From Sulfurimonas sp. (GTDB lineage: Bacteria > Campylobacterota > Campylobacteria > Campylobacterales > Sulfurimonadaceae), in contig JAQTZE010000006.1 of the NCBI GenBank assembly GCA_028687935.1, positions 124,001-188,000 of the forward strand: a stretch of DNA of 64,000 bases, in the 5' to 3' direction. Of this stretch, positions 1 through 64,000 are shown in pieces. The notes below the pieces were generated by a model. It saw only the letters and a list, made by a program, of their open reading frames with translations. It had not been told where the DNA came from and searched no databases. A program made the translations under genes and the position numbers. Position 1 is the first letter of the stretch. Each line of letters starts with the position of its first letter.

Positions 1-2
1 AT

Positions 3-1394
3 TTATACGCACTCTTTTTGGAGATGAGTTTCCACATGCTAAAACCAACTGGAAAGCTAAGCTATATCTTGCCTCATAAGTTTCTTATCTCTGATTTTGG
101 AAGTGGTTTGCGAGGCTTTTTAGCGGAAAATAAAGCGGTAGAAAGTCTGCTTCATTTTGGAAGTGAAATGGTTTTTGAAGATGCCTCTGCCTACACTTGC
201 ATCGTCACACTTACACATGCCAATGAGAAAATGAATTTTAAAGCGATAAATCCAAAAGATATTTTTGAGCCTTTTGAATATGATTCTATAAAGTATGAAA
301 AATTATGTTCTGAAAAGTGGAATCTCTCCAACCAAGATACGGCAATGGTTTTAGAAAAAATAAATAAACAGCCGCTTAGAGTGAAAGATGTTTTTGCGAA
401 AATATTTCAAGGTATTAAAACAAGTGGAGACCCTATTTATTTACTTTTACAAACAAAAAATGGGTTCTATTCAAAAGAACTAGATAAAGTAGTTGAAATT
501 GAAGAGGGACTTTTAAAGCCTATGCTCAAAGGGGAAGATATAAGCAGATATAATAATTTGCAAAATAGATATTTTGTGATTTTCCCTTATTTGATAGAAA
601 ATGAAAAAGCAAAACCTATGAGTGAAGAATATATCCAAGAAAATTTCCCAAAAGGGCACGAATATTTAAAAGCGAATGAAATATTTTTAAGGGGAAGAGA
701 AAAAGGAAAAATGGATAAAGAAGGTTGGTTCTTATATATTTATCCAAAAAGTTTAACAGAATATCAAAAGAAAAAAATTATTCTTCAAGAGTTAAGCTAT
801 AAATCAAATTTTACTTATGACAGTGTTGGCATGTGCCATGCAGGACAATATAGCATGGTTAAAAAAGAAGATGTAATAGAAAGCGAAAAATATTTTTTGG
901 CACTTTTAAATTCATCATTAATGTGGTTCTTTATTCAAAATACAAGTACAGAATTTAGAGGTGGTTATTTTGCTTATCAAACAAAATATATAGAACCTTT
1001 CCCACTCCCAAAATTAGAAAGCCTAGAGCAACAAAACCCTTTTATAGAAAAAGCCGACAAAATGCTAACCCTAACAAAACAGCTCCAAGAGACAAAACAA
1101 AACTTCCTACATGAGCTGCGTTTAGACAAAGTGCCTAAAAAACTCCAAAACTTTGAAGAACTCACATTTGAGGAGTTTGTCACAGAATTTACAAAAGCCA
1201 AAAAAATAAAATTTGCCGATAAACTCGAAGAACGCAACTTCAAACAAGAGTGGCAAGCCCTCTTTGAAAACGACAAAACCTTGGCATGTGGAATCAAAAC
1301 TGAGATAGAACAAACCGACAAAGAAATCGACATAATAGTCTATAAACTCTATAACCTCACAGAAGATGAAATTAAGATTGTGGAGGGTGTTTAG
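3..1394 (+). CDS. Eco57I/TaqI-like class N6-adenine DNA methyltransferase, C-terminal part (5' truncated by window edge)
   Basis: Frame is open upstream of the called TTG start (LYALFLEMSFHMLKPTGKLSYILPHKFL...), typical of the Eco57I methylase family; TaqI-like specificity domain (YFAYQTKYIEPFPLP) near the C-terminus. Confidence 0.8.
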   Translation, partial: LYALFLEMSFHMLKPTGKLSYILPHKFLISDFGSGLRGFLAENKAVESLLHFGSEMVFEDASAYTCIVTLTHANEKMNFKAINPKDIFEPFEYDSIKYEKLCSEKWNLSNQDTAMVLEKINKQPLRVKDVFAKIFQGIKTSGDPIYLLLQTKNGFYSKELDKVVEIEEGLLKPMLKGEDISRYNNLQNRYFVIFPYLIENEKAKPMSEEYIQENFPKGHEYLKANEIFLRGREKGKMDKEGWFLYIYPKSLTEYQKKKIILQELSYKSNFTYDSVGMCHAGQYSMVKKEDVIESEKYFLALLNSSLMWFFIQNTSTEFRGGYFAYQTKYIEPFPLPKLESLEQQNPFIEKADKMLTLTKQLQETKQNFLHELRLDKVPKKLQNFEELTFEEFVTEFTKAKKIKFADKLEERNFKQEWQALFENDKTLACGIKTEIEQTDKEIDIIVYKLYNLTEDEIKIVEGV

Positions 1395-2182
1395 TGGATG
1401 ATTATTACTTAGTAAAGCAGGTTATTAGAAGTAATTTAAAACGCTCTTTTAAGATATATTGCCCGCTTAATATAGCACATCTAAAAACTTTACTTGATAA
1501 TTTGCCAGGAAATCTTTATGTATATATTGTTAATGCAAAAGACAATAGCACAAAAAATCTAACCAATGAGCTAGGCAAAACAGATTTTAATTACTCATCA
1601 TTTCTCTTAGAAAATACAAAAATTTATCAAGCACGATTTCGTTTTAGTTTGGGTCAGTCAAGTTGGATTGGCGATGATATTCATTTTTATACAATTATTG
1701 ATCCATCACGCTATTTTCCAAAACAATTTTTTTGCTGTGGGTCTGTAACTTTTCCCCATACGACGTGGTTATCACGAGTAGAATTAACAGAATCAGAGCA
1801 ACAACAAAGTAGAGTATATGCTGGTGAGGAATATGAAAAATTTGTAGGAAAAAAATATGAATCTGCAGGCTATATTGTCGATTATCGTGGATTAAATCTT
1901 GGAAAAAAAGATGGTGGCTTAGATTTGATCGCAGAAAATGCGACTAGCATAGTTTTTGTACAGTGTAAGAATTGGATTGAAACAGATAATTATCAGATTG
2001 AGAGTCGAGACTTAAGAGCATTTATTGGGGACTGTTATTTGTTCTTGCTACAAAATACTATTGATAAACGCTTAGCTTTTCATTATATCATTAGCGATAA
2101 TGAAATGTTGTCAGAATCAGCAAAATATTTTATCAACAGATATAAAATGCTTAAAGTAAAAGAGATTAAATTTAACCATTAA
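1394..2182 (+). CDS. Restriction endonuclease-like protein with C-terminal Mrr-type PD-(D/E)xK domain
   Basis: AGEEYEKFVGKKYESAGYIVDYRGLNLGKKDGGLDLIAENATSIVFVQCKNW matches Mrr_cat style motif (GGLDLIA...QCK); GTG start overlaps the preceding TAG stop by 1 nt. Confidence 0.75.
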   Translation: MDDYYLVKQVIRSNLKRSFKIYCPLNIAHLKTLLDNLPGNLYVYIVNAKDNSTKNLTNELGKTDFNYSSFLLENTKIYQARFRFSLGQSSWIGDDIHFYTIIDPSRYFPKQFFCCGSVTFPHTTWLSRVELTESEQQQSRVYAGEEYEKFVGKKYESAGYIVDYRGLNLGKKDGGLDLIAENATSIVFVQCKNWIETDNYQIESRDLRAFIGDCYLFLLQNTIDKRLAFHYIISDNEMLSESAKYFINRYKMLKVKEIKFNH

Positions 2183-2342
2183 AAAAGAAAGAAAATTTGG
2201 AAGCAGGATATTTAACTCGTTACAAAGCTCCAGCTTTTTAACGCCTACATCAAACGCATAAGCTTCAAATGTTTTTTTCCTAAAACGCAGAGTATTTTCC
2301 CATCGAGGACGATGGGAACAAGGAAATCTATAAACCGCTCAT

Positions 2343-2370
2343 GAGATTCTGGATCAAGTCCAGAATGACG
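2343..2370 (+). repeat. REP-like palindromic element, copy 1
   Basis: GAGATTCTGGATCAAGTCCAGAATGACG; perfect 7-bp stem TTCTGGA/TCCAGAA. Confidence 0.75.
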
Positions 2371-2388
2371 AGAATCTGACACTAACCC

Positions 2389-2416
2389 CGTCACCCTGAA
2401 CTTGATTCAGGGTCTC
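2389..2416 (-). repeat. REP-like palindromic element, copy 2 (inverted relative to copy 1)
   Basis: Reverse complement GAGACCCTGAATCAAGTTCAGGGTGACG; perfect stem CCCTGAA/TTCAGGG. Confidence 0.75.
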
Positions 2417-2552
2417 CTACTTCCTTCTCTCATCCCAAATACTCCAACTTTGTAATGCCTACATCAAACGCATAAGCTTCAATATGTATCCAAAATCTGG
2501 AGATTGGGGACGAGAGAAAACTATAGAGTTAAGTCAGCTGTAGTATTTTCCC

Positions 2553-2990
2553 TCACACCCAACACTCTAACCCCATCTTATACCCATCTTCACTTGGATA
2601 GTACTCTTTGAGGATTTTCATGATTTTAAAGCCAAATTTTTCATAAAATCGTATTGCGTTTTTGTTGGAGGTTTTTACTTCTAGAGTGAGTTTGCGTTTA
2701 TGCGCTGCGTTTGCCAAATCTTTTACATACTCTATAAGTTGCATTCCAATATTTTGACCGCGAAAACGCTCATCTACTGCAAGCGAATAGATACGCAGAG
2801 ATTTTTTGTAAGAAAATATCAAAATATAGCCCACAAGCTGCGTTTGCTCCTGCGCTACAAAGATATTTCCCTTTTTGAGATGATAGATAAAGTTGCGTTT
2901 TGAGAGTGGAAAACTTTGGGCATCAAAGATAGCGTTCTCAAGCTCACAAAGAGCTTCAAGATGCGTGAGTGAAGCTTGTGAAATTTGCAT
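2553..2990 (-). CDS. rimI: GNAT acetyltransferase, ribosomal-protein-alanine N-acetyltransferase-like
   Basis: GNAT fold signature (SLAVDERFRGQNIGMQLIEYVKDLA...NAIRFYEKFGFK). Confidence 0.7.
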   Translation of the reverse strand: MQISQASLTHLEALCELENAIFDAQSFPLSKRNFIYHLKKGNIFVAQEQTQLVGYILIFSYKKSLRIYSLAVDERFRGQNIGMQLIEYVKDLANAAHKRKLTLEVKTSNKNAIRFYEKFGFKIMKILKEYYPSEDGYKMGLECWV

Positions 2991-3970
2991 CAGTTTTTCT
3001 GATAGATAGAGTATTTTGGCAAGAGTTTTTTCGGACGGTAAGAGAGTTTGACTTTTTTGAGGTTCTCAAATCCCATGTCATCTCCTGCGTTTATAAAAGT
3101 TGAGCCGTATTGCTCTTTTAAAACCTTACAAAATTCACGGAAGATAAACTGCGCAGAGCCCAAAATATCAAACTCCGTCTTCTCAATAAGCACGCTTGCA
3201 GTTGATTCACTCACCTTTTCACCTACGGTAAAGCCTGCGAACGCACCGTCGATTTTGAGTACCATTCCGTATAAGCCCAATCTATCATAATATTTGAGGA
3301 TGCGTTTGATAGCAAATCGCTCATAATTTATCCCGTCCAAAAAGGCGTCGATTTCTACTTTTGGCATATATTTCATACGGTTGACAACCCAGCGGTTGAA
3401 AAGCTCGGTGATCTCCTCTGCATGGATTTTTGCATCGAGTATCTCTATCGTGTAGTTTGGATAGATGCTTTTAAACTTATTTATCTCTGTGCGTTTGGTA
3501 TGGTAACTGTTGCCGCGAAGTTCGATAAGATCGTCAATGTTGTAGACATAATCAGCAAGTTTTTTCTCGACAAGATAGTTCTCAAGCACCTCAAAAATCT
3601 CCAAATCTTCTACATCATGGATGAAATTTTGCATATAGTATTCATCCACATAGTCGATACGTGAGAGGTATTTTGAGGAGTTGTTTGTGTTCATGATAAT
3701 AAAACATTCGATGATGGCATCGTTGATTTTTTCTAGTTTTCCAAGCGGAGGCAAAAGCATAGAAAGCTCGCTTCCGTTGAGTATAAAAAGACAAAAAGTA
3801 TCATTGACTATCGTATAAAATCCGCTGGAGTTTCCAAGCCACATAAAATTAGCCGCAAAAGTGTAGTCGCTGAGATTGCTCTGAACATATTGTAAATAGC
3901 TCTCCATGAGCTCTTTTGAATCTATGTTGAAAGGTTTGAGAAGGTGAGAACCGATTCGAAAATCTACCAT
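2990..3970 (-). CDS. DUF2156 domain protein (phosphatidylglycerol lysyltransferase C-terminal-like)
   Basis: Sequence resembles the DUF2156 family (YTFAANFMWLG..., FINAGDDMGFENLKKVKLSYRPKKLL). Confidence 0.7.
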   Translation of the reverse strand: MVDFRIGSHLLKPFNIDSKELMESYLQYVQSNLSDYTFAANFMWLGNSSGFYTIVNDTFCLFILNGSELSMLLPPLGKLEKINDAIIECFIIMNTNNSSKYLSRIDYVDEYYMQNFIHDVEDLEIFEVLENYLVEKKLADYVYNIDDLIELRGNSYHTKRTEINKFKSIYPNYTIEILDAKIHAEEITELFNRWVVNRMKYMPKVEIDAFLDGINYERFAIKRILKYYDRLGLYGMVLKIDGAFAGFTVGEKVSESTASVLIEKTEFDILGSAQFIFREFCKVLKEQYGSTFINAGDDMGFENLKKVKLSYRPKKLLPKYSIYQKN

Positions 3971-4135
3971 TATTTTTCCTGTAAAAAAGTATCGAAATCA
4001 TACATCATAATTTCATAACAATACAACAACAAAAACACCTGAAAATAAAATATACTCCTTGAACTAATAGAGTTTTATTTACTTTACTCTATAAGAGAAT
4101 GCTATAATTAAAAAATTACATTTGAGGAGTTTTTT

Positions 4136-4570
4136 ATGAAAATATTTGCTTTATTATTTGCCCTTGCGTTTGGGCTTTTTGGTGCTGAGATAGATGAGTT
4201 TTCTACAACTATGGGTTATTATAGAGAGTATGACCAAGCACTTGCTGTTGCCAAAAAAGAGAACAAACCGCTCATGCTTGTCATGGTCGGCGACTACTGT
4301 CCGTGGTGTCGTAAGTTTGAGAGAAAGACGCTCCAGCGCGAAGCTGTTGCACTTAAAGTCAATGCAAACTTTGTCTCTCTCGTCGTGGATAGAAATCTTG
4401 ACAAAGATAAATATCCTGCGCGCTACTATGCGAAACGCATCCCGACGGTATATTTCATCAATCCAAGCAACGAAGAGACTCTTTTTGAATCTTTGGGCTA
4501 TGTCAAAAAAGATGAGTTTATGGGTACACTTGATGACGCACTCACAAGCTATAAAGGAGAGAAAAAATGA
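4136..4570 (+). CDS. Secreted thioredoxin-fold protein
   Basis: Signal peptide, then VMVGDYCPWCRKFERKTL with CPWC active-site motif. Confidence 0.75.
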   Translation: MKIFALLFALAFGLFGAEIDEFSTTMGYYREYDQALAVAKKENKPLMLVMVGDYCPWCRKFERKTLQREAVALKVNANFVSLVVDRNLDKDKYPARYYAKRIPTVYFINPSNEETLFESLGYVKKDEFMGTLDDALTSYKGEKK

Positions 4571-5004
4571 AAACGTTTCTTCTCTTTCTTATGATAAGTT
4601 CTGCTGCGTTTGCGGCACTTCCTTTTACTTTGGATAATATGGAAAGTTTGCGTGTTCGTGTTGTCAATAAAAGCGACTTTATGAGCGTTGAACAAACTGC
4701 AAAAATCAAAGAAGAAGTAAGCAAAAAACTCTCAAAAGCAGGCATCGCAATAGGCGCACCTGATAGCCCTACGCTTATGCTAAAGATAGACGCTATACAA
4801 GTAAACGACCACTATGTCGTGAATACAAGTATCACTATCGGCGAAGAGGTCATCACAAAACGCAACGACGCGGTGCAGACACTTGCCTTTACCTACAATG
4901 CCACTGACTTTTTCAAAACAAATGAGCCCTATGCTGATACAATGGAGTCTGTCCATTATCTCCTTGATGACTTTATAGAAGCCTACAAAGACGACAAAGA
5001 ATGA
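4567..5004 (+). CDS. Hypothetical exported protein
   Basis: Signal peptide MKTFLLFLMISSAAFAALP; overlaps the upstream gene by 4 nt. Confidence 0.6.
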   Translation: MKTFLLFLMISSAAFAALPFTLDNMESLRVRVVNKSDFMSVEQTAKIKEEVSKKLSKAGIAIGAPDSPTLMLKIDAIQVNDHYVVNTSITIGEEVITKRNDAVQTLAFTYNATDFFKTNEPYADTMESVHYLLDDFIEAYKDDKE

Positions 5005-5058
5005 TTCCTGCAAATAGCAAATATGCTATGATGCGAAAAAAATAAAAGAGACCTTATT

Positions 5059-7626
5059 ATGAGTGAAATGCAAGCAATATATTTAAAAGATTATCAAAAA
5101 CCACACTTTAGTATCGAGAAAGTCGATCTCGTTTTTGATCTGTATGAAGAGTACGCGATGGTTACAAACACCATGGGATTCACAAAAACAGAGTCAGAAG
5201 CAAACGATCTGATCCTCGATAGCACAAGCCTTGAGCTACTCGAGCTTTGGATAAATGACTTACAGCTAGGTGAGAGTCGCTATAGTTATGCAAACGAGAA
5301 GCTCACTATCTTCAATGTTCCTGCTGCGTTTAGCCTCAAAATCATCAACAAAATTTACCCACAAAACAACACAGAACTCGAAGGGCTCTATAAATCAGGA
5401 ACTATTTTTTGTACACAAAACGAGCCTGAAGGTTTTAGAAGTATCACGCCATATCTCGATCGTCCTGATGTTATGAGTGTTTTTACCACGACCGTTATCG
5501 CGGATAAAAGCAAATACCCAATACTTCTGAGTAACGGAAACAAAACGCAGTGTCATGACAACTTCAAAGAGAGACACGCTGTAACATGGTTTGATCCGCA
5601 TCCAAAACCTTCTTATCTTTTTGCTCTTGTAGCAGGTGATCTTGGCTGTGTCAATGATAGTTTTACAACGATGAGCGGCAATGAAATAGAGCTCAATATC
5701 TACTGCGATCTTGGCAACGAATCCAAATGTACCCACGCGATGAAATCACTCAAAGAGTCCATGACTTGGGATGAAGAGAAATATGGCCGCGAATATGACC
5801 TTGAAATCTATAATATAGTGGCAGTAGATAGCTTCAATATGGGTGCGATGGAAAATAAAGGGCTTAATGTCTTCAATTCGCATTATGTTTTGGCGAATGA
5901 AGACACGGCGACAGATGCCAATTTTATGGGTATCCAGAGTGTTATAGCTCATGAGTATTTTCACAACTGGACGGGAAATCGTATCACCTGTCGTGACTGG
6001 TTTCAACTCACACTCAAAGAGGGCTTGACAGTTTTTCGTGATCAGTGTTTCTCGGCAGACCTAAACTCTGCCGAAGTACAAAGAATAGAAGACGTTATTT
6101 CACTCAGGGAGCGCCAGTTTGTCGAGGATGCTTCTCCTACTTCTCACCCTATCCAGCCTGAGTCGTATATCTCTATGAACAACTTCTATACGGCGACTGT
6201 GTATGAAAAAGGTGCTGAAGTTATCCGCATGATTCATACACTTTTGGGAGCAGAAAATTATCGTAAAGCAACGGATTTATATTTTGAGACTTTTGATGGG
6301 CAAGCTGTTACGACTCAAGATTTTCTCTGGGCGATGAGTTCTGCAAGTGGCGTTGATTTGTCACAGTTTGAGCGATGGTATCACCAAAATGGCACGCCAA
6401 AGTTGCATGTGCATGAGAGTTTTGAAGATGGAATCTACAAGCTGCGTTTAACACAAAAAGTACCAAACGCAATAGATGGTAAAACGCAAGAGCCTTATTT
6501 TTATCCTTTGAAGATGGCACTTTTAGATGCTATGAGTGGAGAAGAGATAGTTGCACAAACACTCATTATCTCCAAAGAAGAAGAGACTTTTGTATTTAAA
6601 AATCTAAACGCAAAGCCTATCCTCTCCATCAACCGTGACTTTAGCGTACCTGTGATTATCGAGCAAGAAGAGGCAAACTATGCATTTTTGATGCAACACG
6701 ACAAAAACAGTTTCTTGCGTTACGAATCCGCGCAATCTTTTGCAGTAGAGACACTAGAGAGCATGATGCAAGGCAAAGAGATAAACGCAGCCTTTGTTGC
6801 AGCCTATGGCTATCTTTTGGACTTGAATGTCGATCTCTCCTATAAAGCGCTTTTACTTGAGCTTCCAAGCGTCTCCGCATTGATGCAAAGACAAGAAGAA
6901 GTTGATTTTGAACCGATCTATGCGGCAAAAGAGAAACTCTCAAAACACCTTGCAACGACGTATAAAGAAAAACTGCTAGCACTCTATACGCAACTGCATA
7001 AACCGACATCTGATGCTATCGACAGTATCAGCATGGGCGAGAGAGCGCTTAAAAACAGAGTGCTTCATCTTCTTTCAGCGCTTGAGTCCGATGATATACT
7101 TGCTTTGGCACAAACGCAGTATGAGAATTCGCTTACTATGACAGACCGTATCACAGCGCTTGATATCTTAGAGAACACAAACGCAGCGCTTGCAGGAGTC
7201 GCCCTTGCTGATTTTTATGCAAAATACAAAAATGATACCCTTGTTATGAATAAATATTTCTCTATCCTCTCTGCTTCACATAGAGAAGGGACACTTGATA
7301 GAGTTTTGGCGCTGCAAAATGATCCTGCCTACGATACAAAAGTGCCAAACCTTGTTCGCTCTCTCATTGGTGTCTTTGCAAGAAACTACAAACACTTCCA
7401 TGCAAAAGATGGATATGGATATGCCTTTGTTGCAGATAAAATCATCGAGATAGACGCCTTAAACGCGCAGATTGCTTCAGGTCTTGCAGGAGCTTTTAAG
7501 ATCTATGAAAGGCTCAATCAACACAATAAAACTCTTATGCACAAAGAGTTAGAACGTGTAGTTTCTACACACTCTCTTTCAAAAAATGTTTACGAAATAA
7601 TTAGTAAAATTTTAAAAATTAAGTAA
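5059..7626 (+). CDS. pepN: Aminopeptidase N (M1 family)
   Basis: GAMENKG and HEYFHNWTGNR zinc metallopeptidase motifs, 855 aa. Confidence 0.95.
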   Translation: MSEMQAIYLKDYQKPHFSIEKVDLVFDLYEEYAMVTNTMGFTKTESEANDLILDSTSLELLELWINDLQLGESRYSYANEKLTIFNVPAAFSLKIINKIYPQNNTELEGLYKSGTIFCTQNEPEGFRSITPYLDRPDVMSVFTTTVIADKSKYPILLSNGNKTQCHDNFKERHAVTWFDPHPKPSYLFALVAGDLGCVNDSFTTMSGNEIELNIYCDLGNESKCTHAMKSLKESMTWDEEKYGREYDLEIYNIVAVDSFNMGAMENKGLNVFNSHYVLANEDTATDANFMGIQSVIAHEYFHNWTGNRITCRDWFQLTLKEGLTVFRDQCFSADLNSAEVQRIEDVISLRERQFVEDASPTSHPIQPESYISMNNFYTATVYEKGAEVIRMIHTLLGAENYRKATDLYFETFDGQAVTTQDFLWAMSSASGVDLSQFERWYHQNGTPKLHVHESFEDGIYKLRLTQKVPNAIDGKTQEPYFYPLKMALLDAMSGEEIVAQTLIISKEEETFVFKNLNAKPILSINRDFSVPVIIEQEEANYAFLMQHDKNSFLRYESAQSFAVETLESMMQGKEINAAFVAAYGYLLDLNVDLSYKALLLELPSVSALMQRQEEVDFEPIYAAKEKLSKHLATTYKEKLLALYTQLHKPTSDAIDSISMGERALKNRVLHLLSALESDDILALAQTQYENSLTMTDRITALDILENTNAALAGVALADFYAKYKNDTLVMNKYFSILSASHREGTLDRVLALQNDPAYDTKVPNLVRSLIGVFARNYKHFHAKDGYGYAFVADKIIEIDALNAQIASGLAGAFKIYERLNQHNKTLMHKELERVVSTHSLSKNVYEIISKILKIK

Positions 7627-7786
7627 TTTCTCTTTTTAACATTTATTTAAGTCCTATTTTCAGGGCTTAAATTTTTATATACTTCCCATTTATAATTATT
7701 ATTGTTAAACTAATAATTCTTTGTGATAACTTTTTGATGCTGTTGTGATAGAATTATTTCAGAACTTGAAGAAGAGGAAAGAATAT

Positions 7787-9245
7787 ATGGCAAGATTAGT
7801 TGTTAGTTTCTGGTCACACAGCGGCTACCTTCGCGGCAAAATGGTTAGGCTCAGCTCATGAAGTTGTAGTAGTTACTCCAAACGCAAAGTGGAACTGGAT
7901 TCCATCAAACATTTGGGTTGGTGTTGGTCAAATGAAAAAAGAAGAAGTTACTTTTGACTTGGCTCCGGTATATGCAAAAGCAGGCATCACATACAAACAA
8001 GCAAAAGCGGTATCTCTCAACCCAGAAGGAAGTGCGTCAAGCAACAAGCCTTTTGTAACAGTAGAATTTACAGAAGCTGGCAAAGCAGGTACAACTGAAA
8101 ATATAGAGTACGACTATATTATCAATGCAACAGGACCAAAACTTAACTTTGGCGCGACTCCAGGCTTAGGTGTAGGAAGTGAGCTCGGCGAGCATACTGT
8201 TTCTGTATGTACAGCCGATCACGCAGTTCACGCTTCACATGAACTAGAGAAATGTATCGAGAAGATGAAAAAAGGCGAACGTCAAAAATTCCTCATCGGG
8301 ACAGGTCACGGTATGTGTACATGTCAAGGTGCTGCGTTTGAGTATATCTTCAACATCGAGCATGAGCTCAACAGAGCTGGCGTGCGTGATATGGCGGACA
8401 TCAAGTGGATATCAAATGAATCTTTCTTAGGTGACTTTGGTGTTGGTGGACTTCATATGAAGACTATGGGTTATTCTGTTAGTTCTAAGATATTTGCTGA
8501 GTCTCTCTTTACTGAGCGCGGTGTTGACTGGATTATCGGTGCACACGTCAATAAAGTAGAATCAGGAAAAGCTCACTACGAACTTCTTGATGGGAGTATG
8601 GGTGAAGAAGAGTTTAACTTCTCTATGTTAATCCCTCCATTTGCTGGTGTTGGCTTGAAAGCATTTGATAAAGCAGGTGAAGATATCACTGCTACTGTTT
8701 TTGCTCCAAACGGATTTATGAAAGTAGACGCGAACTATGCTGCGGGTGCGTATGAAAACTGGAAAGCTTCTGATTGGCCTTCTACATACCAAAACCCAAC
8801 GTATTCAAATATGTTCGCTTGTGGTATTGCGTTTGCACCGCCACATCCTATCTCCAAACCAATGAGTTCTCCAAACGGTACACCGATCAACCCTACACCA
8901 CCACGTACGGGTATGCCTTCTGGTATCATCGGTAAAGCTGTTGCACACAGTATCTGTGATAGAATCCTCAAAGGTGAAAACGCTCCACTTCATGAAGCTT
9001 CTATGGCAAACATGGGTGCTGCTTGTGTTGCTTCAGCTGGTAAAGGTCTCTTCAATGGAACTGCAGCTGCGATGACTATCTATCCTGTTATCCCTGACTT
9101 TGAAAAATATCCAGGAACAGGCCGTGATACAGATTATACTTTTGGTGAAATCGGACTTGCTGGTCACTGGATCAAACATATCCTACATCACTTGTTTATT
9201 TGGAAAGCTAAGCTCAAAGCTGGCTGGACATTAATCCCAGAATAA
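7787..9245 (+). pseudogene. sqr: Sulfide:quinone oxidoreductase-like flavoprotein with an N-terminal frameshift
   Basis: ATG at 7787 behind aggaaag gives MARLVV..., then the frame must shift to continue as VSGHTAATFAAKWLG...; the expected LGGGV segment is missing. The rest of the ORF (7800-9245) is intact and SQR-like. Confidence 0.7.
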
Positions 9246-9275
9246 AAAATAAAAACTAGATAAAAGGAAGATATT

Positions 9276-9443
9276 ATGGCAGGAAAAAAAGAAGAAGCAA
9301 ACATCAAGGCGTATAGTCAAAACTTTACAACGATGACACCTGGGTCATTTGCTAAAAAAATGAGAACATGTGTGATATTTCAGTTCATCAGATTTATCGT
9401 CATCAACCTTAAAATGCTTGTAGTGGTCAGTAAAAGCCACTAA
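9276..9443 (+). CDS. Small 55-aa protein downstream of sqr
   Basis: ATG after an aaggaag RBS; MAGKKEEANIKAYSQNFTTMTPGSFAKKMRTCVIFQFIRFIVINLKMLVVVSKSH; too short for the supplied ORF track. Confidence 0.6.
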   Translation: MAGKKEEANIKAYSQNFTTMTPGSFAKKMRTCVIFQFIRFIVINLKMLVVVSKSH

Positions 9444-9453
9444 GTATATGTAT

Positions 9454-9479
9454 TAGCTCTGTGCAATCGCGCAGAGCTA
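9454..9479 (+). terminator. Stem-loop downstream of the sqr/small ORF unit
   Basis: TAGCTCTGTGC-aatc-GCGCAGAGCTA, 11-bp stem with one G-U; no clear T tract. Confidence 0.4.
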
Positions 9480-9517
9480 GCCCTCACCCAACTCCACAAT
9501 CCAAAAGGTTTAAAAGC

Positions 9518-10333
9518 ATGATCCAGCAAATCATAAAGTATCCAACTCCTCCAAGTGTGCAGTATTCAACTGATGTAAGAGTATTTAACGAAAATATTTT
9601 TTCATTGATTGACGATCTTAAGGATACTATCAATGCAAATGATTTAGACGGACTTGCTGCGTTTCAAATAGGAAGTTACTATAATATTGTCCTCATCAAA
9701 AATCAAGATGGCACTTTTTTAGAATTACTCAATCCTAGACTTATCTCTACAAATGGCAAGATAACAACAAAAGAGACAACCGCCTACTTTCCAAATCTCA
9801 GCGCAGATGTGCAAAGACATGACAAGATCAGTATCGTCTATCAAGATAGAGATGGTGCGCAACACTCCCTTCAAGCTGAAGGTGCTTTGAGTGTTCTTAT
9901 CCAACGAAAGATCGACTATACCTTTGGTTCAAGCTTTTTACATAAACTCTCTAAAGAAGAGAAAAAGATATTTGAAAAGAAACTTGAATTTGGCTCTGAT
10001 GTCGCTATTTCTGAAGTTTGCCCTACTACCTTCAAACGCGACTATCTCACAAAACTCTCCAACATTTTGACGATTATTATTGCGGCTGCGTTTGTTGTTG
10101 GACTTTTTATGAGTGATGAGCTGCGTTTGAGTTTGTGGCATGCACAACTCTATCTCTCCTATGGCGTTTTGGTGACAAATGTTGTCTACTTTTTTTATGC
10201 ACAGTATGAAGGCAGAGGCTACACCTCATGTACAAGCTGTCAAATTGGTAATATACTTGGTACCACAGTGATATCTTTAACGAAACTAACACTCATTATG
10301 ATACTTTCCTATTTTCTTGTAAATCCCTTCTAG
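9518..10333 (+). CDS. Peptide-deformylase-like domain (metal ligands lost) fused to a C-terminal membrane domain
   Basis: Starts MIQQIIKYPTPPSVQYSTDVRVFNE; LDGLAAFQIG resembles PDF motif 1, but the motif 2 and motif 3 ligands are absent; three hydrophobic helices follow. The called start at 9461 lies inside the upstream hairpin. Confidence 0.65.
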   Translation: MIQQIIKYPTPPSVQYSTDVRVFNENIFSLIDDLKDTINANDLDGLAAFQIGSYYNIVLIKNQDGTFLELLNPRLISTNGKITTKETTAYFPNLSADVQRHDKISIVYQDRDGAQHSLQAEGALSVLIQRKIDYTFGSSFLHKLSKEEKKIFEKKLEFGSDVAISEVCPTTFKRDYLTKLSNILTIIIAAAFVVGLFMSDELRLSLWHAQLYLSYGVLVTNVVYFFYAQYEGRGYTSCTSCQIGNILGTTVISLTKLTLIMILSYFLVNPF

Positions 10334-10342
10334 GCTCTCAAA

Positions 10343-12628
10343 ATGAACACTAAAATTCCTAATCTAATTCTTGTACAAACGAGATTTAAAACTTCAAAGC
10401 AGACGATTTTAGAACAATGGATGCGCTATAACTCTCCAAAAGAGATACTTAAATTACATAATATAGAACCAGAGTACTTTTTAGTAGAGTATGCAAGTGG
10501 TGTCTTTGACTACTTTATGGGTGTTATCTCAGGAGAGCGAGAAGTCGGGAACTGTCCTATAATGCAAGGGCTACTCGTCTATCTCAAAAATAGAGAGATT
10601 AGTGCTGATGAACTTTTTGAGATATGCAGTCACTTTAGAAGATCTATGATTGATTTTGCGTATGATGCCTCTATCGCCTCAAAAGAACTTGTAGATGAGA
10701 TCTCCTATATCTTTGATAAAAACTTCAGAGGTATCCTCAAATATTACACCGATACAATCTTCCAAAAACTTATAGATGCAAGGCAAGAAGCACTACAGGC
10801 AGGACAGGCTAAAGAGTACTTTTTATCCAATATGTCACATGAGATACGTACGCCATTAAACGCAATCCTTGGTTTTGTCAATCTTTTGCTCGATGATGAA
10901 CTGTCCAAAAAACAGAGAAATTATCTAGAGATCATCCTCAATAGTGGAGAGAATCTTTTGAGTATCATCAATGATATCTTGGACTTTTCAAAACTACGTA
11001 GCGGAGAGTTTACTATTGAGCCACAAACTTTCTCTTTGCATGAAGAGATCAGTCATACTATGGAGCTTTTTGTCGCAAGCGCAAACTCTAAAGATATCAC
11101 GATCACCTCTTTTATTGACCCGATGATCCCAAAAGAACTTTTTGCGGATGCGCTAAGAATCAAGCAGATTCTCTCAAATTTTTTAAGTAATGCAATTAAA
11201 TTTACACCCACAGAAGGCATCATCAGTGTCATCTCGACATGTCATAACAAGATGCTTAAAATCAGCGTACATGACAACGGTATCGGTATAGAAGAGCAGG
11301 ATATAAAAAATATTTTCACTGCGTTTGCACAAGCACAGTATAGTGAATTTAAAAACTCAGGGGGCACTGGTCTTGGTCTTTCCATCTGTCATCAACTCAC
11401 ACAACACATGGGCGGGCATATAGGCGTAGAATCCAAAATGAGGGTTGGAAGTACATTCTGGGTAGAGATACCTGTAGAAATCAAGTCTTACCAGTGTCAG
11501 GTTTTCGATGATATAAAACAGTTTCAAGCGCTCAAGATGGTTGTTTATGCTCCCAATCATGAGACAAGCTTTCAGCACGAATCTTTTCTGCGTTATGCAA
11601 AAATATTTGAGATGAATGTATCACTTACAGATAGTTTGGATGGAGAGTTTGATCTTGCAGTATTTGTTCATGAAGAGATAACACAGCAACAAAAAAACCA
11701 AATCAAAAACTCAGACAAATATTATATAGCTTTGATGAGTAAGCAGTACGATGAGTATGAAAAATATCCACATATAAACGCAATGTGTTTCCCACTCTAC
11801 TGTTCAAAAATCCATGTTGCGTTTAGTGAACTTTTATATCCAGAGACATATGCACCTTACTCTAAAAAGATATCACAACGTTTTATAGGACATATCCTCG
11901 TAGCTGAAGACAATGAAGCGAATCAAGAACTCATCAAAATACTCTTACAAAAGTATGGTCTTACATTTGATGTAGCATCCAATGGTCTTGAAGCCGTCAA
12001 ATACTACAAAAAAAATGAGTATGACCTTATTCTTATGGATGAACAGATGCCTGTTATGGATGGAAATGAGGCTATCCAAGAGATTCTAAGCTATGAAAAA
12101 AGCAAATTTTTAAAACACACACCTATCTCTGCACTTACTGCAAATGTCATTAAAGGAGCAAGAGAGAGAGGCCTGATTAGTGGATTTGATGCGTTTTTAG
12201 GCAAACCAATTGTCATCAAAGAACTTGAGAGAGTCTTTTTGAGTTATCTCAAAGTTGATTCCAGTGAAAAAATAGAGGCTGTAAGAGAAAATCAGGGAAC
12301 AAAAACCATCCAAGGCTTAAATAGTAAAAAACTTGTTGAAGAATTAATGCTAAGCGATGAAGAGCTTATCATGCTTTTGAGCCTTTATATCAATAAAATG
12401 CATAAAATCTTACCTGAACTCAAAAACGCAATAGAAAATAATGATTATAAAAAGATAGCTTTGAATGCCCACAGCATCAAAGGTTCAAGTGCAAATTTCA
12501 GAGTCGAAATCCTCCAAAATAGTGCGAGTGAAATGGAAACGATGGCGAAGAATGGGGAGAGTACATACGATTATTTAGAAAATTACGAAATGATCAAACA
12601 GAGAATAGATGAGATACAAATCCTCTAA
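10343..12628 (+). CDS. Hybrid sensor histidine kinase / response regulator with Hpt domain
   Basis: HisKA (FLSNMSHEIRTPLNAILGF), HATPase (GGTGLGLSI), REC (ILMDEQMPVMDGNEA), Hpt (HSIKGSSANF). Confidence 0.9.
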   Translation: MNTKIPNLILVQTRFKTSKQTILEQWMRYNSPKEILKLHNIEPEYFLVEYASGVFDYFMGVISGEREVGNCPIMQGLLVYLKNREISADELFEICSHFRRSMIDFAYDASIASKELVDEISYIFDKNFRGILKYYTDTIFQKLIDARQEALQAGQAKEYFLSNMSHEIRTPLNAILGFVNLLLDDELSKKQRNYLEIILNSGENLLSIINDILDFSKLRSGEFTIEPQTFSLHEEISHTMELFVASANSKDITITSFIDPMIPKELFADALRIKQILSNFLSNAIKFTPTEGIISVISTCHNKMLKISVHDNGIGIEEQDIKNIFTAFAQAQYSEFKNSGGTGLGLSICHQLTQHMGGHIGVESKMRVGSTFWVEIPVEIKSYQCQVFDDIKQFQALKMVVYAPNHETSFQHESFLRYAKIFEMNVSLTDSLDGEFDLAVFVHEEITQQQKNQIKNSDKYYIALMSKQYDEYEKYPHINAMCFPLYCSKIHVAFSELLYPETYAPYSKKISQRFIGHILVAEDNEANQELIKILLQKYGLTFDVASNGLEAVKYYKKNEYDLILMDEQMPVMDGNEAIQEILSYEKSKFLKHTPISALTANVIKGARERGLISGFDAFLGKPIVIKELERVFLSYLKVDSSEKIEAVRENQGTKTIQGLNSKKLVEELMLSDEELIMLLSLYINKMHKILPELKNAIENNDYKKIALNAHSIKGSSANFRVEILQNSASEMETMAKNGESTYDYLENYEMIKQRIDEIQIL

Positions 12629-12629
12629 T

Positions 12630-13379
12630 CTACTCTTCTATATAGTAGCCGATACCTGAAGCATTTTTAATAATGTCAGTATCGAGTTTATTTCTTAAGC
12701 GCCATACCAAAGTTCTCACGCTGTTTTCTGTCGCACCATTTTCATCCCAGACATAGTTCATAGCTTGCTCAAACGTCACAACAAGCCCAAGTTGTGCTAC
12801 GAGTAAACGCAAGAAAGCATTCTCTTTTTTAGTAAGCTTAATTTTCTTACCCTTATAAAAAGTTTCACAGATACTGATATCGAGGTGATAATCAGCTCCA
12901 AAAGGAACGATTGGTTTATCGGAAGTTCTTTTTGAATAGAGTAATTTTTCAAGGTTGAGTTTATCTACTTTGAGGGAGTTAATATCCTCTTTTCTCTGGT
13001 TTTCCATATCGTATTTGAATAGAGCCATTTGCAAAGTAGCATGGAGTGAGTTTGGATCAAATGGCTTGACGATATAACCATAAGGTTCTGTCAGTTTTGC
13101 TTGTGAGATGATATCATCATCACTGTATGAAGTCAAAAAGATAAATGGGAGATTATATTTTTTTCTTACATGCTTTGCAAGTTCTATACCATCATTACTC
13201 TCTTGAAGTGATATATCAATAATCACGATATCAGGGTTATCACTACTCATTTTATTTTTTGCGATAGCAGCATTATCATAGACTGAAACAACATCATAAC
13301 CCTGTTTTTTAAGGGACAACTTCAAGTTTAAAGCTGTTATTTCATCATCTTCTACTATTGTTACTCTTTTACTTTGCAC
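12630..13379 (-). CDS. OmpR-type response regulator
   Basis: REC domain at N-terminus and winged-helix C-terminus (ENSVRTLVWRLRNKLDTDIIKNASGIGYYIEE). Confidence 0.85.
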   Translation of the reverse strand: MQSKRVTIVEDDEITALNLKLSLKKQGYDVVSVYDNAAIAKNKMSSDNPDIVIIDISLQESNDGIELAKHVRKKYNLPFIFLTSYSDDDIISQAKLTEPYGYIVKPFDPNSLHATLQMALFKYDMENQRKEDINSLKVDKLNLEKLLYSKRTSDKPIVPFGADYHLDISICETFYKGKKIKLTKKENAFLRLLVAQLGLVVTFEQAMNYVWDENGATENSVRTLVWRLRNKLDTDIIKNASGIGYYIEE

Positions 13380-13574
13380 ATTTACTCCTCACCATCAAAA
13401 AAAAATAATTATTTTGTGATATATTATAATATAACTTTTTATTATTTACAAGAGTAAAATGCATATAGAGTATTATTTTTTTCGGTGCGATACAAAGGGT
13501 ATCTTTATCTAAGAGATTTGCTTTGATTAAAAAATAAAGTACAATCTATTTTTAATTACATGAGTGGAGATTTT

Positions 13575-14033
13575 ATGCTTACTTTATATGTCGATGGTGA
13601 TGCTTTTGTCAATCTTCTCAAACCGATTTTACTTCGTGCTATTGAGCGTCTTTCTATAGAAACAGTTGTTGTGTCAAACAAAAAAATAAATATAGGAAAA
13701 TCCAAATATATAAACTACATCATAGTCGATGCCGGAGCGGATGAGGCAGATCATAAAATAGTCGAGATGCTCAAAGAAGGAGATCTTGTTATTACGGCTG
13801 ATATTCCTCTTGCAGATAGAGTAATCACCAAAAACGCACATGCAATAGATCATAGAGGTGCGCTCTATACTATTGACAATATCAAGCAGTATCTTGCAAT
13901 GCGAAATTTGATGGAGGGAATACGTGAGAGCGGAGTTATCACGAAAGGGCCAAAACCCTTCACACCCAAAGATGCACAGGAGTTTGCAAATCAACTGAAC
14001 TCTTTTTTGACAAAGTACCTTAAAAAGAGATAG
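13575..14033 (+). CDS. YaiI/YqxD (UPF0178/DUF188) family protein
   Basis: LYVDGDAF...DAGADEADHKIVEMLKEGDLVITADIPLADRVI...RGALYT. Confidence 0.85.
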   Translation: MLTLYVDGDAFVNLLKPILLRAIERLSIETVVVSNKKINIGKSKYINYIIVDAGADEADHKIVEMLKEGDLVITADIPLADRVITKNAHAIDHRGALYTIDNIKQYLAMRNLMEGIRESGVITKGPKPFTPKDAQEFANQLNSFLTKYLKKR

Positions 14034-14035
14034 CC

Positions 14036-15892
14036 TTAGCTAATAAATTTTATAAACTCTTCTTTTAAAATTGGTTTTGAAAAATAAAAACCTTGGAGTA
14101 CATCACAACCATTGGCTGCTAAAAATTCTTGTTGTTCTTTGCTTTCAACACCTTCTGCTACTACGGTGAGATTTAATATTTCTGCAATACTAAGTATTGT
14201 TTTTATCATTTTTTTATCATTTACTTCATCAAAGTTTGCTAAAAATGATTTATCTATTTTCAGTTCATCTAAAGGGAGTCTTTTGAGATAACTCAAAGAG
14301 GAGTAGCCTGTCCCAAAGTCATCCATCGAAAATCGTATTCCAAGCTTTTTTAACTCAAGCATTATCGCTATAAGTTCATCTATGCTATCTGCAACACTTG
14401 TTTCCGTAATCTCAAATATGAGTTTTGAACATAAAGTGTCATTTAAATATTGATGAATAAGTGCCTTAACCTGCTTCACAAATCCAGGATGGAAGAACTG
14501 TCGTATGCTAATATTGACAGAGAACTGTTCAAGGATTATTCCCGCATCATACCACTCACGAAGCGTTTTAAAAGAATTTTCTAAAACATAATCGCCAATC
14601 TCAATGATTAAACCATTGCTCTCTGAAACAGGAATAAAATGTTCTGGGGAGACTTTACCTAAGAGGTTATTTTGCCATCTTAGAAGTACTTCACAGCCAA
14701 TCACTTTGCCCAGTACATTCAATTGTGGCTGATAGACTAAATGCACCTCTTCTTTTTCTAATGCGAAATGTAACAATCTCTCAATCTCAAGTTTTTTCTT
14801 GATCTCATCTGCGAGTTCCTGATTAAAAACCATAATCCCGTCTTTTCCATGAATTTTAGCCTCATACATTGCAATATCAGCTTCTTTGAGAAAGATATTT
14901 GCATCATCATGAAGATTATCTATAATGGTGATGCCGATACTTGCACTTATATAAAGCTCATACTCTTTGATGACATAGATCTCTTTAACAGCCTTTAATA
15001 AATGTTTGGAAAATTGCTCCGACTCTTGCACACATTTTTCAAAACTATCATAACTCGCACTTAAGATACAAAACTCATCACCACCCAATCGTGCAACATA
15101 ACTGTTATTTTTACTACTGAGTTCATAAATTCTATCTGCTACTTCAATAAGTAGCTCATCACCTATATCATGGCCAAGAGAATCATTGACAATTTTAAAA
15201 TTATCCAAGTCAACCAACATCAGAGATGTGTACTCCTGCGTTTTCATCTGCGTTTGAATAGTATCTTCAAGCAGCTCCATAAAAAAGTGTCTATTTCCAA
15301 GTTGTGTCAGATAGTCATGAAATGCTTGAAAGCGATTTTGCTGTAAATATTTATTTGTATTATTGGCAGCATATATGAGCACTACACATAAAATTACACT
15401 AAAAAATGCCAGTAAATAAGCATATAGGCCACCGACAATCAAGAAATAAACGACAAGAGGGATCATAAGACTTATAAGAGTAAAGGTAGATAATTTTTTT
15501 TGTGAGACTAAAAGAGTAGCACTAATAATCGCTGCACCAAGCTGCGTTGCTATAGCAATATAATGGAGTTCAATAATCGAAGATTCAATACTAATCAGGA
15601 ACATCAAAGTCCACATAGAAAAAATCGTATATAAAAAGACTCTTGCTTTTATAAACCATTCATCTTTTTCTTGTAGACTTAAATTTCCTTTCGTGTAGTC
15701 TCTACGAAGCTTACAACCATAAGCTGATAAAAGAATGACGACCCCAAACCAGATGAGAGGTATGGATATATCGAGTGTATAGAACCAACTCATATAAATA
15801 TAAAGCGGACCGATTGCCAAAGTTAAAAGAATAAGAATAAGTATTTGTCTGTTTATGAAACCATAGAAGTTCATATTTATATTCACGTACAT
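14036..15892 (-). CDS. Membrane-bound GGDEF/EAL diguanylate cyclase/phosphodiesterase
   Basis: N-terminal TM helices, GGDEF (ARLGGDEFCIL) and EAL-like domain (CEVLLRWQ, DDFGTGYSSLSYLKRLP). Confidence 0.9.
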   Translation of the reverse strand: MYVNINMNFYGFINRQILILILLTLAIGPLYIYMSWFYTLDISIPLIWFGVVILLSAYGCKLRRDYTKGNLSLQEKDEWFIKARVFLYTIFSMWTLMFLISIESSIIELHYIAIATQLGAAIISATLLVSQKKLSTFTLISLMIPLVVYFLIVGGLYAYLLAFFSVILCVVLIYAANNTNKYLQQNRFQAFHDYLTQLGNRHFFMELLEDTIQTQMKTQEYTSLMLVDLDNFKIVNDSLGHDIGDELLIEVADRIYELSSKNNSYVARLGGDEFCILSASYDSFEKCVQESEQFSKHLLKAVKEIYVIKEYELYISASIGITIIDNLHDDANIFLKEADIAMYEAKIHGKDGIMVFNQELADEIKKKLEIERLLHFALEKEEVHLVYQPQLNVLGKVIGCEVLLRWQNNLLGKVSPEHFIPVSESNGLIIEIGDYVLENSFKTLREWYDAGIILEQFSVNISIRQFFHPGFVKQVKALIHQYLNDTLCSKLIFEITETSVADSIDELIAIMLELKKLGIRFSMDDFGTGYSSLSYLKRLPLDELKIDKSFLANFDEVNDKKMIKTILSIAEILNLTVVAEGVESKEQQEFLAANGCDVLQGFYFSKPILKEEFIKFIS

Positions 15893-15954
15893 TCCTCCTT
15901 AAAAAAATTGGATTATAACACAGAAAAATAAAAAATATTTGAATTGGAGAGAAG

Positions 15955-16872
15955 ATGAAGCTACTCACATTACTAACAACATTAAGTTTACTTTTTACAC
16001 TAAACGCAAAAGAGTTGAAAAAACTTGATCTTAATCCTTTGACAAAAGAAGAGAGTAATGTCATTCTCAATAAAGCTACAGAGAGACCTTTTAGTGGAAA
16101 ATATTATAAGTTTGATAAGGATGGAACCTACCTTTGTAAGCATTGTGATGCTCCACTTTATACTTCGCACTCAAAGTTTGACAGCGGTTGCGGTTGGCCA
16201 AGTTTTGATGATGCTCTCCCTGGCGCTATCAAAAAAGTTATAGATGCGGATGGAAGACGCACAGAGATTGTATGTGCTACATGTGGAGCGCATCTAGGTC
16301 ACGTCTTTGCAGGTGAAGGTCTCACAGACAAAAATATACGTTACTGTGTTAATTCAATATCACTTAACTTCAAAGAAAACGCAGCTCTAGTTGAAAAAAA
16401 AGCCTATTTTGCAGGCGGCTGCTTTTGGGGTATGGAATACAATTTTGAAAAAGTCAAAGGTGTACTATCCGTAGATTCTGGATATATGGGAGGAAAACTC
16501 AAAAATCCAAGCTACAAAGATGTCTCCAAAGGTACAAGCGGACATCTTGAAGTAATAGAAGTCACCTACGATCCATCTCTTGTAAGCTATGAAACTTTAG
16601 CGAGACTCTTTTTTGAAATTCACGATCCTACACAAAAAGATGGGCAAGGTCCAGATAGAGGTTCACAGTATCTCTCTGCAGTTTTTACCTCTGATAAAGA
16701 AGAGAATCAAACAATAAAAAAACTCATAGGAATTTTAAATGCTAAAGGATTAGATGTAGTAACAACACTCTATCCTCAAGATAGATTCTATAAAGCCGAA
16801 GCATATCATCAAGATTATTACAAAAAAACAGGTAAATTTCCTTACTGTCATGTCTATATCAAGCGATTTTAG
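15955..16872 (+). CDS. msrBA: Exported bifunctional methionine sulfoxide reductase (MsrB-MsrA fusion)
   Basis: Signal peptide; MsrB (CKHCDAPLYTSHSKFDSGCGWPSF...RYCVNSISLNF) followed by MsrA (AYFAGGCFWGMEYNFEKVKGV). Confidence 0.9.
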   Translation: MKLLTLLTTLSLLFTLNAKELKKLDLNPLTKEESNVILNKATERPFSGKYYKFDKDGTYLCKHCDAPLYTSHSKFDSGCGWPSFDDALPGAIKKVIDADGRRTEIVCATCGAHLGHVFAGEGLTDKNIRYCVNSISLNFKENAALVEKKAYFAGGCFWGMEYNFEKVKGVLSVDSGYMGGKLKNPSYKDVSKGTSGHLEVIEVTYDPSLVSYETLARLFFEIHDPTQKDGQGPDRGSQYLSAVFTSDKEENQTIKKLIGILNAKGLDVVTTLYPQDRFYKAEAYHQDYYKKTGKFPYCHVYIKRF

Positions 16873-16933
16873 TCCAAAAAACCATCGATATCATACAAAA
16901 TGGCTAGAAATTTCATTTTTTTAGCCCGAAAAC

Positions 16934-16962
16934 TTGACATACAAAAACAATTTGCCTATAAT
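16934..16962 (+). promoter_or_regulatory. Sigma70-type promoter upstream of tRNA-Lys
   Basis: TTGACA - 17 nt - TATAAT, perfect consensus. Confidence 0.8.
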
Positions 16963-17000
16963 TCCCGTCCACAAACAGAGATGTTTGTTTTTCGAAACTT

Positions 17001-17076
17001 GTCTTGTTAGCTCAGCTGGTAGAGCACGTCACTTTTAATGATGTGGCCGATGGTTCGAATCCATCACAGGACACCA
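17001..17076 (+). tRNA. tRNA-Lys(TTT), CCA encoded
   Basis: Acceptor GTCTTGT/ACAGGAC, TAGCTCAGCTGGTAGAGC D-arm, anticodon loop CTTTTAA, GGTTCGAATCC T-arm. Confidence 0.95.
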
Positions 17077-17093
17077 TATTTACAACAAAAAGT

Positions 17094-17168
17094 GGCCCCG
17101 TCGTCTAGCGGTCAGGATCCATGGTTTTCATCCATGTTACAGGAGTTCAATTCTCCTCGGGGTCACCA
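17094..17168 (+). tRNA. tRNA-Glu(TTC), CCA encoded
   Basis: Acceptor GGCCCCG/CGGGGTC, anticodon loop TTTTCAT, T-arm GGAGTTCAATTCTCC. Confidence 0.93.
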
Positions 17169-17186
17169 CTTTTTACTCTCCCATTT

Positions 17187-17924
17187 TTACTTATTCAAAT
17201 CATACGATATCGGCACTGTTAAAATCAGATCATTTTTAGGTTTTGGAAACTTTGAAGATATATTTTCAATCGTCTCAATCGCACCCCTACTCAAAATATC
17301 ATCTGGCGACTTTACTACTTTTATATACTCTACCGTAGCATCTTTTCTAAGCTTAAACTTCACAACAACCTCTCCCGTAATAGCTCTTTTTCTTGCACTA
17401 CGCGGATAATAAAGGTTCTCTTCCAAAAGCTGTTTTATACGCGCTAAATGCTCTTGTAGATAGGCATCTTCTTCTTTGATGATGATTTGTCTGTTTTCTT
17501 TTACGGCTACGTTTGCCTGCGATACTATTGGCTGCGTTTGTGAAGTATTGGTAGTTGTCTCTTTTGTGTTTGTTTGGGATGTTTCTGAAGCATCACTCTC
17601 TTTTACTGCTGCAACTTTTTCTTCTTTTTTCACAGGAGTATCTTTTACTATTACTTTTTTGAGGGCTGGAGTGGGCTGCGTTTTTGGCTTTGCAATTTCT
17701 TGAGGTATCTCTACTTTTTTGAGAGGTTCTACTTTTACTTCTTTTTCTACTTGCTGTACTTCCTCTACTACAGCTCTAGGCTGCAAAGCACACAGATGTA
17801 TACAAAGCTTTTCTTCTTCTTGCGTTTTTACTTTTGTGATGTTGCTAAAGCTATATACAGCAGCTAAAAACACTATAGAGTGAATAAGTATGGAGAGAAG
17901 CATAGAATTCGTGTGTCTTTTCAT
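17187..17924 (-). CDS. TonB-like energy transducer
   Basis: N-terminal TM anchor, Lys/Pro/Val-rich linker, C-terminal YYPRSARKRAITGEVVVKFKLRKDATVEYIKVVKSP TonB_C domain. Confidence 0.85.
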   Translation of the reverse strand: MKRHTNSMLLSILIHSIVFLAAVYSFSNITKVKTQEEEKLCIHLCALQPRAVVEEVQQVEKEVKVEPLKKVEIPQEIAKPKTQPTPALKKVIVKDTPVKKEEKVAAVKESDASETSQTNTKETTTNTSQTQPIVSQANVAVKENRQIIIKEEDAYLQEHLARIKQLLEENLYYPRSARKRAITGEVVVKFKLRKDATVEYIKVVKSPDDILSRGAIETIENISSKFPKPKNDLILTVPISYDLNK

Positions 17925-18010
17925 AAAGGCGATAGTAGCAAAATGTCCGTTACATATGCATTAATCTATGTCAAGAGATATGCATGAGCAAGAGGCCCAT
18001 GTCATATATT

Positions 18011-19189
18011 TTATATCGATCTTCTAAACTCCGGATAGGCTTCAACACCGCACTCACTGACATCCATCCCTTGTTGCTGATCATCATCTGCAGCTCTGAA
18101 CTTCACAAACTTGTTGATTACAAAAAGTACTACAAAAGAGATGGTAAACGCAATAAACGCAACAACTAAAACCCCTTTCAGCTGTTCCATAAAAGAGACA
18201 CTATCAACAAAAATTCCAACAGCTAAAGTTCCCCAGATACCATTGACAAGGTGAACTGAAAGTGCTCCAACTGGATCATCAAGCTGCAACTTATCAAATA
18301 ATGGAACTGCAAAAACCACCAAAGCGCCACCAATTGCACCGATGAGTATTGGCAGATGCGTATCATACAAATCAGGTCCAGCAGTTATGGCGACAAGCCC
18401 ACCTAATGCGCCGTTTAAAATCATAGTAATATCAAAAAGTCTGTATCGAAAGTACATAAATGCACCTGCAATAATCGCCCCCGAGAGTCCTGCCGTATTT
18501 GTATTCATAATAGTCTTAGCTACTGTGTTCGCGTTTTCTACACTTGAGATGCTTCCTACACTTCCACCATTAAAACCAAACCACCCTATCCACAATAAAA
18601 ATGCTCCAAGCGTTACAAGAGGGATATTTGAAGCAGGGATAACACGTACCTTGCCCTCGACATAGCGCCCTTTACGTGAGCCAATAATAAGTAAAGCCGC
18701 TAAAAGTGCCCAGCCTCCAGTAGAGTGTATGACAGTAGAGCCAGCCAAATCGTGCATCTTTATATCCAAAAATGTTCCAACGAACATATCTGCACCCCAG
18801 CTAATATTGACGATAGATGGATAGATAAACCCGCCCATGATGACAGCGAAAATTGCCAAGGGAACAATACGGACACGCTCACTCACCCCTCCACTCATAA
18901 TATTGATGGTTTTTCCTACAAAAGCCATCTGAAACAAAAATGCAGCCCATACGCTCATAGTTGAAGTTTCCCATGTGCCAAACGCAATAGTATGCCCTAT
19001 GAGCAAAAACGCAATAGAAGCTACAGCATAGATCATGATATTGATGGTGAGAACAGAGGTGACATTTTTTGTGCGTACGAGTCCAGCTTCGAGCATTGCG
19101 AAACCTGGTACCATAAATATGATGAGAACCATTGAAAAAAGTGCGAAGAAAGTATCAATAATATATTTAAAATCAGCTTCTGACATCAT
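18011..19189 (-). CDS. amt: Ammonium transporter (Amt/Rh family)
   Basis: FMVPGFAMLEAGLVRTKN, HDLAGSTVIHSTGGWALL, FGFNGGS signatures. Confidence 0.93.
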   Translation of the reverse strand: MMSEADFKYIIDTFFALFSMVLIIFMVPGFAMLEAGLVRTKNVTSVLTINIMIYAVASIAFLLIGHTIAFGTWETSTMSVWAAFLFQMAFVGKTINIMSGGVSERVRIVPLAIFAVIMGGFIYPSIVNISWGADMFVGTFLDIKMHDLAGSTVIHSTGGWALLAALLIIGSRKGRYVEGKVRVIPASNIPLVTLGAFLLWIGWFGFNGGSVGSISSVENANTVAKTIMNTNTAGLSGAIIAGAFMYFRYRLFDITMILNGALGGLVAITAGPDLYDTHLPILIGAIGGALVVFAVPLFDKLQLDDPVGALSVHLVNGIWGTLAVGIFVDSVSFMEQLKGVLVVAFIAFTISFVVLFVINKFVKFRAADDDQQQGMDVSECGVEAYPEFRRSI

Positions 19190-19322
19190 AACGACCTTAA
19201 TAACAAATTTAAGTTGATGATTTTAGCAAAAAAAGAAGGCGATGAAAATAAAAAATGATTATTTTTTAATCAGAGAGGAGATTTTCCGCATTAGGAGAAA
19301 TGCGGAAAGTGTGAAGCTATAA

Positions 19323-19664
<342 letters not shown>

Positions 19665-19776
19665 TTATACTCCATATGTATACAAAGAGGTTTTTACCTC
19701 TTTCTTAATTTTAAAATTGTAACCACTTTTACTCTTTAAATCAACTCCAAAGGAAGCTCTTCCCTTGGAGGTCAGC

Positions 19777-21162
19777 TTATATATTTAAACCTTTTTCACC
19801 ATGAACAGCTTCATCAAGACCAACAGCTTCAGTCTCTTCATCTACTCTTCCGCCACCTGTAAGTGCTGAAGCGATATAGTAAACAACCACAGTTCCTATC
19901 AAAGTAAACAAGCCTACAACTGCTACTGACTCAAGTTGTACCATGAATTGTCCCATTCTATCACCTGAAGCTTTAAGTGGACCATCCCATAATAAGTCTT
20001 GATCTGCTAAAGCGAACACACCCGTTGCTAACGCACCCCATAGACCTGCAAGGAAGTGGATACCAAACGCATCTAAAGAGTCATCATAACCAAGTTTTTT
20101 CTTAAGTACAGCTACACCAAAGAATGCGATTGCTGAACCAACAGCACCGATAATCATCGCACCGCCAACATCAACGAAACCAGCAGCAGGAGTGATTGCT
20201 ACAAGACCAGCTACAACACCTGAAGCAGCACCAAGAAGCGTAGGTTTTTTAAACATTACCCATTCGATTACTAACCAAGTAATAGCAGCGATTGCAGTTG
20301 CTAAAGTAGTTGTTAAGTATGCTAGACCAGCGATTGCATTTGCACCAAATGCAGACCCACCGTTAAATCCATACCAACCGAACCATAAAAGAGCAGCACC
20401 AAGCGCTGTTAACATTACACTCATAGGTTTCATTGCGATTTTTGGATATCCGCTGCGTTTACCAACTAAAAACGCAAGAACTAAACCTGCAAGACCACCA
20501 TTCATGTGAACAACTGTACCACCAGCAAAGTCAAGAGCACCAGCATCAAATAAAAGTCCACCGTCTCCACCCCATACCATGTGTGCGATTGGAGCATAGA
20601 CAACTATTGTCCAGATTGCTACAAACACTATCCATGTAGAAAACTTGATTCTCTCAATGACTGAACCAGATGCGATTGCAACCGTAATAGCGGCAAAAGT
20701 ACCTTGGAACACAACAAATACGTAGGTAGGATATGTTCCACTTAAGTCATTCCACTTGATACCATCAAGGAACATATGGCTAAAACCACCCATAAATGAT
20801 TGAACACCTGCTGATTCAGCAGTACCAAACGCAATTGAATAACCAACTGCTATCCATGCAACAAAAGCAACTACAAACGCAGATAAAACCATTGCGTATG
20901 TATTGAGAACATTCTTCGAACGTGTCATACCTGCATAAAAGAGTGCAAGACCCGCTGGAGTCATGAGGAATACTAATGCAGCGGACATCATCATCCATGC
21001 AGTGTCACCACTATCTAAAGTAGGCGCATCTTCAGCTAGTACTAAAGAAGGTAAAAGCGTTAAGGCTAACAATAACCATTTTTTCATCGTAAATTCCTTT
21101 TTTTCCGATTTTTTACTTTCGGATTTATTTATTTCGAGGAAAAGTATAACATCTACTTGCAC
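19777..21162 (-). CDS. amt: Ammonium transporter (Amt/Rh family), second copy; probable start is internal (MKKWLLL...)
   Basis: LDFAGGTVVHMNGGLAGLVLAFLVGKR, WFGWYGFNGGSA; signal peptide after the internal Met. Confidence 0.93.
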   Translation of the reverse strand: MQVDVILFLEINKSESKKSEKKEFTMKKWLLLALTLLPSLVLAEDAPTLDSGDTAWMMMSAALVFLMTPAGLALFYAGMTRSKNVLNTYAMVLSAFVVAFVAWIAVGYSIAFGTAESAGVQSFMGGFSHMFLDGIKWNDLSGTYPTYVFVVFQGTFAAITVAIASGSVIERIKFSTWIVFVAIWTIVVYAPIAHMVWGGDGGLLFDAGALDFAGGTVVHMNGGLAGLVLAFLVGKRSGYPKIAMKPMSVMLTALGAALLWFGWYGFNGGSAFGANAIAGLAYLTTTLATAIAAITWLVIEWVMFKKPTLLGAASGVVAGLVAITPAAGFVDVGGAMIIGAVGSAIAFFGVAVLKKKLGYDDSLDAFGIHFLAGLWGALATGVFALADQDLLWDGPLKASGDRMGQFMVQLESVAVVGLFTLIGTVVVYYIASALTGGGRVDEETEAVGLDEAVHGEKGLNI

Positions 21163-21288
21163 GCTTGCTATACAGGAAATTGATTAATTTTTAATCACTA
21201 TTTTCCATTTCCAAGGTTTTGGCTTCACATCTTCCCATATAAAGATATGTAAGTATAAACTCACCCTATTTCCACATTTCTTAAGGGA

Positions 21289-23817
21289 TTGTTAGGTATT
21301 ATAAAACAATTTTATTTACATAGGGTGTTTTATATGGGTGACTTGTTAAACAATGATGATATTCAGACTGTAAAGATTGAAGAGACTCTACAAAGTAGCT
21401 ACCTCGATTACTCAATGAGTGTAATCGTAGGCCGTGCTCTTCCAGATGTTAGAGATGGACTCAAACCAGTTCACAGAAGAATTCTTTATGCGATGGATAA
21501 ACTAAGTTTATCGCACGGAGCTAAATTTAAAAAATCTGCACGTATCGTCGGGGACGTTATCGGTCAGTATCACCCGCATGGTGATACAGCTGTTTATGAT
21601 GCACTTGTACGTATGGCGCAAGACTTCTCAATGCGTATGCAACTTGTTGATGGTCAGGGTAACTTCGGTTCTGTTGATGGTGACTCTGCGGCGGCAATGA
21701 GATATACTGAAGCACGTATGACGAAGTATGCTGGTGAGCTTCTCAAAGACTTAGAGAAAAATACAGTTAACATGATAGATAACTACGACGGTACTACAAA
21801 AGAACCAGATGTTATGCCTACACGTGTTCCAAACCTTCTTATTAATGGTTCTTCAGGTATTGCTGTTGGTATGGCTACAAATATTCCTCCGCATAACCCA
21901 ACGGAGATTATGAATGGTCTTAAGGCACTTTTGGCAAATCCGAGCATCTCTCTAATTGAAATTATGGAACATATTAAAGCTCCAGACTTTCCAACAGGTG
22001 GAACTATCTTCGGTAAAAAAGGGATTATGGACGCATATGATACAGGCCGTGGCCGTATCAAAGTGCGAGCAAAAACACACATAGAACAAAAAGCTAAAAA
22101 AGAAGTTATCGTTATTGATGAACTTCCTTATCAAGTAAACAAAGCACGTTTGATTGAAAATATTGCAAACCTTGTAAAAGATAAGATGATAGACGGCGTT
22201 TCTGAGATCCGTGACGAATCAGATCGTGATGGAATGCGCGTTGTTATCGAACTTAAACGCGATGCAATGAGTGAAATAGTACTGAACAATCTTTTCAAAC
22301 AAACAAGCATGCAAACTACTTTTGGTATCATCATGCTATCTATATTAAATCAAGAACCAAGAATTTTTGGTATTATAGATATACTCAAGTACTTTATTAA
22401 TCACCGTAAAACAATTATCATCCGTAGAACTATCTTTGATCTTGAAAAAGCTAAAGCACGCGCGCACATCTTAGAAGGTCTTAAAAAAGCAATCGATATC
22501 ATCGAAGATGTTATCCGTGTTATCCGTGCTTCAAATAGTGAAGAGCTTGCAAAAAACAACCTTGTAACAGAGTTTGACTTCTCTGAGATTCAAGCAGCAA
22601 GTATCGTTGCAATGAGACTCGGAAGACTCACAGGTCTTGAGATTGAAAAAATCGAGAACGAACTTCGTGAACTTATCGAACTCATCGAGTATCTTGAGTC
22701 TATCCTCAAAAGTGAAGAGGTACTTCACGGTATTATCGCACAAGAGTTTGATGAAGTCTCTGCTACATATACAGATGTAAGACGTACTGACATCGAAGAT
22801 GATTATGATGATATCGATATCGAAGATCTTATTCCAAATGAGCCAATGGTTGTAACAATCACACACCGTGGTTATATCAAACGCGTGCCACTTGGTGCAT
22901 ATGAGAAACAAAAACGCGGTGGCAAAGGTAAAACAGCTGTAACTACTTATGAAGATGACTTTATTGAAAGATTCTTTACATGTAATACGCATGATACGCT
23001 TCTTTTTGTTACAGATCGTGGTCAACTTCACTGGCTCAAAGTATATAGAATACCTGAAGGCAGTAGAATCGCAAAAGGTAAGGCAGTTGTCAATCTTCTC
23101 AGCCTTGTCGCAGATGAGAAAATTCGTTCAATCATCCCTACTACAGACTTTAGTGATGAAAAATCACTTGTATTCTTCACACAAAAAGGTATCGTAAAAC
23201 GTACAAATTTAAGTGAATTCTCAAATATTAGAAGCAATGGCGTTCGAGCGATTGTTCTTGATGATGATGATGCACTTATCACGGCAAAAATTGCTGATCA
23301 AGATATCAAGTATCTCTTTATCGTGACAAAATTGGCACAATGTATCAAATTTGAGATAGAAAAAACTCGTGATCAAGGTAGAAGCACACGTGGTGTAAGA
23401 GGTATCAAGTTCAAACATGAAGGTGATGAAGTAGTCGATGCGAATATTATTGCAAATGACGAACAAGAGATTCTAATCGTCAGTGAAAAAGGTATCGGAA
23501 AACGAACAGATGCTGGCGAGTACAGACTCACGAACCGTGGTGGTTCTGGTGTTATTGCTATGAAAATGACAGCAAAAACAGGTAAGTATGTTGTTGGTAT
23601 TCTAATGGTCGATGAAAGCATGGATATGATGGCACTTACTAAAGCTGGTAAAATGATACGTGTTGATATGCAAAGTATCTCAAAATCAAGTAGAAACACT
23701 TCTGGCGTTTATATAGTAAAAGGTGATGATGTAGCAAGTATCTCTCGCTGTATCAAAGAAGAAGAGGAAGATGAAGATGATTTCGATGGAGAACCATCTT
23801 TATTAGATTTGGAATAG
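21289..23817 (+). CDS. gyrA: DNA gyrase subunit A
   Basis: [40 protein letters not shown] GyrA-box-like; probable start [11 protein letters not shown] at 21334. Confidence 0.97.
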
Positions 23818-23850
23818 TACTTGCTTAATTTGAGCAATACGATAAAACAC

Positions 23851-23870
23851 AAGCGCCTTTTGGTGCTTTT
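23851..23870 (+). terminator. Putative terminator downstream of gyrA
   Basis: AAGCGCC-TTTT-GGTGCTT followed by TTTCT. Confidence 0.5.
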
Positions 23871-23883
23871 CTAAGGAAAACTT

Positions 23884-24399
23884 ATGAAATACTCTTTGCT
23901 TTTGATTGCATTTTTGGGTGCTGGGTCACTTATGGCTGATGAAGCGCCTGTAAGTAATATCACTATAAACTGTGAGAATCCAAAAACAGGTGAAACATGT
24001 CAAAAATCCCCAACGGAAGTCATTGATGCAACAGGTATGGATACTGTTGTTTCAGATGTACCTAAAAAAGATGCTTTTTTAGCAAAGGGTGCTGAAGTTC
24101 GTATCAGCGTTATCGGTCAAGGTGTTGCTCCAATGAACACATCCTCACCTGCGCAGGCATATGCTCTTGCAAAACGTGCTGCTACTGCAGATGCGTATAG
24201 ACTTTTGGCCGAAAAAGTTAAAGGTGTAAGAATCGATGGCCAAGATTTGATCAAGAACATGATGGTACAACGTTCAACCGTTCGTACTACAGTTCAAGCT
24301 ATGGTCAAAAACGCGAATGTTGTTGAGACAACGTTTAAAGAGGGCCTATGCGAAGTAGAGATGGAAATCGTCTTAGCGCACTCTCAATTTTCAAACTAA
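23884..24399 (+). CDS. LPP20-family-like exported protein
   Basis: Signal peptide; SSPAQAYALAKRAATADAYRLLAEKVKGVRI... Confidence 0.65.
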   Translation: MKYSLLLIAFLGAGSLMADEAPVSNITINCENPKTGETCQKSPTEVIDATGMDTVVSDVPKKDAFLAKGAEVRISVIGQGVAPMNTSSPAQAYALAKRAATADAYRLLAEKVKGVRIDGQDLIKNMMVQRSTVRTTVQAMVKNANVVETTFKEGLCEVEMEIVLAHSQFSN

Positions 24400-24761
24400 T
24401 ATTCCTCTTTTATTCACTTGCACTGAGTGCCGGTGAATATCTCATATCTTATCGCTATGTCACACAAAATGCAATTCTCTACAACGAAGTACTCTCTATT
24501 GCTAAAGCCATGCACAAATGCACTGGTACACCCTCTTCCACTTTGATATTAGAAAGTGATGGAAGCGATAATTTAAATCAAATAATTTCTCAAAATGAAG
24601 ATGAATTTTTATCCTTTATCCATGCCCTTGGACTCGATGTTAAACATTCTGAGATAAATACCAATTTGCAAAATAGTTCTACAACTATTCTCACACTCAA
24701 AACCACTTGTTTCAAAGTCAATTTTAATGATAATTTCGCTAAAATTTCCCCTTTAAATTAA
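24348..24761 (+). CDS. Hypothetical exported protein overlapping the previous gene
   Basis: ORF with hydrophobic segment IFKLIFLFYSLALSAG; starts 52 nt before the upstream stop. Confidence 0.5.
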   Translation: MRSRDGNRLSALSIFKLIFLFYSLALSAGEYLISYRYVTQNAILYNEVLSIAKAMHKCTGTPSSTLILESDGSDNLNQIISQNEDEFLSFIHALGLDVKHSEINTNLQNSSTTILTLKTTCFKVNFNDNFAKISPLN

Positions 24762-24773
24762 GGGTACTTTATA

Positions 24774-25913
24774 TTGAAAATAGCAATAGTTGAAGATGAT
24801 ATCAACATGAGAAAATCTCTTGAGATTTCTATGAGTGATTATACAGAGTTTGAAGTCAAGACATTTAAAAGTGCCAAAGATGCCCTTAAAGCTCTTGACG
24901 AAAGCTTCGATTTGATTATTACAGATATCAATATGTCAGGTATGGACGGTATAGAGTTTGTAAAAACGCTAAATGGCCGCTTTGAAGTCATCATCATGAC
25001 AGCAAACGCAACACTTGGTCGTGCTATTGAGTCTATACAACTTGGCGTAAAAGATTTTTTACTCAAGCCATTTGATATAGACACCTTAGTCGATGCGATA
25101 AAGCGTGAAGATAAGATCCAAAAAGTCAAAAAAACAGTGCAAACGCAAGAGAAAAATGCAAGTGGATTTCTTGCTACGTCCAAAGCACTTGAAACTATTA
25201 TAAATATAGCAGATAAAGCATCCAAAACAGATGCAAGTATCCTTTTGCTTGGAGAGAGTGGTGTCGGTAAAGAGGTCTTTGCTTCGTATATCCACAACAA
25301 CTCTCCAAGAGCGAGCAAACCCTTTGTAGCTATCAATATGGCCGCACTTCCAGAAAACCTTATAGAGAGTGAACTCTTTGGTTTTGAAAAAGGTGCGTTT
25401 ACAGATGCAAGTGAAGCTAAGGCTGGACAATTTGAACTTGCGAATGGTGGAACACTTTTCTTAGATGAGATAGGCGAAATGCCCTATGGCGTTCAAGCGA
25501 AACTTCTTCGTGCTTTGCAGGAAAAAGAGATACGTCGTCTTGGTTCTTCTAAGTCTATCAAGATCGATATCAGAGTTGTCTCAGCAACAAACGCAAAGCT
25601 CGAAGAGAAGATAAAAAATGGTGAATTTCGAGAAGATCTCTACTACAGACTCAACACGATTCCTTTGCTTATCCCAGCATTACGTGAACGAACTGAAGAG
25701 ATACTGCAAATAGCAGAAGCTATGATAGAGCAAAACTGTAAAAAGTATGGATTTGAGAAGAAATACTTTTCCAAAGCGGCAGTGGAACAACTCTTAGACT
25801 ATAAATGGCCTGGCAATATACGAGAACTACTCTCTGTTGTCGAGAGAGCTGTCATTTTAAGTGAAACAAACGAGATTGAAGCCAATGAGCTTTTTTTACA
25901 CAATAGAGTTTAG
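24774..25913 (+). CDS. Sigma54-dependent NtrC-family response regulator
   Basis: REC domain, GESGVGKEVFASYIHNNS Walker A, ESELFGFEKGAFTDA (GAFTGA-like). Confidence 0.9.
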   Translation: MKIAIVEDDINMRKSLEISMSDYTEFEVKTFKSAKDALKALDESFDLIITDINMSGMDGIEFVKTLNGRFEVIIMTANATLGRAIESIQLGVKDFLLKPFDIDTLVDAIKREDKIQKVKKTVQTQEKNASGFLATSKALETIINIADKASKTDASILLLGESGVGKEVFASYIHNNSPRASKPFVAINMAALPENLIESELFGFEKGAFTDASEAKAGQFELANGGTLFLDEIGEMPYGVQAKLLRALQEKEIRRLGSSKSIKIDIRVVSATNAKLEEKIKNGEFREDLYYRLNTIPLLIPALRERTEEILQIAEAMIEQNCKKYGFEKKYFSKAAVEQLLDYKWPGNIRELLSVVERAVILSETNEIEANELFLHNRV

Positions 25914-25921
25914 GAGATACA

Positions 25922-26959
25922 ATGAAAAAATATAATGTAGCGGTTGTCGGAGCAAATGGAGCGGTTGGAGAAGAGATTTTATCAGTTCTCTCGGAGATAG
26001 ATTTTCCACTTAATAAGTTAGTGCCATTGGCAAGTGCAAGAAGTTTGGGTAAAACTGTTAGCTTTAATGGTAAGGATTTACCAATCATAGAGCTGACACA
26101 TGATGTTTTTAAAAAAGAAGAAATCGATATCGCACTTTTTAGTGCTGGCGGAAGCGTAAGTGCTGAGTTTGCACCTTCTGCAGTTGCTGCAGGTGCTGTT
26201 GTTATCGATAATACATCACACTTCAGAATGCAAGAGAATGTTCCTTTGGTCGTGCCAGAAGTAAATCCTGAGGATATTGCAAAATGGAGAGACACAGGTA
26301 TCATTGCTAACCCAAACTGCTCGACTATCCAAATGGTTCAAACACTGAAACCTCTTGACCTTGAGTATGATTTGCAGCGCGTAGATGTTGCGACATACCA
26401 AGCAACTTCAGGCGCAGGTAAAACTGCTATGGAAGAGCTTGTCACACAGATGCAAGATTTCTTTGCGTTTAAACTTGACGAATCAGAACATAAATCATTT
26501 AAACACCAAATCGCTCTCAATGTCATCCCTCAAATCGATGTTTTCACAGATAATGGATACACAAAAGAAGAGATGAAAATGGTCAATGAGACAACGAAAA
26601 TCATGCACAAAAAAATCCCACTAAGTGCTACATGTGTTCGTGTACCGACACTTCGTGGACATGCAGAAGCATTGACACTTACATTTAAAACGGAAGTAAC
26701 TGCAGATGCTGTGAGAAAAGTACTCAGCAGAGCACAAAATATCGTTATCCTTGACCAGCCATTTGAAGCACTCTACCCTATGCCTGCTACGTGTGTAGAT
26801 ATGAATGAGACTTTTGTCGGTCGCATCAGAAGTGACACATTCGATAAAAAAATAGTTCATATGTTCGTGGTCGCTGATAACCTCCGCGTCGGTGCTGCTA
26901 CAAACGCAGTAAGAATCGCTCAAAAATGGGTTGAGATGGAAGGGGAAAATAATGATTGA
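25922..26959 (+). CDS. asd: Aspartate-semialdehyde dehydrogenase
   Basis: VAVVGANGAVGEEIL, NPNCSTIQMV active-site Cys, RVPTLRGHAEALTL. Confidence 0.95.
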   Translation: MKKYNVAVVGANGAVGEEILSVLSEIDFPLNKLVPLASARSLGKTVSFNGKDLPIIELTHDVFKKEEIDIALFSAGGSVSAEFAPSAVAAGAVVIDNTSHFRMQENVPLVVPEVNPEDIAKWRDTGIIANPNCSTIQMVQTLKPLDLEYDLQRVDVATYQATSGAGKTAMEELVTQMQDFFAFKLDESEHKSFKHQIALNVIPQIDVFTDNGYTKEEMKMVNETTKIMHKKIPLSATCVRVPTLRGHAEALTLTFKTEVTADAVRKVLSRAQNIVILDQPFEALYPMPATCVDMNETFVGRIRSDTFDKKIVHMFVVADNLRVGAATNAVRIAQKWVEMEGENND

Positions 26960-27494
26960 AAGAATCTTTGAAAATAGCCTTTGGAGTTCACGCTTCATTA
27001 TTATATTAGCTGTAGTTTTTGGACTTTTAGGTGCTATTTTACTTTTTGTTGTTGCTAGTTTTGATATCTATGAAACAACAAAATATGTTATCAGTACATA
27101 CTTGACACATGCACACCCTGAACATTTTCACGAAGAAGTAGTCGGCGGTATTATTGGAGCAGTTGACCTCTATCTTATCGGTGTTGTAATGCTGATCTTC
27201 TCTTTTGGTCTTTATGAGCTCTTTATCTCAGATATTGACCCTGCAAACAAATGTGATGTCAATGGTGAAAAAGGCGAAGAAGAATGTGAAAATCAACTTT
27301 TAGCAGTACATTCACTTGACCAACTCAAAGATAAAATCTCTAAAGTAATCGTAATGGTTCTTGTTGTTGGGTTCTTTCAAAAAGTGGGACACACACAATT
27401 CAATGGAGCACTAGAACTTCTCTACCTAGCACTCTCTATCACAGCAGTTGCTGTTGGACTCTACTTTTTAAGCAAAGTTGGGCACCACCACTAG
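26952..27494 (+). CDS. YqhA/UPF0114 family membrane protein
   Basis: MIERIFENSLWSSRFIIILAVVFGLLGAILLF...; overlaps the asd end. Confidence 0.8.
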   Translation: MIERIFENSLWSSRFIIILAVVFGLLGAILLFVVASFDIYETTKYVISTYLTHAHPEHFHEEVVGGIIGAVDLYLIGVVMLIFSFGLYELFISDIDPANKCDVNGEKGEEECENQLLAVHSLDQLKDKISKVIVMVLVVGFFQKVGHTQFNGALELLYLALSITAVAVGLYFLSKVGHHH

Positions 27495-27532
27495 CATACG
27501 CTAGTGTCTAAAAACTATTTAAAGGATATGAT

Positions 27533-28573
27533 TTGGGAAAAATATTTGTAGATGCCTGTTTTGGCAAAGAGACACCGTACACTCCAGTTTGGATGATGCG
27601 CCAAGCTGGCCGTTATCTTCCGGAGTATATGGAAGTAAGAAAACAAGCAGGCAATTTTTTAAATCTTTGCCACGATCCTAAAAAAGCAGCAGAAGTATCG
27701 ATTCAACCACTTGATATTGTAGGTGTTGATGCGGCTATTTTATTTAGTGATATCCTTGTTATACCTGATGAAATGGGAATGGATTTGGAGTTTATCAAAG
27801 GCTTTGGACCAAAGTTCAATGATCCACTTACATCACAAGAAGATCTTGACAGACTCATTGGCGGCGATGAAGCAGCAAGCAAACTCACTTATGTTTATGA
27901 GACTATTGCACTTTTAAGAGAGCAACTTGATGCACGTGGTGACAACAAAGCGCTTATCGGATTTACCGGTGCACCATGGACACTTGCAACTTACATGATA
28001 GAAGGTGAAGGTACAAAAACATACAACATCTGTAAAAAAATGATGTATTCAAACCCTGAGCTTCTTCACAATATTCTTGCAAAAGTAACTGAAGTCGTCA
28101 AGCTTTATATGGAAAAACAGATTCAAGCTGGTATCGATGTTGTTCAGATTTTCGACTCATGGGCTGCGGCTATAGAACCAGGTATGTATGATGAGTTTTC
28201 TTGGAAATATATGGTAGAAATCGCTGAATATTTAAAAGAAAAATATCCACATATTCCGGTTATCATGTTCCCAAAAGGCATCCCTGCATTTTTGGATAAA
28301 GTCTATGGAAACTTCGATGTATTCGGCGTTGACTGGTCAACTCCAATGGCACTTGCAAAAGAAAAACTTGGTGACAAATATGTCCTTCAAGGAAATATGG
28401 AGCCATGCCGTCTTTACTCAAAAGAGGCGACTACGAAATGTGTAGAAGTGATCCAAGAGACGATGCAAGGAAAACGCCATATCTTCAACCTCGGTCACGG
28501 GATTCTTCCTGACGTTCCTGTAGAAAACGCAATCCATTTTGTGAACGAATGTCACCGTGTCAGCAGAAAATAA
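27533..28573 (+). CDS. hemE: Uroporphyrinogen decarboxylase (non-ATG start)
   Basis: [46 protein letters not shown]. Confidence 0.96.
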
Positions 28574-29501
28574 TATAATATTTGGCCCAATTAACTCTCG
28601 CCGTTTTGGCAGGAGTTTGGGTATCGATCTCTCTCCCTCAAACAAACAATGTAACTTTGACTGCCTCTACTGTGAACTAGCCCCTGCTGCAACTGTTGAT
28701 CATCAAACGCAGAGTATTCCCGTATCCAAAATCATAGACGAGCTCAAAAAACATCTTGATGACAAGATGGATGTCATCACACTCACAGCAAATGGTGAAC
28801 CTACGCTCTACCCTCACCTCGATGCCCTTATAGATGAGATAGACAAGATCAAAAACGCAACACAAACACTCATACTCACAAACAGTGCGACTTTGATAGA
28901 TCCAAAAGTTTTTGCCTCACTTTTAAAGCTCGATCAAGTCAAACTTTCACTCGATGCAGTAAGTCCTGAAGTCTTTAAAAAAATAGACAGACCGCACAAA
29001 AGTATACAAATAGAAGAAATCGTAAGCAAGGTTATTGCGTTTAGTAAAGTTTACAGAGGAAAACTCTTTATAGAGATACTTTTTGTCTATGAACTCAACG
29101 ATACAAAAGAAGAAGTCCAAAAACTAAATGACGTGCTCATGCAGATAAACGCAACAAGAATAGATCTAGGCACGATAGACAGGCCGCCCGCTTATCCTGT
29201 GATGGGTATAAGCTACAAAGAGTTACATGAACTCTCACAACACTTTGATAGCGCACTTCCTATCCATATAGCTTCCCGTGTACATGCCGAGCCAAATAAC
29301 GCTGAGTATAGTGATGACGAAATAATAAACACACTCGATAAACGCCCTCTTACCCAAGAAGATATCGATTTGCTTTTTGACAAGGAGAGCAAAAATCGCT
29401 TGCAAACCCTTTTAGAAGATGGAAAAATCACAACAAAAAGCGTAGGAAATTTGGAGTTTTTTCTTCCATCTGAAAATATTCAAAGAAAACGCAAGAAATA
29501 G
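28557..29501 (+). CDS. Radical SAM protein (COG0731-like)
   Basis: [32 protein letters not shown] with CxxxCxxC. Confidence 0.85.
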
Positions 29502-29511
29502 CCAAATTTAC

Positions 29512-29540
29512 TTGACTTTTACGAGGTCATAAAGTATAAT
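29512..29540 (+). promoter_or_regulatory. Sigma70-type promoter upstream of tRNA-Asn
   Basis: TTGACT - 17 nt - TATAAT. Confidence 0.75.
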
Positions 29541-29558
29541 TTCGGCTCAAAACAACAT

Positions 29559-29633
29559 TCCGAATTAGCTCAGCGGTAGAGTAGGTGACTGTTAATCACT
29601 TGGTCACTGGTTCGAATCCAGTATTCGGAGCCA
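29559..29633 (+). tRNA. tRNA-Asn(GTT), CCA encoded
   Basis: Acceptor TCCGAAT/ATTCGGA, anticodon loop CTGTTAA, GGTTCGAATCC. Confidence 0.95.
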
Positions 29634-29829
29634 CAGCGCTCAAAACCCCCATAAATATAATGTTTCAATAACTTCATTTAGTCACTTGTGCCTAAATAAT
29701 CAAACCCAATTTTATTCTGTTCATTCTAAAAAGACTCTTTATTAATCCAATTATTCAGAAAACAATCAATCTTCTTACTCAAGAAATACTATAATGCCGC
29801 CATAAGAATTTAAAGTTCAGATTTTTATA

Positions 29830-31392
29830 TTGATTATGTTATCAAACAAAAGGAAAGCCATGGAAACGCAGGTAAAAGAAAATATAGAACTCGTCTATTT
29901 AAGTATGGATGATTACGAGGAACTCAAAGATGTAATGCTCCTTGTTTATGCTCCTATGAGTGACGCATATTGGAAAAGAGAGCAGATTCAGACACTTATA
30001 GATAGATTTCACGAGGGGCAAATCGTTATCAAGATAAATGGAGAGATTGCAGGATGTGCACTCTCTATTATTGTTGATTATGAGCGTTTTTCTAACCATC
30101 ATACGTATAGTGATGTTACACACAACTATACATTTGACACGCACACAGATATGGGTGAGCTTCTTTATGGTATCGATGTCTTTATCACTCCAAAGTTTCG
30201 CGGTCGCCGTTTAGGGAGACGTCTGTATGATTTTCGTAAAGAGCTTTGTGAAAAGCTTAACCTCAAAGGTATTGCGTTTGGTGGACGAATTCCAAACTAC
30301 CACAAATATGCAAAAGAGCTCACACCAAAACAGTATATTGAAAAAGTAAAGCTCAAAGAGCTCAATGATCCTGTACTAAACTTTCAGATGTCAAATGACT
30401 TTCACCCTTCTAAGATCTTGAAAGGTTATCTTGAGGGAGATAAAGAGTCTGGAGAGTTTGCTGTTTTACTTGAGTGGGATAATATCTACTATGAAAAACC
30501 GACAAAACTTGCCACTACAAAGAAAAAAATAGTGCGTTTAGGTCTTATCCAGTGGCAGATGCGACCGTATAAAAACCTCGAAGAGCTCTTACAACAGGCA
30601 GAGTATTTTATCGATGCCGTTTCTGGATATCGTTCTGATTTTGCACTCTTTCCAGAGTTCTTTAACGCACCTCTTATGGCTGAAAACAACCATCTCTCAG
30701 AACCAGATGCAATACGCGAGCTTGCAAAACATACACACAATATCGTGCAAAAATTCTCAGAACTCTCAATGTCTTACAACATTAACATCATCTCGGGAAG
30801 TATGCCAGAGATGAGAGATGGACATCTCTACAATGTTGGATATCTATGCCGCCGTGATGGGACTATCGATCGTTATGAAAAGATCCATGTGACTCCAGAT
30901 GAGGCAAAAATATGGGGTATGCAGGGCGGAAGTCAAATCAAGACTTTTGATACGGATTGTGGAAAAATAGGGATACTTATCTGTTATGACTCTGAATTTC
31001 CAGAGCTTAGCCGCCTACTTGCAGCTGAGGGAATGGATATCCTCTTTGTACCATTTTTAACAGATACACAAAACGGATACTCACGTGTAAGACACTGCTC
31101 TCAAGCAAGAGCGATAGAAAATGAGTGCTACGTAGCCATCGCTGGAAGTGTCGGCAACCTTCCAAATGTGCACAATATGGATATCCAGTTTGCACAGTCC
31201 ATGGTCTTTACTCCGTGTGACTTTGCGTTTCCTACAAATGGGATAAAAGCTGAAGCGATACCAAATAGTGAGATGACGCTTATAGCCGATGTTGATCTCG
31301 ATCTCCTCAGAGAACTCAACCAATTTGGAAGTGTAAAAAACCTCAAAGATAGAAGAACTGACCTCTATGACGTTACAAAAGTAAATCTATAG
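29830..31392 (+). CDS. GNAT acetyltransferase fused to carbon-nitrogen hydrolase
   Basis: GNAT-like N-terminus (FITPKFRGRRLGRRLYDFR) plus nitrilase domain (FPEFFNAP, EKIHVTPDEAKIWG, GILICYDSEFPE). Confidence 0.88.
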   Translation: MIMLSNKRKAMETQVKENIELVYLSMDDYEELKDVMLLVYAPMSDAYWKREQIQTLIDRFHEGQIVIKINGEIAGCALSIIVDYERFSNHHTYSDVTHNYTFDTHTDMGELLYGIDVFITPKFRGRRLGRRLYDFRKELCEKLNLKGIAFGGRIPNYHKYAKELTPKQYIEKVKLKELNDPVLNFQMSNDFHPSKILKGYLEGDKESGEFAVLLEWDNIYYEKPTKLATTKKKIVRLGLIQWQMRPYKNLEELLQQAEYFIDAVSGYRSDFALFPEFFNAPLMAENNHLSEPDAIRELAKHTHNIVQKFSELSMSYNINIISGSMPEMRDGHLYNVGYLCRRDGTIDRYEKIHVTPDEAKIWGMQGGSQIKTFDTDCGKIGILICYDSEFPELSRLLAAEGMDILFVPFLTDTQNGYSRVRHCSQARAIENECYVAIAGSVGNLPNVHNMDIQFAQSMVFTPCDFAFPTNGIKAEAIPNSEMTLIADVDLDLLRELNQFGSVKNLKDRRTDLYDVTKVNL

Positions 31393-31415
31393 TCTGTTGT
31401 ATCAGACTATAGATT
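31384..31415. terminator. Bidirectional terminator hairpin between convergent genes
   Basis: AATCTATAGTCTG-ttgtat-CAGACTATAGATT, perfect 13-bp stem. Confidence 0.75.
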
Positions 31416-32139
31416 CCCACGAAAATTCCTTAAAAATCCTCTCAAAAGTTGCATCAAACGCAGCCCTAAATGTCATCGTCTCGTGTCTATAAGGATGTTC
31501 AATCGTAAGCGAATTTGCATGGAGTAAAAGTCTATGGCAGTCAAAATTTTCTCGTATGAGTTTATTATGCTCGCCTCTGCCATAATTTGTATCTCCCAAG
31601 ATATGATGTGAGATATGTTTCATATGTCGTCTAAGCTGATGCTTTCTGCCTGTCTTTGGCCAAAGCTGTACAAGTGAGTAGCGTGTCTTTTCGTAGCGAC
31701 CAAGTGCTAAATCTAGTTCAACTTTTGCGAGTGTTTTATATCTTGTCAGAGCAACTTCTGGCTCTTTCTCTTGCGCTGCGTTTTTATCTGTCATCTTGTC
31801 CAGCTTCACACTCAGCGCATACTCTATTTCATCCTCATCCAAAGTGTATCCGCGAACAACTGCTATGTATGATTTCTCTATAGTATGCGTTTCAAACTGC
31901 TTTCCCATCAGCCGAGCACTCTCACTATCGAGTGCGAACAAAAGCACGCCCGATGTCGGTTTATCAAGTCTATGAACAGGATAAACCCACTGCCCTATCT
32001 GATCTCGTAACATTGCCATCGCAAAATAGATCTCATCTTTGTCTATCATCGATTTGTGCACCAAAAGTCCACTTGGTTTGTTGATTGCTACGAGATATTT
32101 ATCTTGATATAAAATTTCTAATTTATAATTATTCCACAT
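31402..32139 (-). CDS. RluA-family tRNA/rRNA pseudouridine synthase
   Basis: PVHRLDKPTSGVLLFA catalytic motif; TGRKHQLRRHM. Confidence 0.9.
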   Translation of the reverse strand: MWNNYKLEILYQDKYLVAINKPSGLLVHKSMIDKDEIYFAMAMLRDQIGQWVYPVHRLDKPTSGVLLFALDSESARLMGKQFETHTIEKSYIAVVRGYTLDEDEIEYALSVKLDKMTDKNAAQEKEPEVALTRYKTLAKVELDLALGRYEKTRYSLVQLWPKTGRKHQLRRHMKHISHHILGDTNYGRGEHNKLIRENFDCHRLLLHANSLTIEHPYRHETMTFRAAFDATFERIFKEFSWESIV

Positions 32140-32163
32140 GCAAGATTTTACTATAATAGCCCT

Positions 32164-32478
32164 ATGAAAAAAGCTAATTTACTCAAAAATATTCCACATG
32201 AGCTCAAAGAAGAGCTCTTTGAAGAGATACTCACAAGTGAACATATCACAATAGAGCGCATTGTCTCAAAAGGACACACCTCACCAAAAAGCGGATGGTA
32301 CGATCAGGAAAAAAATGAGTGGGTCCTTGTTTTACAAGGAGAAGCTCTGCTTGCATTTGAAGATAAAGAGCTGCGTTTAAACGCAGGAGAATATTGCAAT
32401 ATTCCAGCGCATGTAAAACACAGAGTTGTATGGACACTGCCAGATCACGAGACTATCTGGCTTGCTATCCACTACTAA
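32164..32478 (+). CDS. Small cupin-domain protein
   Basis: VLQGEALLAFEDKELRLNAGEYCNIPAHVKHRV cupin motif. Confidence 0.85.
   Translation: MKKANLLKNIPHELKEELFEEILTSEHITIERIVSKGHTSPKSGWYDQEKNEWVLVLQGEALLAFEDKELRLNAGEYCNIPAHVKHRVVWTLPDHETIWLAIHY
32371..32386. repeat. Perfect 16-bp palindrome formed by two abutting copies of the iterated word
   Basis: CTGCGTTTAAACGCAG. Confidence 0.95.
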
Positions 32479-32485
32479 GTAGAAA

Positions 32486-33814
32486 CTATTTTGCGTCGCG
32501 TTTAGTAGTTTTTCTTTTTTTCTTTGTCACAGGTTTTATGAAAGATTTTGTAGGTGTTTTAGACTCTTGCTTTGGACGAGCATTAGATGAGTGGCGTTTT
32601 GGATTTTTTCTCTGAAACTTCACTTCAGGTTTTTTATGCTCATTTTTGAGCTTAAGCTCATCCTGGTCTTTACGTCTGATAGTCGGATCGGGCTCAAAAC
32701 CTTCTACGACTTCCTGAGGTATTTTCATCCCGATAACACGCTCGATATCTCTGATATCAAACTTCTCATAAATATCCAGCAAAGAGATAGCTTCGCCATG
32801 ACGTCCAGCACGTCCTGTTCGCCCTACTCTATGGACATAATCCTCAGGGACTGAAGGAAGCTCGTAGTTGATAACATACGGAAGTTCTTCGATATCAAGT
32901 CCACGTGAAGCGATATCTGTTGCGATTAAAACGCGGATTTCACCTGCTTTAAACTGCGTAAGCGTCTTCATTCTATTGGCAATTGTCTTATCGCCATGAA
33001 GAATTCCACACTTTAAACCATCTTTTTGAAGCTCAAGGATAAGGGCATCTGCACTTACTTTTGTGCGTGTAAAGACCAAAACCTGAGGAAAGTTGCGTGA
33101 ACCTATGAGATAGGCTAAAAGTGCCGCTTTTTTATCTGTATCAACCATATACGCCACTTGATTTATCGCATCTACTGTAGAATTTTTCTTGGATGTTTCA
33201 ATAAATGCAGGCTTTGTGAGAACAAGTTTGGAGAGTTTTCGTACCTTGTCGCTGTATGTCGCGGCAAAAAGAAGTGTCTGATGGCGTTTTGGAAGCATTG
33301 GATGCACTTTACGTATATCTTTTGCAAATCCCATATCAAGCATTCTATCCGCTTCATCAAGTACGAACATCTCCACTCCAGAGATATTGAGACCTTTTTC
33401 AACATGCTCTAAAAAACGTCCTGGAGTAGCGATAATAATATCTGTGCCTTTTTTAAGCGCACGCTGCTGGTTTTCAAGATCTTTTCCGCCAACGAGTATT
33501 TCGCACTGTACATGCATATGCTTGGAGTAGTTTTTGATATCTTCGTAGATCTGAATAGAGAGTTCTCGTGTCGGAGAGAGGATAACAGCTTTAATAGCTC
33601 TATCCTCTGAACTCTCTGCGTTTCGTAGTTTTTGCAAGATAGGAAGTGCAAACGCAGCCGTTTTACCCGTTCCCGTCTGTGCCGTAGCAAAGATATCACT
33701 TTTAGCAAGAACCAAAGGTATAGCTCTTGTTTGTATTGTTGTAGGATTTTCATAGCCTAACTCTTCTACTGCTCTGAGAAGTGGCTTAATCAGCCCTAGT
33801 TTTTCAAATGACAT
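32486..33814 (-). CDS. rhlE: DEAD-box RNA helicase (RhlE-like)
   Basis: FATAQTGTGKTAAFALPIL, VLDEADRMLDMGF, HRVGRTGRAGRHG. Confidence 0.9.
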   Translation of the reverse strand: MSFEKLGLIKPLLRAVEELGYENPTTIQTRAIPLVLAKSDIFATAQTGTGKTAAFALPILQKLRNAESSEDRAIKAVILSPTRELSIQIYEDIKNYSKHMHVQCEILVGGKDLENQQRALKKGTDIIIATPGRFLEHVEKGLNISGVEMFVLDEADRMLDMGFAKDIRKVHPMLPKRHQTLLFAATYSDKVRKLSKLVLTKPAFIETSKKNSTVDAINQVAYMVDTDKKAALLAYLIGSRNFPQVLVFTRTKVSADALILELQKDGLKCGILHGDKTIANRMKTLTQFKAGEIRVLIATDIASRGLDIEELPYVINYELPSVPEDYVHRVGRTGRAGRHGEAISLLDIYEKFDIRDIERVIGMKIPQEVVEGFEPDPTIRRKDQDELKLKNEHKKPEVKFQRKNPKRHSSNARPKQESKTPTKSFIKPVTKKKRKTTKRDAK

Positions 33815-33856
33815 TATTGCTCTTTTTAAATAGTATATGGAATTTTAGCATAGTTA

Positions 33857-36208
33857 TTGCATCTTCCCTTAAAACTCTGTATAATTAATTCAGCTATTTT
33901 TATTTTTAATGCTTATTTTATTATATTTATATCACTTTTATGTTACATTTTTAAAATTAAATTTAACGGAGTTTTTTTGTTCAAACACTATTTTCAAAAA
34001 CTCCTCTTGCTTGGTATCCTTGAAACAGATACCGAAGAAGTAAAATTAAAAAAAATCTTTATTACTATTCTTCCGCTGATAATTGCTCCAGCAGGCTTTA
34101 TTTGGGCTTTTATTTATCTTGCTATGGGACATTATCTCTCTGCTGCTATTCCTATGGTACACACCTTAGTTTCAGTCACAGGTCTCTGGCATTTTCACAA
34201 AACAAAAAATATTCACTTTCTCCAAAAATCTCAGATGCTTGCTACTCTGTTACTGCCTTTTTTTCTCATGTGGTCGCTAGGTGGTTTTACTCAGGGGAGC
34301 TTCGTCATGATCTGGGCTTTTTTTGCGCCTATTGTAGCTATGATACTTGATAAAAGCTCCAAATCTTTTTGCTGGTTTTACTCTTTTATTGCCCTAGTTG
34401 TTTTTTCAACATTGATTGATAAATGGCTTATCGAGATGAATACAAATCCAGTGCCACAGTCACTTGTAGAACTCTTTTTCTTTCTCAATATTACTGCAGC
34501 CCTTGCAGGTGTCTATTTTCTCATCAAACATTTTATCAATCAAAATGACAAAAATGCAGAAGAAACACTTAGTTTTAAAAATGAAATACTCCAAAAAAGC
34601 ACCTCACAACTTTTTGATAATCTTTCCTATTTGCAAAGCTACAAAGATACGATAGATACCAATCTCATCGTCACAAAAACAGATGTCAATGGAAAAATCA
34701 TCTTTGCAAATAAAAACTTCTACAATATTTCAGGGTATACAGAAAAAGAAGTTCTAGGTAAAACGCATAACATCCTCAGACATCCAAGCAATAAAGATAC
34801 TCTCTTTAAAAAGATGTGGGAAACAATTTCATCCAAAAAAACATGGCAGGGTCGCATACAAAATATGCGTAAAGATGGAAGTGAATATTGGATAGAGAGC
34901 ACTATTGCACCGATTCTCAACAAAGATGGAGATATCGTAGAATATATCGCAATACGCCATGATGTCACAAAACTTATCAGACATCAAGACGAACTGAGTA
35001 AAATGCTCTACAGTGACCAACTCACTTCACTTGCAAATAGAAATGCCCTCCTTAAAGAGCTACAAAATAATGAAAATTTTTCTCTAATGCTTATAAATAT
35101 AGATAGATTTGTACAGATTAATAATCTTTATGGCTCAAATTTTGGGGACAAAGTACTCATTGCGTTTAGTCATCTGCTCCAAGAAAAAATCCCTCACGAA
35201 AAATGCTGCAAACTCTTTAGACTCAATGGCGATGAGTTTGTGGTTCTTTTTAAAAACATCAATCATGCAGAGCTTATAGAAGAAGTAAATAAGCTCAGAG
35301 ATCAGATTATAGAACCGATTCTTATCGATGAACAAGAGATCTCCTTGCACCTCTCCATAGGTGTATCAGACGAAGAGAATAGCCTCCTATTATCCACTGC
35401 GAGTATGGCACTCGAAATCGGTAGACGTGAATCTAAAAATCTGCTCATCTATAATAAAACCCATTCACTCAGCGAAGAGTATGAAAATAATATGTATTGG
35501 ATCAAAAAAATAAAAGATGCAATCAAAAACGATAGAATCGTGATGTTTTACCAAGAAATTGTAGATAATAACAATAGCTCAATGAAAAAGTACGAATCAC
35601 TTATACGACTTATCGATGAAGATGATAAAGTCATAACACCTTATTTTTTCTTGGAAATCGCAAAAAAAGCAAAGCTTTATCCTGAACTTACAAAAATTGT
35701 TATCCGCAAAAGCTTAGAAGCGTTTGAAAATAATACCCATGAAGTCTCAATCAATATCACAATTGATGACATCATAAACGAAGAGACTCAAAGCTTTATA
35801 TACAAACAAATCCAAAACTCTTCCGTATCCAAACGTGTTACTTTTGAAATAGTTGAGAGCGAAAATATAGAAAACTTTGGGATAGTCGAAGAGTTCATCA
35901 CCACCGTAAAATCATTTGGCTGTAAAATAGCCATTGATGATTTTGGAACAGGATATTCAAACTTTGAGTATCTTATGAGACTCCAAGCCGACTTTATAAA
36001 AATAGATGGCAGTATCATCAAAGAGATACTTCATGATAAAAAGTCAGAGCTTATTACTTCAGTTATCGTTGCGTTTGCCAAAGAGATGCAAATCGAAGTC
36101 GTAGGGGAATATGTAGAGAATAAAGCCATCAATGACAAGCTCTTACAAATGGGTATACACAGATCTCAAGGCTACTATTTCCATCAGCCAAGTGCGACTT
36201 TTGAATAA
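33857..36208 (+). CDS. Membrane PAS-GGDEF-EAL signalling protein (start may be nearer 33977)
   Basis: N-terminal TM segments, PAS (IFANKNFYNISGYTEKEVLGKTHNILRHP), GGDEF-like and EAL-like (IDDFGTGYSNFEYLMRL) domains. Confidence 0.85.
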   Translation: MHLPLKLCIINSAIFIFNAYFIIFISLLCYIFKIKFNGVFLFKHYFQKLLLLGILETDTEEVKLKKIFITILPLIIAPAGFIWAFIYLAMGHYLSAAIPMVHTLVSVTGLWHFHKTKNIHFLQKSQMLATLLLPFFLMWSLGGFTQGSFVMIWAFFAPIVAMILDKSSKSFCWFYSFIALVVFSTLIDKWLIEMNTNPVPQSLVELFFFLNITAALAGVYFLIKHFINQNDKNAEETLSFKNEILQKSTSQLFDNLSYLQSYKDTIDTNLIVTKTDVNGKIIFANKNFYNISGYTEKEVLGKTHNILRHPSNKDTLFKKMWETISSKKTWQGRIQNMRKDGSEYWIESTIAPILNKDGDIVEYIAIRHDVTKLIRHQDELSKMLYSDQLTSLANRNALLKELQNNENFSLMLINIDRFVQINNLYGSNFGDKVLIAFSHLLQEKIPHEKCCKLFRLNGDEFVVLFKNINHAELIEEVNKLRDQIIEPILIDEQEISLHLSIGVSDEENSLLLSTASMALEIGRRESKNLLIYNKTHSLSEEYENNMYWIKKIKDAIKNDRIVMFYQEIVDNNNSSMKKYESLIRLIDEDDKVITPYFFLEIAKKAKLYPELTKIVIRKSLEAFENNTHEVSINITIDDIINEETQSFIYKQIQNSSVSKRVTFEIVESENIENFGIVEEFITTVKSFGCKIAIDDFGTGYSNFEYLMRLQADFIKIDGSIIKEILHDKKSELITSVIVAFAKEMQIEVVGEYVENKAINDKLLQMGIHRSQGYYFHQPSATFE

Positions 36209-36271
36209 AATATTTTTTTTGTATTTGTTATAAGTTCTGAAGAGATATAATCTCGACAGATTAAATAATAA

Positions 36272-36769
36272 GTGCAAAACATGATAAGAAAAACTCTCAA
36301 AAATACTAGTAAAAATGAAAAGATCAAAGCCCTCATAGAGAAGTATAAAATACCGCCTGAGTATCTCTCTACAAACAGAAAGATGGTTGCACGAGCTGTG
36401 TTGCTTGGTCTCTTTATTGCATTTATTCCTATGCCATTTCAAATGCTTTTAGTTCTTGCGTTTGTCCCGTTTTTCAAGTTCAACGTTCCAATAGGCGTTG
36501 CAATGTGCTGGCTGAGCAATCCGCTAACTATGCCACCTATGTACTATGTTGAATATCTGACGGGGAGTTTTGTACTTGGGATGAAACCTGAGCCTGTAGA
36601 GATGACACTCGAGTGGTTTAGCCATAATATGGACAATATATTTATCCCGCTGTATACGGGAACTGCACTTTTTTCTGTAGTTGGTTCACTTTTGGCTTAC
36701 TGGGCAGTCAACCATTTTTGGAGATCATCAGTCCATAGAGACAAAAAGCTCCATAGAAAGCATAGATAA
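36272..36769 (+). CDS. DUF2062 membrane protein
   Basis: LLGLFIAFIPMPFQMLLVLAFVPFFKFNVPIGVAMCWLSNPLTMPPMYY. Confidence 0.85.
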   Translation: MQNMIRKTLKNTSKNEKIKALIEKYKIPPEYLSTNRKMVARAVLLGLFIAFIPMPFQMLLVLAFVPFFKFNVPIGVAMCWLSNPLTMPPMYYVEYLTGSFVLGMKPEPVEMTLEWFSHNMDNIFIPLYTGTALFSVVGSLLAYWAVNHFWRSSVHRDKKLHRKHR

Positions 36770-36771
36770 AA

Positions 36772-37596
36772 CTAGACTTTTATCTTTTTGCTTTGAATAT
36801 AAAAATAGACCCAAAGAACGACGCCAAGGAGACTCATCCCTAAACTCATTACCTGCCCCTGCGTGATAGCATCACAACAAATATAGCCTATTTGTACATC
36901 TGGAGCACGGTAGATCTCTGCGATAGCGCGGAAAATTCCATAACTTATCCCATAAACAAGTGCGAGTTCTCCTGAGAATTTCTTGTAGTTTCTGTAGAGA
37001 TAGACAACGATAAAAACGCCAAAGCCTTCTAAAATCGCCTCATAGAGTTGTGATGGATGTCTGAGAATACCATCAACATAAATGCCCCAAGAAACATCTG
37101 TCTCTCTTCCTATAAGTTCTTGGTTGAGGAAGTTGCCTATGCGCCCAAAGACAAAGGCAAGAGGGATACTCAAAGCCACAAGATCCATAAGCATCCCAAA
37201 TGAGACTTTATGGCGTTTTGTGTAGATATATGTCCCAAGAACAAAGCCAGCAACAGCCCCGTGGTAACTCATACCGCGAATACCTATAAACTCTCCATCT
37301 CTAAATGGATTGAATATCTGCCATGGATGTGAGAGATAATAAAAAGTCTGCGTGTCATAAAAAAGGATATATCCAAGTCTTGCACCCAAAATCACCCCGA
37401 CTTCGACATAAAAAAAGTAGACATCCAAATTTGCTTTATCTAAATCAATCTTGTCGCGTTTGATAAAAAACTTCCCAAGATAGAGTGCGCTCAAAAGCGC
37501 TAAAACATACATCATCCCATACCAGTGCACTGGAAGTGAAAAAATATGAAAGGCTATCGGATTAAAGTGATCGTAAATATGATTCCAAAGTTCCAT
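36772..37596 (-). CDS. lgt: Prolipoprotein diacylglyceryl transferase
   Basis: GMSYHGAVAGF, FGRIGNFLNQELIGRETDVSWG, HPSQLYEA. Confidence 0.95.
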   Translation of the reverse strand: MELWNHIYDHFNPIAFHIFSLPVHWYGMMYVLALLSALYLGKFFIKRDKIDLDKANLDVYFFYVEVGVILGARLGYILFYDTQTFYYLSHPWQIFNPFRDGEFIGIRGMSYHGAVAGFVLGTYIYTKRHKVSFGMLMDLVALSIPLAFVFGRIGNFLNQELIGRETDVSWGIYVDGILRHPSQLYEAILEGFGVFIVVYLYRNYKKFSGELALVYGISYGIFRAIAEIYRAPDVQIGYICCDAITQGQVMSLGMSLLGVVLWVYFYIQSKKIKV

Positions 37597-37600
37597 GCGC

Positions 37601-38884
37601 TTACTTTCTCAAAGCTTCAGCGATAAGTTCTATTGGGTTTTTAAAGATAGTTGTAACACCCGCGCCATGCATCGAGTTGTTGATCTGCATACGACATGCA
37701 CTACACTCTGCCGTGACAATATCTGCTCCTGTTTTTTCTATCATCGCAGCTTTTGGTACACCAGCGGCTTTTGCAAAGTGATATTTCTCAGTCTGCATTG
37801 TAATCCCACCAAAGCCACAACATGCGTTTGGATCGCTCATCTCTACTATTTTATAGTTTTGGCGTACAAGATTTCTTGGTTCTTGATAGATTCCTTGCAT
37901 CTTTCTAGCATGGCAGGGATCATGATAGGTCACTATCTTCGTATCTTTTTTCTTTGAGGCAAGAAGATGTTCAAGATGGGTGTGGTGTTGCAGCCACTCT
38001 GTAGCCATAAAGATTTTGTTCTTGATTTTAAGAGCGCGCTCTTTCCACTCAGGCTGGTCATGAAAAAAGTGTTCATAATCGATTTTGAGCATCGCGGAAC
38101 AGGTCGCTTCAGGAACAATAATAGCTTCAATATCATTGCCAAAGCTCTCAAAATATTTGATATTGTGCTTTGCGTTTGCATCGACCGTATCAAAATCACC
38201 CGTGAAATAGGCAGGAGCAGAACAACACTTTTGATCTTTCGCCAAGAAGGCATCAATCTCAAGTGCTTCAAGTATTTCTAAAAGGCCTTCCCCGATATCT
38301 TTGTAGTTGTAGTTTGCGAGACAACCGATAAATATAGCTACTTTTCTTTTGCCACCGTTGTTGATATTCTCTTCATGAGAGTTCAAAAATGATGTTTTAC
38401 GAAGACTTGGAAGGAGTCTATCTGTTTTTATTATCGGTAGATTAAAACGCGAGTGCATTGAATCTATCTCTGCTTTTATCTTAAAGCCACAAGTTTGGAA
38501 TGTATAACCAAGCTTAAACGCAAGGTCATTGAGCCATCTGTGACGAAGCAGTAAAAAGAACGCTTTTTTGTACCAAGCGATACCAAACTTTTTGGCGATG
38601 TCAGAACGTACCTGTTCAATAATCATATCTGTCGGAAGAGCTTTTGGACAAACATCAACACAGTTTGTACATAAAAAACAGCTCTCAAATATATCTTTTG
38701 CGTTTTTATCTAACTCAAGATTTCCCTTGTGATATGCACCTAAAAGGTCGATAAACCCACGCGGTGAAGTGACCTCGTCTGCGTTTACATTGTGGATAGT
38801 ACAAACAGGGATACACTTCCCACACTTAATACAAGCATCGCTTGTCTCGCTAAAATTAAAAAGTTCTTCTGGGGTTTTACTCAT
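37601..38884 (-). CDS. (Fe-S)-binding protein, GlcF/heterodisulfide-reductase-like
   Basis: CIKCGKCIPVC and CFLCTNCVDVCP 4Fe-4S motifs plus CCG-type domains (ACCGFGG). Confidence 0.85.
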   Translation of the reverse strand: MSKTPEELFNFSETSDACIKCGKCIPVCTIHNVNADEVTSPRGFIDLLGAYHKGNLELDKNAKDIFESCFLCTNCVDVCPKALPTDMIIEQVRSDIAKKFGIAWYKKAFFLLLRHRWLNDLAFKLGYTFQTCGFKIKAEIDSMHSRFNLPIIKTDRLLPSLRKTSFLNSHEENINNGGKRKVAIFIGCLANYNYKDIGEGLLEILEALEIDAFLAKDQKCCSAPAYFTGDFDTVDANAKHNIKYFESFGNDIEAIIVPEATCSAMLKIDYEHFFHDQPEWKERALKIKNKIFMATEWLQHHTHLEHLLASKKKDTKIVTYHDPCHARKMQGIYQEPRNLVRQNYKIVEMSDPNACCGFGGITMQTEKYHFAKAAGVPKAAMIEKTGADIVTAECSACRMQINNSMHGAGVTTIFKNPIELIAEALRK

Positions 38885-38886
38885 CT

Positions 38887-40254
38887 TTACACCGTTTTTG
38901 AAAATGTTTTAGAACTTGCCGCATGGCGTTTCATATAGGCATCAAACGGCATTGCAATATTGCGAATAAGCAGTGTTCCCGTCTCGCTGCATACGATATG
39001 CTCCTCATCCATAGAGAGAAGTGCATCCTCCGCAAAAGGCTTCAATGCCTCAATAGCATCAGCAAAATAGCTTGCAAACTCTATATTAAAGAGCTTCTCA
39101 AATCTTCTAATATCAAGCTTGAAGTTACTCATAAGTTCCATAATGACATATTGGCGAATCTGGTCATCTTCACTCAAAACAACGCCGCGCTCAAAAGGAA
39201 GTTTCCCTGCATCTATAGCGTTTTCGTATTCATCCATATCTTTGAAGTTTTGGTTGTAACTGTCCACGCCCTCACCAATAGAAGTAAGTCCTACTCCGAT
39301 AAGATCCGCTCCGCCTTTTGTCGTATAGCCTTGGAAATTTCTGTGTAACTCACCTTTTTCTATGGCTTTAAAAAGTTCATCTTCAGGTTTTGCAAAGTGA
39401 TCCATACCTATCATTTTGTAGCCATTGGAAGTGAGAAAATCTATCGTGTATTGCATAATCTGGAGTTTTTCATCAGGAAGTGGCAGTGTCGTCTCATCAA
39501 TTTTTCGCATCGTCTTTTTTAACCAAGGCACATGTGCGTAGTTGAAGACTGCAAATCTGTCAGGATTGAGCGTGAGTGCGAGAGCTAGTGTCTCTTTAAA
39601 AGTCTCAAGCGTTTGGTAAGGCAATCCGTAAATAAGGTCTACATTTACAGAGACCATATTATATTTACGTGCGAGATCCATTGCGCCTTTTGTCATCTCA
39701 TAAGGTTGTACGCGGTGGACGGCTATCTGGACTTTTTCATTAAAATCTTGAATCCCAAAACTTACACGATTAAAGCCAGCATTACTCATCACTTTCATCT
39801 GATCTTCATTGATATGACGCGGATCTATCTCACAACTCACCTCAGCATCTTTGACAAAATTTGGAAAGTACGATTTGATCTCTTCAATAATCTCTTTTAA
39901 CTGAGGAGCACTAAAAAAGGTAGGAGTTCCCCCACCAAAGTGCATCTGTATAACACTGCGTTTGCAATCAAGATGTTGAGAGAGTATTTCAAGCTCGCGT
40001 TTGAGATAGTCCATATAACGGATCATCTTATCTTCTTTAGAAGTAAAGACTACGTTACATCCACAGAAGTAACATGCGTTTCTACAAAAAGGAAGGTGAA
40101 AGTAAAGACTCAAAGGACGCGTGACATCCTGATTTTGAAGCTTGTTGATGTAAGTATCATACGTATATGAATCACTAAATTCTAGCGCTGTAGGGTAACT
40201 TGTATAACGCGGTCCCGGTTTGGAGTACTTTGTAAATTTTGCAAAATCTAACAT
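38887..40254 (-). CDS. hemN: Oxygen-independent coproporphyrinogen III oxidase
   Basis: SLYFHLPFCRNACYFCGCNVVFTSKEDK; GPRYTSYPTA. Confidence 0.93.
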   Translation of the reverse strand: MLDFAKFTKYSKPGPRYTSYPTALEFSDSYTYDTYINKLQNQDVTRPLSLYFHLPFCRNACYFCGCNVVFTSKEDKMIRYMDYLKRELEILSQHLDCKRSVIQMHFGGGTPTFFSAPQLKEIIEEIKSYFPNFVKDAEVSCEIDPRHINEDQMKVMSNAGFNRVSFGIQDFNEKVQIAVHRVQPYEMTKGAMDLARKYNMVSVNVDLIYGLPYQTLETFKETLALALTLNPDRFAVFNYAHVPWLKKTMRKIDETTLPLPDEKLQIMQYTIDFLTSNGYKMIGMDHFAKPEDELFKAIEKGELHRNFQGYTTKGGADLIGVGLTSIGEGVDSYNQNFKDMDEYENAIDAGKLPFERGVVLSEDDQIRQYVIMELMSNFKLDIRRFEKLFNIEFASYFADAIEALKPFAEDALLSMDEEHIVCSETGTLLIRNIAMPFDAYMKRHAASSKTFSKTV

Positions 40255-40350
40255 TTTAATCCTTCTCAAAGGCAGAAATTTTATATATTTTTATAATTTG
40301 TGCGATTATTCCCAAAAAAGACTAATAAAGCCATTAAGGCGACATCCTAG

Positions 40351-42063
40351 CTATTTTTCAAATGTTCCGGCTAATCTTTGATACACCTCTGAACTCTCTA
40401 ACAGCTCTTCGTGAGAACCATGCGCTACGATTTTTCCTTTTTGAAGGACTAAAATCTTATCTGCATGCTCAATTGTACTGAGTCTGTGCGCGATAGTAAT
40501 TGTAATTTTGTCTTTTGCGTATGTATCGAGTGCGAGCTTAATACGTTTTTCACTCTCGTTATCAAGTGCTGACGTTGCCTCATCAAAAAGTAAAAGTGAT
40601 GAGTGCTTATAAATTGCTCTTGCAATCGCTAAACGCTGTCGCTGACCTCCAGAGAGATTCGAGCCAAACTCCTGAAGTTGTGTATGGATACCATCACTCA
40701 AGGAGGCAACAAAATCACTTGCATCTGCGAGCTTGAGTGCTTCATGGACTCTTGCTTCATCTATCTCTTTGGTGCCATAGGCAACATTTGCGGCAAGGCT
40801 ATCTTGAAAAATATAAATACGCTGTGAAACTAAAGAGATATGGTGTTTGTAGGAGACATTTTCAAACTCTTTAATATTGACACCATTGACAAAAACGCCA
40901 CCCTCATCCGGATCGTAAAAACGCAGCAACATATTGATAAACGTAGATTTTCCGCCGCCACTATCACCGACAAGTGCGATATTTTCACCGCTTTTTATCT
41001 TGAGCGAAACGCCATCGAGTAAGTTGTATCCGCTGTATCTTAAAACAACATCTTTATACTCTATCTCTTTGATATCTTCTTGGAGTTTTTTCTCACCATC
41101 GACTATATTGTTGACTCTGTCTAAGACTTCAAAGACACGTTCACTCGCAGCAACAGCCTCTTGAATACGACGATAGATAGAACTAATACGGCGGATAGGC
41201 TGAAAGACAAGTCCTACTGCCGTTAAAAACGCAGTGAATTCACCCACAGTCATATTGTCATTGTAAACCTCGCGTCCACCTATAAAAATAACCATAGCAA
41301 GACCAACAGCAGCGATAATTTCCATGATAGGAGAGATAAGTTCTCCTACATACACCGCTTTCATATTGATACGAAAAAATTTCCAATTTTCTACACTAAA
41401 ACGATCTATCTCATAGCTTTCTGTTGCGTTTGCTTTGATGATCTCAGAGTTATTAAATACTTCTGTAAGCCTTGTCACGACATCTGCGTTTTTAGCTTGT
41501 GAGCGATGGGCATATTTTTTAAGTTTCTTCGTGATGAGTATCAGTGGATAAATAATCAAAGGCACGAGGATAAGAGCATAAAACGCAAGTGTAGAGTTGA
41601 GATAGATGACATAGCCAATAAGTCCAAGAACTGTCACACTCTCACGGAAAAGTTCTGGAAGCATATTGGAGACGAAATATTCTATTCGCCCAATATCGTT
41701 GACAACTCTTGAAATAAGCTCACCGCTGCGATTTTGGTACAAAAATACCATATCCAAAGTGATAATCTTATGAAGCAGTATCTCCCGAAAGCGAGCCATA
41801 ATGTGCTGCCCTATATAGTTCATGTAGATAGACTGAATATAACGTCCGACTGATTTTAAAAAATAGATGCCTACCAGCCCAAAAGGAATAAGATAGAGCA
41901 TCTCCTCTTTTTTGGATATAAACAAATCATCCATTAACGGCTTCATGATGTGCGCCGTTGCCAAAGTCGCAGCGACCGTCAAGATAATCCCAAAAAGCAC
42001 CAAAAGATACTGTAATTTATACTCTTTTATATAGGGCCAAAATCGTTTAAAAACTGTTTTCAA
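40351..42063 (-). CDS. MsbA-like ABC transporter, ATP-binding/permease
   Basis: ABC TM domain, GDSGGGKSTFINMLLRF Walker A, LSGGQRQRLAIARAI signature. Confidence 0.9.
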   Translation of the reverse strand: MKTVFKRFWPYIKEYKLQYLLVLFGIILTVAATLATAHIMKPLMDDLFISKKEEMLYLIPFGLVGIYFLKSVGRYIQSIYMNYIGQHIMARFREILLHKIITLDMVFLYQNRSGELISRVVNDIGRIEYFVSNMLPELFRESVTVLGLIGYVIYLNSTLAFYALILVPLIIYPLILITKKLKKYAHRSQAKNADVVTRLTEVFNNSEIIKANATESYEIDRFSVENWKFFRINMKAVYVGELISPIMEIIAAVGLAMVIFIGGREVYNDNMTVGEFTAFLTAVGLVFQPIRRISSIYRRIQEAVAASERVFEVLDRVNNIVDGEKKLQEDIKEIEYKDVVLRYSGYNLLDGVSLKIKSGENIALVGDSGGGKSTFINMLLRFYDPDEGGVFVNGVNIKEFENVSYKHHISLVSQRIYIFQDSLAANVAYGTKEIDEARVHEALKLADASDFVASLSDGIHTQLQEFGSNLSGGQRQRLAIARAIYKHSSLLLFDEATSALDNESEKRIKLALDTYAKDKITITIAHRLSTIEHADKILVLQKGKIVAHGSHEELLESSEVYQRLAGTFEK

Positions 42064-42078
42064 ATATTATCCTGTTCT

Positions 42079-44061
42079 TTACTTCTGTGATTGTATCAAG
42101 AATTCTGTAACTGCCAAAGAGGCCTTGTAATACTCTTGGCACCTTTGCTCACTTGGTGTCATTGCCTTACCCTCTTCAAAGCCTCCATCTTGGCTCATAA
42201 TAACACCTGCATCGTTAAATCCACAGTGCAGTACATTTGCATCCAAAAGATTTGTACCGATAGCAGTGTAGTCTGCATCACTCAAGGTAAGATTGTAGAG
42301 TGTTGGAAAGATATCTTTATGTGAAGAAGGAACGAGCGTATCAATAGCTTTTTTTGGTTTGAGATACTGGGGCAGATAGAGATAAAAAGGAATACGTTTT
42401 GTTTGTGTGTAGTAGTTATCATAACGCATATTTCCCTCTATCGTGTTGTTATCCGCTGTAAACGCAACGACTGTATTTTTGGCAAGCGCAGAGCCTTTGA
42501 TATTATCTAAAAACTCACCTGCCATATCTACTGCATAGGCATAATCTTTAAAACGCAGCTCCATCAGTGAAGGCTCACCCGTTATATGATTTTTCAGATC
42601 TTCTGACATCTCAAGTCTGTTGGATGTATAATCCTGCGGAATCTTATAAGGCGGATGGTTGTTTGTCGTGAGCACATAGATAAACTGCGGCTTCGTTGCG
42701 TTTTGCAGTTTTTGCTCTATGTATTGATAGAGATATCCATCAAAAACACCCCAATCATGCGAGATAGACTCCATATCTTTACCAAGAGCATTGGCGATGA
42801 CTGCTTTTCCAGCGACATGCTCGAAGCCTTGTTTGAGAACGAAATTCCCCACATTTCTCCATGAAAGATCCCCTCCATAAACAAAACTTGTCTCATAGCC
42901 TGCGTTTTGGTAGACTCTTGCGCTTGCCTGTGTAAACTCCGTATTTAAAAATTCACTTTGGGCAAAAGAAGTAGAAGATGGACGCGCCGTTATATTAAGT
43001 AATAATGGCTCAAGAGAGACTATCGTGCCGTTTGAACTGGATATAAAACGGGTAAAAAGTGTATCCTCTTCAAAATGTTTTTTGATCTTACCCATGATAT
43101 TGAAACTCTCACTCTGATAATCAAGCAGAGGCATCCCAAAACTCTCAACCATCACAACGACCACATGCGCTGGTTTTTGTTTGAGAAGTTCGTTGGATGG
43201 CGTTTTGTAGTGAATATTACCCAGAAGATTTTCTTTGTCTATCTCCTGCGTTTGCTTGTGGATTTCAAAGGCTTTTTCTATCTTGCCTTGGTAACCCACT
43301 GTTTTTATCAAATCATAATTACCAGATTTACTCTTCTCATATTGCTCATAGGAGTTCAAAAGTGCATAGGTAGAAGTCTGTGGAAGACAGTTGAGAAACG
43401 GATCAGCGCTCACATCTTGGGTGTTGTAAGCAAGCGGAAAAAGCCCAAGAGAACCACGTCCTAGCAATGCGAGAGAGAGTATAATAAAAAGGAAAAAGAA
43501 GCTCTGTTTCCAAGGATTCCAAGTGAGTGGACAGCCATCTTTTTGTCTGATAATCTTAAAGATCAAAAAATAGAGCAGAGAAAAATAGAGTAAAAATCCA
43601 AACGCAAAGAGCGGTATGTTGTAGTTTGCAAACGCAGTGTTGAGTAGAGCCGTCGTATCATCATCAAATACACCAAAGATCATCAGTGTAGAGTGCTCTC
43701 CAAAGTAGGATAAATAGGCTAAATCCATAAAAGTGAGCAAGGAAAGAAGTGTCAAAAAGAGGACAAAATAAACTCTAAAAAAGTTATAGAGATACTTCTG
43801 TAAAAAGCTCAAACGCAGCACCCAAACGAAAAACACTAATAAAACTGCCAAAGAGTTTATATAAGCAACTATGCTTGCATCAAGTCGTACACCAAGCCAA
43901 AACGCAGCTAAAGCTTCAGATGGATCGTAAGAAAAAGTATTGCTATAAGTGATAAATATATAGAGTCGCACCAATGACATAAAAGCCAAAATAGCGAGAG
44001 AGAGCTCCAAAAAACGAAAAAGAAGCTTAGATAAAAATGAGAAATGATTTTGTTTTTGCAT
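42079..44061 (-). CDS. LtaS-like membrane sulfatase-family transferase
   Basis: N-terminal TM domain, then VVVMVESFGMPLLD...FTADNNTIEGN alkaline-phosphatase/sulfatase fold. Confidence 0.8.
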   Translation of the reverse strand: MQKQNHFSFLSKLLFRFLELSLAILAFMSLVRLYIFITYSNTFSYDPSEALAAFWLGVRLDASIVAYINSLAVLLVFFVWVLRLSFLQKYLYNFFRVYFVLFLTLLSLLTFMDLAYLSYFGEHSTLMIFGVFDDDTTALLNTAFANYNIPLFAFGFLLYFSLLYFLIFKIIRQKDGCPLTWNPWKQSFFFLFIILSLALLGRGSLGLFPLAYNTQDVSADPFLNCLPQTSTYALLNSYEQYEKSKSGNYDLIKTVGYQGKIEKAFEIHKQTQEIDKENLLGNIHYKTPSNELLKQKPAHVVVVMVESFGMPLLDYQSESFNIMGKIKKHFEEDTLFTRFISSSNGTIVSLEPLLLNITARPSSTSFAQSEFLNTEFTQASARVYQNAGYETSFVYGGDLSWRNVGNFVLKQGFEHVAGKAVIANALGKDMESISHDWGVFDGYLYQYIEQKLQNATKPQFIYVLTTNNHPPYKIPQDYTSNRLEMSEDLKNHITGEPSLMELRFKDYAYAVDMAGEFLDNIKGSALAKNTVVAFTADNNTIEGNMRYDNYYTQTKRIPFYLYLPQYLKPKKAIDTLVPSSHKDIFPTLYNLTLSDADYTAIGTNLLDANVLHCGFNDAGVIMSQDGGFEEGKAMTPSEQRCQEYYKASLAVTEFLIQSQK

Positions 44062-44125
44062 CCGAAATTATACCTTTTTAATCATATTTTTTGTAAAATG
44101 ACATACTTTTAGAAAAAGGCAGAAA

Positions 44126-44992
44126 ATGAAAAAACGGATATTAGTAACTGGCGGAGCTGGGTTTATCGGCTCAAATCTTTGTGAGAGATTGGCACAGGAT
44201 GCTAATAATGAAGTTTTTTCATTAGACAACTATTTCACAGGTTCAAAAGAGAACCATGTAGCAAATGTAACCTATATTGAAGGTCTTACTTCTGACATAG
44301 CAACTCTTATTGCGTTTGAACCGCACACTATTTATCATCTTGGCGAGTACTCAAGAGTTGAGCAGAGTTTTGATGATATAGAAAAAGTCTGGAAGTTCAA
44401 CAAAGACGGTATCTTTGCGGTGCTTGAGTTTGCTAGAAAAACAGGTGCAAAAATAGTCTATGCAGGAAGCAGTACAAAATTTGGTGATGGTGGCCTTGGT
44501 CGCAGCCAATCCCCTTACGCATGGACAAAAGCTTCCAATACAGAACTCGTAGAAAACTACGGAACTTGGTTCAATGTTCCCTATGCCATCGTTTATTTTT
44601 ACAATGTTTATGGCAAAAGAGAGATACAAACTGGAAAATACGCAACGCTTATCGCTCTTTTCAAAGAGAAAATGAAGCAAGACGAGACACTTACGATTGT
44701 GAGTCCTGGAACACAAAAACGCAACTTCACTCATGTTGATGACATCATCAACGGTCTCGTATTAGTGGGTGAAAATGGCTATGGAGACGAATTCGGTATC
44801 GGAAGTCCTGAGGCCTTCTCGATAAAAGAGATAGCTGAGATGTTTGGCGCTCAAATCGAGATGCTTCCAGAGCGAAAAGGAAACCGTATGACAGCGGATG
44901 TTGTCACATCCAAAACAGAAGCACTTGGATGGAAACCGACGAGAACTATTAAAGAGTATATCGACGAAATGAGAGCAAACAAGTGGGCGTAA
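44126..44992 (+). CDS. NAD-dependent epimerase/dehydratase
   Basis: ILVTGGAGFIGSNLCERL Rossmann motif; NVYGKREI. Confidence 0.9.
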   Translation: MKKRILVTGGAGFIGSNLCERLAQDANNEVFSLDNYFTGSKENHVANVTYIEGLTSDIATLIAFEPHTIYHLGEYSRVEQSFDDIEKVWKFNKDGIFAVLEFARKTGAKIVYAGSSTKFGDGGLGRSQSPYAWTKASNTELVENYGTWFNVPYAIVYFYNVYGKREIQTGKYATLIALFKEKMKQDETLTIVSPGTQKRNFTHVDDIINGLVLVGENGYGDEFGIGSPEAFSIKEIAEMFGAQIEMLPERKGNRMTADVVTSKTEALGWKPTRTIKEYIDEMRANKWA

Positions 44993-46062
44993 AAGCTCCA
45001 ACTGCACTTATCTGTCTCTCTCACCATATAGGTGGGATGGAGCTTGCCGCGACTAAACTTGCTAAAGTTTTGAGTTCTTTTACGGATATAACATATATCG
45101 TGAAAGAAAACACTTTTATCCACAAAGAGTGCAAGAGTAATCCTGATTATGCTTCCTTAAAATACAAGACAATCAACTTCAGTACGACAATGATGAGCCC
45201 TTCTATTATCTTTTCGGTAAGAAAGATCATCAAAGAAAATGGCATCAAAAATGTCATATTTGTCGGGGCTTCAGAGATGAAGTCGCTTTATTTCGCTACT
45301 TTAGGTCTTGATGTAAACTTTATCGTTCGTCATGGAACTATCAAATCACGTCCAAAAAAGGACTGGTTTCATACGCTCGTCTATTCAAATGTTGCGGCTC
45401 ATGTGGCTATTTCAAAATATATGTCAGGCAATGTAAAACAGATCATCCCTTTTGGAAAAGATACGAAACTCAAAGTCATCGTACCTTCACTTGCGAATAA
45501 ACTCTCAGAGCTTCCCTCAAGTGATTCCGATACTTTAAGAATCTTACATGCAGGACGAGTAACTTCAGGCAAAGGTATCGATAAAGCGATTTTAGCTTGT
45601 GAAACACTTTATGAGAATAATATTGATTTTACCTTTGATAACTTTGGTCCTGCTGATGCGAAATATGCCAACAAACTTGAAGCACTTTTAGCAGGTATCG
45701 ACTACGAAAAATTTATACATATTAATGGTTTTACGGATAAGATTTATGATGAATATAAAAAGCATGATATCTTTTTATTTCCGACCCCTGATGAAGGGTA
45801 TGGAAATGTCATGATGGAGTCTATCTCTCACGGGATTATTGTGCTTGCGTTTGATAACACTGCAATTAGTAATTTCGGCGAAATGGGCTTTCATATACAC
45901 TTAGTCAAAGACGCTTCTCTTGAAGCCCTTAAAGAGAGACTTCTCTTTATCGCAGAGAACCTCAAAGATGAGAAAAAGTTAGCCCAAGAGAATGTAGCAA
46001 AAGCAAAAATTGTTTTTGCTCCAAAGCGTGAAGCGATGGAATACATTGCGCTTCTAAAATAA
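44983..46062 (+). CDS. Glycosyltransferase family 4-like
   Basis: HAGRVTSGKGIDKAI...DIFLFPTPDEGYGNVMMESISHG. Confidence 0.85.
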   Translation: MGVKAPTALICLSHHIGGMELAATKLAKVLSSFTDITYIVKENTFIHKECKSNPDYASLKYKTINFSTTMMSPSIIFSVRKIIKENGIKNVIFVGASEMKSLYFATLGLDVNFIVRHGTIKSRPKKDWFHTLVYSNVAAHVAISKYMSGNVKQIIPFGKDTKLKVIVPSLANKLSELPSSDSDTLRILHAGRVTSGKGIDKAILACETLYENNIDFTFDNFGPADAKYANKLEALLAGIDYEKFIHINGFTDKIYDEYKKHDIFLFPTPDEGYGNVMMESISHGIIVLAFDNTAISNFGEMGFHIHLVKDASLEALKERLLFIAENLKDEKKLAQENVAKAKIVFAPKREAMEYIALLK

Positions 46063-46081
46063 TTTTATATAAAGATAAAGC

Positions 46082-47392
46082 ATGACACTTAAAAATACTT
46101 TTGAACATAAATACTACTCTTCCTTTATGCTTTTCTTCATTTTTTGTTATGCGTTTTTCAATATAAAATTTCATCGTCTTGGAGATGTGTTCTTAGGATT
46201 AATGCTCATAGGAAGCCTCCCTATTTTTGTAGTCTATAAAGATAAAATTTTCAAAGATCCTATTATAATCACTTTGATACTTATTTTAATCACACAGATA
46301 TTAAGCTGGATAAATAGTATTATTTTTGCACCAGAATTTGCGGCTGATATTCCTACACTCGATAGACTAGGGAAATTATTTGTATTTTTCTTTATTGCGT
46401 ACTGGCTACAAGGCAAGCTAAAAAATATAATTTTTCTTTGGTTGTTTTTTATTTTTGGATTTATTTTTACTATTTTTATGAATGTAGATATTAAAACTTT
46501 ATTTGAATTTGGCATGAATCAACAAAGAGCCGACTTTTTAATAAAAAACGCTCAATTTGATTCTATGTTTGCAGGCACAAGTTTATTGATCTCCTTGTCT
46601 CTTTTTTACATAACAATAAAATTATCCAGATTTTCTAAAGAGTTAAAGTTTTTATTGCTTGTAGGTATTTTCATCTTAATACTCTTATTTGCTTATCTTG
46701 TTTTAATCACACAATCAAGACAGGTATGGCTTGGATTAGTAAGTGTTGCAATTGTCGGACCAATCGCCTATGCGCTCATATATAAAAGCAAAAATCTGAA
46801 ATTTTTGGCAATAAGTTATTTAACTATCTTTGGTATGCTATTTTTACTTGGCACTTCAACAATAGTCAAAGAAAGATTTTTTGCAGAACAAAGTACTGTA
46901 TACGCTCTTCTTGATAATAATGAAACGATAGAGATGTCAAGTATTGGCATCAGAGTAAATTCATGGATTGATGCTGCGGAGTGGATTAAACGCCATCCTA
47001 TTCTAGGACTAGATTCAGAAGCAATCTCGGAAGTTATCAGTCAATCAAAAAGATTTGATGATGCAACAAAAAAAGAATTTGGGCATTTGCATAATTTTTT
47101 TATAGAAACATTGGTTGCTTATGGACTTGTAGGACTTATATTAATTATAGCACTTTATTATTTTATCATTAAAAGTACCCAAACTTCGTCTCTACCTGAG
47201 CATCAAAAAAACTACTATTTACTCGCTAGTATATGTTTTTTGACATATTGGCTCGTCATAAATAATTTTGAAACATTCAACAGCAGACTTCTTGGTGTCT
47301 TCACTCACAACATTATATTTGCAAGTTTTTACACTTTTTACATAACTCATTATTTAAGAGATAAAACTAAAGAACAAAATGCTTTAGACTAA
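46082..47392 (+). CDS. O-antigen ligase/polymerase-like membrane protein
   Basis: Multiple TM helices, WaaL-like region (QSRQVWLGL..., HLHNFFIETLVAYGLVGLI). Confidence 0.8.
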   Translation: MTLKNTFEHKYYSSFMLFFIFCYAFFNIKFHRLGDVFLGLMLIGSLPIFVVYKDKIFKDPIIITLILILITQILSWINSIIFAPEFAADIPTLDRLGKLFVFFFIAYWLQGKLKNIIFLWLFFIFGFIFTIFMNVDIKTLFEFGMNQQRADFLIKNAQFDSMFAGTSLLISLSLFYITIKLSRFSKELKFLLLVGIFILILLFAYLVLITQSRQVWLGLVSVAIVGPIAYALIYKSKNLKFLAISYLTIFGMLFLLGTSTIVKERFFAEQSTVYALLDNNETIEMSSIGIRVNSWIDAAEWIKRHPILGLDSEAISEVISQSKRFDDATKKEFGHLHNFFIETLVAYGLVGLILIIALYYFIIKSTQTSSLPEHQKNYYLLASICFLTYWLVINNFETFNSRLLGVFTHNIIFASFYTFYITHYLRDKTKEQNALD

Positions 47393-47395
47393 AAT

Positions 47396-48226
47396 TCAAG
47401 CTTTATTTTTATGCTGTATTAGCCCATCATCACAAACATATCTTTTCTCTTTTTTATTTTTATTAAACTTATCCCACTGCTCTTGAGATGTTGGATTATT
47501 CTGTTTTTTATGAAAAAGATGGAAGGTGTTTGCAACATTTTTGCAAGATACAAGCTCAAGTCCATAGGCTTTAAATCTCCAATCTAAATCCATATCATCT
47601 GGCAGAGAGGACTCGCCATAGCTCTCATCAAATCCATTGATAGCCATCATATCCTCTCGAAAACAAGAAAAATTGCATCCGATGAGACTTGTATTTCTTT
47701 TTCTATTGCCTATAAATTTCTTATAGATAAAAGAGTTTGGATTGATATAAATACCTTGTTCAAATCTTGCGTTTCTGTCAAACATCAAAGAAAAACCTAC
47801 ACAAAGGTACCACTTCTCCAAAGTATAAGGCTTGAGAGAGTCTTCTCTAAATCTCTTTGATAGTGCTGCATTTAGATTGACACGTCTTCCCGCCAATACT
47901 CTTCCCTTTTGCGCAAGAGCCACATGCCCTGCTACAAAAGTCGAATACGGGATAATATCACCGTCTAAAAAGATAAGGTATTCTCCTGAACTTTTTAAAA
48001 TACCGTTGTTTTGAGATCTTGATTTTCTCACTCCGGCATCTTCTTGAAAGGTATGTTTTACATCTAAATCTTTGATAGATGCTATATATGTTTGCATCTC
48101 AACTGCATTATTATCTTCGGCAACAATCACTTCAAAATTTTTGTATGTCTGCGTTTTCAGTGCTTCTATAATAAGATTGAGGGCTACTATATCTTTATAA
48201 ACCGCTATGATAATACTAACTTTCAC
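47396..48226 (-). CDS. Glycosyltransferase family 2
   Basis: VSIIIAVYKDIVALNLIIEALKTQTYKNFEVIVAED...FLDGDIIP. Confidence 0.88.
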   Translation of the reverse strand: MKVSIIIAVYKDIVALNLIIEALKTQTYKNFEVIVAEDNNAVEMQTYIASIKDLDVKHTFQEDAGVRKSRSQNNGILKSSGEYLIFLDGDIIPYSTFVAGHVALAQKGRVLAGRRVNLNAALSKRFREDSLKPYTLEKWYLCVGFSLMFDRNARFEQGIYINPNSFIYKKFIGNRKRNTSLIGCNFSCFREDMMAINGFDESYGESSLPDDMDLDWRFKAYGLELVSCKNVANTFHLFHKKQNNPTSQEQWDKFNKNKKEKRYVCDDGLIQHKNKA

Positions 48227-49331
48227 TCAAATCCTTCAACATATGAGATAAGGCAACAAACTGCTTTTCATTTGAAAATTTCTCTGCACATTTTTTTTGT
48301 CCTGCGTTTGAGATCTCTTCTAAAAGCTTTTTATCATTTATAAGTTTTTCGATCGCTTCTGCCAAACTCTCATAGTTTTGGCTCTCAAATAAGAGGCCCG
48401 TTTCTCCATCATCGATGATCTCCACAACACCGCCGCTGTTTGCACCGATGACTGCTGTACCAACTTGCATCGCTTCGATGAGAACAAGCCCAAATGTCTC
48501 ACGTTTGGATGCCAAAACAACAGCATCACAGATCTGATAAAAGTGGTGCGGATTTTTCATAAAGCCCAAAAAGTGGATATGCTCTGCAATTCCTCTCTCT
48601 TTGACATCTTTTTGCAACATCTCCAAGTAAGAAGCCTCCATCGCATGACCTACAAAGTAGGCACTCACCTGCAAGCCTTTTTTGACTAACAAATCCACAG
48701 ATTTTATCAGTAAATGCTGTCCTTTAGCTTCATTGATACGGCCGACCATCCCAATATTAAAAATTTCGTCTTTAAAACCAAGTTCCATTTTAAGTTTTTG
48801 GGCTGCATCATCATCTAACATTTCAGGCTTGTCCGAACCCATGTACAAGACCTCAACTTTAGGTCGAATATCTTGAGGGATAAATCGCTCCAGTTGCTCT
48901 TTTACTTGATAGGTCACGGGCAGCATCAGATCCATATTTTTATAAAGCCATCGATGATAAAGATCATTTTTAAAACGTGTCATCGTCATATTTCTTGTCT
49001 GCACTATCTTTGGCTTTTTTTTACAAAACTGCTTTGCCAAAATGACAAAGGGGATATCTTTTGTCCAGTGCATATGCACGATTTCTACATCATTTTCATC
49101 GATGATGCGTGCTAGTTTTCTCGCAGCCCCGACCATCATCAGATTGCTGCTTTTTTTGATACTTATATATCTGTCGTCTGCATCGTAATACTGCTCAAGT
49201 TTTGACTCTGCGTTTATGATTGAGATGACATTAAAATCATCCTTGAGCGCCTTTGCGGCCCTAACCATATAAAGTTCTAAACCACCCAAATCTGGAGACA
49301 TACACAGCTCTATAATCGTTTTTTTACCCAT
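48216..49331 (-). CDS. Glycosyltransferase family 4
   Basis: GMVGRINEAKGQHLLIKS...DAVVLASKRETFGLVLIEAMQVGT. Confidence 0.9.
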   Translation of the reverse strand: MGKKTIIELCMSPDLGGLELYMVRAAKALKDDFNVISIINAESKLEQYYDADDRYISIKKSSNLMMVGAARKLARIIDENDVEIVHMHWTKDIPFVILAKQFCKKKPKIVQTRNMTMTRFKNDLYHRWLYKNMDLMLPVTYQVKEQLERFIPQDIRPKVEVLYMGSDKPEMLDDDAAQKLKMELGFKDEIFNIGMVGRINEAKGQHLLIKSVDLLVKKGLQVSAYFVGHAMEASYLEMLQKDVKERGIAEHIHFLGFMKNPHHFYQICDAVVLASKRETFGLVLIEAMQVGTAVIGANSGGVVEIIDDGETGLLFESQNYESLAEAIEKLINDKKLLEEISNAGQKKCAEKFSNEKQFVALSHMLKDLSES

Positions 49332-50064
49332 TTTCCTGCATCTCCAACATCAAAGCATATTTCATATACGAACTAAACGCAGAGATTACCGCGACATTCC
49401 AGCCATTTATCCCGTGAAAAGCTCCGCCTTTTAAAACAAGCGCTTTGAACAAAGCACCGACTCCGTGTGTAAATGGATCTAAACGTGAAGCTTTTTTGCC
49501 CTCTTCATGAGCGATTCTAGCCCCTCTTGTGATGAACTTATGACTCGTTTTTATCATCTGAGCATAGTCTTCATAGGAGTAGTGAAGCATATCAGCTTCG
49601 AGTGCTTTGACATTCTCTGTTTTGACTCTGGCGTGTCCGCCTGCTGTAGTAAAGGCGCACTTATTTCTATTATAGAGTCGTGTCACTCTATCTGGATACC
49701 AAAGCTTGATAAATGCTTTGCCTACGAATGTTTTTCTCGCAAAAGAGAAGGCATCATAGGGAGTGGTTTCTAGGTTGAGATTTTTTATCGCTTCTATTGC
49801 GTTTGTATCAAGTCTCTCATCCGCATCGATACTTAAAACCCAGTCGTTCTTTGCCAATGGCGCACCAAAAGCTTTTTGCGGGCCATCGCCAAGATATGCC
49901 TGCTTGATGACTTTTGCACCCATGGACTCTGCTATCTCACATGTTCTATCCGTACTCAAAGAGTCGATAATGAGGATTTCATCACACACTTCGCGCACCG
50001 ATTTTATGAGCTCTTCAATGTGTTTTTCTTCATTTAAAGTTATAATATTCGCTGTTATTTTCAT
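49324..50064 (-). CDS. Glycosyltransferase family 2 (LPS core WaaE/KdtX-like)
   Basis: ITANIITLNEEKHIEELIKSV...EILIIDSLSTDRTCEIAESMGAKV. Confidence 0.88.
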   Translation of the reverse strand: MKITANIITLNEEKHIEELIKSVREVCDEILIIDSLSTDRTCEIAESMGAKVIKQAYLGDGPQKAFGAPLAKNDWVLSIDADERLDTNAIEAIKNLNLETTPYDAFSFARKTFVGKAFIKLWYPDRVTRLYNRNKCAFTTAGGHARVKTENVKALEADMLHYSYEDYAQMIKTSHKFITRGARIAHEEGKKASRLDPFTHGVGALFKALVLKGGAFHGINGWNVAVISAFSSYMKYALMLEMQENG

Positions 50065-50117
50065 AAATATAATTTTACCACAGTATATGTTTGATACAAT
50101 TAAAATAAAGGTTTCTG

Positions 50118-51425
50118 ATGTTCTATCTCTTTGTGGTAGCTCTGCTTTTGCTTCTCTATTTCTTTCTCATCACCAAGCGAGCCAAAAAATACAAATATGA
50201 TACTTCCGAGGATTATTTCTACAACTTAGAGTCCAATCTGCTTGCGCAAACGCAGCTCAGTAACAATACAATTGAATTACCGCAGAATTTCAATGAGTAT
50301 GACACTCTATTTTTAAAGATACGCCTCTCTAGAAATCTACTCTCTTACTTCTTCAAACCCTCTATCAAAATCGAAAAAACAAAGCACTATTTTGAATACG
50401 GAGCAAGAGGAATACGCTATCTCAATATCTCTCATCTCAAAAATCAAACGCTGCACTTATCACTTAAAAACGCAACGCTTGCGACTTCTGAGATAAGCAT
50501 CTATGCCTATAAAAATAGTATAAAGCTCACACAAAAAACACTCATTTTAGCTCCCCATGCCGATGATGCAGAAATCGCTGCGTTTGGACTTTACAAAAGA
50601 GCAAACGATGTGACAATAATCACAACCACAGCCGGAGAACACGGCAACTGCAACTACTGTGACCTCTACAAAGACAAAACGCAGGCATCTCTTAAAAAAG
50701 CAGAACTGCGAGCTTTTGATGCTCTCACTGTTGGACTTCTTGGGAATGTGCCGATAGAGAACTCTTTGGCTCTTGGGTATTTTGGAGGAAGTTTAGAATG
50801 GATGCATACGCATAAATATACGCTTGCTACATCAAAAATCAAGGGCATTGATACGATGCAAAGTTTTAGAAAAGTCTCGCACGCAACTATCAAACTCACC
50901 CAAGATGTACCAGCGATATATGAATCTTTCTTAAACGATTTAAAAGAGATCATCATCCAATCAAAACCAGACTACATCATAGCGCCACATCCAGCTATAG
51001 ACTCGCATCCAGATCATAAATATACAACTTTTGTGCTTCTTGAAGCACTCAAAGAAACGCAGCATATCTGCAAACTTCTCCTCTATACAAACCATCTCAA
51101 ACGCAGTGAGACCTATCCGATAGGCGCTATGCACTCGAGTGTTTCATTACCACCAAATACGCAAGAATTTTATTTTGATTCTCTCTATTCATTTGAGCTT
51201 GACAGAGAACTTCAAATCGATAAATTTTTTGCGCTTGAGAGCCTACATGATCTGAGAGATTCGCTTATCTTTATCTCTTTGAGCAAAGAGTTTAAACACT
51301 TCAAAAAGATGCTAAAACGAGTTCTCAGTGGTAAAGATAAAAGCTATTACAAACGCGCAGTAAGAGCCAATGAGCTCTTTTTTGTAGTGGAGAGTGAAAA
51401 TCTAGAAAAGCTATTTGACGTATAG
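50118..51425 (+). CDS. PIG-L family deacetylase
   Basis: TLILAPHADDAEIAAFGLY, APHPAIDSHPDHK. Confidence 0.88.
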   Translation: MFYLFVVALLLLLYFFLITKRAKKYKYDTSEDYFYNLESNLLAQTQLSNNTIELPQNFNEYDTLFLKIRLSRNLLSYFFKPSIKIEKTKHYFEYGARGIRYLNISHLKNQTLHLSLKNATLATSEISIYAYKNSIKLTQKTLILAPHADDAEIAAFGLYKRANDVTIITTTAGEHGNCNYCDLYKDKTQASLKKAELRAFDALTVGLLGNVPIENSLALGYFGGSLEWMHTHKYTLATSKIKGIDTMQSFRKVSHATIKLTQDVPAIYESFLNDLKEIIIQSKPDYIIAPHPAIDSHPDHKYTTFVLLEALKETQHICKLLLYTNHLKRSETYPIGAMHSSVSLPPNTQEFYFDSLYSFELDRELQIDKFFALESLHDLRDSLIFISLSKEFKHFKKMLKRVLSGKDKSYYKRAVRANELFFVVESENLEKLFDV

Positions 51426-52559
51426 TTCTCTATATTTTTGCACGATAGAGTTTGGTAAAAAAGGATCTGTATATTTGTCAAAATCAAACGCTTGCGTTTG
51501 TGACACAACTTCCACCATCTTTTTCGCAAACTCTTCTATAGAAAAATCAACCATATACTCCTCAAGTTCTCCGACCATGATATCTTTAACACCGCCTAGT
51601 GATTTGGTGGAGAGTACTTTTGTATGACATGCAAGCGCTTCGACAAGAACCATCCCAAAGCCTTCCGCTTTTGAAGTAGAGGTAAGCAGGCTTGCGTTTT
51701 TGATCCAAGGATAGGGATTTTCAAGCAGACCGAGTAATCTGACATCTTCTTCTAAATCCAACTCTTTTATTTTCGCCTCTACATTTTGCAGTGCATGGCC
51801 ACTTCCGACAATGACTAACGGCATAGCGAGATGCAACTGCTCTTTTGCATACTTATAGGATTCGATGAGAAAAGGGATGTTTTTATTAGGCGTTATTCGC
51901 CCGACACTTAGAATATAAGGCTCATCCATCTTCGGCGTATAAGCTTCTGCCTTTTCGCGGACGAGCATAACGTCTATGGGATTATGCACCACTTCTACAA
52001 ATTTTGCTTTTACTTGTGTAGCTTCGAGGACTTCCAAAATCCTCTCTTTTACTCCACTTGAAACGCCAGCAAGGTTTTTTCCGCCATACACGCACTTGAT
52101 GTAGAGTCGATCCAGCCATGAGCCGTGTCTGATAAAAACACTCTCTACCATTTGTACAACTCTCTCATCTCTAAAGGGCCAGATAAGCTCAAAAGTCCCA
52201 TGTCCACGCATGATTATGAGATCAAATTTTCCATACTTTTTTTCAAGTTTTTTGAGCTTGTAGCTAAAGATTGGAGCCAAAAGCAAGCCGCTGTAGATAA
52301 AATAGGAGTTTCGTAAAATACCGTTTAAAAATTTCGCAATTACTGCTAGAAGTGCTCCGATAAGAGTAAGATTGAGGAGTCTATCGAGATTAAAATGATG
52401 AAAATGCACACTCTCTTTTGGAGTAAAAGCTCTTTTTTTATCTTTAAAATAGATAAGATGGGATTCGTGTCCTGCATCCGCAAAGGCCTCAGATAGATTG
52501 ACCGCAACCCGTTCCATTCCCCCTATTTTCAAACTTCTCACTACAACTGCAACGCGCAT
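51411..52559 (-). CDS. Glycosyltransferase family 4
   Basis: LSVGRITPNKNIPFLIESYKYA...STSKAEGFGMVLVEALAC. Confidence 0.9.
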   Translation of the reverse strand: MRVAVVVRSLKIGGMERVAVNLSEAFADAGHESHLIYFKDKKRAFTPKESVHFHHFNLDRLLNLTLIGALLAVIAKFLNGILRNSYFIYSGLLLAPIFSYKLKKLEKKYGKFDLIIMRGHGTFELIWPFRDERVVQMVESVFIRHGSWLDRLYIKCVYGGKNLAGVSSGVKERILEVLEATQVKAKFVEVVHNPIDVMLVREKAEAYTPKMDEPYILSVGRITPNKNIPFLIESYKYAKEQLHLAMPLVIVGSGHALQNVEAKIKELDLEEDVRLLGLLENPYPWIKNASLLTSTSKAEGFGMVLVEALACHTKVLSTKSLGGVKDIMVGELEEYMVDFSIEEFAKKMVEVVSQTQAFDFDKYTDPFLPNSIVQKYRELYVK

Positions 52560-52617
52560 TTAAACTCTCCATATTAAAATGTTATAATACCGCATCAACT
52601 AAACAAAGCAGGTTAAT

Positions 52618-53364
52618 TTGTCTCATAAACTATTACTCAACCCTCAATATAAAAATTTTGAAGATGATTTACTCAACATAAAAGAGATATTCAAAGGTTC
52701 TGACGCAAGTATCCACAAAGCGAGAAATGAACTCAAAATAGTGGAACTCCACGGCATAAAATGTGTCGTAAAGTCCTTCAAAGTCCCACATATTGTCAAT
52801 AGAGTAGCCTATACACATTTTCGTGAGGGCAAAGCAAAAAAATCTTATCTAAACGCAATGAAACTTCAAGAATTAGGCGTCAATACTCCCGAAGCGATAG
52901 GCATCATTGAGTTTTTTGAAAACGGTTTGCTTGCTGAGAGTTATTTTATCAGTGTCATGGAAAAAAACGACTTTACTATCCGCGAAGTCTTTCATCACAC
53001 TGTCAGCACCTACGCAGATATCCTCAAAGATTTTGCAAAATTCACCTACGAGATCCATCAAAAAGGTGTCTGGCATGTGGATTATTCACTTGGAAATATT
53101 TTAGTCACTGTAGAAGATGAGGGCTTTAAATTTTCTCTTGTAGATATTAACAGAATGGAATTTAGAACTATCTCACCTTATGAAGGACTTACAAACTTCA
53201 ACAAATTCTGGGCAAAAGATGACAATGACCTCGTCATACTCGCTACAGAATACGCAAATCTTGCGGGTATCGATGTAAAAAAAGCTATCGATATTGTCAT
53301 ACATGAAGCGAAATTTTTGGAAGCGAAGGTAAATCTTAAACGCAGACTCAAAGGGAAAAAGTAG
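52618..53364 (+). CDS. Kdo/LPS kinase-like protein (TTG start)
   Basis: Kinase-like fold: GVWHVDYSLGNILV...FSLVDINRMEF. Confidence 0.75.
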   Translation: MSHKLLLNPQYKNFEDDLLNIKEIFKGSDASIHKARNELKIVELHGIKCVVKSFKVPHIVNRVAYTHFREGKAKKSYLNAMKLQELGVNTPEAIGIIEFFENGLLAESYFISVMEKNDFTIREVFHHTVSTYADILKDFAKFTYEIHQKGVWHVDYSLGNILVTVEDEGFKFSLVDINRMEFRTISPYEGLTNFNKFWAKDDNDLVILATEYANLAGIDVKKAIDIVIHEAKFLEAKVNLKRRLKGKK

Positions 53365-53365
53365 T

Positions 53366-53394
53366 ATTAGCTCATGAAAATTTAATGAGCTAAT
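53366..53394. terminator. Bidirectional terminator hairpin between convergent genes
   Basis: ATTAGCTCAT...ATGAGCTAAT, 10-bp stem, A/T-rich flanks. Confidence 0.7.
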
Positions 53395-54341
53395 TTATTT
53401 CTCGCAAGTTCAAAAAGCTTACTGCGTTTATCAGCGTCCTGCGGTATCATAAAGTGCTGTTGCAACTCTACATCTCCCACACCTCTCCAACGAGCAGCAC
53501 TTGCGAATAAACTATCTGCGAAGAAGGTCATCGTTGGGCAGCCTACGAGTGATGCGAGATGGTAGGTTCCAGTTGAAGTGCTTACAAAAAGTTTGAAGTT
53601 ACTGATGAGTTTTGCGAAATAAAGTATGCCATCAAGAGAGAGATAAAACACTGCGTTTAAACCCATAAGTCTCTTTTGCATCTCTTCATAGAGGGCTTTT
53701 TCATCAGGGCCAAAAGTGAGGAGTACTTGATATTTCTCTTGTTGTATCACTTCTCTTATCAGTATCTCATACTCATCCAAATTCCAGTTTGCATCAGAAG
53801 AGCCGCCAAAACCTACATGAAACGCAACGATTTCTTTTTGTATATCATTATTTGTACAAAAAACATCATAGACAATTTTTGCATCTTCAAACGCAAGCAG
53901 TGGCTTTTTGTACGCAAGATTTATATCAGGAAAAAGTGTTTTTGTGAGCTCAAGATTGTATTCAAACTCCGCCATCTTTACTTGGCTTCGTCTTTGTGTG
54001 ATGCGGTTTGTATAAAATATCTGTGCAATTTTTGTGGCAGGGGCAATGCGTTTTTTGATGCCTGCCAAGAACTGCGCAAACGCAACTCTTGTGTTTGAAA
54101 AGAGTGTTATTGAGGTATCTATCTTTGCGCTTTTGAGTTTTTTAGCCAGAGCGAAAACGTCCTCGCCCTCATCCACGATCACCTCATCGATAAACTCACA
54201 AGAGAGTGCAAGTGCCTCGTTCAGAGGAGCTACAAACGCAACGATATGATTATCAGGATTGTGTTGCTTCAGCACATACATCGTAGGAAGTGCCGTGATG
54301 AAATCCCCAAGTTTATCATTTCGGACAACTAAAATACGCAT
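53382..54341 (-). CDS. Glycosyltransferase family 9 (heptosyltransferase-like)
   Basis: MRILVVRNDKLGDFITALPTMYVLK; FVSTSTGTYHLASLVGCPTMTFF. Confidence 0.88.
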   Translation of the reverse strand: MRILVVRNDKLGDFITALPTMYVLKQHNPDNHIVAFVAPLNEALALSCEFIDEVIVDEGEDVFALAKKLKSAKIDTSITLFSNTRVAFAQFLAGIKKRIAPATKIAQIFYTNRITQRRSQVKMAEFEYNLELTKTLFPDINLAYKKPLLAFEDAKIVYDVFCTNNDIQKEIVAFHVGFGGSSDANWNLDEYEILIREVIQQEKYQVLLTFGPDEKALYEEMQKRLMGLNAVFYLSLDGILYFAKLISNFKLFVSTSTGTYHLASLVGCPTMTFFADSLFASAARWRGVGDVELQQHFMIPQDADKRSKLFELARNKLAH

Positions 54342-55147
54342 CAGTCTCTTCTCTCATGTAAAAATGAAGCAAATTTTGGTTTGCCTAGTTTGGTGAAGCC
54401 ATAGTATGAAAAAGTGATGATAGTTCCTATTTTTGGAGGGTTTGCTCTTTGTGCGTCACTAAATCCGCTGCCGATAAAAAACTGCTCACCACTCTCAAGT
54501 TCGACGTGCAAACTTCCCATCATACTTTTATATTTTCCACTCCCTTTTTTATAGCCGATGACTTTGGCTTCGGCGTCTTGTGCTTTTTTGACTTTGAGTA
54601 TAGAGTCACTACGTCCATCAAAATAGGCTAATGAAGCGTCTTTTATCATGACGCCTTCGCCGCCACGCTCTTGTATCTGCTTATGAAACGCAGCCAAATC
54701 TTCTTTATCTTTGCAGATTTTTTGCTCTATAATTTTTATATGAGTCAGTTTTTTTGCAGAAATATAATCCTCAGCTTTTTGGAGTCTTTTCGTGAAATTC
54801 CCCTCAGCCTGTGGCACTTCAAAGATCATATACTTAAGCTCATGCCACTTATCACTTGGCACATCATCCATCACTATGGATTGGATATTTTCAAAGTCAC
54901 TGCGTTTACTCCAAAGCTCACCATCAAGGGCAAACACAGGAAGGTCTTTGACAAACCACTCAGGTGCTTGTATCTCTTTACCTTGTCGCGTTTGGAGCAT
55001 TTTTCCATCCCAATAGGCACGGATACCGTCAAGTTTTTCGGACATGAGCCAGCCAGAGATATTTTGGTCGCTATATCGGTTGGCTTTTTGCAGTATCGCT
55101 GCGTTTGCAGTTAAGACAAAAAAGAGTAAAACTGCAAAAAAACGCAT
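54341..55147 (-). CDS. Exported ATP-dependent DNA ligase (LigE type)
   Basis: Signal peptide MRFFAVLLFFVLTANA; ligase motif I EKLDGIRAYWDG; ERGGEGVMIKD. Confidence 0.88.
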   Translation of the reverse strand: MRFFAVLLFFVLTANAAILQKANRYSDQNISGWLMSEKLDGIRAYWDGKMLQTRQGKEIQAPEWFVKDLPVFALDGELWSKRSDFENIQSIVMDDVPSDKWHELKYMIFEVPQAEGNFTKRLQKAEDYISAKKLTHIKIIEQKICKDKEDLAAFHKQIQERGGEGVMIKDASLAYFDGRSDSILKVKKAQDAEAKVIGYKKGSGKYKSMMGSLHVELESGEQFFIGSGFSDAQRANPPKIGTIITFSYYGFTKLGKPKFASFLHERRD

Positions 55148-55152
55148 ACAGA

Positions 55153-56484
55153 CTAGTTCACACCGATTTGGAAATATTCAAAGCCATTTGCATGCATCTT
55201 CTCTTTTTTGAATTGGTTTCTTCCATCAAAAAAGACTGCGTTTGTAAGAAGTTTTTTCATCTCATCAAAGTCAGGACTTCTAAACTCTTGCCATTCTGTG
55301 ACAAGGATAAGTGCGTCTGCACCTTTAAGCGCTTCGTATTTGCTCTCTACATAAGAAACGCGATCATTGCCTTTAAGGTAATGCGTTTGCGCTTCATGGA
55401 TCGCTTTTGGATCGTATGCTACGACTTTTGCACCTCTACGTGTGAGCTCGTTGATGATAGTAATAGAGCTCGCCTCTCGCATATCATCCGTCTCAGGTTT
55501 GAAGCTAAGTCCCCACACAGCAAAAGTTTTACCATCAAGATTTTCACCAAATCTTGCAATAACTTTATTGCTCATCACATATTTCTGGTCATAATTTACT
55601 GCTTCTACAGCATCGAGGATTCTTGGGTTATAGCCAAAATCTTTTGCTGTTTTTGCAAGTGCTTGCACGTCTTTTGGAAAACAGCTTCCACCGTATCCGC
55701 AACCTGGATAGATAAAGCTGTAGCCAATACGGCTGTCACTTCCGATGCCGTTGCGAACTCTGTTAATATCTGCACCGACGCGCTCACAAATCTGGCTCAT
55801 CTCATTCATAAAAGAGATTTTTGTCGCAAGCATTGCGTTTGCAGCGTACTTTGTCATCTCAGCAGATTTAATATCCATTGCGATAAATCTGTCATGGTGT
55901 TTCATAAAAGGAGCATATAACTCTCTCATAATATCCATAGCTTTTTCACTCTCAGCTCCGATAACGACGCGATCAGGATGCAAAAAGTCTTGAATAGCCG
56001 CACCCTCTTTTAAAAACTCTGGATTGGAGACAACATCAAATTCTATACTCTCGCCGCGTTTGTCAAGTTCTGCTTGAATCGCCGCTTTGACTTTATCAGC
56101 CGTACCTACAGGAACCGTAGATTTATCTACAATGACCATATACTTTTTCATGCTCTGGCCTATCGTCTTTGCAACTGCCAAAACATACTGCAAATCCGCA
56201 CTTCCATCTTCACCCATCGGTGTTCCAACCGCTATAAACGCAATAGCAGAATTACCCAAAGCTTCACTTGCGTTTGTAGTAAAACTAAGTGTCCCTTTTT
56301 TATAGTTTTCCAGTGTCATATCTTCAAGACCTGGCTCATAAATAGGGATGATGCCTTGTTTGAGTTTTTCTATTTTATTTGTATCAATATCCACACAAGT
56401 CACGCTATTTCCCATTTGAGCGAAACAAACGCCGCTGACTAAACCTACATAACCTGTGCCTATAACTGATATTTTCATATACAT
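55153..56484 (-). CDS. ugd: UDP-glucose 6-dehydrogenase
   Basis: [44 protein letters not shown] active site. Confidence 0.94.
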
Positions 56485-56557
56485 TCCTAAAATTAATTAA
56501 TCAAGGATTTTACCTTAAAAAGGATATAATTGCCCTTATATTTACTCAAGGCTTATT

Positions 56558-58465
56558 TTGTCATTTAAAAATCGATATACACAGGTCATTTGGGCCACAC
56601 TGCTTAGTTTTGGACTTTTTTTAGCACTTCGCATCTTCTTTTATCTCTCTTACACTGAGTACTTTTCCTCACTCAGCGGCTACGAAGCCCTGCTCTCTTT
56701 TTTGATGGGATTTCGCGTCGATACTGCCATCATTTTTACTCTCACTTCCCTTTTATGGCTGGCACTTCTTTTACCGCTGCGTTTTACTTACTTTAAATCT
56801 TACCGCATCGTTTTAGGAACACTTTGGGGAGTTCTCATTGCCTCCGTGCTCTTTTTCAACATTGGCGATGTTCTCTATTTTGGCTTTGTAAACCGTCATC
56901 TCAGCGATGAACTTGCTCTCATCGGCAATGATGTCGGTATCCTCTTTAGTATGGCGATAGACTACTATTTTTACCAGAGCATACTCTCGAGTATTTTATT
57001 TCTTTTAGTCGTTGCGCTCTTTTATAAACTCTTCTCAGCCAAGATAGAGGACACCCGCCTCTACCACAAAGAGTGGCTCTTTATCCCGCTTATCATTGCC
57101 CTTGCGTTTTTAGGGATACGAGGCAAAACAGAGGGGATATCTTTTGGAGTCTCAGACGCTTTTGCAGTCAACAAACTCGCTTCAGGCAATCTCGCTCTCA
57201 ACGGCTTTTTCTGCTATTACAGAGGCGGTAACCGCCAAAATACAAACCATGCAGGCATAGAACTCGATACTGCGATAAAAAATGTCAAAAACGCAACAGC
57301 TTCAGACAAAACGCTCTATCCAAAGAGTGAATATCCGCTGATGCGAAGCTACACAAACGCAGAGAAAAAGCCCTACAATGTCGTCATTATCATGATAGAG
57401 AGTTTCAGCGCCGAGTATCTTGACGCACTAGCAGGCAATCATCTTGGCATCACTCCGACACTTGACGCTCTTGCAAATTCTGGTCTGCTTTTTACAAACT
57501 TTTATGCCAACGGACAGCGTTCTCAAGAGGGTATCACATCACTTTTTACAGGTATTACCCAGCCTGTGGGATTTGAAAATTATGGAGAAGGTTTAGAGCT
57601 TTACAACCTCAGCTTTTTGGGAAAAATGGCACAAGCAAATGGCTACCATACTTTGGCGATGCAAAGCTCAGATCGTGGCTCTTTTCGTGTAGATAAGCTT
57701 GCTTCTCTCGCGGGATTTAGCGACTACTACGGAGCAGAAGATATGCCAAGAAGCGGTGATGAAGTCGGCACTCCAAACTACGGCGCTTGGGATGGAGATA
57801 TGCTCCGATTTTTGTCCTCAAAGCTTCACACTATCAAAGAGCCTTTTATCTCCTTTGCGTTTAGCGCATCAACGCATGCACCCTACTATTCCCCAGGAAA
57901 AGAGTGGGAAAAATATCCTCATAGCACAGAGAGTGAATATGGTTTTTTGAACACGATGAACTATATGGACAGCCAAATAGCTGCGTTTATGGATCAAGCC
58001 AAAAAAGAGCCTTGGTTTGAGAACACCATTTTTATCTTCACAGCCGATCATACAAATCACGCCGAAGTCGCTTCTGCTTCTGAAGTACAAAAGAAAAAAA
58101 TCGAACTCGCTTCCTATCATATTCCGCTTATCATCTATGCGCCAAAAATCTATCAGGCGAAGAGAGTTGATACAGTTGGTTCTCATGTAGATATCTTAGC
58201 GACACTTACAGATATTTTGGGCTGGGAAGAGCCTTTTACAAGTATCAGCTCTTCACTCTTTGACACAAGTGTCACGCAGAGATTTGCCTTTGTCAAACAC
58301 GGTGGCGAAGTAGCACTCACGAACGGCAAAGCAAGTGTACACTACAACTTCAACGCATTTATGGATGGAGATGACAATAGCTCAAAAGAGCTCCAAGAGT
58401 TGCTTCTAAGCATCGATACAGCGCAGGCAAAACTGCTCAAAGAGACAAAATGGATGCAACAATGA
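56558..58465 (+). CDS. LtaS-like membrane sulfatase-family transferase (TTG start)
   Basis: TM domain; VVIIMIESFSAEYLD...FYANGQRSQEGITSLFTG...IFTADHTNHAE. Confidence 0.85.
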   Translation: MSFKNRYTQVIWATLLSFGLFLALRIFFYLSYTEYFSSLSGYEALLSFLMGFRVDTAIIFTLTSLLWLALLLPLRFTYFKSYRIVLGTLWGVLIASVLFFNIGDVLYFGFVNRHLSDELALIGNDVGILFSMAIDYYFYQSILSSILFLLVVALFYKLFSAKIEDTRLYHKEWLFIPLIIALAFLGIRGKTEGISFGVSDAFAVNKLASGNLALNGFFCYYRGGNRQNTNHAGIELDTAIKNVKNATASDKTLYPKSEYPLMRSYTNAEKKPYNVVIIMIESFSAEYLDALAGNHLGITPTLDALANSGLLFTNFYANGQRSQEGITSLFTGITQPVGFENYGEGLELYNLSFLGKMAQANGYHTLAMQSSDRGSFRVDKLASLAGFSDYYGAEDMPRSGDEVGTPNYGAWDGDMLRFLSSKLHTIKEPFISFAFSASTHAPYYSPGKEWEKYPHSTESEYGFLNTMNYMDSQIAAFMDQAKKEPWFENTIFIFTADHTNHAEVASASEVQKKKIELASYHIPLIIYAPKIYQAKRVDTVGSHVDILATLTDILGWEEPFTSISSSLFDTSVTQRFAFVKHGGEVALTNGKASVHYNFNAFMDGDDNSSKELQELLLSIDTAQAKLLKETKWMQQ

Positions 58466-59721
58466 AAGAACCTTTTTCGTGGGATAATTTCTCAGACCAA
58501 CCTTACCAGCTGAAGGATAAAGAGTACAAGCGCATTATGCGCAAACGCGAGCTTTTCTCACTTATCAAGACTGTTGGCATCGCGCTTGTTATGTTGCCTG
58601 TCACTTTGGTTATGATGCCTTTTGTTCGTCGAAAAACAATCGAATCCTCTACTTTTTTTAGTATGGGAGTGGATTTTGAACGTGAAACGCAGCATACTAT
58701 CGAACTCCTTGATGAACTTGGAGTGGAGAGAATACTACTGCGTTTGAAGCTTTGGGAGATGGAGAAACTTCCTGCGCTCAAAGCGTTTATTTTAGCAAAT
58801 CCGCAAAGAAAAATCATCCTCAAAATCATGCAAGATAGAGAGCATGTGGAAGATTTAGAGCTCACAAAAAAAGATATGCAGAGTATTTTTACCTCTTTAG
58901 AAAACCTTGTAGATATTTATGAAATAGGCACGACTATTAATAGAGCAAAATGGGGCTTTTTCAGCGTAGATGAGTATCTACGTTTTTATAAAGTAGCCTA
59001 TGACCTCCAACAAAGCGAGTTTAAAAACATAAAACTTATCGGCAGCGGTGTGATAGATTTTGAGTACCACTTCACTGCACATACACTTTTTAACTTCTTA
59101 AAATACCGCTTTGATGGGACTTCGGCGCTTCTTTATGTAGACAGACGCGGTGCACCTGAAAACTTACAGATAGGCTTTGATCTCTCTGACAAGATAGCGT
59201 GGCTGAGCACTATGGTCTGGCTCTCTCCAAAATCCGCGCACGCTCTACATATCACCGAGGCAAATTGGCCTTTGAGCAACACAAAACCTTACGCACCAAC
59301 GAGTGAACATGAGTGTGTCAGCGAAGAGTTGTATGCAGATTATATGCTCAGATATCATCTTTTTGCTTTTGCTTCACAACAGGTCAATACACTCTCATGG
59401 CATCAGCTCATAGCCTCAGGATATGGTCTCATCGACAACCGTGAGGGCAGCATCAAACGCAAGGCATTTGAGAGCTATAAGTTTATGATACAAAACCTCA
59501 AAAATGCGCAGTTTTTACGTCTGGATATTGTCCGCGAATACTATATTTTTCAGTGCCTCGTAGATGAAAAACTGCTCCAGATTCACTGGTCGCTCAAACC
59601 TACAACACTCCAAAACGAGGAGTTTTTCACCGTTTATTCTCTTGATGGAGTTTTAATCGAAGATAAAACCCTCACTATAGGCTCTTCACCTTTATATATC
59701 CACATAAAAGATGCAGTATAA
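58450..59721 (+). CDS. Membrane-anchored TIM-barrel/glycosidase-like protein
   Basis: N-terminal TM segment; barrel-like ELGVERILLRLKLWEME...YEIGTTINRAKWGFFSVDEYLRFYKVAYD...ITEANWPL. Confidence 0.5.
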   Translation: MDATMKEPFSWDNFSDQPYQLKDKEYKRIMRKRELFSLIKTVGIALVMLPVTLVMMPFVRRKTIESSTFFSMGVDFERETQHTIELLDELGVERILLRLKLWEMEKLPALKAFILANPQRKIILKIMQDREHVEDLELTKKDMQSIFTSLENLVDIYEIGTTINRAKWGFFSVDEYLRFYKVAYDLQQSEFKNIKLIGSGVIDFEYHFTAHTLFNFLKYRFDGTSALLYVDRRGAPENLQIGFDLSDKIAWLSTMVWLSPKSAHALHITEANWPLSNTKPYAPTSEHECVSEELYADYMLRYHLFAFASQQVNTLSWHQLIASGYGLIDNREGSIKRKAFESYKFMIQNLKNAQFLRLDIVREYYIFQCLVDEKLLQIHWSLKPTTLQNEEFFTVYSLDGVLIEDKTLTIGSSPLYIHIKDAV

Positions 59722-60396
59722 TTGCCAATGAATAAAAAAATATTACAGATACCTCTCTTCGTTTGGCTGCTCTTTACTGGAGTTTCTCTTACTTTTACTC
59801 TCTTCCCGCAAATTGACTTGTATGTCGCATCTTTTTTCTTTGATGGCACAAGTTTTCCTATGAATGGCACGCTGTTTGAAGAGTTTTTTTACTACTCGGT
59901 CAAGCCTGTACTTATCTTTTTCATAGGAGGAACTCTCCTTCTTTTCCTCTACAACTATTTTGGCAAAAAAAATCTTCTTGGGATAAACGCAAGAGTTCTT
60001 TTGTATCTTATTTTAGTTTTGGGGCTCGCACCTGGACTTCTTGTCGATAGTGTGTTTAAAGAGAACTGGGAACGCGCACGTCCTTCACAAGTCGCAGAGT
60101 TTGGAGGCGATAAAAAGTTCACTCCAGCATTTATTATCTCAGATCAAAAAGGCTACTCTTTTATCTCAGGACATGCTGCAGGCGCTTTTTCACTCCTTGG
60201 TTTTGCACTCTTGGCTAAACGCAGACGAGAGCTTTGGATAACAGCAGTGATGAGTTACGGGGTTTTGGTCAGTTTTGCCAGAGTCTCTGCGGGCGGGCAC
60301 TTTTTGAGTGATGTTGTCACCTCATTTTTTATCGTCACCATCTTTACCTTTATCTTCTACTCAATCCTTATAAAAGAAAAAAATACCAATGTTTAA
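59722..60396 (+). CDS. PAP2-family phosphatase (non-ATG or slightly internal start)
   Basis: KENWERARPSQ, YSFISGHAAGAFSLLGFALLA, RVSAGGHFLSDV. Confidence 0.9.
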   Translation: MPMNKKILQIPLFVWLLFTGVSLTFTLFPQIDLYVASFFFDGTSFPMNGTLFEEFFYYSVKPVLIFFIGGTLLLFLYNYFGKKNLLGINARVLLYLILVLGLAPGLLVDSVFKENWERARPSQVAEFGGDKKFTPAFIISDQKGYSFISGHAAGAFSLLGFALLAKRRRELWITAVMSYGVLVSFARVSAGGHFLSDVVTSFFIVTIFTFIFYSILIKEKNTNV

Positions 60397-62302
60397 AAAT
60401 CAACTCACGCAAATATTCTCACTACTCCTCTTTAGTTTTATCGTTATGATGGGCATCCGCCTCTCACTTTTGAACTTCTATCCTGATGATTTTATGGACC
60501 TCACGCAAGCTGAACTCTATGCTTCACTACTAATGGGCGTACGTGTGGATATGATTACGCTCTTTACTTTCTCAGCAATTTTCATCCTGCTCCTACTTTT
60601 TGTCAAAAAAACAAAAACGCGCGTTTATATCGGACTTGCTTGGGCACTCATTTTAAACACTATCTTTATCCTCAGCTTCAGCGATGTGCTCTACTACGAC
60701 TATATCCACAGACACATCTCAAACGAGATCTTCAACCTTGGCGAAGATTGGGATATCATCATCGGTATGGCTTTAGGTTCTATGCTTTTGTATACGCTTG
60801 GGGCAATGCTCCTCAGTGCTGCGTTTATCTATGGCGTTTACAAAATATTTGCCCATGATTTGCAAGATTTCATCTCAGGGAAAAAGCTTTTTATCACTGC
60901 GTTTATCGCAGTTTTAGTGCTTTTTCTGGGCATCCGCAACAACCTCGGAGGCAAAAGTTTTGGTAGCAGTGATGCTTACGCTGTCAACAAAGTAAGCTCT
61001 GGCAATCTCGCCCTTAATGGCTTTTTTACCATTTACAGAACAGCCAAACAATCAAACAAACACACTCTGATGAAGCTTGATAAAGCGGTTGCGATGACAC
61101 AAGAGGCAATGCTCTCAAAAAATGCACCTTTTATCGACACAGAGTATCCGCTTCTGCGTCAATATACGCAAAAAGAAAAACCGAAATACAATGTCGTCAT
61201 CGTCTTATTGGAATCTTTTGGCGCGGAACATCTCGATGGTTTCACCCACTACAAAGAGCTCGGTGTCACCCCATACTTTAAAAAACTCTCCAATGAAGGT
61301 CTAAAGTTTACAAACTTTTACTCCAACGGTTACCGCTCTATTTTTGGAATCACTTCTATCTTTACGGGACTTACCATCCCTTATGGCTTTCAATATCTCG
61401 GTAAAGGTTTGGAACTCTCAAAACTGAGCTATCTCGGCCAAGTCGCCAAAGAAAATGGCTACAGCACCCTCGCAATGCAAGCAGGAAACAGACGCTCCTA
61501 CAGAGTTGATGCGGTGAGTGCTTTGGGTGGTTTTGATGATTATTATGGTGCAGAAGATATGCCAAATATAGAGAATACAGATGCGGGTCGCGCACCGCTC
61601 ACGGGAACCTATGATTTTAATATGCTTGACTTTTATCATAACAAACTAAACGCAATGAAAGAGCCTTTTATGGGCTTTGCGTTTACAGATTCTACCCATT
61701 CAGACTTTCATCTCCCAAGTGCAAAATATGAGCGTTATCCCCATGATCTCAAAAACTATAACGGCTCACTCAATGCCTATATCTACGCAGACAGCGCTAT
61801 CGAGCGTTTTATGGAGAGTGTGAAAAATGAGCCGTGGTTTGAGAGAACTATCTTTATTTTCACCTCCGATCATGGAAGCGGTGATGCCCTCAACCCGATT
61901 GCAAGAGAATACCGTCCTGATGATACAGCACTCTCTTCTATAGAGCATTTCAGGATTCCGCTGATCATCTATGCGCCAAAAATATTCAAGCCTGAAGTCA
62001 TAGAGACGCTTGGTTCTCACAACGATATCTTCCCCACTATCGTGGATATGCTCGGTCTCAAAGCAAATATCAGTACTATGGGAAGCTCTTTGTTTGATGC
62101 AGATGTCAGTAAAAGATTTGCCTACTTTTTTGCTGGAAACCTCATCGGACTGATCACAGATGATGGCTATATCAAATACAACTTTAAAAATATCGTAGAG
62201 AGTTCGATGGACGCAAATAAAACGCAGGAGCTCAAAGAGCTTCTATTTGCAATCGATACTGCTGAAGCAGGTTTGCTACAGAAAAATAGGTGGACGAAGT
62301 GA
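60389..62302 (+). CDS. LtaS-like membrane sulfatase-family transferase
   Basis: TM domain; NVVIVLLESFGAEHLD...FYSNGYRSIFGITSIFTG...FIFTSDHGSGDA. Confidence 0.85.
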   Translation: MFKNQLTQIFSLLLFSFIVMMGIRLSLLNFYPDDFMDLTQAELYASLLMGVRVDMITLFTFSAIFILLLLFVKKTKTRVYIGLAWALILNTIFILSFSDVLYYDYIHRHISNEIFNLGEDWDIIIGMALGSMLLYTLGAMLLSAAFIYGVYKIFAHDLQDFISGKKLFITAFIAVLVLFLGIRNNLGGKSFGSSDAYAVNKVSSGNLALNGFFTIYRTAKQSNKHTLMKLDKAVAMTQEAMLSKNAPFIDTEYPLLRQYTQKEKPKYNVVIVLLESFGAEHLDGFTHYKELGVTPYFKKLSNEGLKFTNFYSNGYRSIFGITSIFTGLTIPYGFQYLGKGLELSKLSYLGQVAKENGYSTLAMQAGNRRSYRVDAVSALGGFDDYYGAEDMPNIENTDAGRAPLTGTYDFNMLDFYHNKLNAMKEPFMGFAFTDSTHSDFHLPSAKYERYPHDLKNYNGSLNAYIYADSAIERFMESVKNEPWFERTIFIFTSDHGSGDALNPIAREYRPDDTALSSIEHFRIPLIIYAPKIFKPEVIETLGSHNDIFPTIVDMLGLKANISTMGSSLFDADVSKRFAYFFAGNLIGLITDDGYIKYNFKNIVESSMDANKTQELKELLFAIDTAEAGLLQKNRWTK

Positions 62303-63273
62303 GGATATTAATCATTCTTCCGAACTGGCTTGGTGATGCGATCATGGCGACTCCTGCGATAGAGCTTTTATGCCAAGAGTATCCAAACGCAAGACTCACA
62401 TTTGTAGGAAGCTATGCAAGTATCGAAGCACTCAAACATCATCCTAGATGTGAGAGAGCGATTGTAGATGAGACAAAAAAAGCTTCTTCTCGTTTACTAG
62501 CGACCTATAAACTTGCACGTGAACTCGGCACTTTTCATCTTGCTATAAGTTTTCGAAACCAACTGCACGCTTCACTTTTACTGCGTTTTACAAATACTGT
62601 CGTCTGCATTGCGAAACGTTCATGGCACTCAATATTTTTGCTCTCACATACTCCAAAAATTTCGACAACGCAACATCTCGCCCTGCAGTATGCAGAGCTT
62701 GCCATGAGCGACACACATACATGGAATGGACAAACGCCACCTTTAGCACTCTATATCCAAACAAAACAGTTCCAAAAACCTACGCTTGGAATAAACGCAG
62801 GGGCAACCTATGGAAGTGCGAAACGCTGGTATCCTGAGAGATTTGCCCAAGTAGCGGCTGCGTTTAGTGAGAAGTTTGATATTCTCATCTTTGGTGGTCC
62901 CGGTGAAGTTGCTATGGCAAAAGAGATAGAAGATTCTCTGCTGCGTTTAGATGTCACAAACTACATGAATATAGCGGGGAAAACAAATATCCAAGAGCTG
63001 TGTGCAAATATCGGAGGATGTTCGTTATTTATCACTAATGACAGCGGACCTATGCATGTTGCAGCAGCCTATCAAGTACCAACTGTGGCTATTTTTGGAC
63101 CGACAAAATATACCGAGACGTCACAGTGGATGAATAAAAAAAGTAAGATTGTTAGACACGAGATGAAGTGTAGCCCATGTATGAAACGCGAGTGTCCGCT
63201 TGGACATCACGAGTGCATGACGACTATTACAGTTGCAGAGGTTATCGCAGCTGTCAAAGAACTCGGATTTTAA
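62290..63273 (+). CDS. waaF: ADP-heptose:LPS heptosyltransferase II
   Basis: ILIILPNWLGDAIMATPAIELL; FITNDSGPMHVAAAYQVPTVAIFGPT; CSPCMKRECPLGHHECM. Confidence 0.93.
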   Translation: MDEVRILIILPNWLGDAIMATPAIELLCQEYPNARLTFVGSYASIEALKHHPRCERAIVDETKKASSRLLATYKLARELGTFHLAISFRNQLHASLLLRFTNTVVCIAKRSWHSIFLLSHTPKISTTQHLALQYAELAMSDTHTWNGQTPPLALYIQTKQFQKPTLGINAGATYGSAKRWYPERFAQVAAAFSEKFDILIFGGPGEVAMAKEIEDSLLRLDVTNYMNIAGKTNIQELCANIGGCSLFITNDSGPMHVAAAYQVPTVAIFGPTKYTETSQWMNKKSKIVRHEMKCSPCMKRECPLGHHECMTTITVAEVIAAVKELGF

Positions 63274-63280
63274 AATCCGA
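63263..63280. terminator. Perfect palindrome spanning both convergent stop codons
   Basis: TCGGATTTTAAAATCCGA, followed by AT-rich sequence. Confidence 0.5.
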
Positions 63281-63863
63281 ATTTAAAGCCTACGAATACT
63301 GATTTGTTATAATTGAAATTATACGTATCATAGTTCGTATCGATCGATCTGTATCCAAGAGTGATACAACCGTTTTGGATCACTTCAAGATCAAAGTGCG
63401 CACGGTATTCCATATAGTTTTCCGCATCTTCAAAAGATAAAACAGTTGGAGCATGATAAATAGTTCCACCTATATACATCGGGATATAGTCTGATGCAGG
63501 GATTTTATATCGTGCTTCGATTCCAAGAGGAGCAGACATAAAGCTCTTATCGTTCAACTCAGTCTTATTGAGTTTGATACCCAAACCAATCGTCAAACCG
63601 CTACGTGCAATCTCTTTTTGCATAAGAAAGTTCACTTCACCATAACTTTTTACTTTTGCATTATCATTTTCACTGTGTTTCGCATCTACATCTAAAAACT
63701 TCAGCCCTAAAAAAACTGTATTAGGCGTGACACTGTGTATCATCTGCCCCATATCAAGCTTACCGCTGAGTTCTAAATCACTGTCGTTTACATTTATTTC
63801 TGCATAATTTAATGCAAAAGCTGAAACACCACAAAGTGTCAGCATAGATATTTTTTTTAACAT
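63270..63863 (-). CDS. Outer-membrane beta-barrel-like exported protein
   Basis: Signal peptide MLKKISMLTLCGVSAFALN; alternating beta pattern, terminal Phe (VFVGFKFGF). Confidence 0.65.
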   Translation of the reverse strand: MLKKISMLTLCGVSAFALNYAEINVNDSDLELSGKLDMGQMIHSVTPNTVFLGLKFLDVDAKHSENDNAKVKSYGEVNFLMQKEIARSGLTIGLGIKLNKTELNDKSFMSAPLGIEARYKIPASDYIPMYIGGTIYHAPTVLSFEDAENYMEYRAHFDLEVIQNGCITLGYRSIDTNYDTYNFNYNKSVFVGFKFGF

Positions 63864-64000
63864 GAACTTCCTTGTATTTTTTGGATTGTTTTTGTCGTAC
63901 TTTTACCATCTACAAAGTCAACAAGCTTCAACTCTCCAGCAAATTCCGTTCCGACAACCTCTTTTCCTTCATAATCTCCGCCTTTTACAAGAGTATCTGG
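63857..64000 (-). CDS. hldE: HldE-like C-terminal fragment (heptose-1-phosphate adenylyltransferase), truncated by window edge
   Basis: Reverse strand reads PDTLVKGGDYEGKEVVGTEFAGELKLVDFVDGKSTTKTIQKIQGSSC*; overlaps the start of the next gene. Confidence 0.75.
   Translation of the reverse strand, partial: PDTLVKGGDYEGKEVVGTEFAGELKLVDFVDGKSTTKTIQKIQGSSC

Follow-up and report, generated by a model that had tools for sequence, protein, structure and literature searches.

A dense, non-palindromic heptamer in Sulfurimonas as a probable DNA uptake sequence, with alternative words in related genomes

Results

Over-representation of AAACGCA in the window and the genome

The window analyzed here, a stretch of 64,000 nt from a 2.58 Mb Sulfurimonas genome of 42 contigs, holds gyrA (21289-23817; TIGR01063) and is studded with the heptamer AAACGCA and its complement TGCGTTT. 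Sulfurimonas sp. GWF2_37_8 had the closest gyrA in our genome collection (96%), and other Sulfurimonas came next; as this genus belongs to the Campylobacterota, the result agrees with the Campylobacterota-like lineage suggested in a preliminary description of this DNA. Three LTA-synthase/phosphoglycerol-transferase/sulfatase-like proteins are also encoded in a 20-kb part of the window (42079-44061, 56558-58465 and 60389-62302).

Counting on the + strand gave 78 copies of AAACGCA and 82 of TGCGTTT, or 160 in total (78 +, 82 -), with the consensus (H)AAACGCA(R). The first copy starts at 1117 and the last occupies 62942-62948. The preliminary description, counting by hand, had arrived at about 75 and 81 over the same span of 1117-62948, and all 29 of the coordinates that it gave proved exact. 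With each copy given by its first base and the strand of AAACGCA, the first part of the window carries the word at 1117-, 2252+, 2283+, 2466+, 2655-, 2693-, 2706-, 2839-, 2894-, 3086-, 3301-, 3490-, 4165-, 4433+, 4605-, 4858+, 5325-, 5543+, 6443-, 6465+, 6482+, 6606+, 6783+, 7112+, 7179+, 7880+, 8333-, 8828-, 9658-, 10087- and 10122-, and it continues up to gyrA at 10858+, 11320-, 11776+, 11818-, 12190-, 12424+, 12805+, 13832+, 15237-, 15249-, 16002+, 16377+, 17533-, 17677-, 17821-, 18146+, 18155+, 18980+, 19007+, 20065+, 20454-, 20470+, 20827+ and 20875+. Beyond gyrA, copies lie at 25004+, 25141+, 25394-, 25589+, 26464-, 26902+, 28525+, 28705+, 28853+, 29036-, 29147+, 29487+, 29864+, 30273-, 30533-, 31224-, 31456+, 31777-, 31886-, 32372-, 32379+, 33617- and 33650+, then at 34761+, 35161-, 36070-, 36457-, 37823-, 38171-, 38516+, 38699-, 38780-, 39957-, 40075-, 40919+, 41227+, 41425-, 41485-, 41581+, 42460+, 42551+, 42697-, 42901-, 43247-, 43600+, 43630+, 43811+, 43900+, 44311- and 44717+. 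The remainder are found at 45846-, 46150-, 47768-, 48150-, 48303-, 49209-, 49375+, 49798-, 50248+, 50468+, 50579-, 50677+, 51055+, 51099+, 51493-, 51693-, 52851+, 53338+, 53423-, 53652-, 53820+, 53889+, 54047-, 54078+, 54234+, 54686+ and 54901-, and at 55100-, 55140+, 55237-, 55382-, 55834-, 56236+, 56269-, 56778-, 57103-, 57289+, 57355+, 57856-, 57982-, 58685+, 58739-, 59455+, 59985+, 60217+, 60820-, 60898-, 61648+, 61678-, 62220+, 62385+, 62582-, 62793+, 62859- and 62942-.

No other 7-mer in the window is as strongly over-represented as AAACGCA. Under an order-2 Markov model 16 copies would be expected, both strands pooled, and the independent-base estimate given earlier was 8; both fall far below the observed 160. 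The sister words that differ at the last base are much rarer, with 20 copies of AAACGCG, 18 of AAACGCC and 18 of AAACGCT on both strands, so that the earlier figure of about ten or fewer for each holds roughly per strand and not for the two strands together. Across the whole genome AAACGCA occurs 2,407 times forward and 2,351 times in reverse (4,758 copies) compared with 383 + 357 = 740 for the reversed control word. Copies are denser in the window (1 per 400 bp) than in the genome on average (1 per 542 bp).

Synonymous codons were then shuffled within each of 402 ORFs (429 kb sampled), which gave an expectation of 125.6 ± 10.2 copies vs an observed 740. Protein content and codon usage therefore do not explain the word, the more so as the shuffled pool still contains the word's own codons, which makes the null conservative. 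Four small contigs with zero copies (L094-L097) were masked N and left out; masked N makes up 11 kb of the 429 kb and leaves the comparison unaffected. Markov and codon-shuffled nulls had been named beforehand as the way to check the word, and neither reproduces its count, confirming that the over-representation in window and genome is real. Everything other than the counts was worked out on stretches of this genome that add up to about 418 kb of unmasked sequence.

Anatomy, orientation and reading frame

Alignment of 621 copies from a 332 kb sample gave the consensus HAAACGCAR, that is (not G)AAACGCA(A/G). There was a slight preference for C after the R and nothing clearly informative farther out, and no AT tracts flanking the core were seen in this sample; the window copies showed a weak preference for A/T at +12, which did not hold up in this larger set. 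In the window 89% of copies are followed by A or G, a preference already noticed by eye. Positions 1-6 are intolerant, their single-base variants lying near or below Markov expectation, and position 7 is somewhat relaxed (C 66, G 82 and T 82 vs expected 25, 29 and 55).

In 21 stretches totalling about 420 kb, the two orientations, earlier described as balanced, stood at 418:386, and the ratio did not vary significantly between stretches (p = 0.71). Orientation showed no relation to GC skew (380:383), and neither replication polarity nor leading-strand polarity was found. All six reading frames are used, with 436 sense and 304 antisense copies; the commonest frames are xxA-AAC-GCA and xxT-GCG-TTT, which read x-Asn-Ala and x-Ala-Phe. 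Copies occur in unrelated genes, and their density is higher in coding DNA (1.95/kb) than between genes (1.23/kb).

One perfect inverted pair, TGCGTTTAAACGCA at 32372-32385, forms a head-to-head palindrome of two words, and is one of three close inverted pairs in the window (the others being 6443-6471 and 20454-20476). At spacings of 7-20 bp the genome has 17 inverted vs 10 direct pairs, a slight excess of inverted ones. A role of inverted pairs as terminators was rejected, such pairs being hardly enriched. The largest gap between copies in the window (20882-25003) contains gyrA, and the second largest is 1.6 kb. The gyrA gap is likely due to strong coding constraint in a highly conserved gene that leaves few places for the word. 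Copies are not spaced more evenly than random (CV 1.17).

A mobile island nearly devoid of the word

At 17.5-37.5 kb of another contig of this genome (C18), a 20 kb region contains a single copy of AAACGCA vs 39 expected (p = 4e-16). This low-GC region has genes for a phage-type integrase, a Mob/relaxase protein, an MmeI-type restriction-modification (IIG) enzyme, a Fic protein, an nSTAND3-Mrr protein and a PrrC-like ATPase. Its gene content marks it as a putative recently acquired defense island, noted at 20001-35000 of the contig (L082:1-15000); the depletion of the word in mobile DNA described here is that of this one island.

Relatives share the word or carry a different one

A survey of the family showed strong enrichment of AAACGCA only in some Sulfurimonas (for example 3,677, 3,453, 2,941 and 1,983 copies); other members of the genus had it more weakly, and 17 other genera of the family were near control level. 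Among 249 genomes of the phylum, no other genus showed enrichment, the top ratio elsewhere being about 2.5. Genomes of one genus in the same order (g30, family f2; G235, G256, G277, G391 and others) had 2- to 2.5-fold more AAACGCA than its reversal, far below the Sulfurimonas level.

Other Sulfurimonas genomes carry different words. In G107 the 9-mer CCACATGCC is present in 703 + 724 copies (1,427) compared with 1 + 1 for its reversal, and seven further Sulfurimonas genomes have about 620-1,400 copies; in AAACGCA genomes it was never above background (3 + 4 in the genome studied here). This TTCCACATGCCAA word has a 9-bp core and a bias across 13 bp. A second word, CTCACGCA, occurs 388 + 369 times vs 17 + 6 for the reversal in G039 (a genome recognized by its identical AAACGCA counts as the cultured S. 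indica, locus L008), and about 620-950 times in five other genomes (control about 25). A further group uses AAACGCG(A/G), together with AAACGCA and AAACGCC, and G177 has AACGCCA weakly. The genome of locus L060 (G450) contains CTACATCCC 220 times vs 46 for the control, with the extended form TCTACATCCCAA; its architecture resembles that of TTCCACATGCCAA and it is possibly a further dialect. Comparison with sister genomes, proposed earlier as a check, thus found relatives that either share AAACGCA or carry another word, and the main words are mutually exclusive between genomes. Several of the words share an ACGC core.

On a gyrA tree the words were grouped, with 21 changes vs a shuffled mean of 27.7 and none of 200 shuffles as low, using labels that are approximate as they were drawn from 3-22 kb per genome. 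Taken by themselves, the genomes labelled AAACGCA and those labelled AAACGCG were scattered.

Other repeated sequences were also encountered. The repeats of L075 (GGATATAGGATATA) were rejected as an uptake word: they have the appearance of a local repeat, with nearly all copies on the same strand. Three Sulfurimonadaceae loci (L068, L077 and L036) show an excess of the palindrome TTACATGTAA (TACATGTA core), which is HIP-like. The sequence CGCAATGAC/GTCATTGCG, with 17 copies vs 0.7 expected, was seen in loci of G107, G142 and G083 (e.g. L029 and L135), which are genomes with the CCACATGCC word.

Fate of individual sites

Individual sites were followed in DNA alignments of the genome with its relatives, using 7-mers of equal GC as controls; same-word and other-word relatives had similar overall identity (75-76%). 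In same-word relatives 36/82 AAACGCA sites were kept exactly (control 21%), compared with 11/248 in other-word relatives (control 18%); in the latter, most of the remaining sites were one or two mismatches away from the word, with the fourth base changed most often. For CCACATGC, 70 of 118 sites were kept among users vs 1 of 72 in relatives without the word (control 11-14%). As retention was above control in users and below it in non-users, sites are created lineage by lineage and then held. Uptake bias would have this outcome, which neither mutation bias nor protein constraint would readily give.

Competence genes and candidate receptors

A search for competence genes, which the preliminary description had recommended, found ComEC (425 aa), DprA (257 aa), pilins and a T2SS/Cts-like operon with secretin, ATPase and pseudopilins. 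The DprA ORF is intact, an apparent stop being an artefact of the matched frame. Two PilA-like pilins lie on the same contig as comEC, there is a further pilin of 228 aa, and a minor-pilin cluster sits behind a surface protein of 1,663 aa.

In both this genome and the dialect genomes, comEC lies about 7-8 kb from the pilin pair, which makes this pair a lead for the competence pilus. In G001, which has a CTCACGC word, five pilin genes were all that was found, and T2SS-type pseudopilins were missing; this favors the comEC-linked and minor-pilin clusters over the T2SS operon, and points to them as the putative uptake pilus. Each of the 18 congeners examined encoded ComEC, whether or not a word had been detected in it, and each of the 11 word-carrying genomes examined had pilins. 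Gene presence therefore does not separate word users, and ComEC was rejected as a discriminator. When the pilins of 12 genomes were compared by identity, none tracked the dialects. The first comEC-linked pilin (L131:14525-15490; L180-L190) has a nearly invariant N-terminus and a C-terminus that is highly variable between congeners, as if under diversifying selection.

Discussion

We consider it very probable that AAACGCA(R) is the DNA uptake sequence (DUS) of this Sulfurimonas lineage. The preliminary description had proposed a DUS/USS-like word, and its proposal gains from the failure of both nulls, from sister genomes that share or replace the word and from the competence genes; exclusion from the island, the absence of strand polarity and word-specific site conservation, three tests added here, all agree with it. 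From these observations, together with the density and balance of the word and its clade-wise turnover, we infer its identity strongly.

In the scheme that we propose, the word would be bound on extracellular double-stranded DNA by a protein exposed on the competence pilus, most likely one of the minor pilins or pseudopilins, and DNA carrying the word would be pulled in preferentially. One strand would enter through ComEC, be protected by DprA/RecA and recombine at homologous sites, so that alleles with the word, or gaining it, would replace alleles without. Because uptake would favor word-bearing fragments, copies would accumulate genome-wide, in both orientations and in any permissive frame, and newly arrived mobile DNA would hold no accumulated copies. 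If receptor specificity shifts in a lineage, the old word would decay and a new one accumulate, which we propose as the origin of the dialects within the genus. The receptor, the uptake bias and a gene-conversion-like accumulation are the parts of this scheme that we infer. We know of no uptake or transformation experiment in Sulfurimonas.

The best placed of the other explanations, though an improbable one, is a Chi-like recombination word read by AddAB/RecBCD that has accumulated because it promotes repair. Chi words are likewise short, non-palindromic, over-represented and found in coding DNA. In the best-studied cases, however, they are strongly skewed to the leading strand, whereas AAACGCA shows no strand preference on any stretch and no dependence on GC skew; the 9-bp core and 13-bp bias of TTCCACATGCCAA are longer than known Chi words, and neither replacement of the whole word between congeners nor exclusion from mobile islands is known for Chi. 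Slightly less probable again is the recognition site of a DNA methylase or restriction system, kept as an epigenetic or protective mark. Enzymes of types I, III and IIG typically recognize non-palindromic sites of 6-8 bp, and the C18 island encodes an MmeI-type IIG enzyme. Restriction sites are usually avoided, however, and AAACGCA is enriched about tenfold; that enzyme itself lies within the word-free island, and we know of no precedent for methylation sites being created one by one at homologous places.

A word for chromosome organization or segregation (KOPS, matS, SlmA-type or a nucleoid-protein site) would be expected to be spread genome-wide, as AAACGCA is, but is very unlikely. KOPS-like words are strand-polar, and the balanced orientation with no relation to GC skew speaks against KOPS-like as well as Chi-like roles. 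The sites of matS and SlmA are near-palindromic and regional, whereas AAACGCA is non-palindromic and even between stretches, and at 1 per 542 bp it is far denser than chromosome-organization sites. A by-product of amino-acid usage, codon usage or mutation bias, to which the x-Asn-Ala and x-Ala-Phe frames might point, can be set aside given the codon-shuffle result (126 vs 740), the use of all six frames and the relatives at about 76% DNA identity that have a different word in place of AAACGCA.

The DNA uptake sequence reading invites comparison with known systems. Uptake words are enriched between genes in Neisseria and Haemophilus; in contrast, AAACGCA is not, and its inverted pairs are hardly enriched. 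The DUS of Neisseriaceae is read by ComP and has eight dialects (PMC3630211). Like it, the Sulfurimonas words are short and non-palindromic, number thousands of copies at similar density and have clade-wise dialects. In Neisseria, uptake words occur at 1 per 400-1100 bp and their density falls sharply in genomic islands (PMC7371117), as at the C18 island. The differences are that HAAACGCAR, TTCCACATGCCAA and CTCACGCA are other words in another phylum, that none of the three has a CTG core within a GCCGTCTGAA-type word, and that the competence genes include a T2SS/Cts-type operon and PilA-like pilins. Neisseria dialects share CTG (PMC3630211), to which the shared ACGC core may be a parallel.

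In Pasteurellaceae the USS is AAGTGCGGT and variants, with ComN proposed as receptor (PMC12616744), and both Pasteurellaceae and Neisseria words favor one orientation within reading frames (PMC2346458). The Sulfurimonas word is similarly over-represented, non-palindromic and inside genes, with an orientation bias in frame (436 sense vs 304 antisense), but its core differs from AAGTGCGGT and ACAAGCGGT, it has no AT-tract pattern at the core and no clear enrichment of inverted pairs, and there are at least four words within one genus. By sequence, then, the Sulfurimonas words belong to neither family, although they appear to act like DUS and USS. Nearer relatives are Campylobacter jejuni (Cts T2SS-like) and Helicobacter pylori (ComB), which are of the same phylum and, with regard to competence, resemble Sulfurimonas in ComEC and a Cts-comparable T2SS-like operon. 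They differ in that AAACGCA is near control in all non-Sulfurimonas genera (at most about 2.5-fold), and no specific uptake sequences have been identified in C. jejuni (PMC3458841). Cyanobacterial HIP1 is also a dense genome-wide word, but it is palindromic, unlike those of Sulfurimonas.

In the open-access literature searched, we found no report of uptake words in Campylobacterota, and priority is not certain. The only families in which sequence-selective uptake by means of genome-wide words is established are, to our knowledge, the Neisseriaceae and Pasteurellaceae. It is likely that uptake words have evolved a third time, independently, in Campylobacterota, with at least four mutually exclusive dialects in one free-living sulfur-bacterial genus, and that a competence pilus or T2SS-like machine carries a receptor of a new class that reads them. 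If so, self-recognition by a DNA word would evolve readily, and Sulfurimonas, as an unusually dialect-rich system, would offer natural replicates for the joint change of dialect and receptor. The finding would bear on barriers to gene exchange between abundant sulfur-oxidizing bacteria, and would offer a practical route to transforming Sulfurimonas in culture; for S. indica, for example, the donor DNA would be given CTCACGCA.
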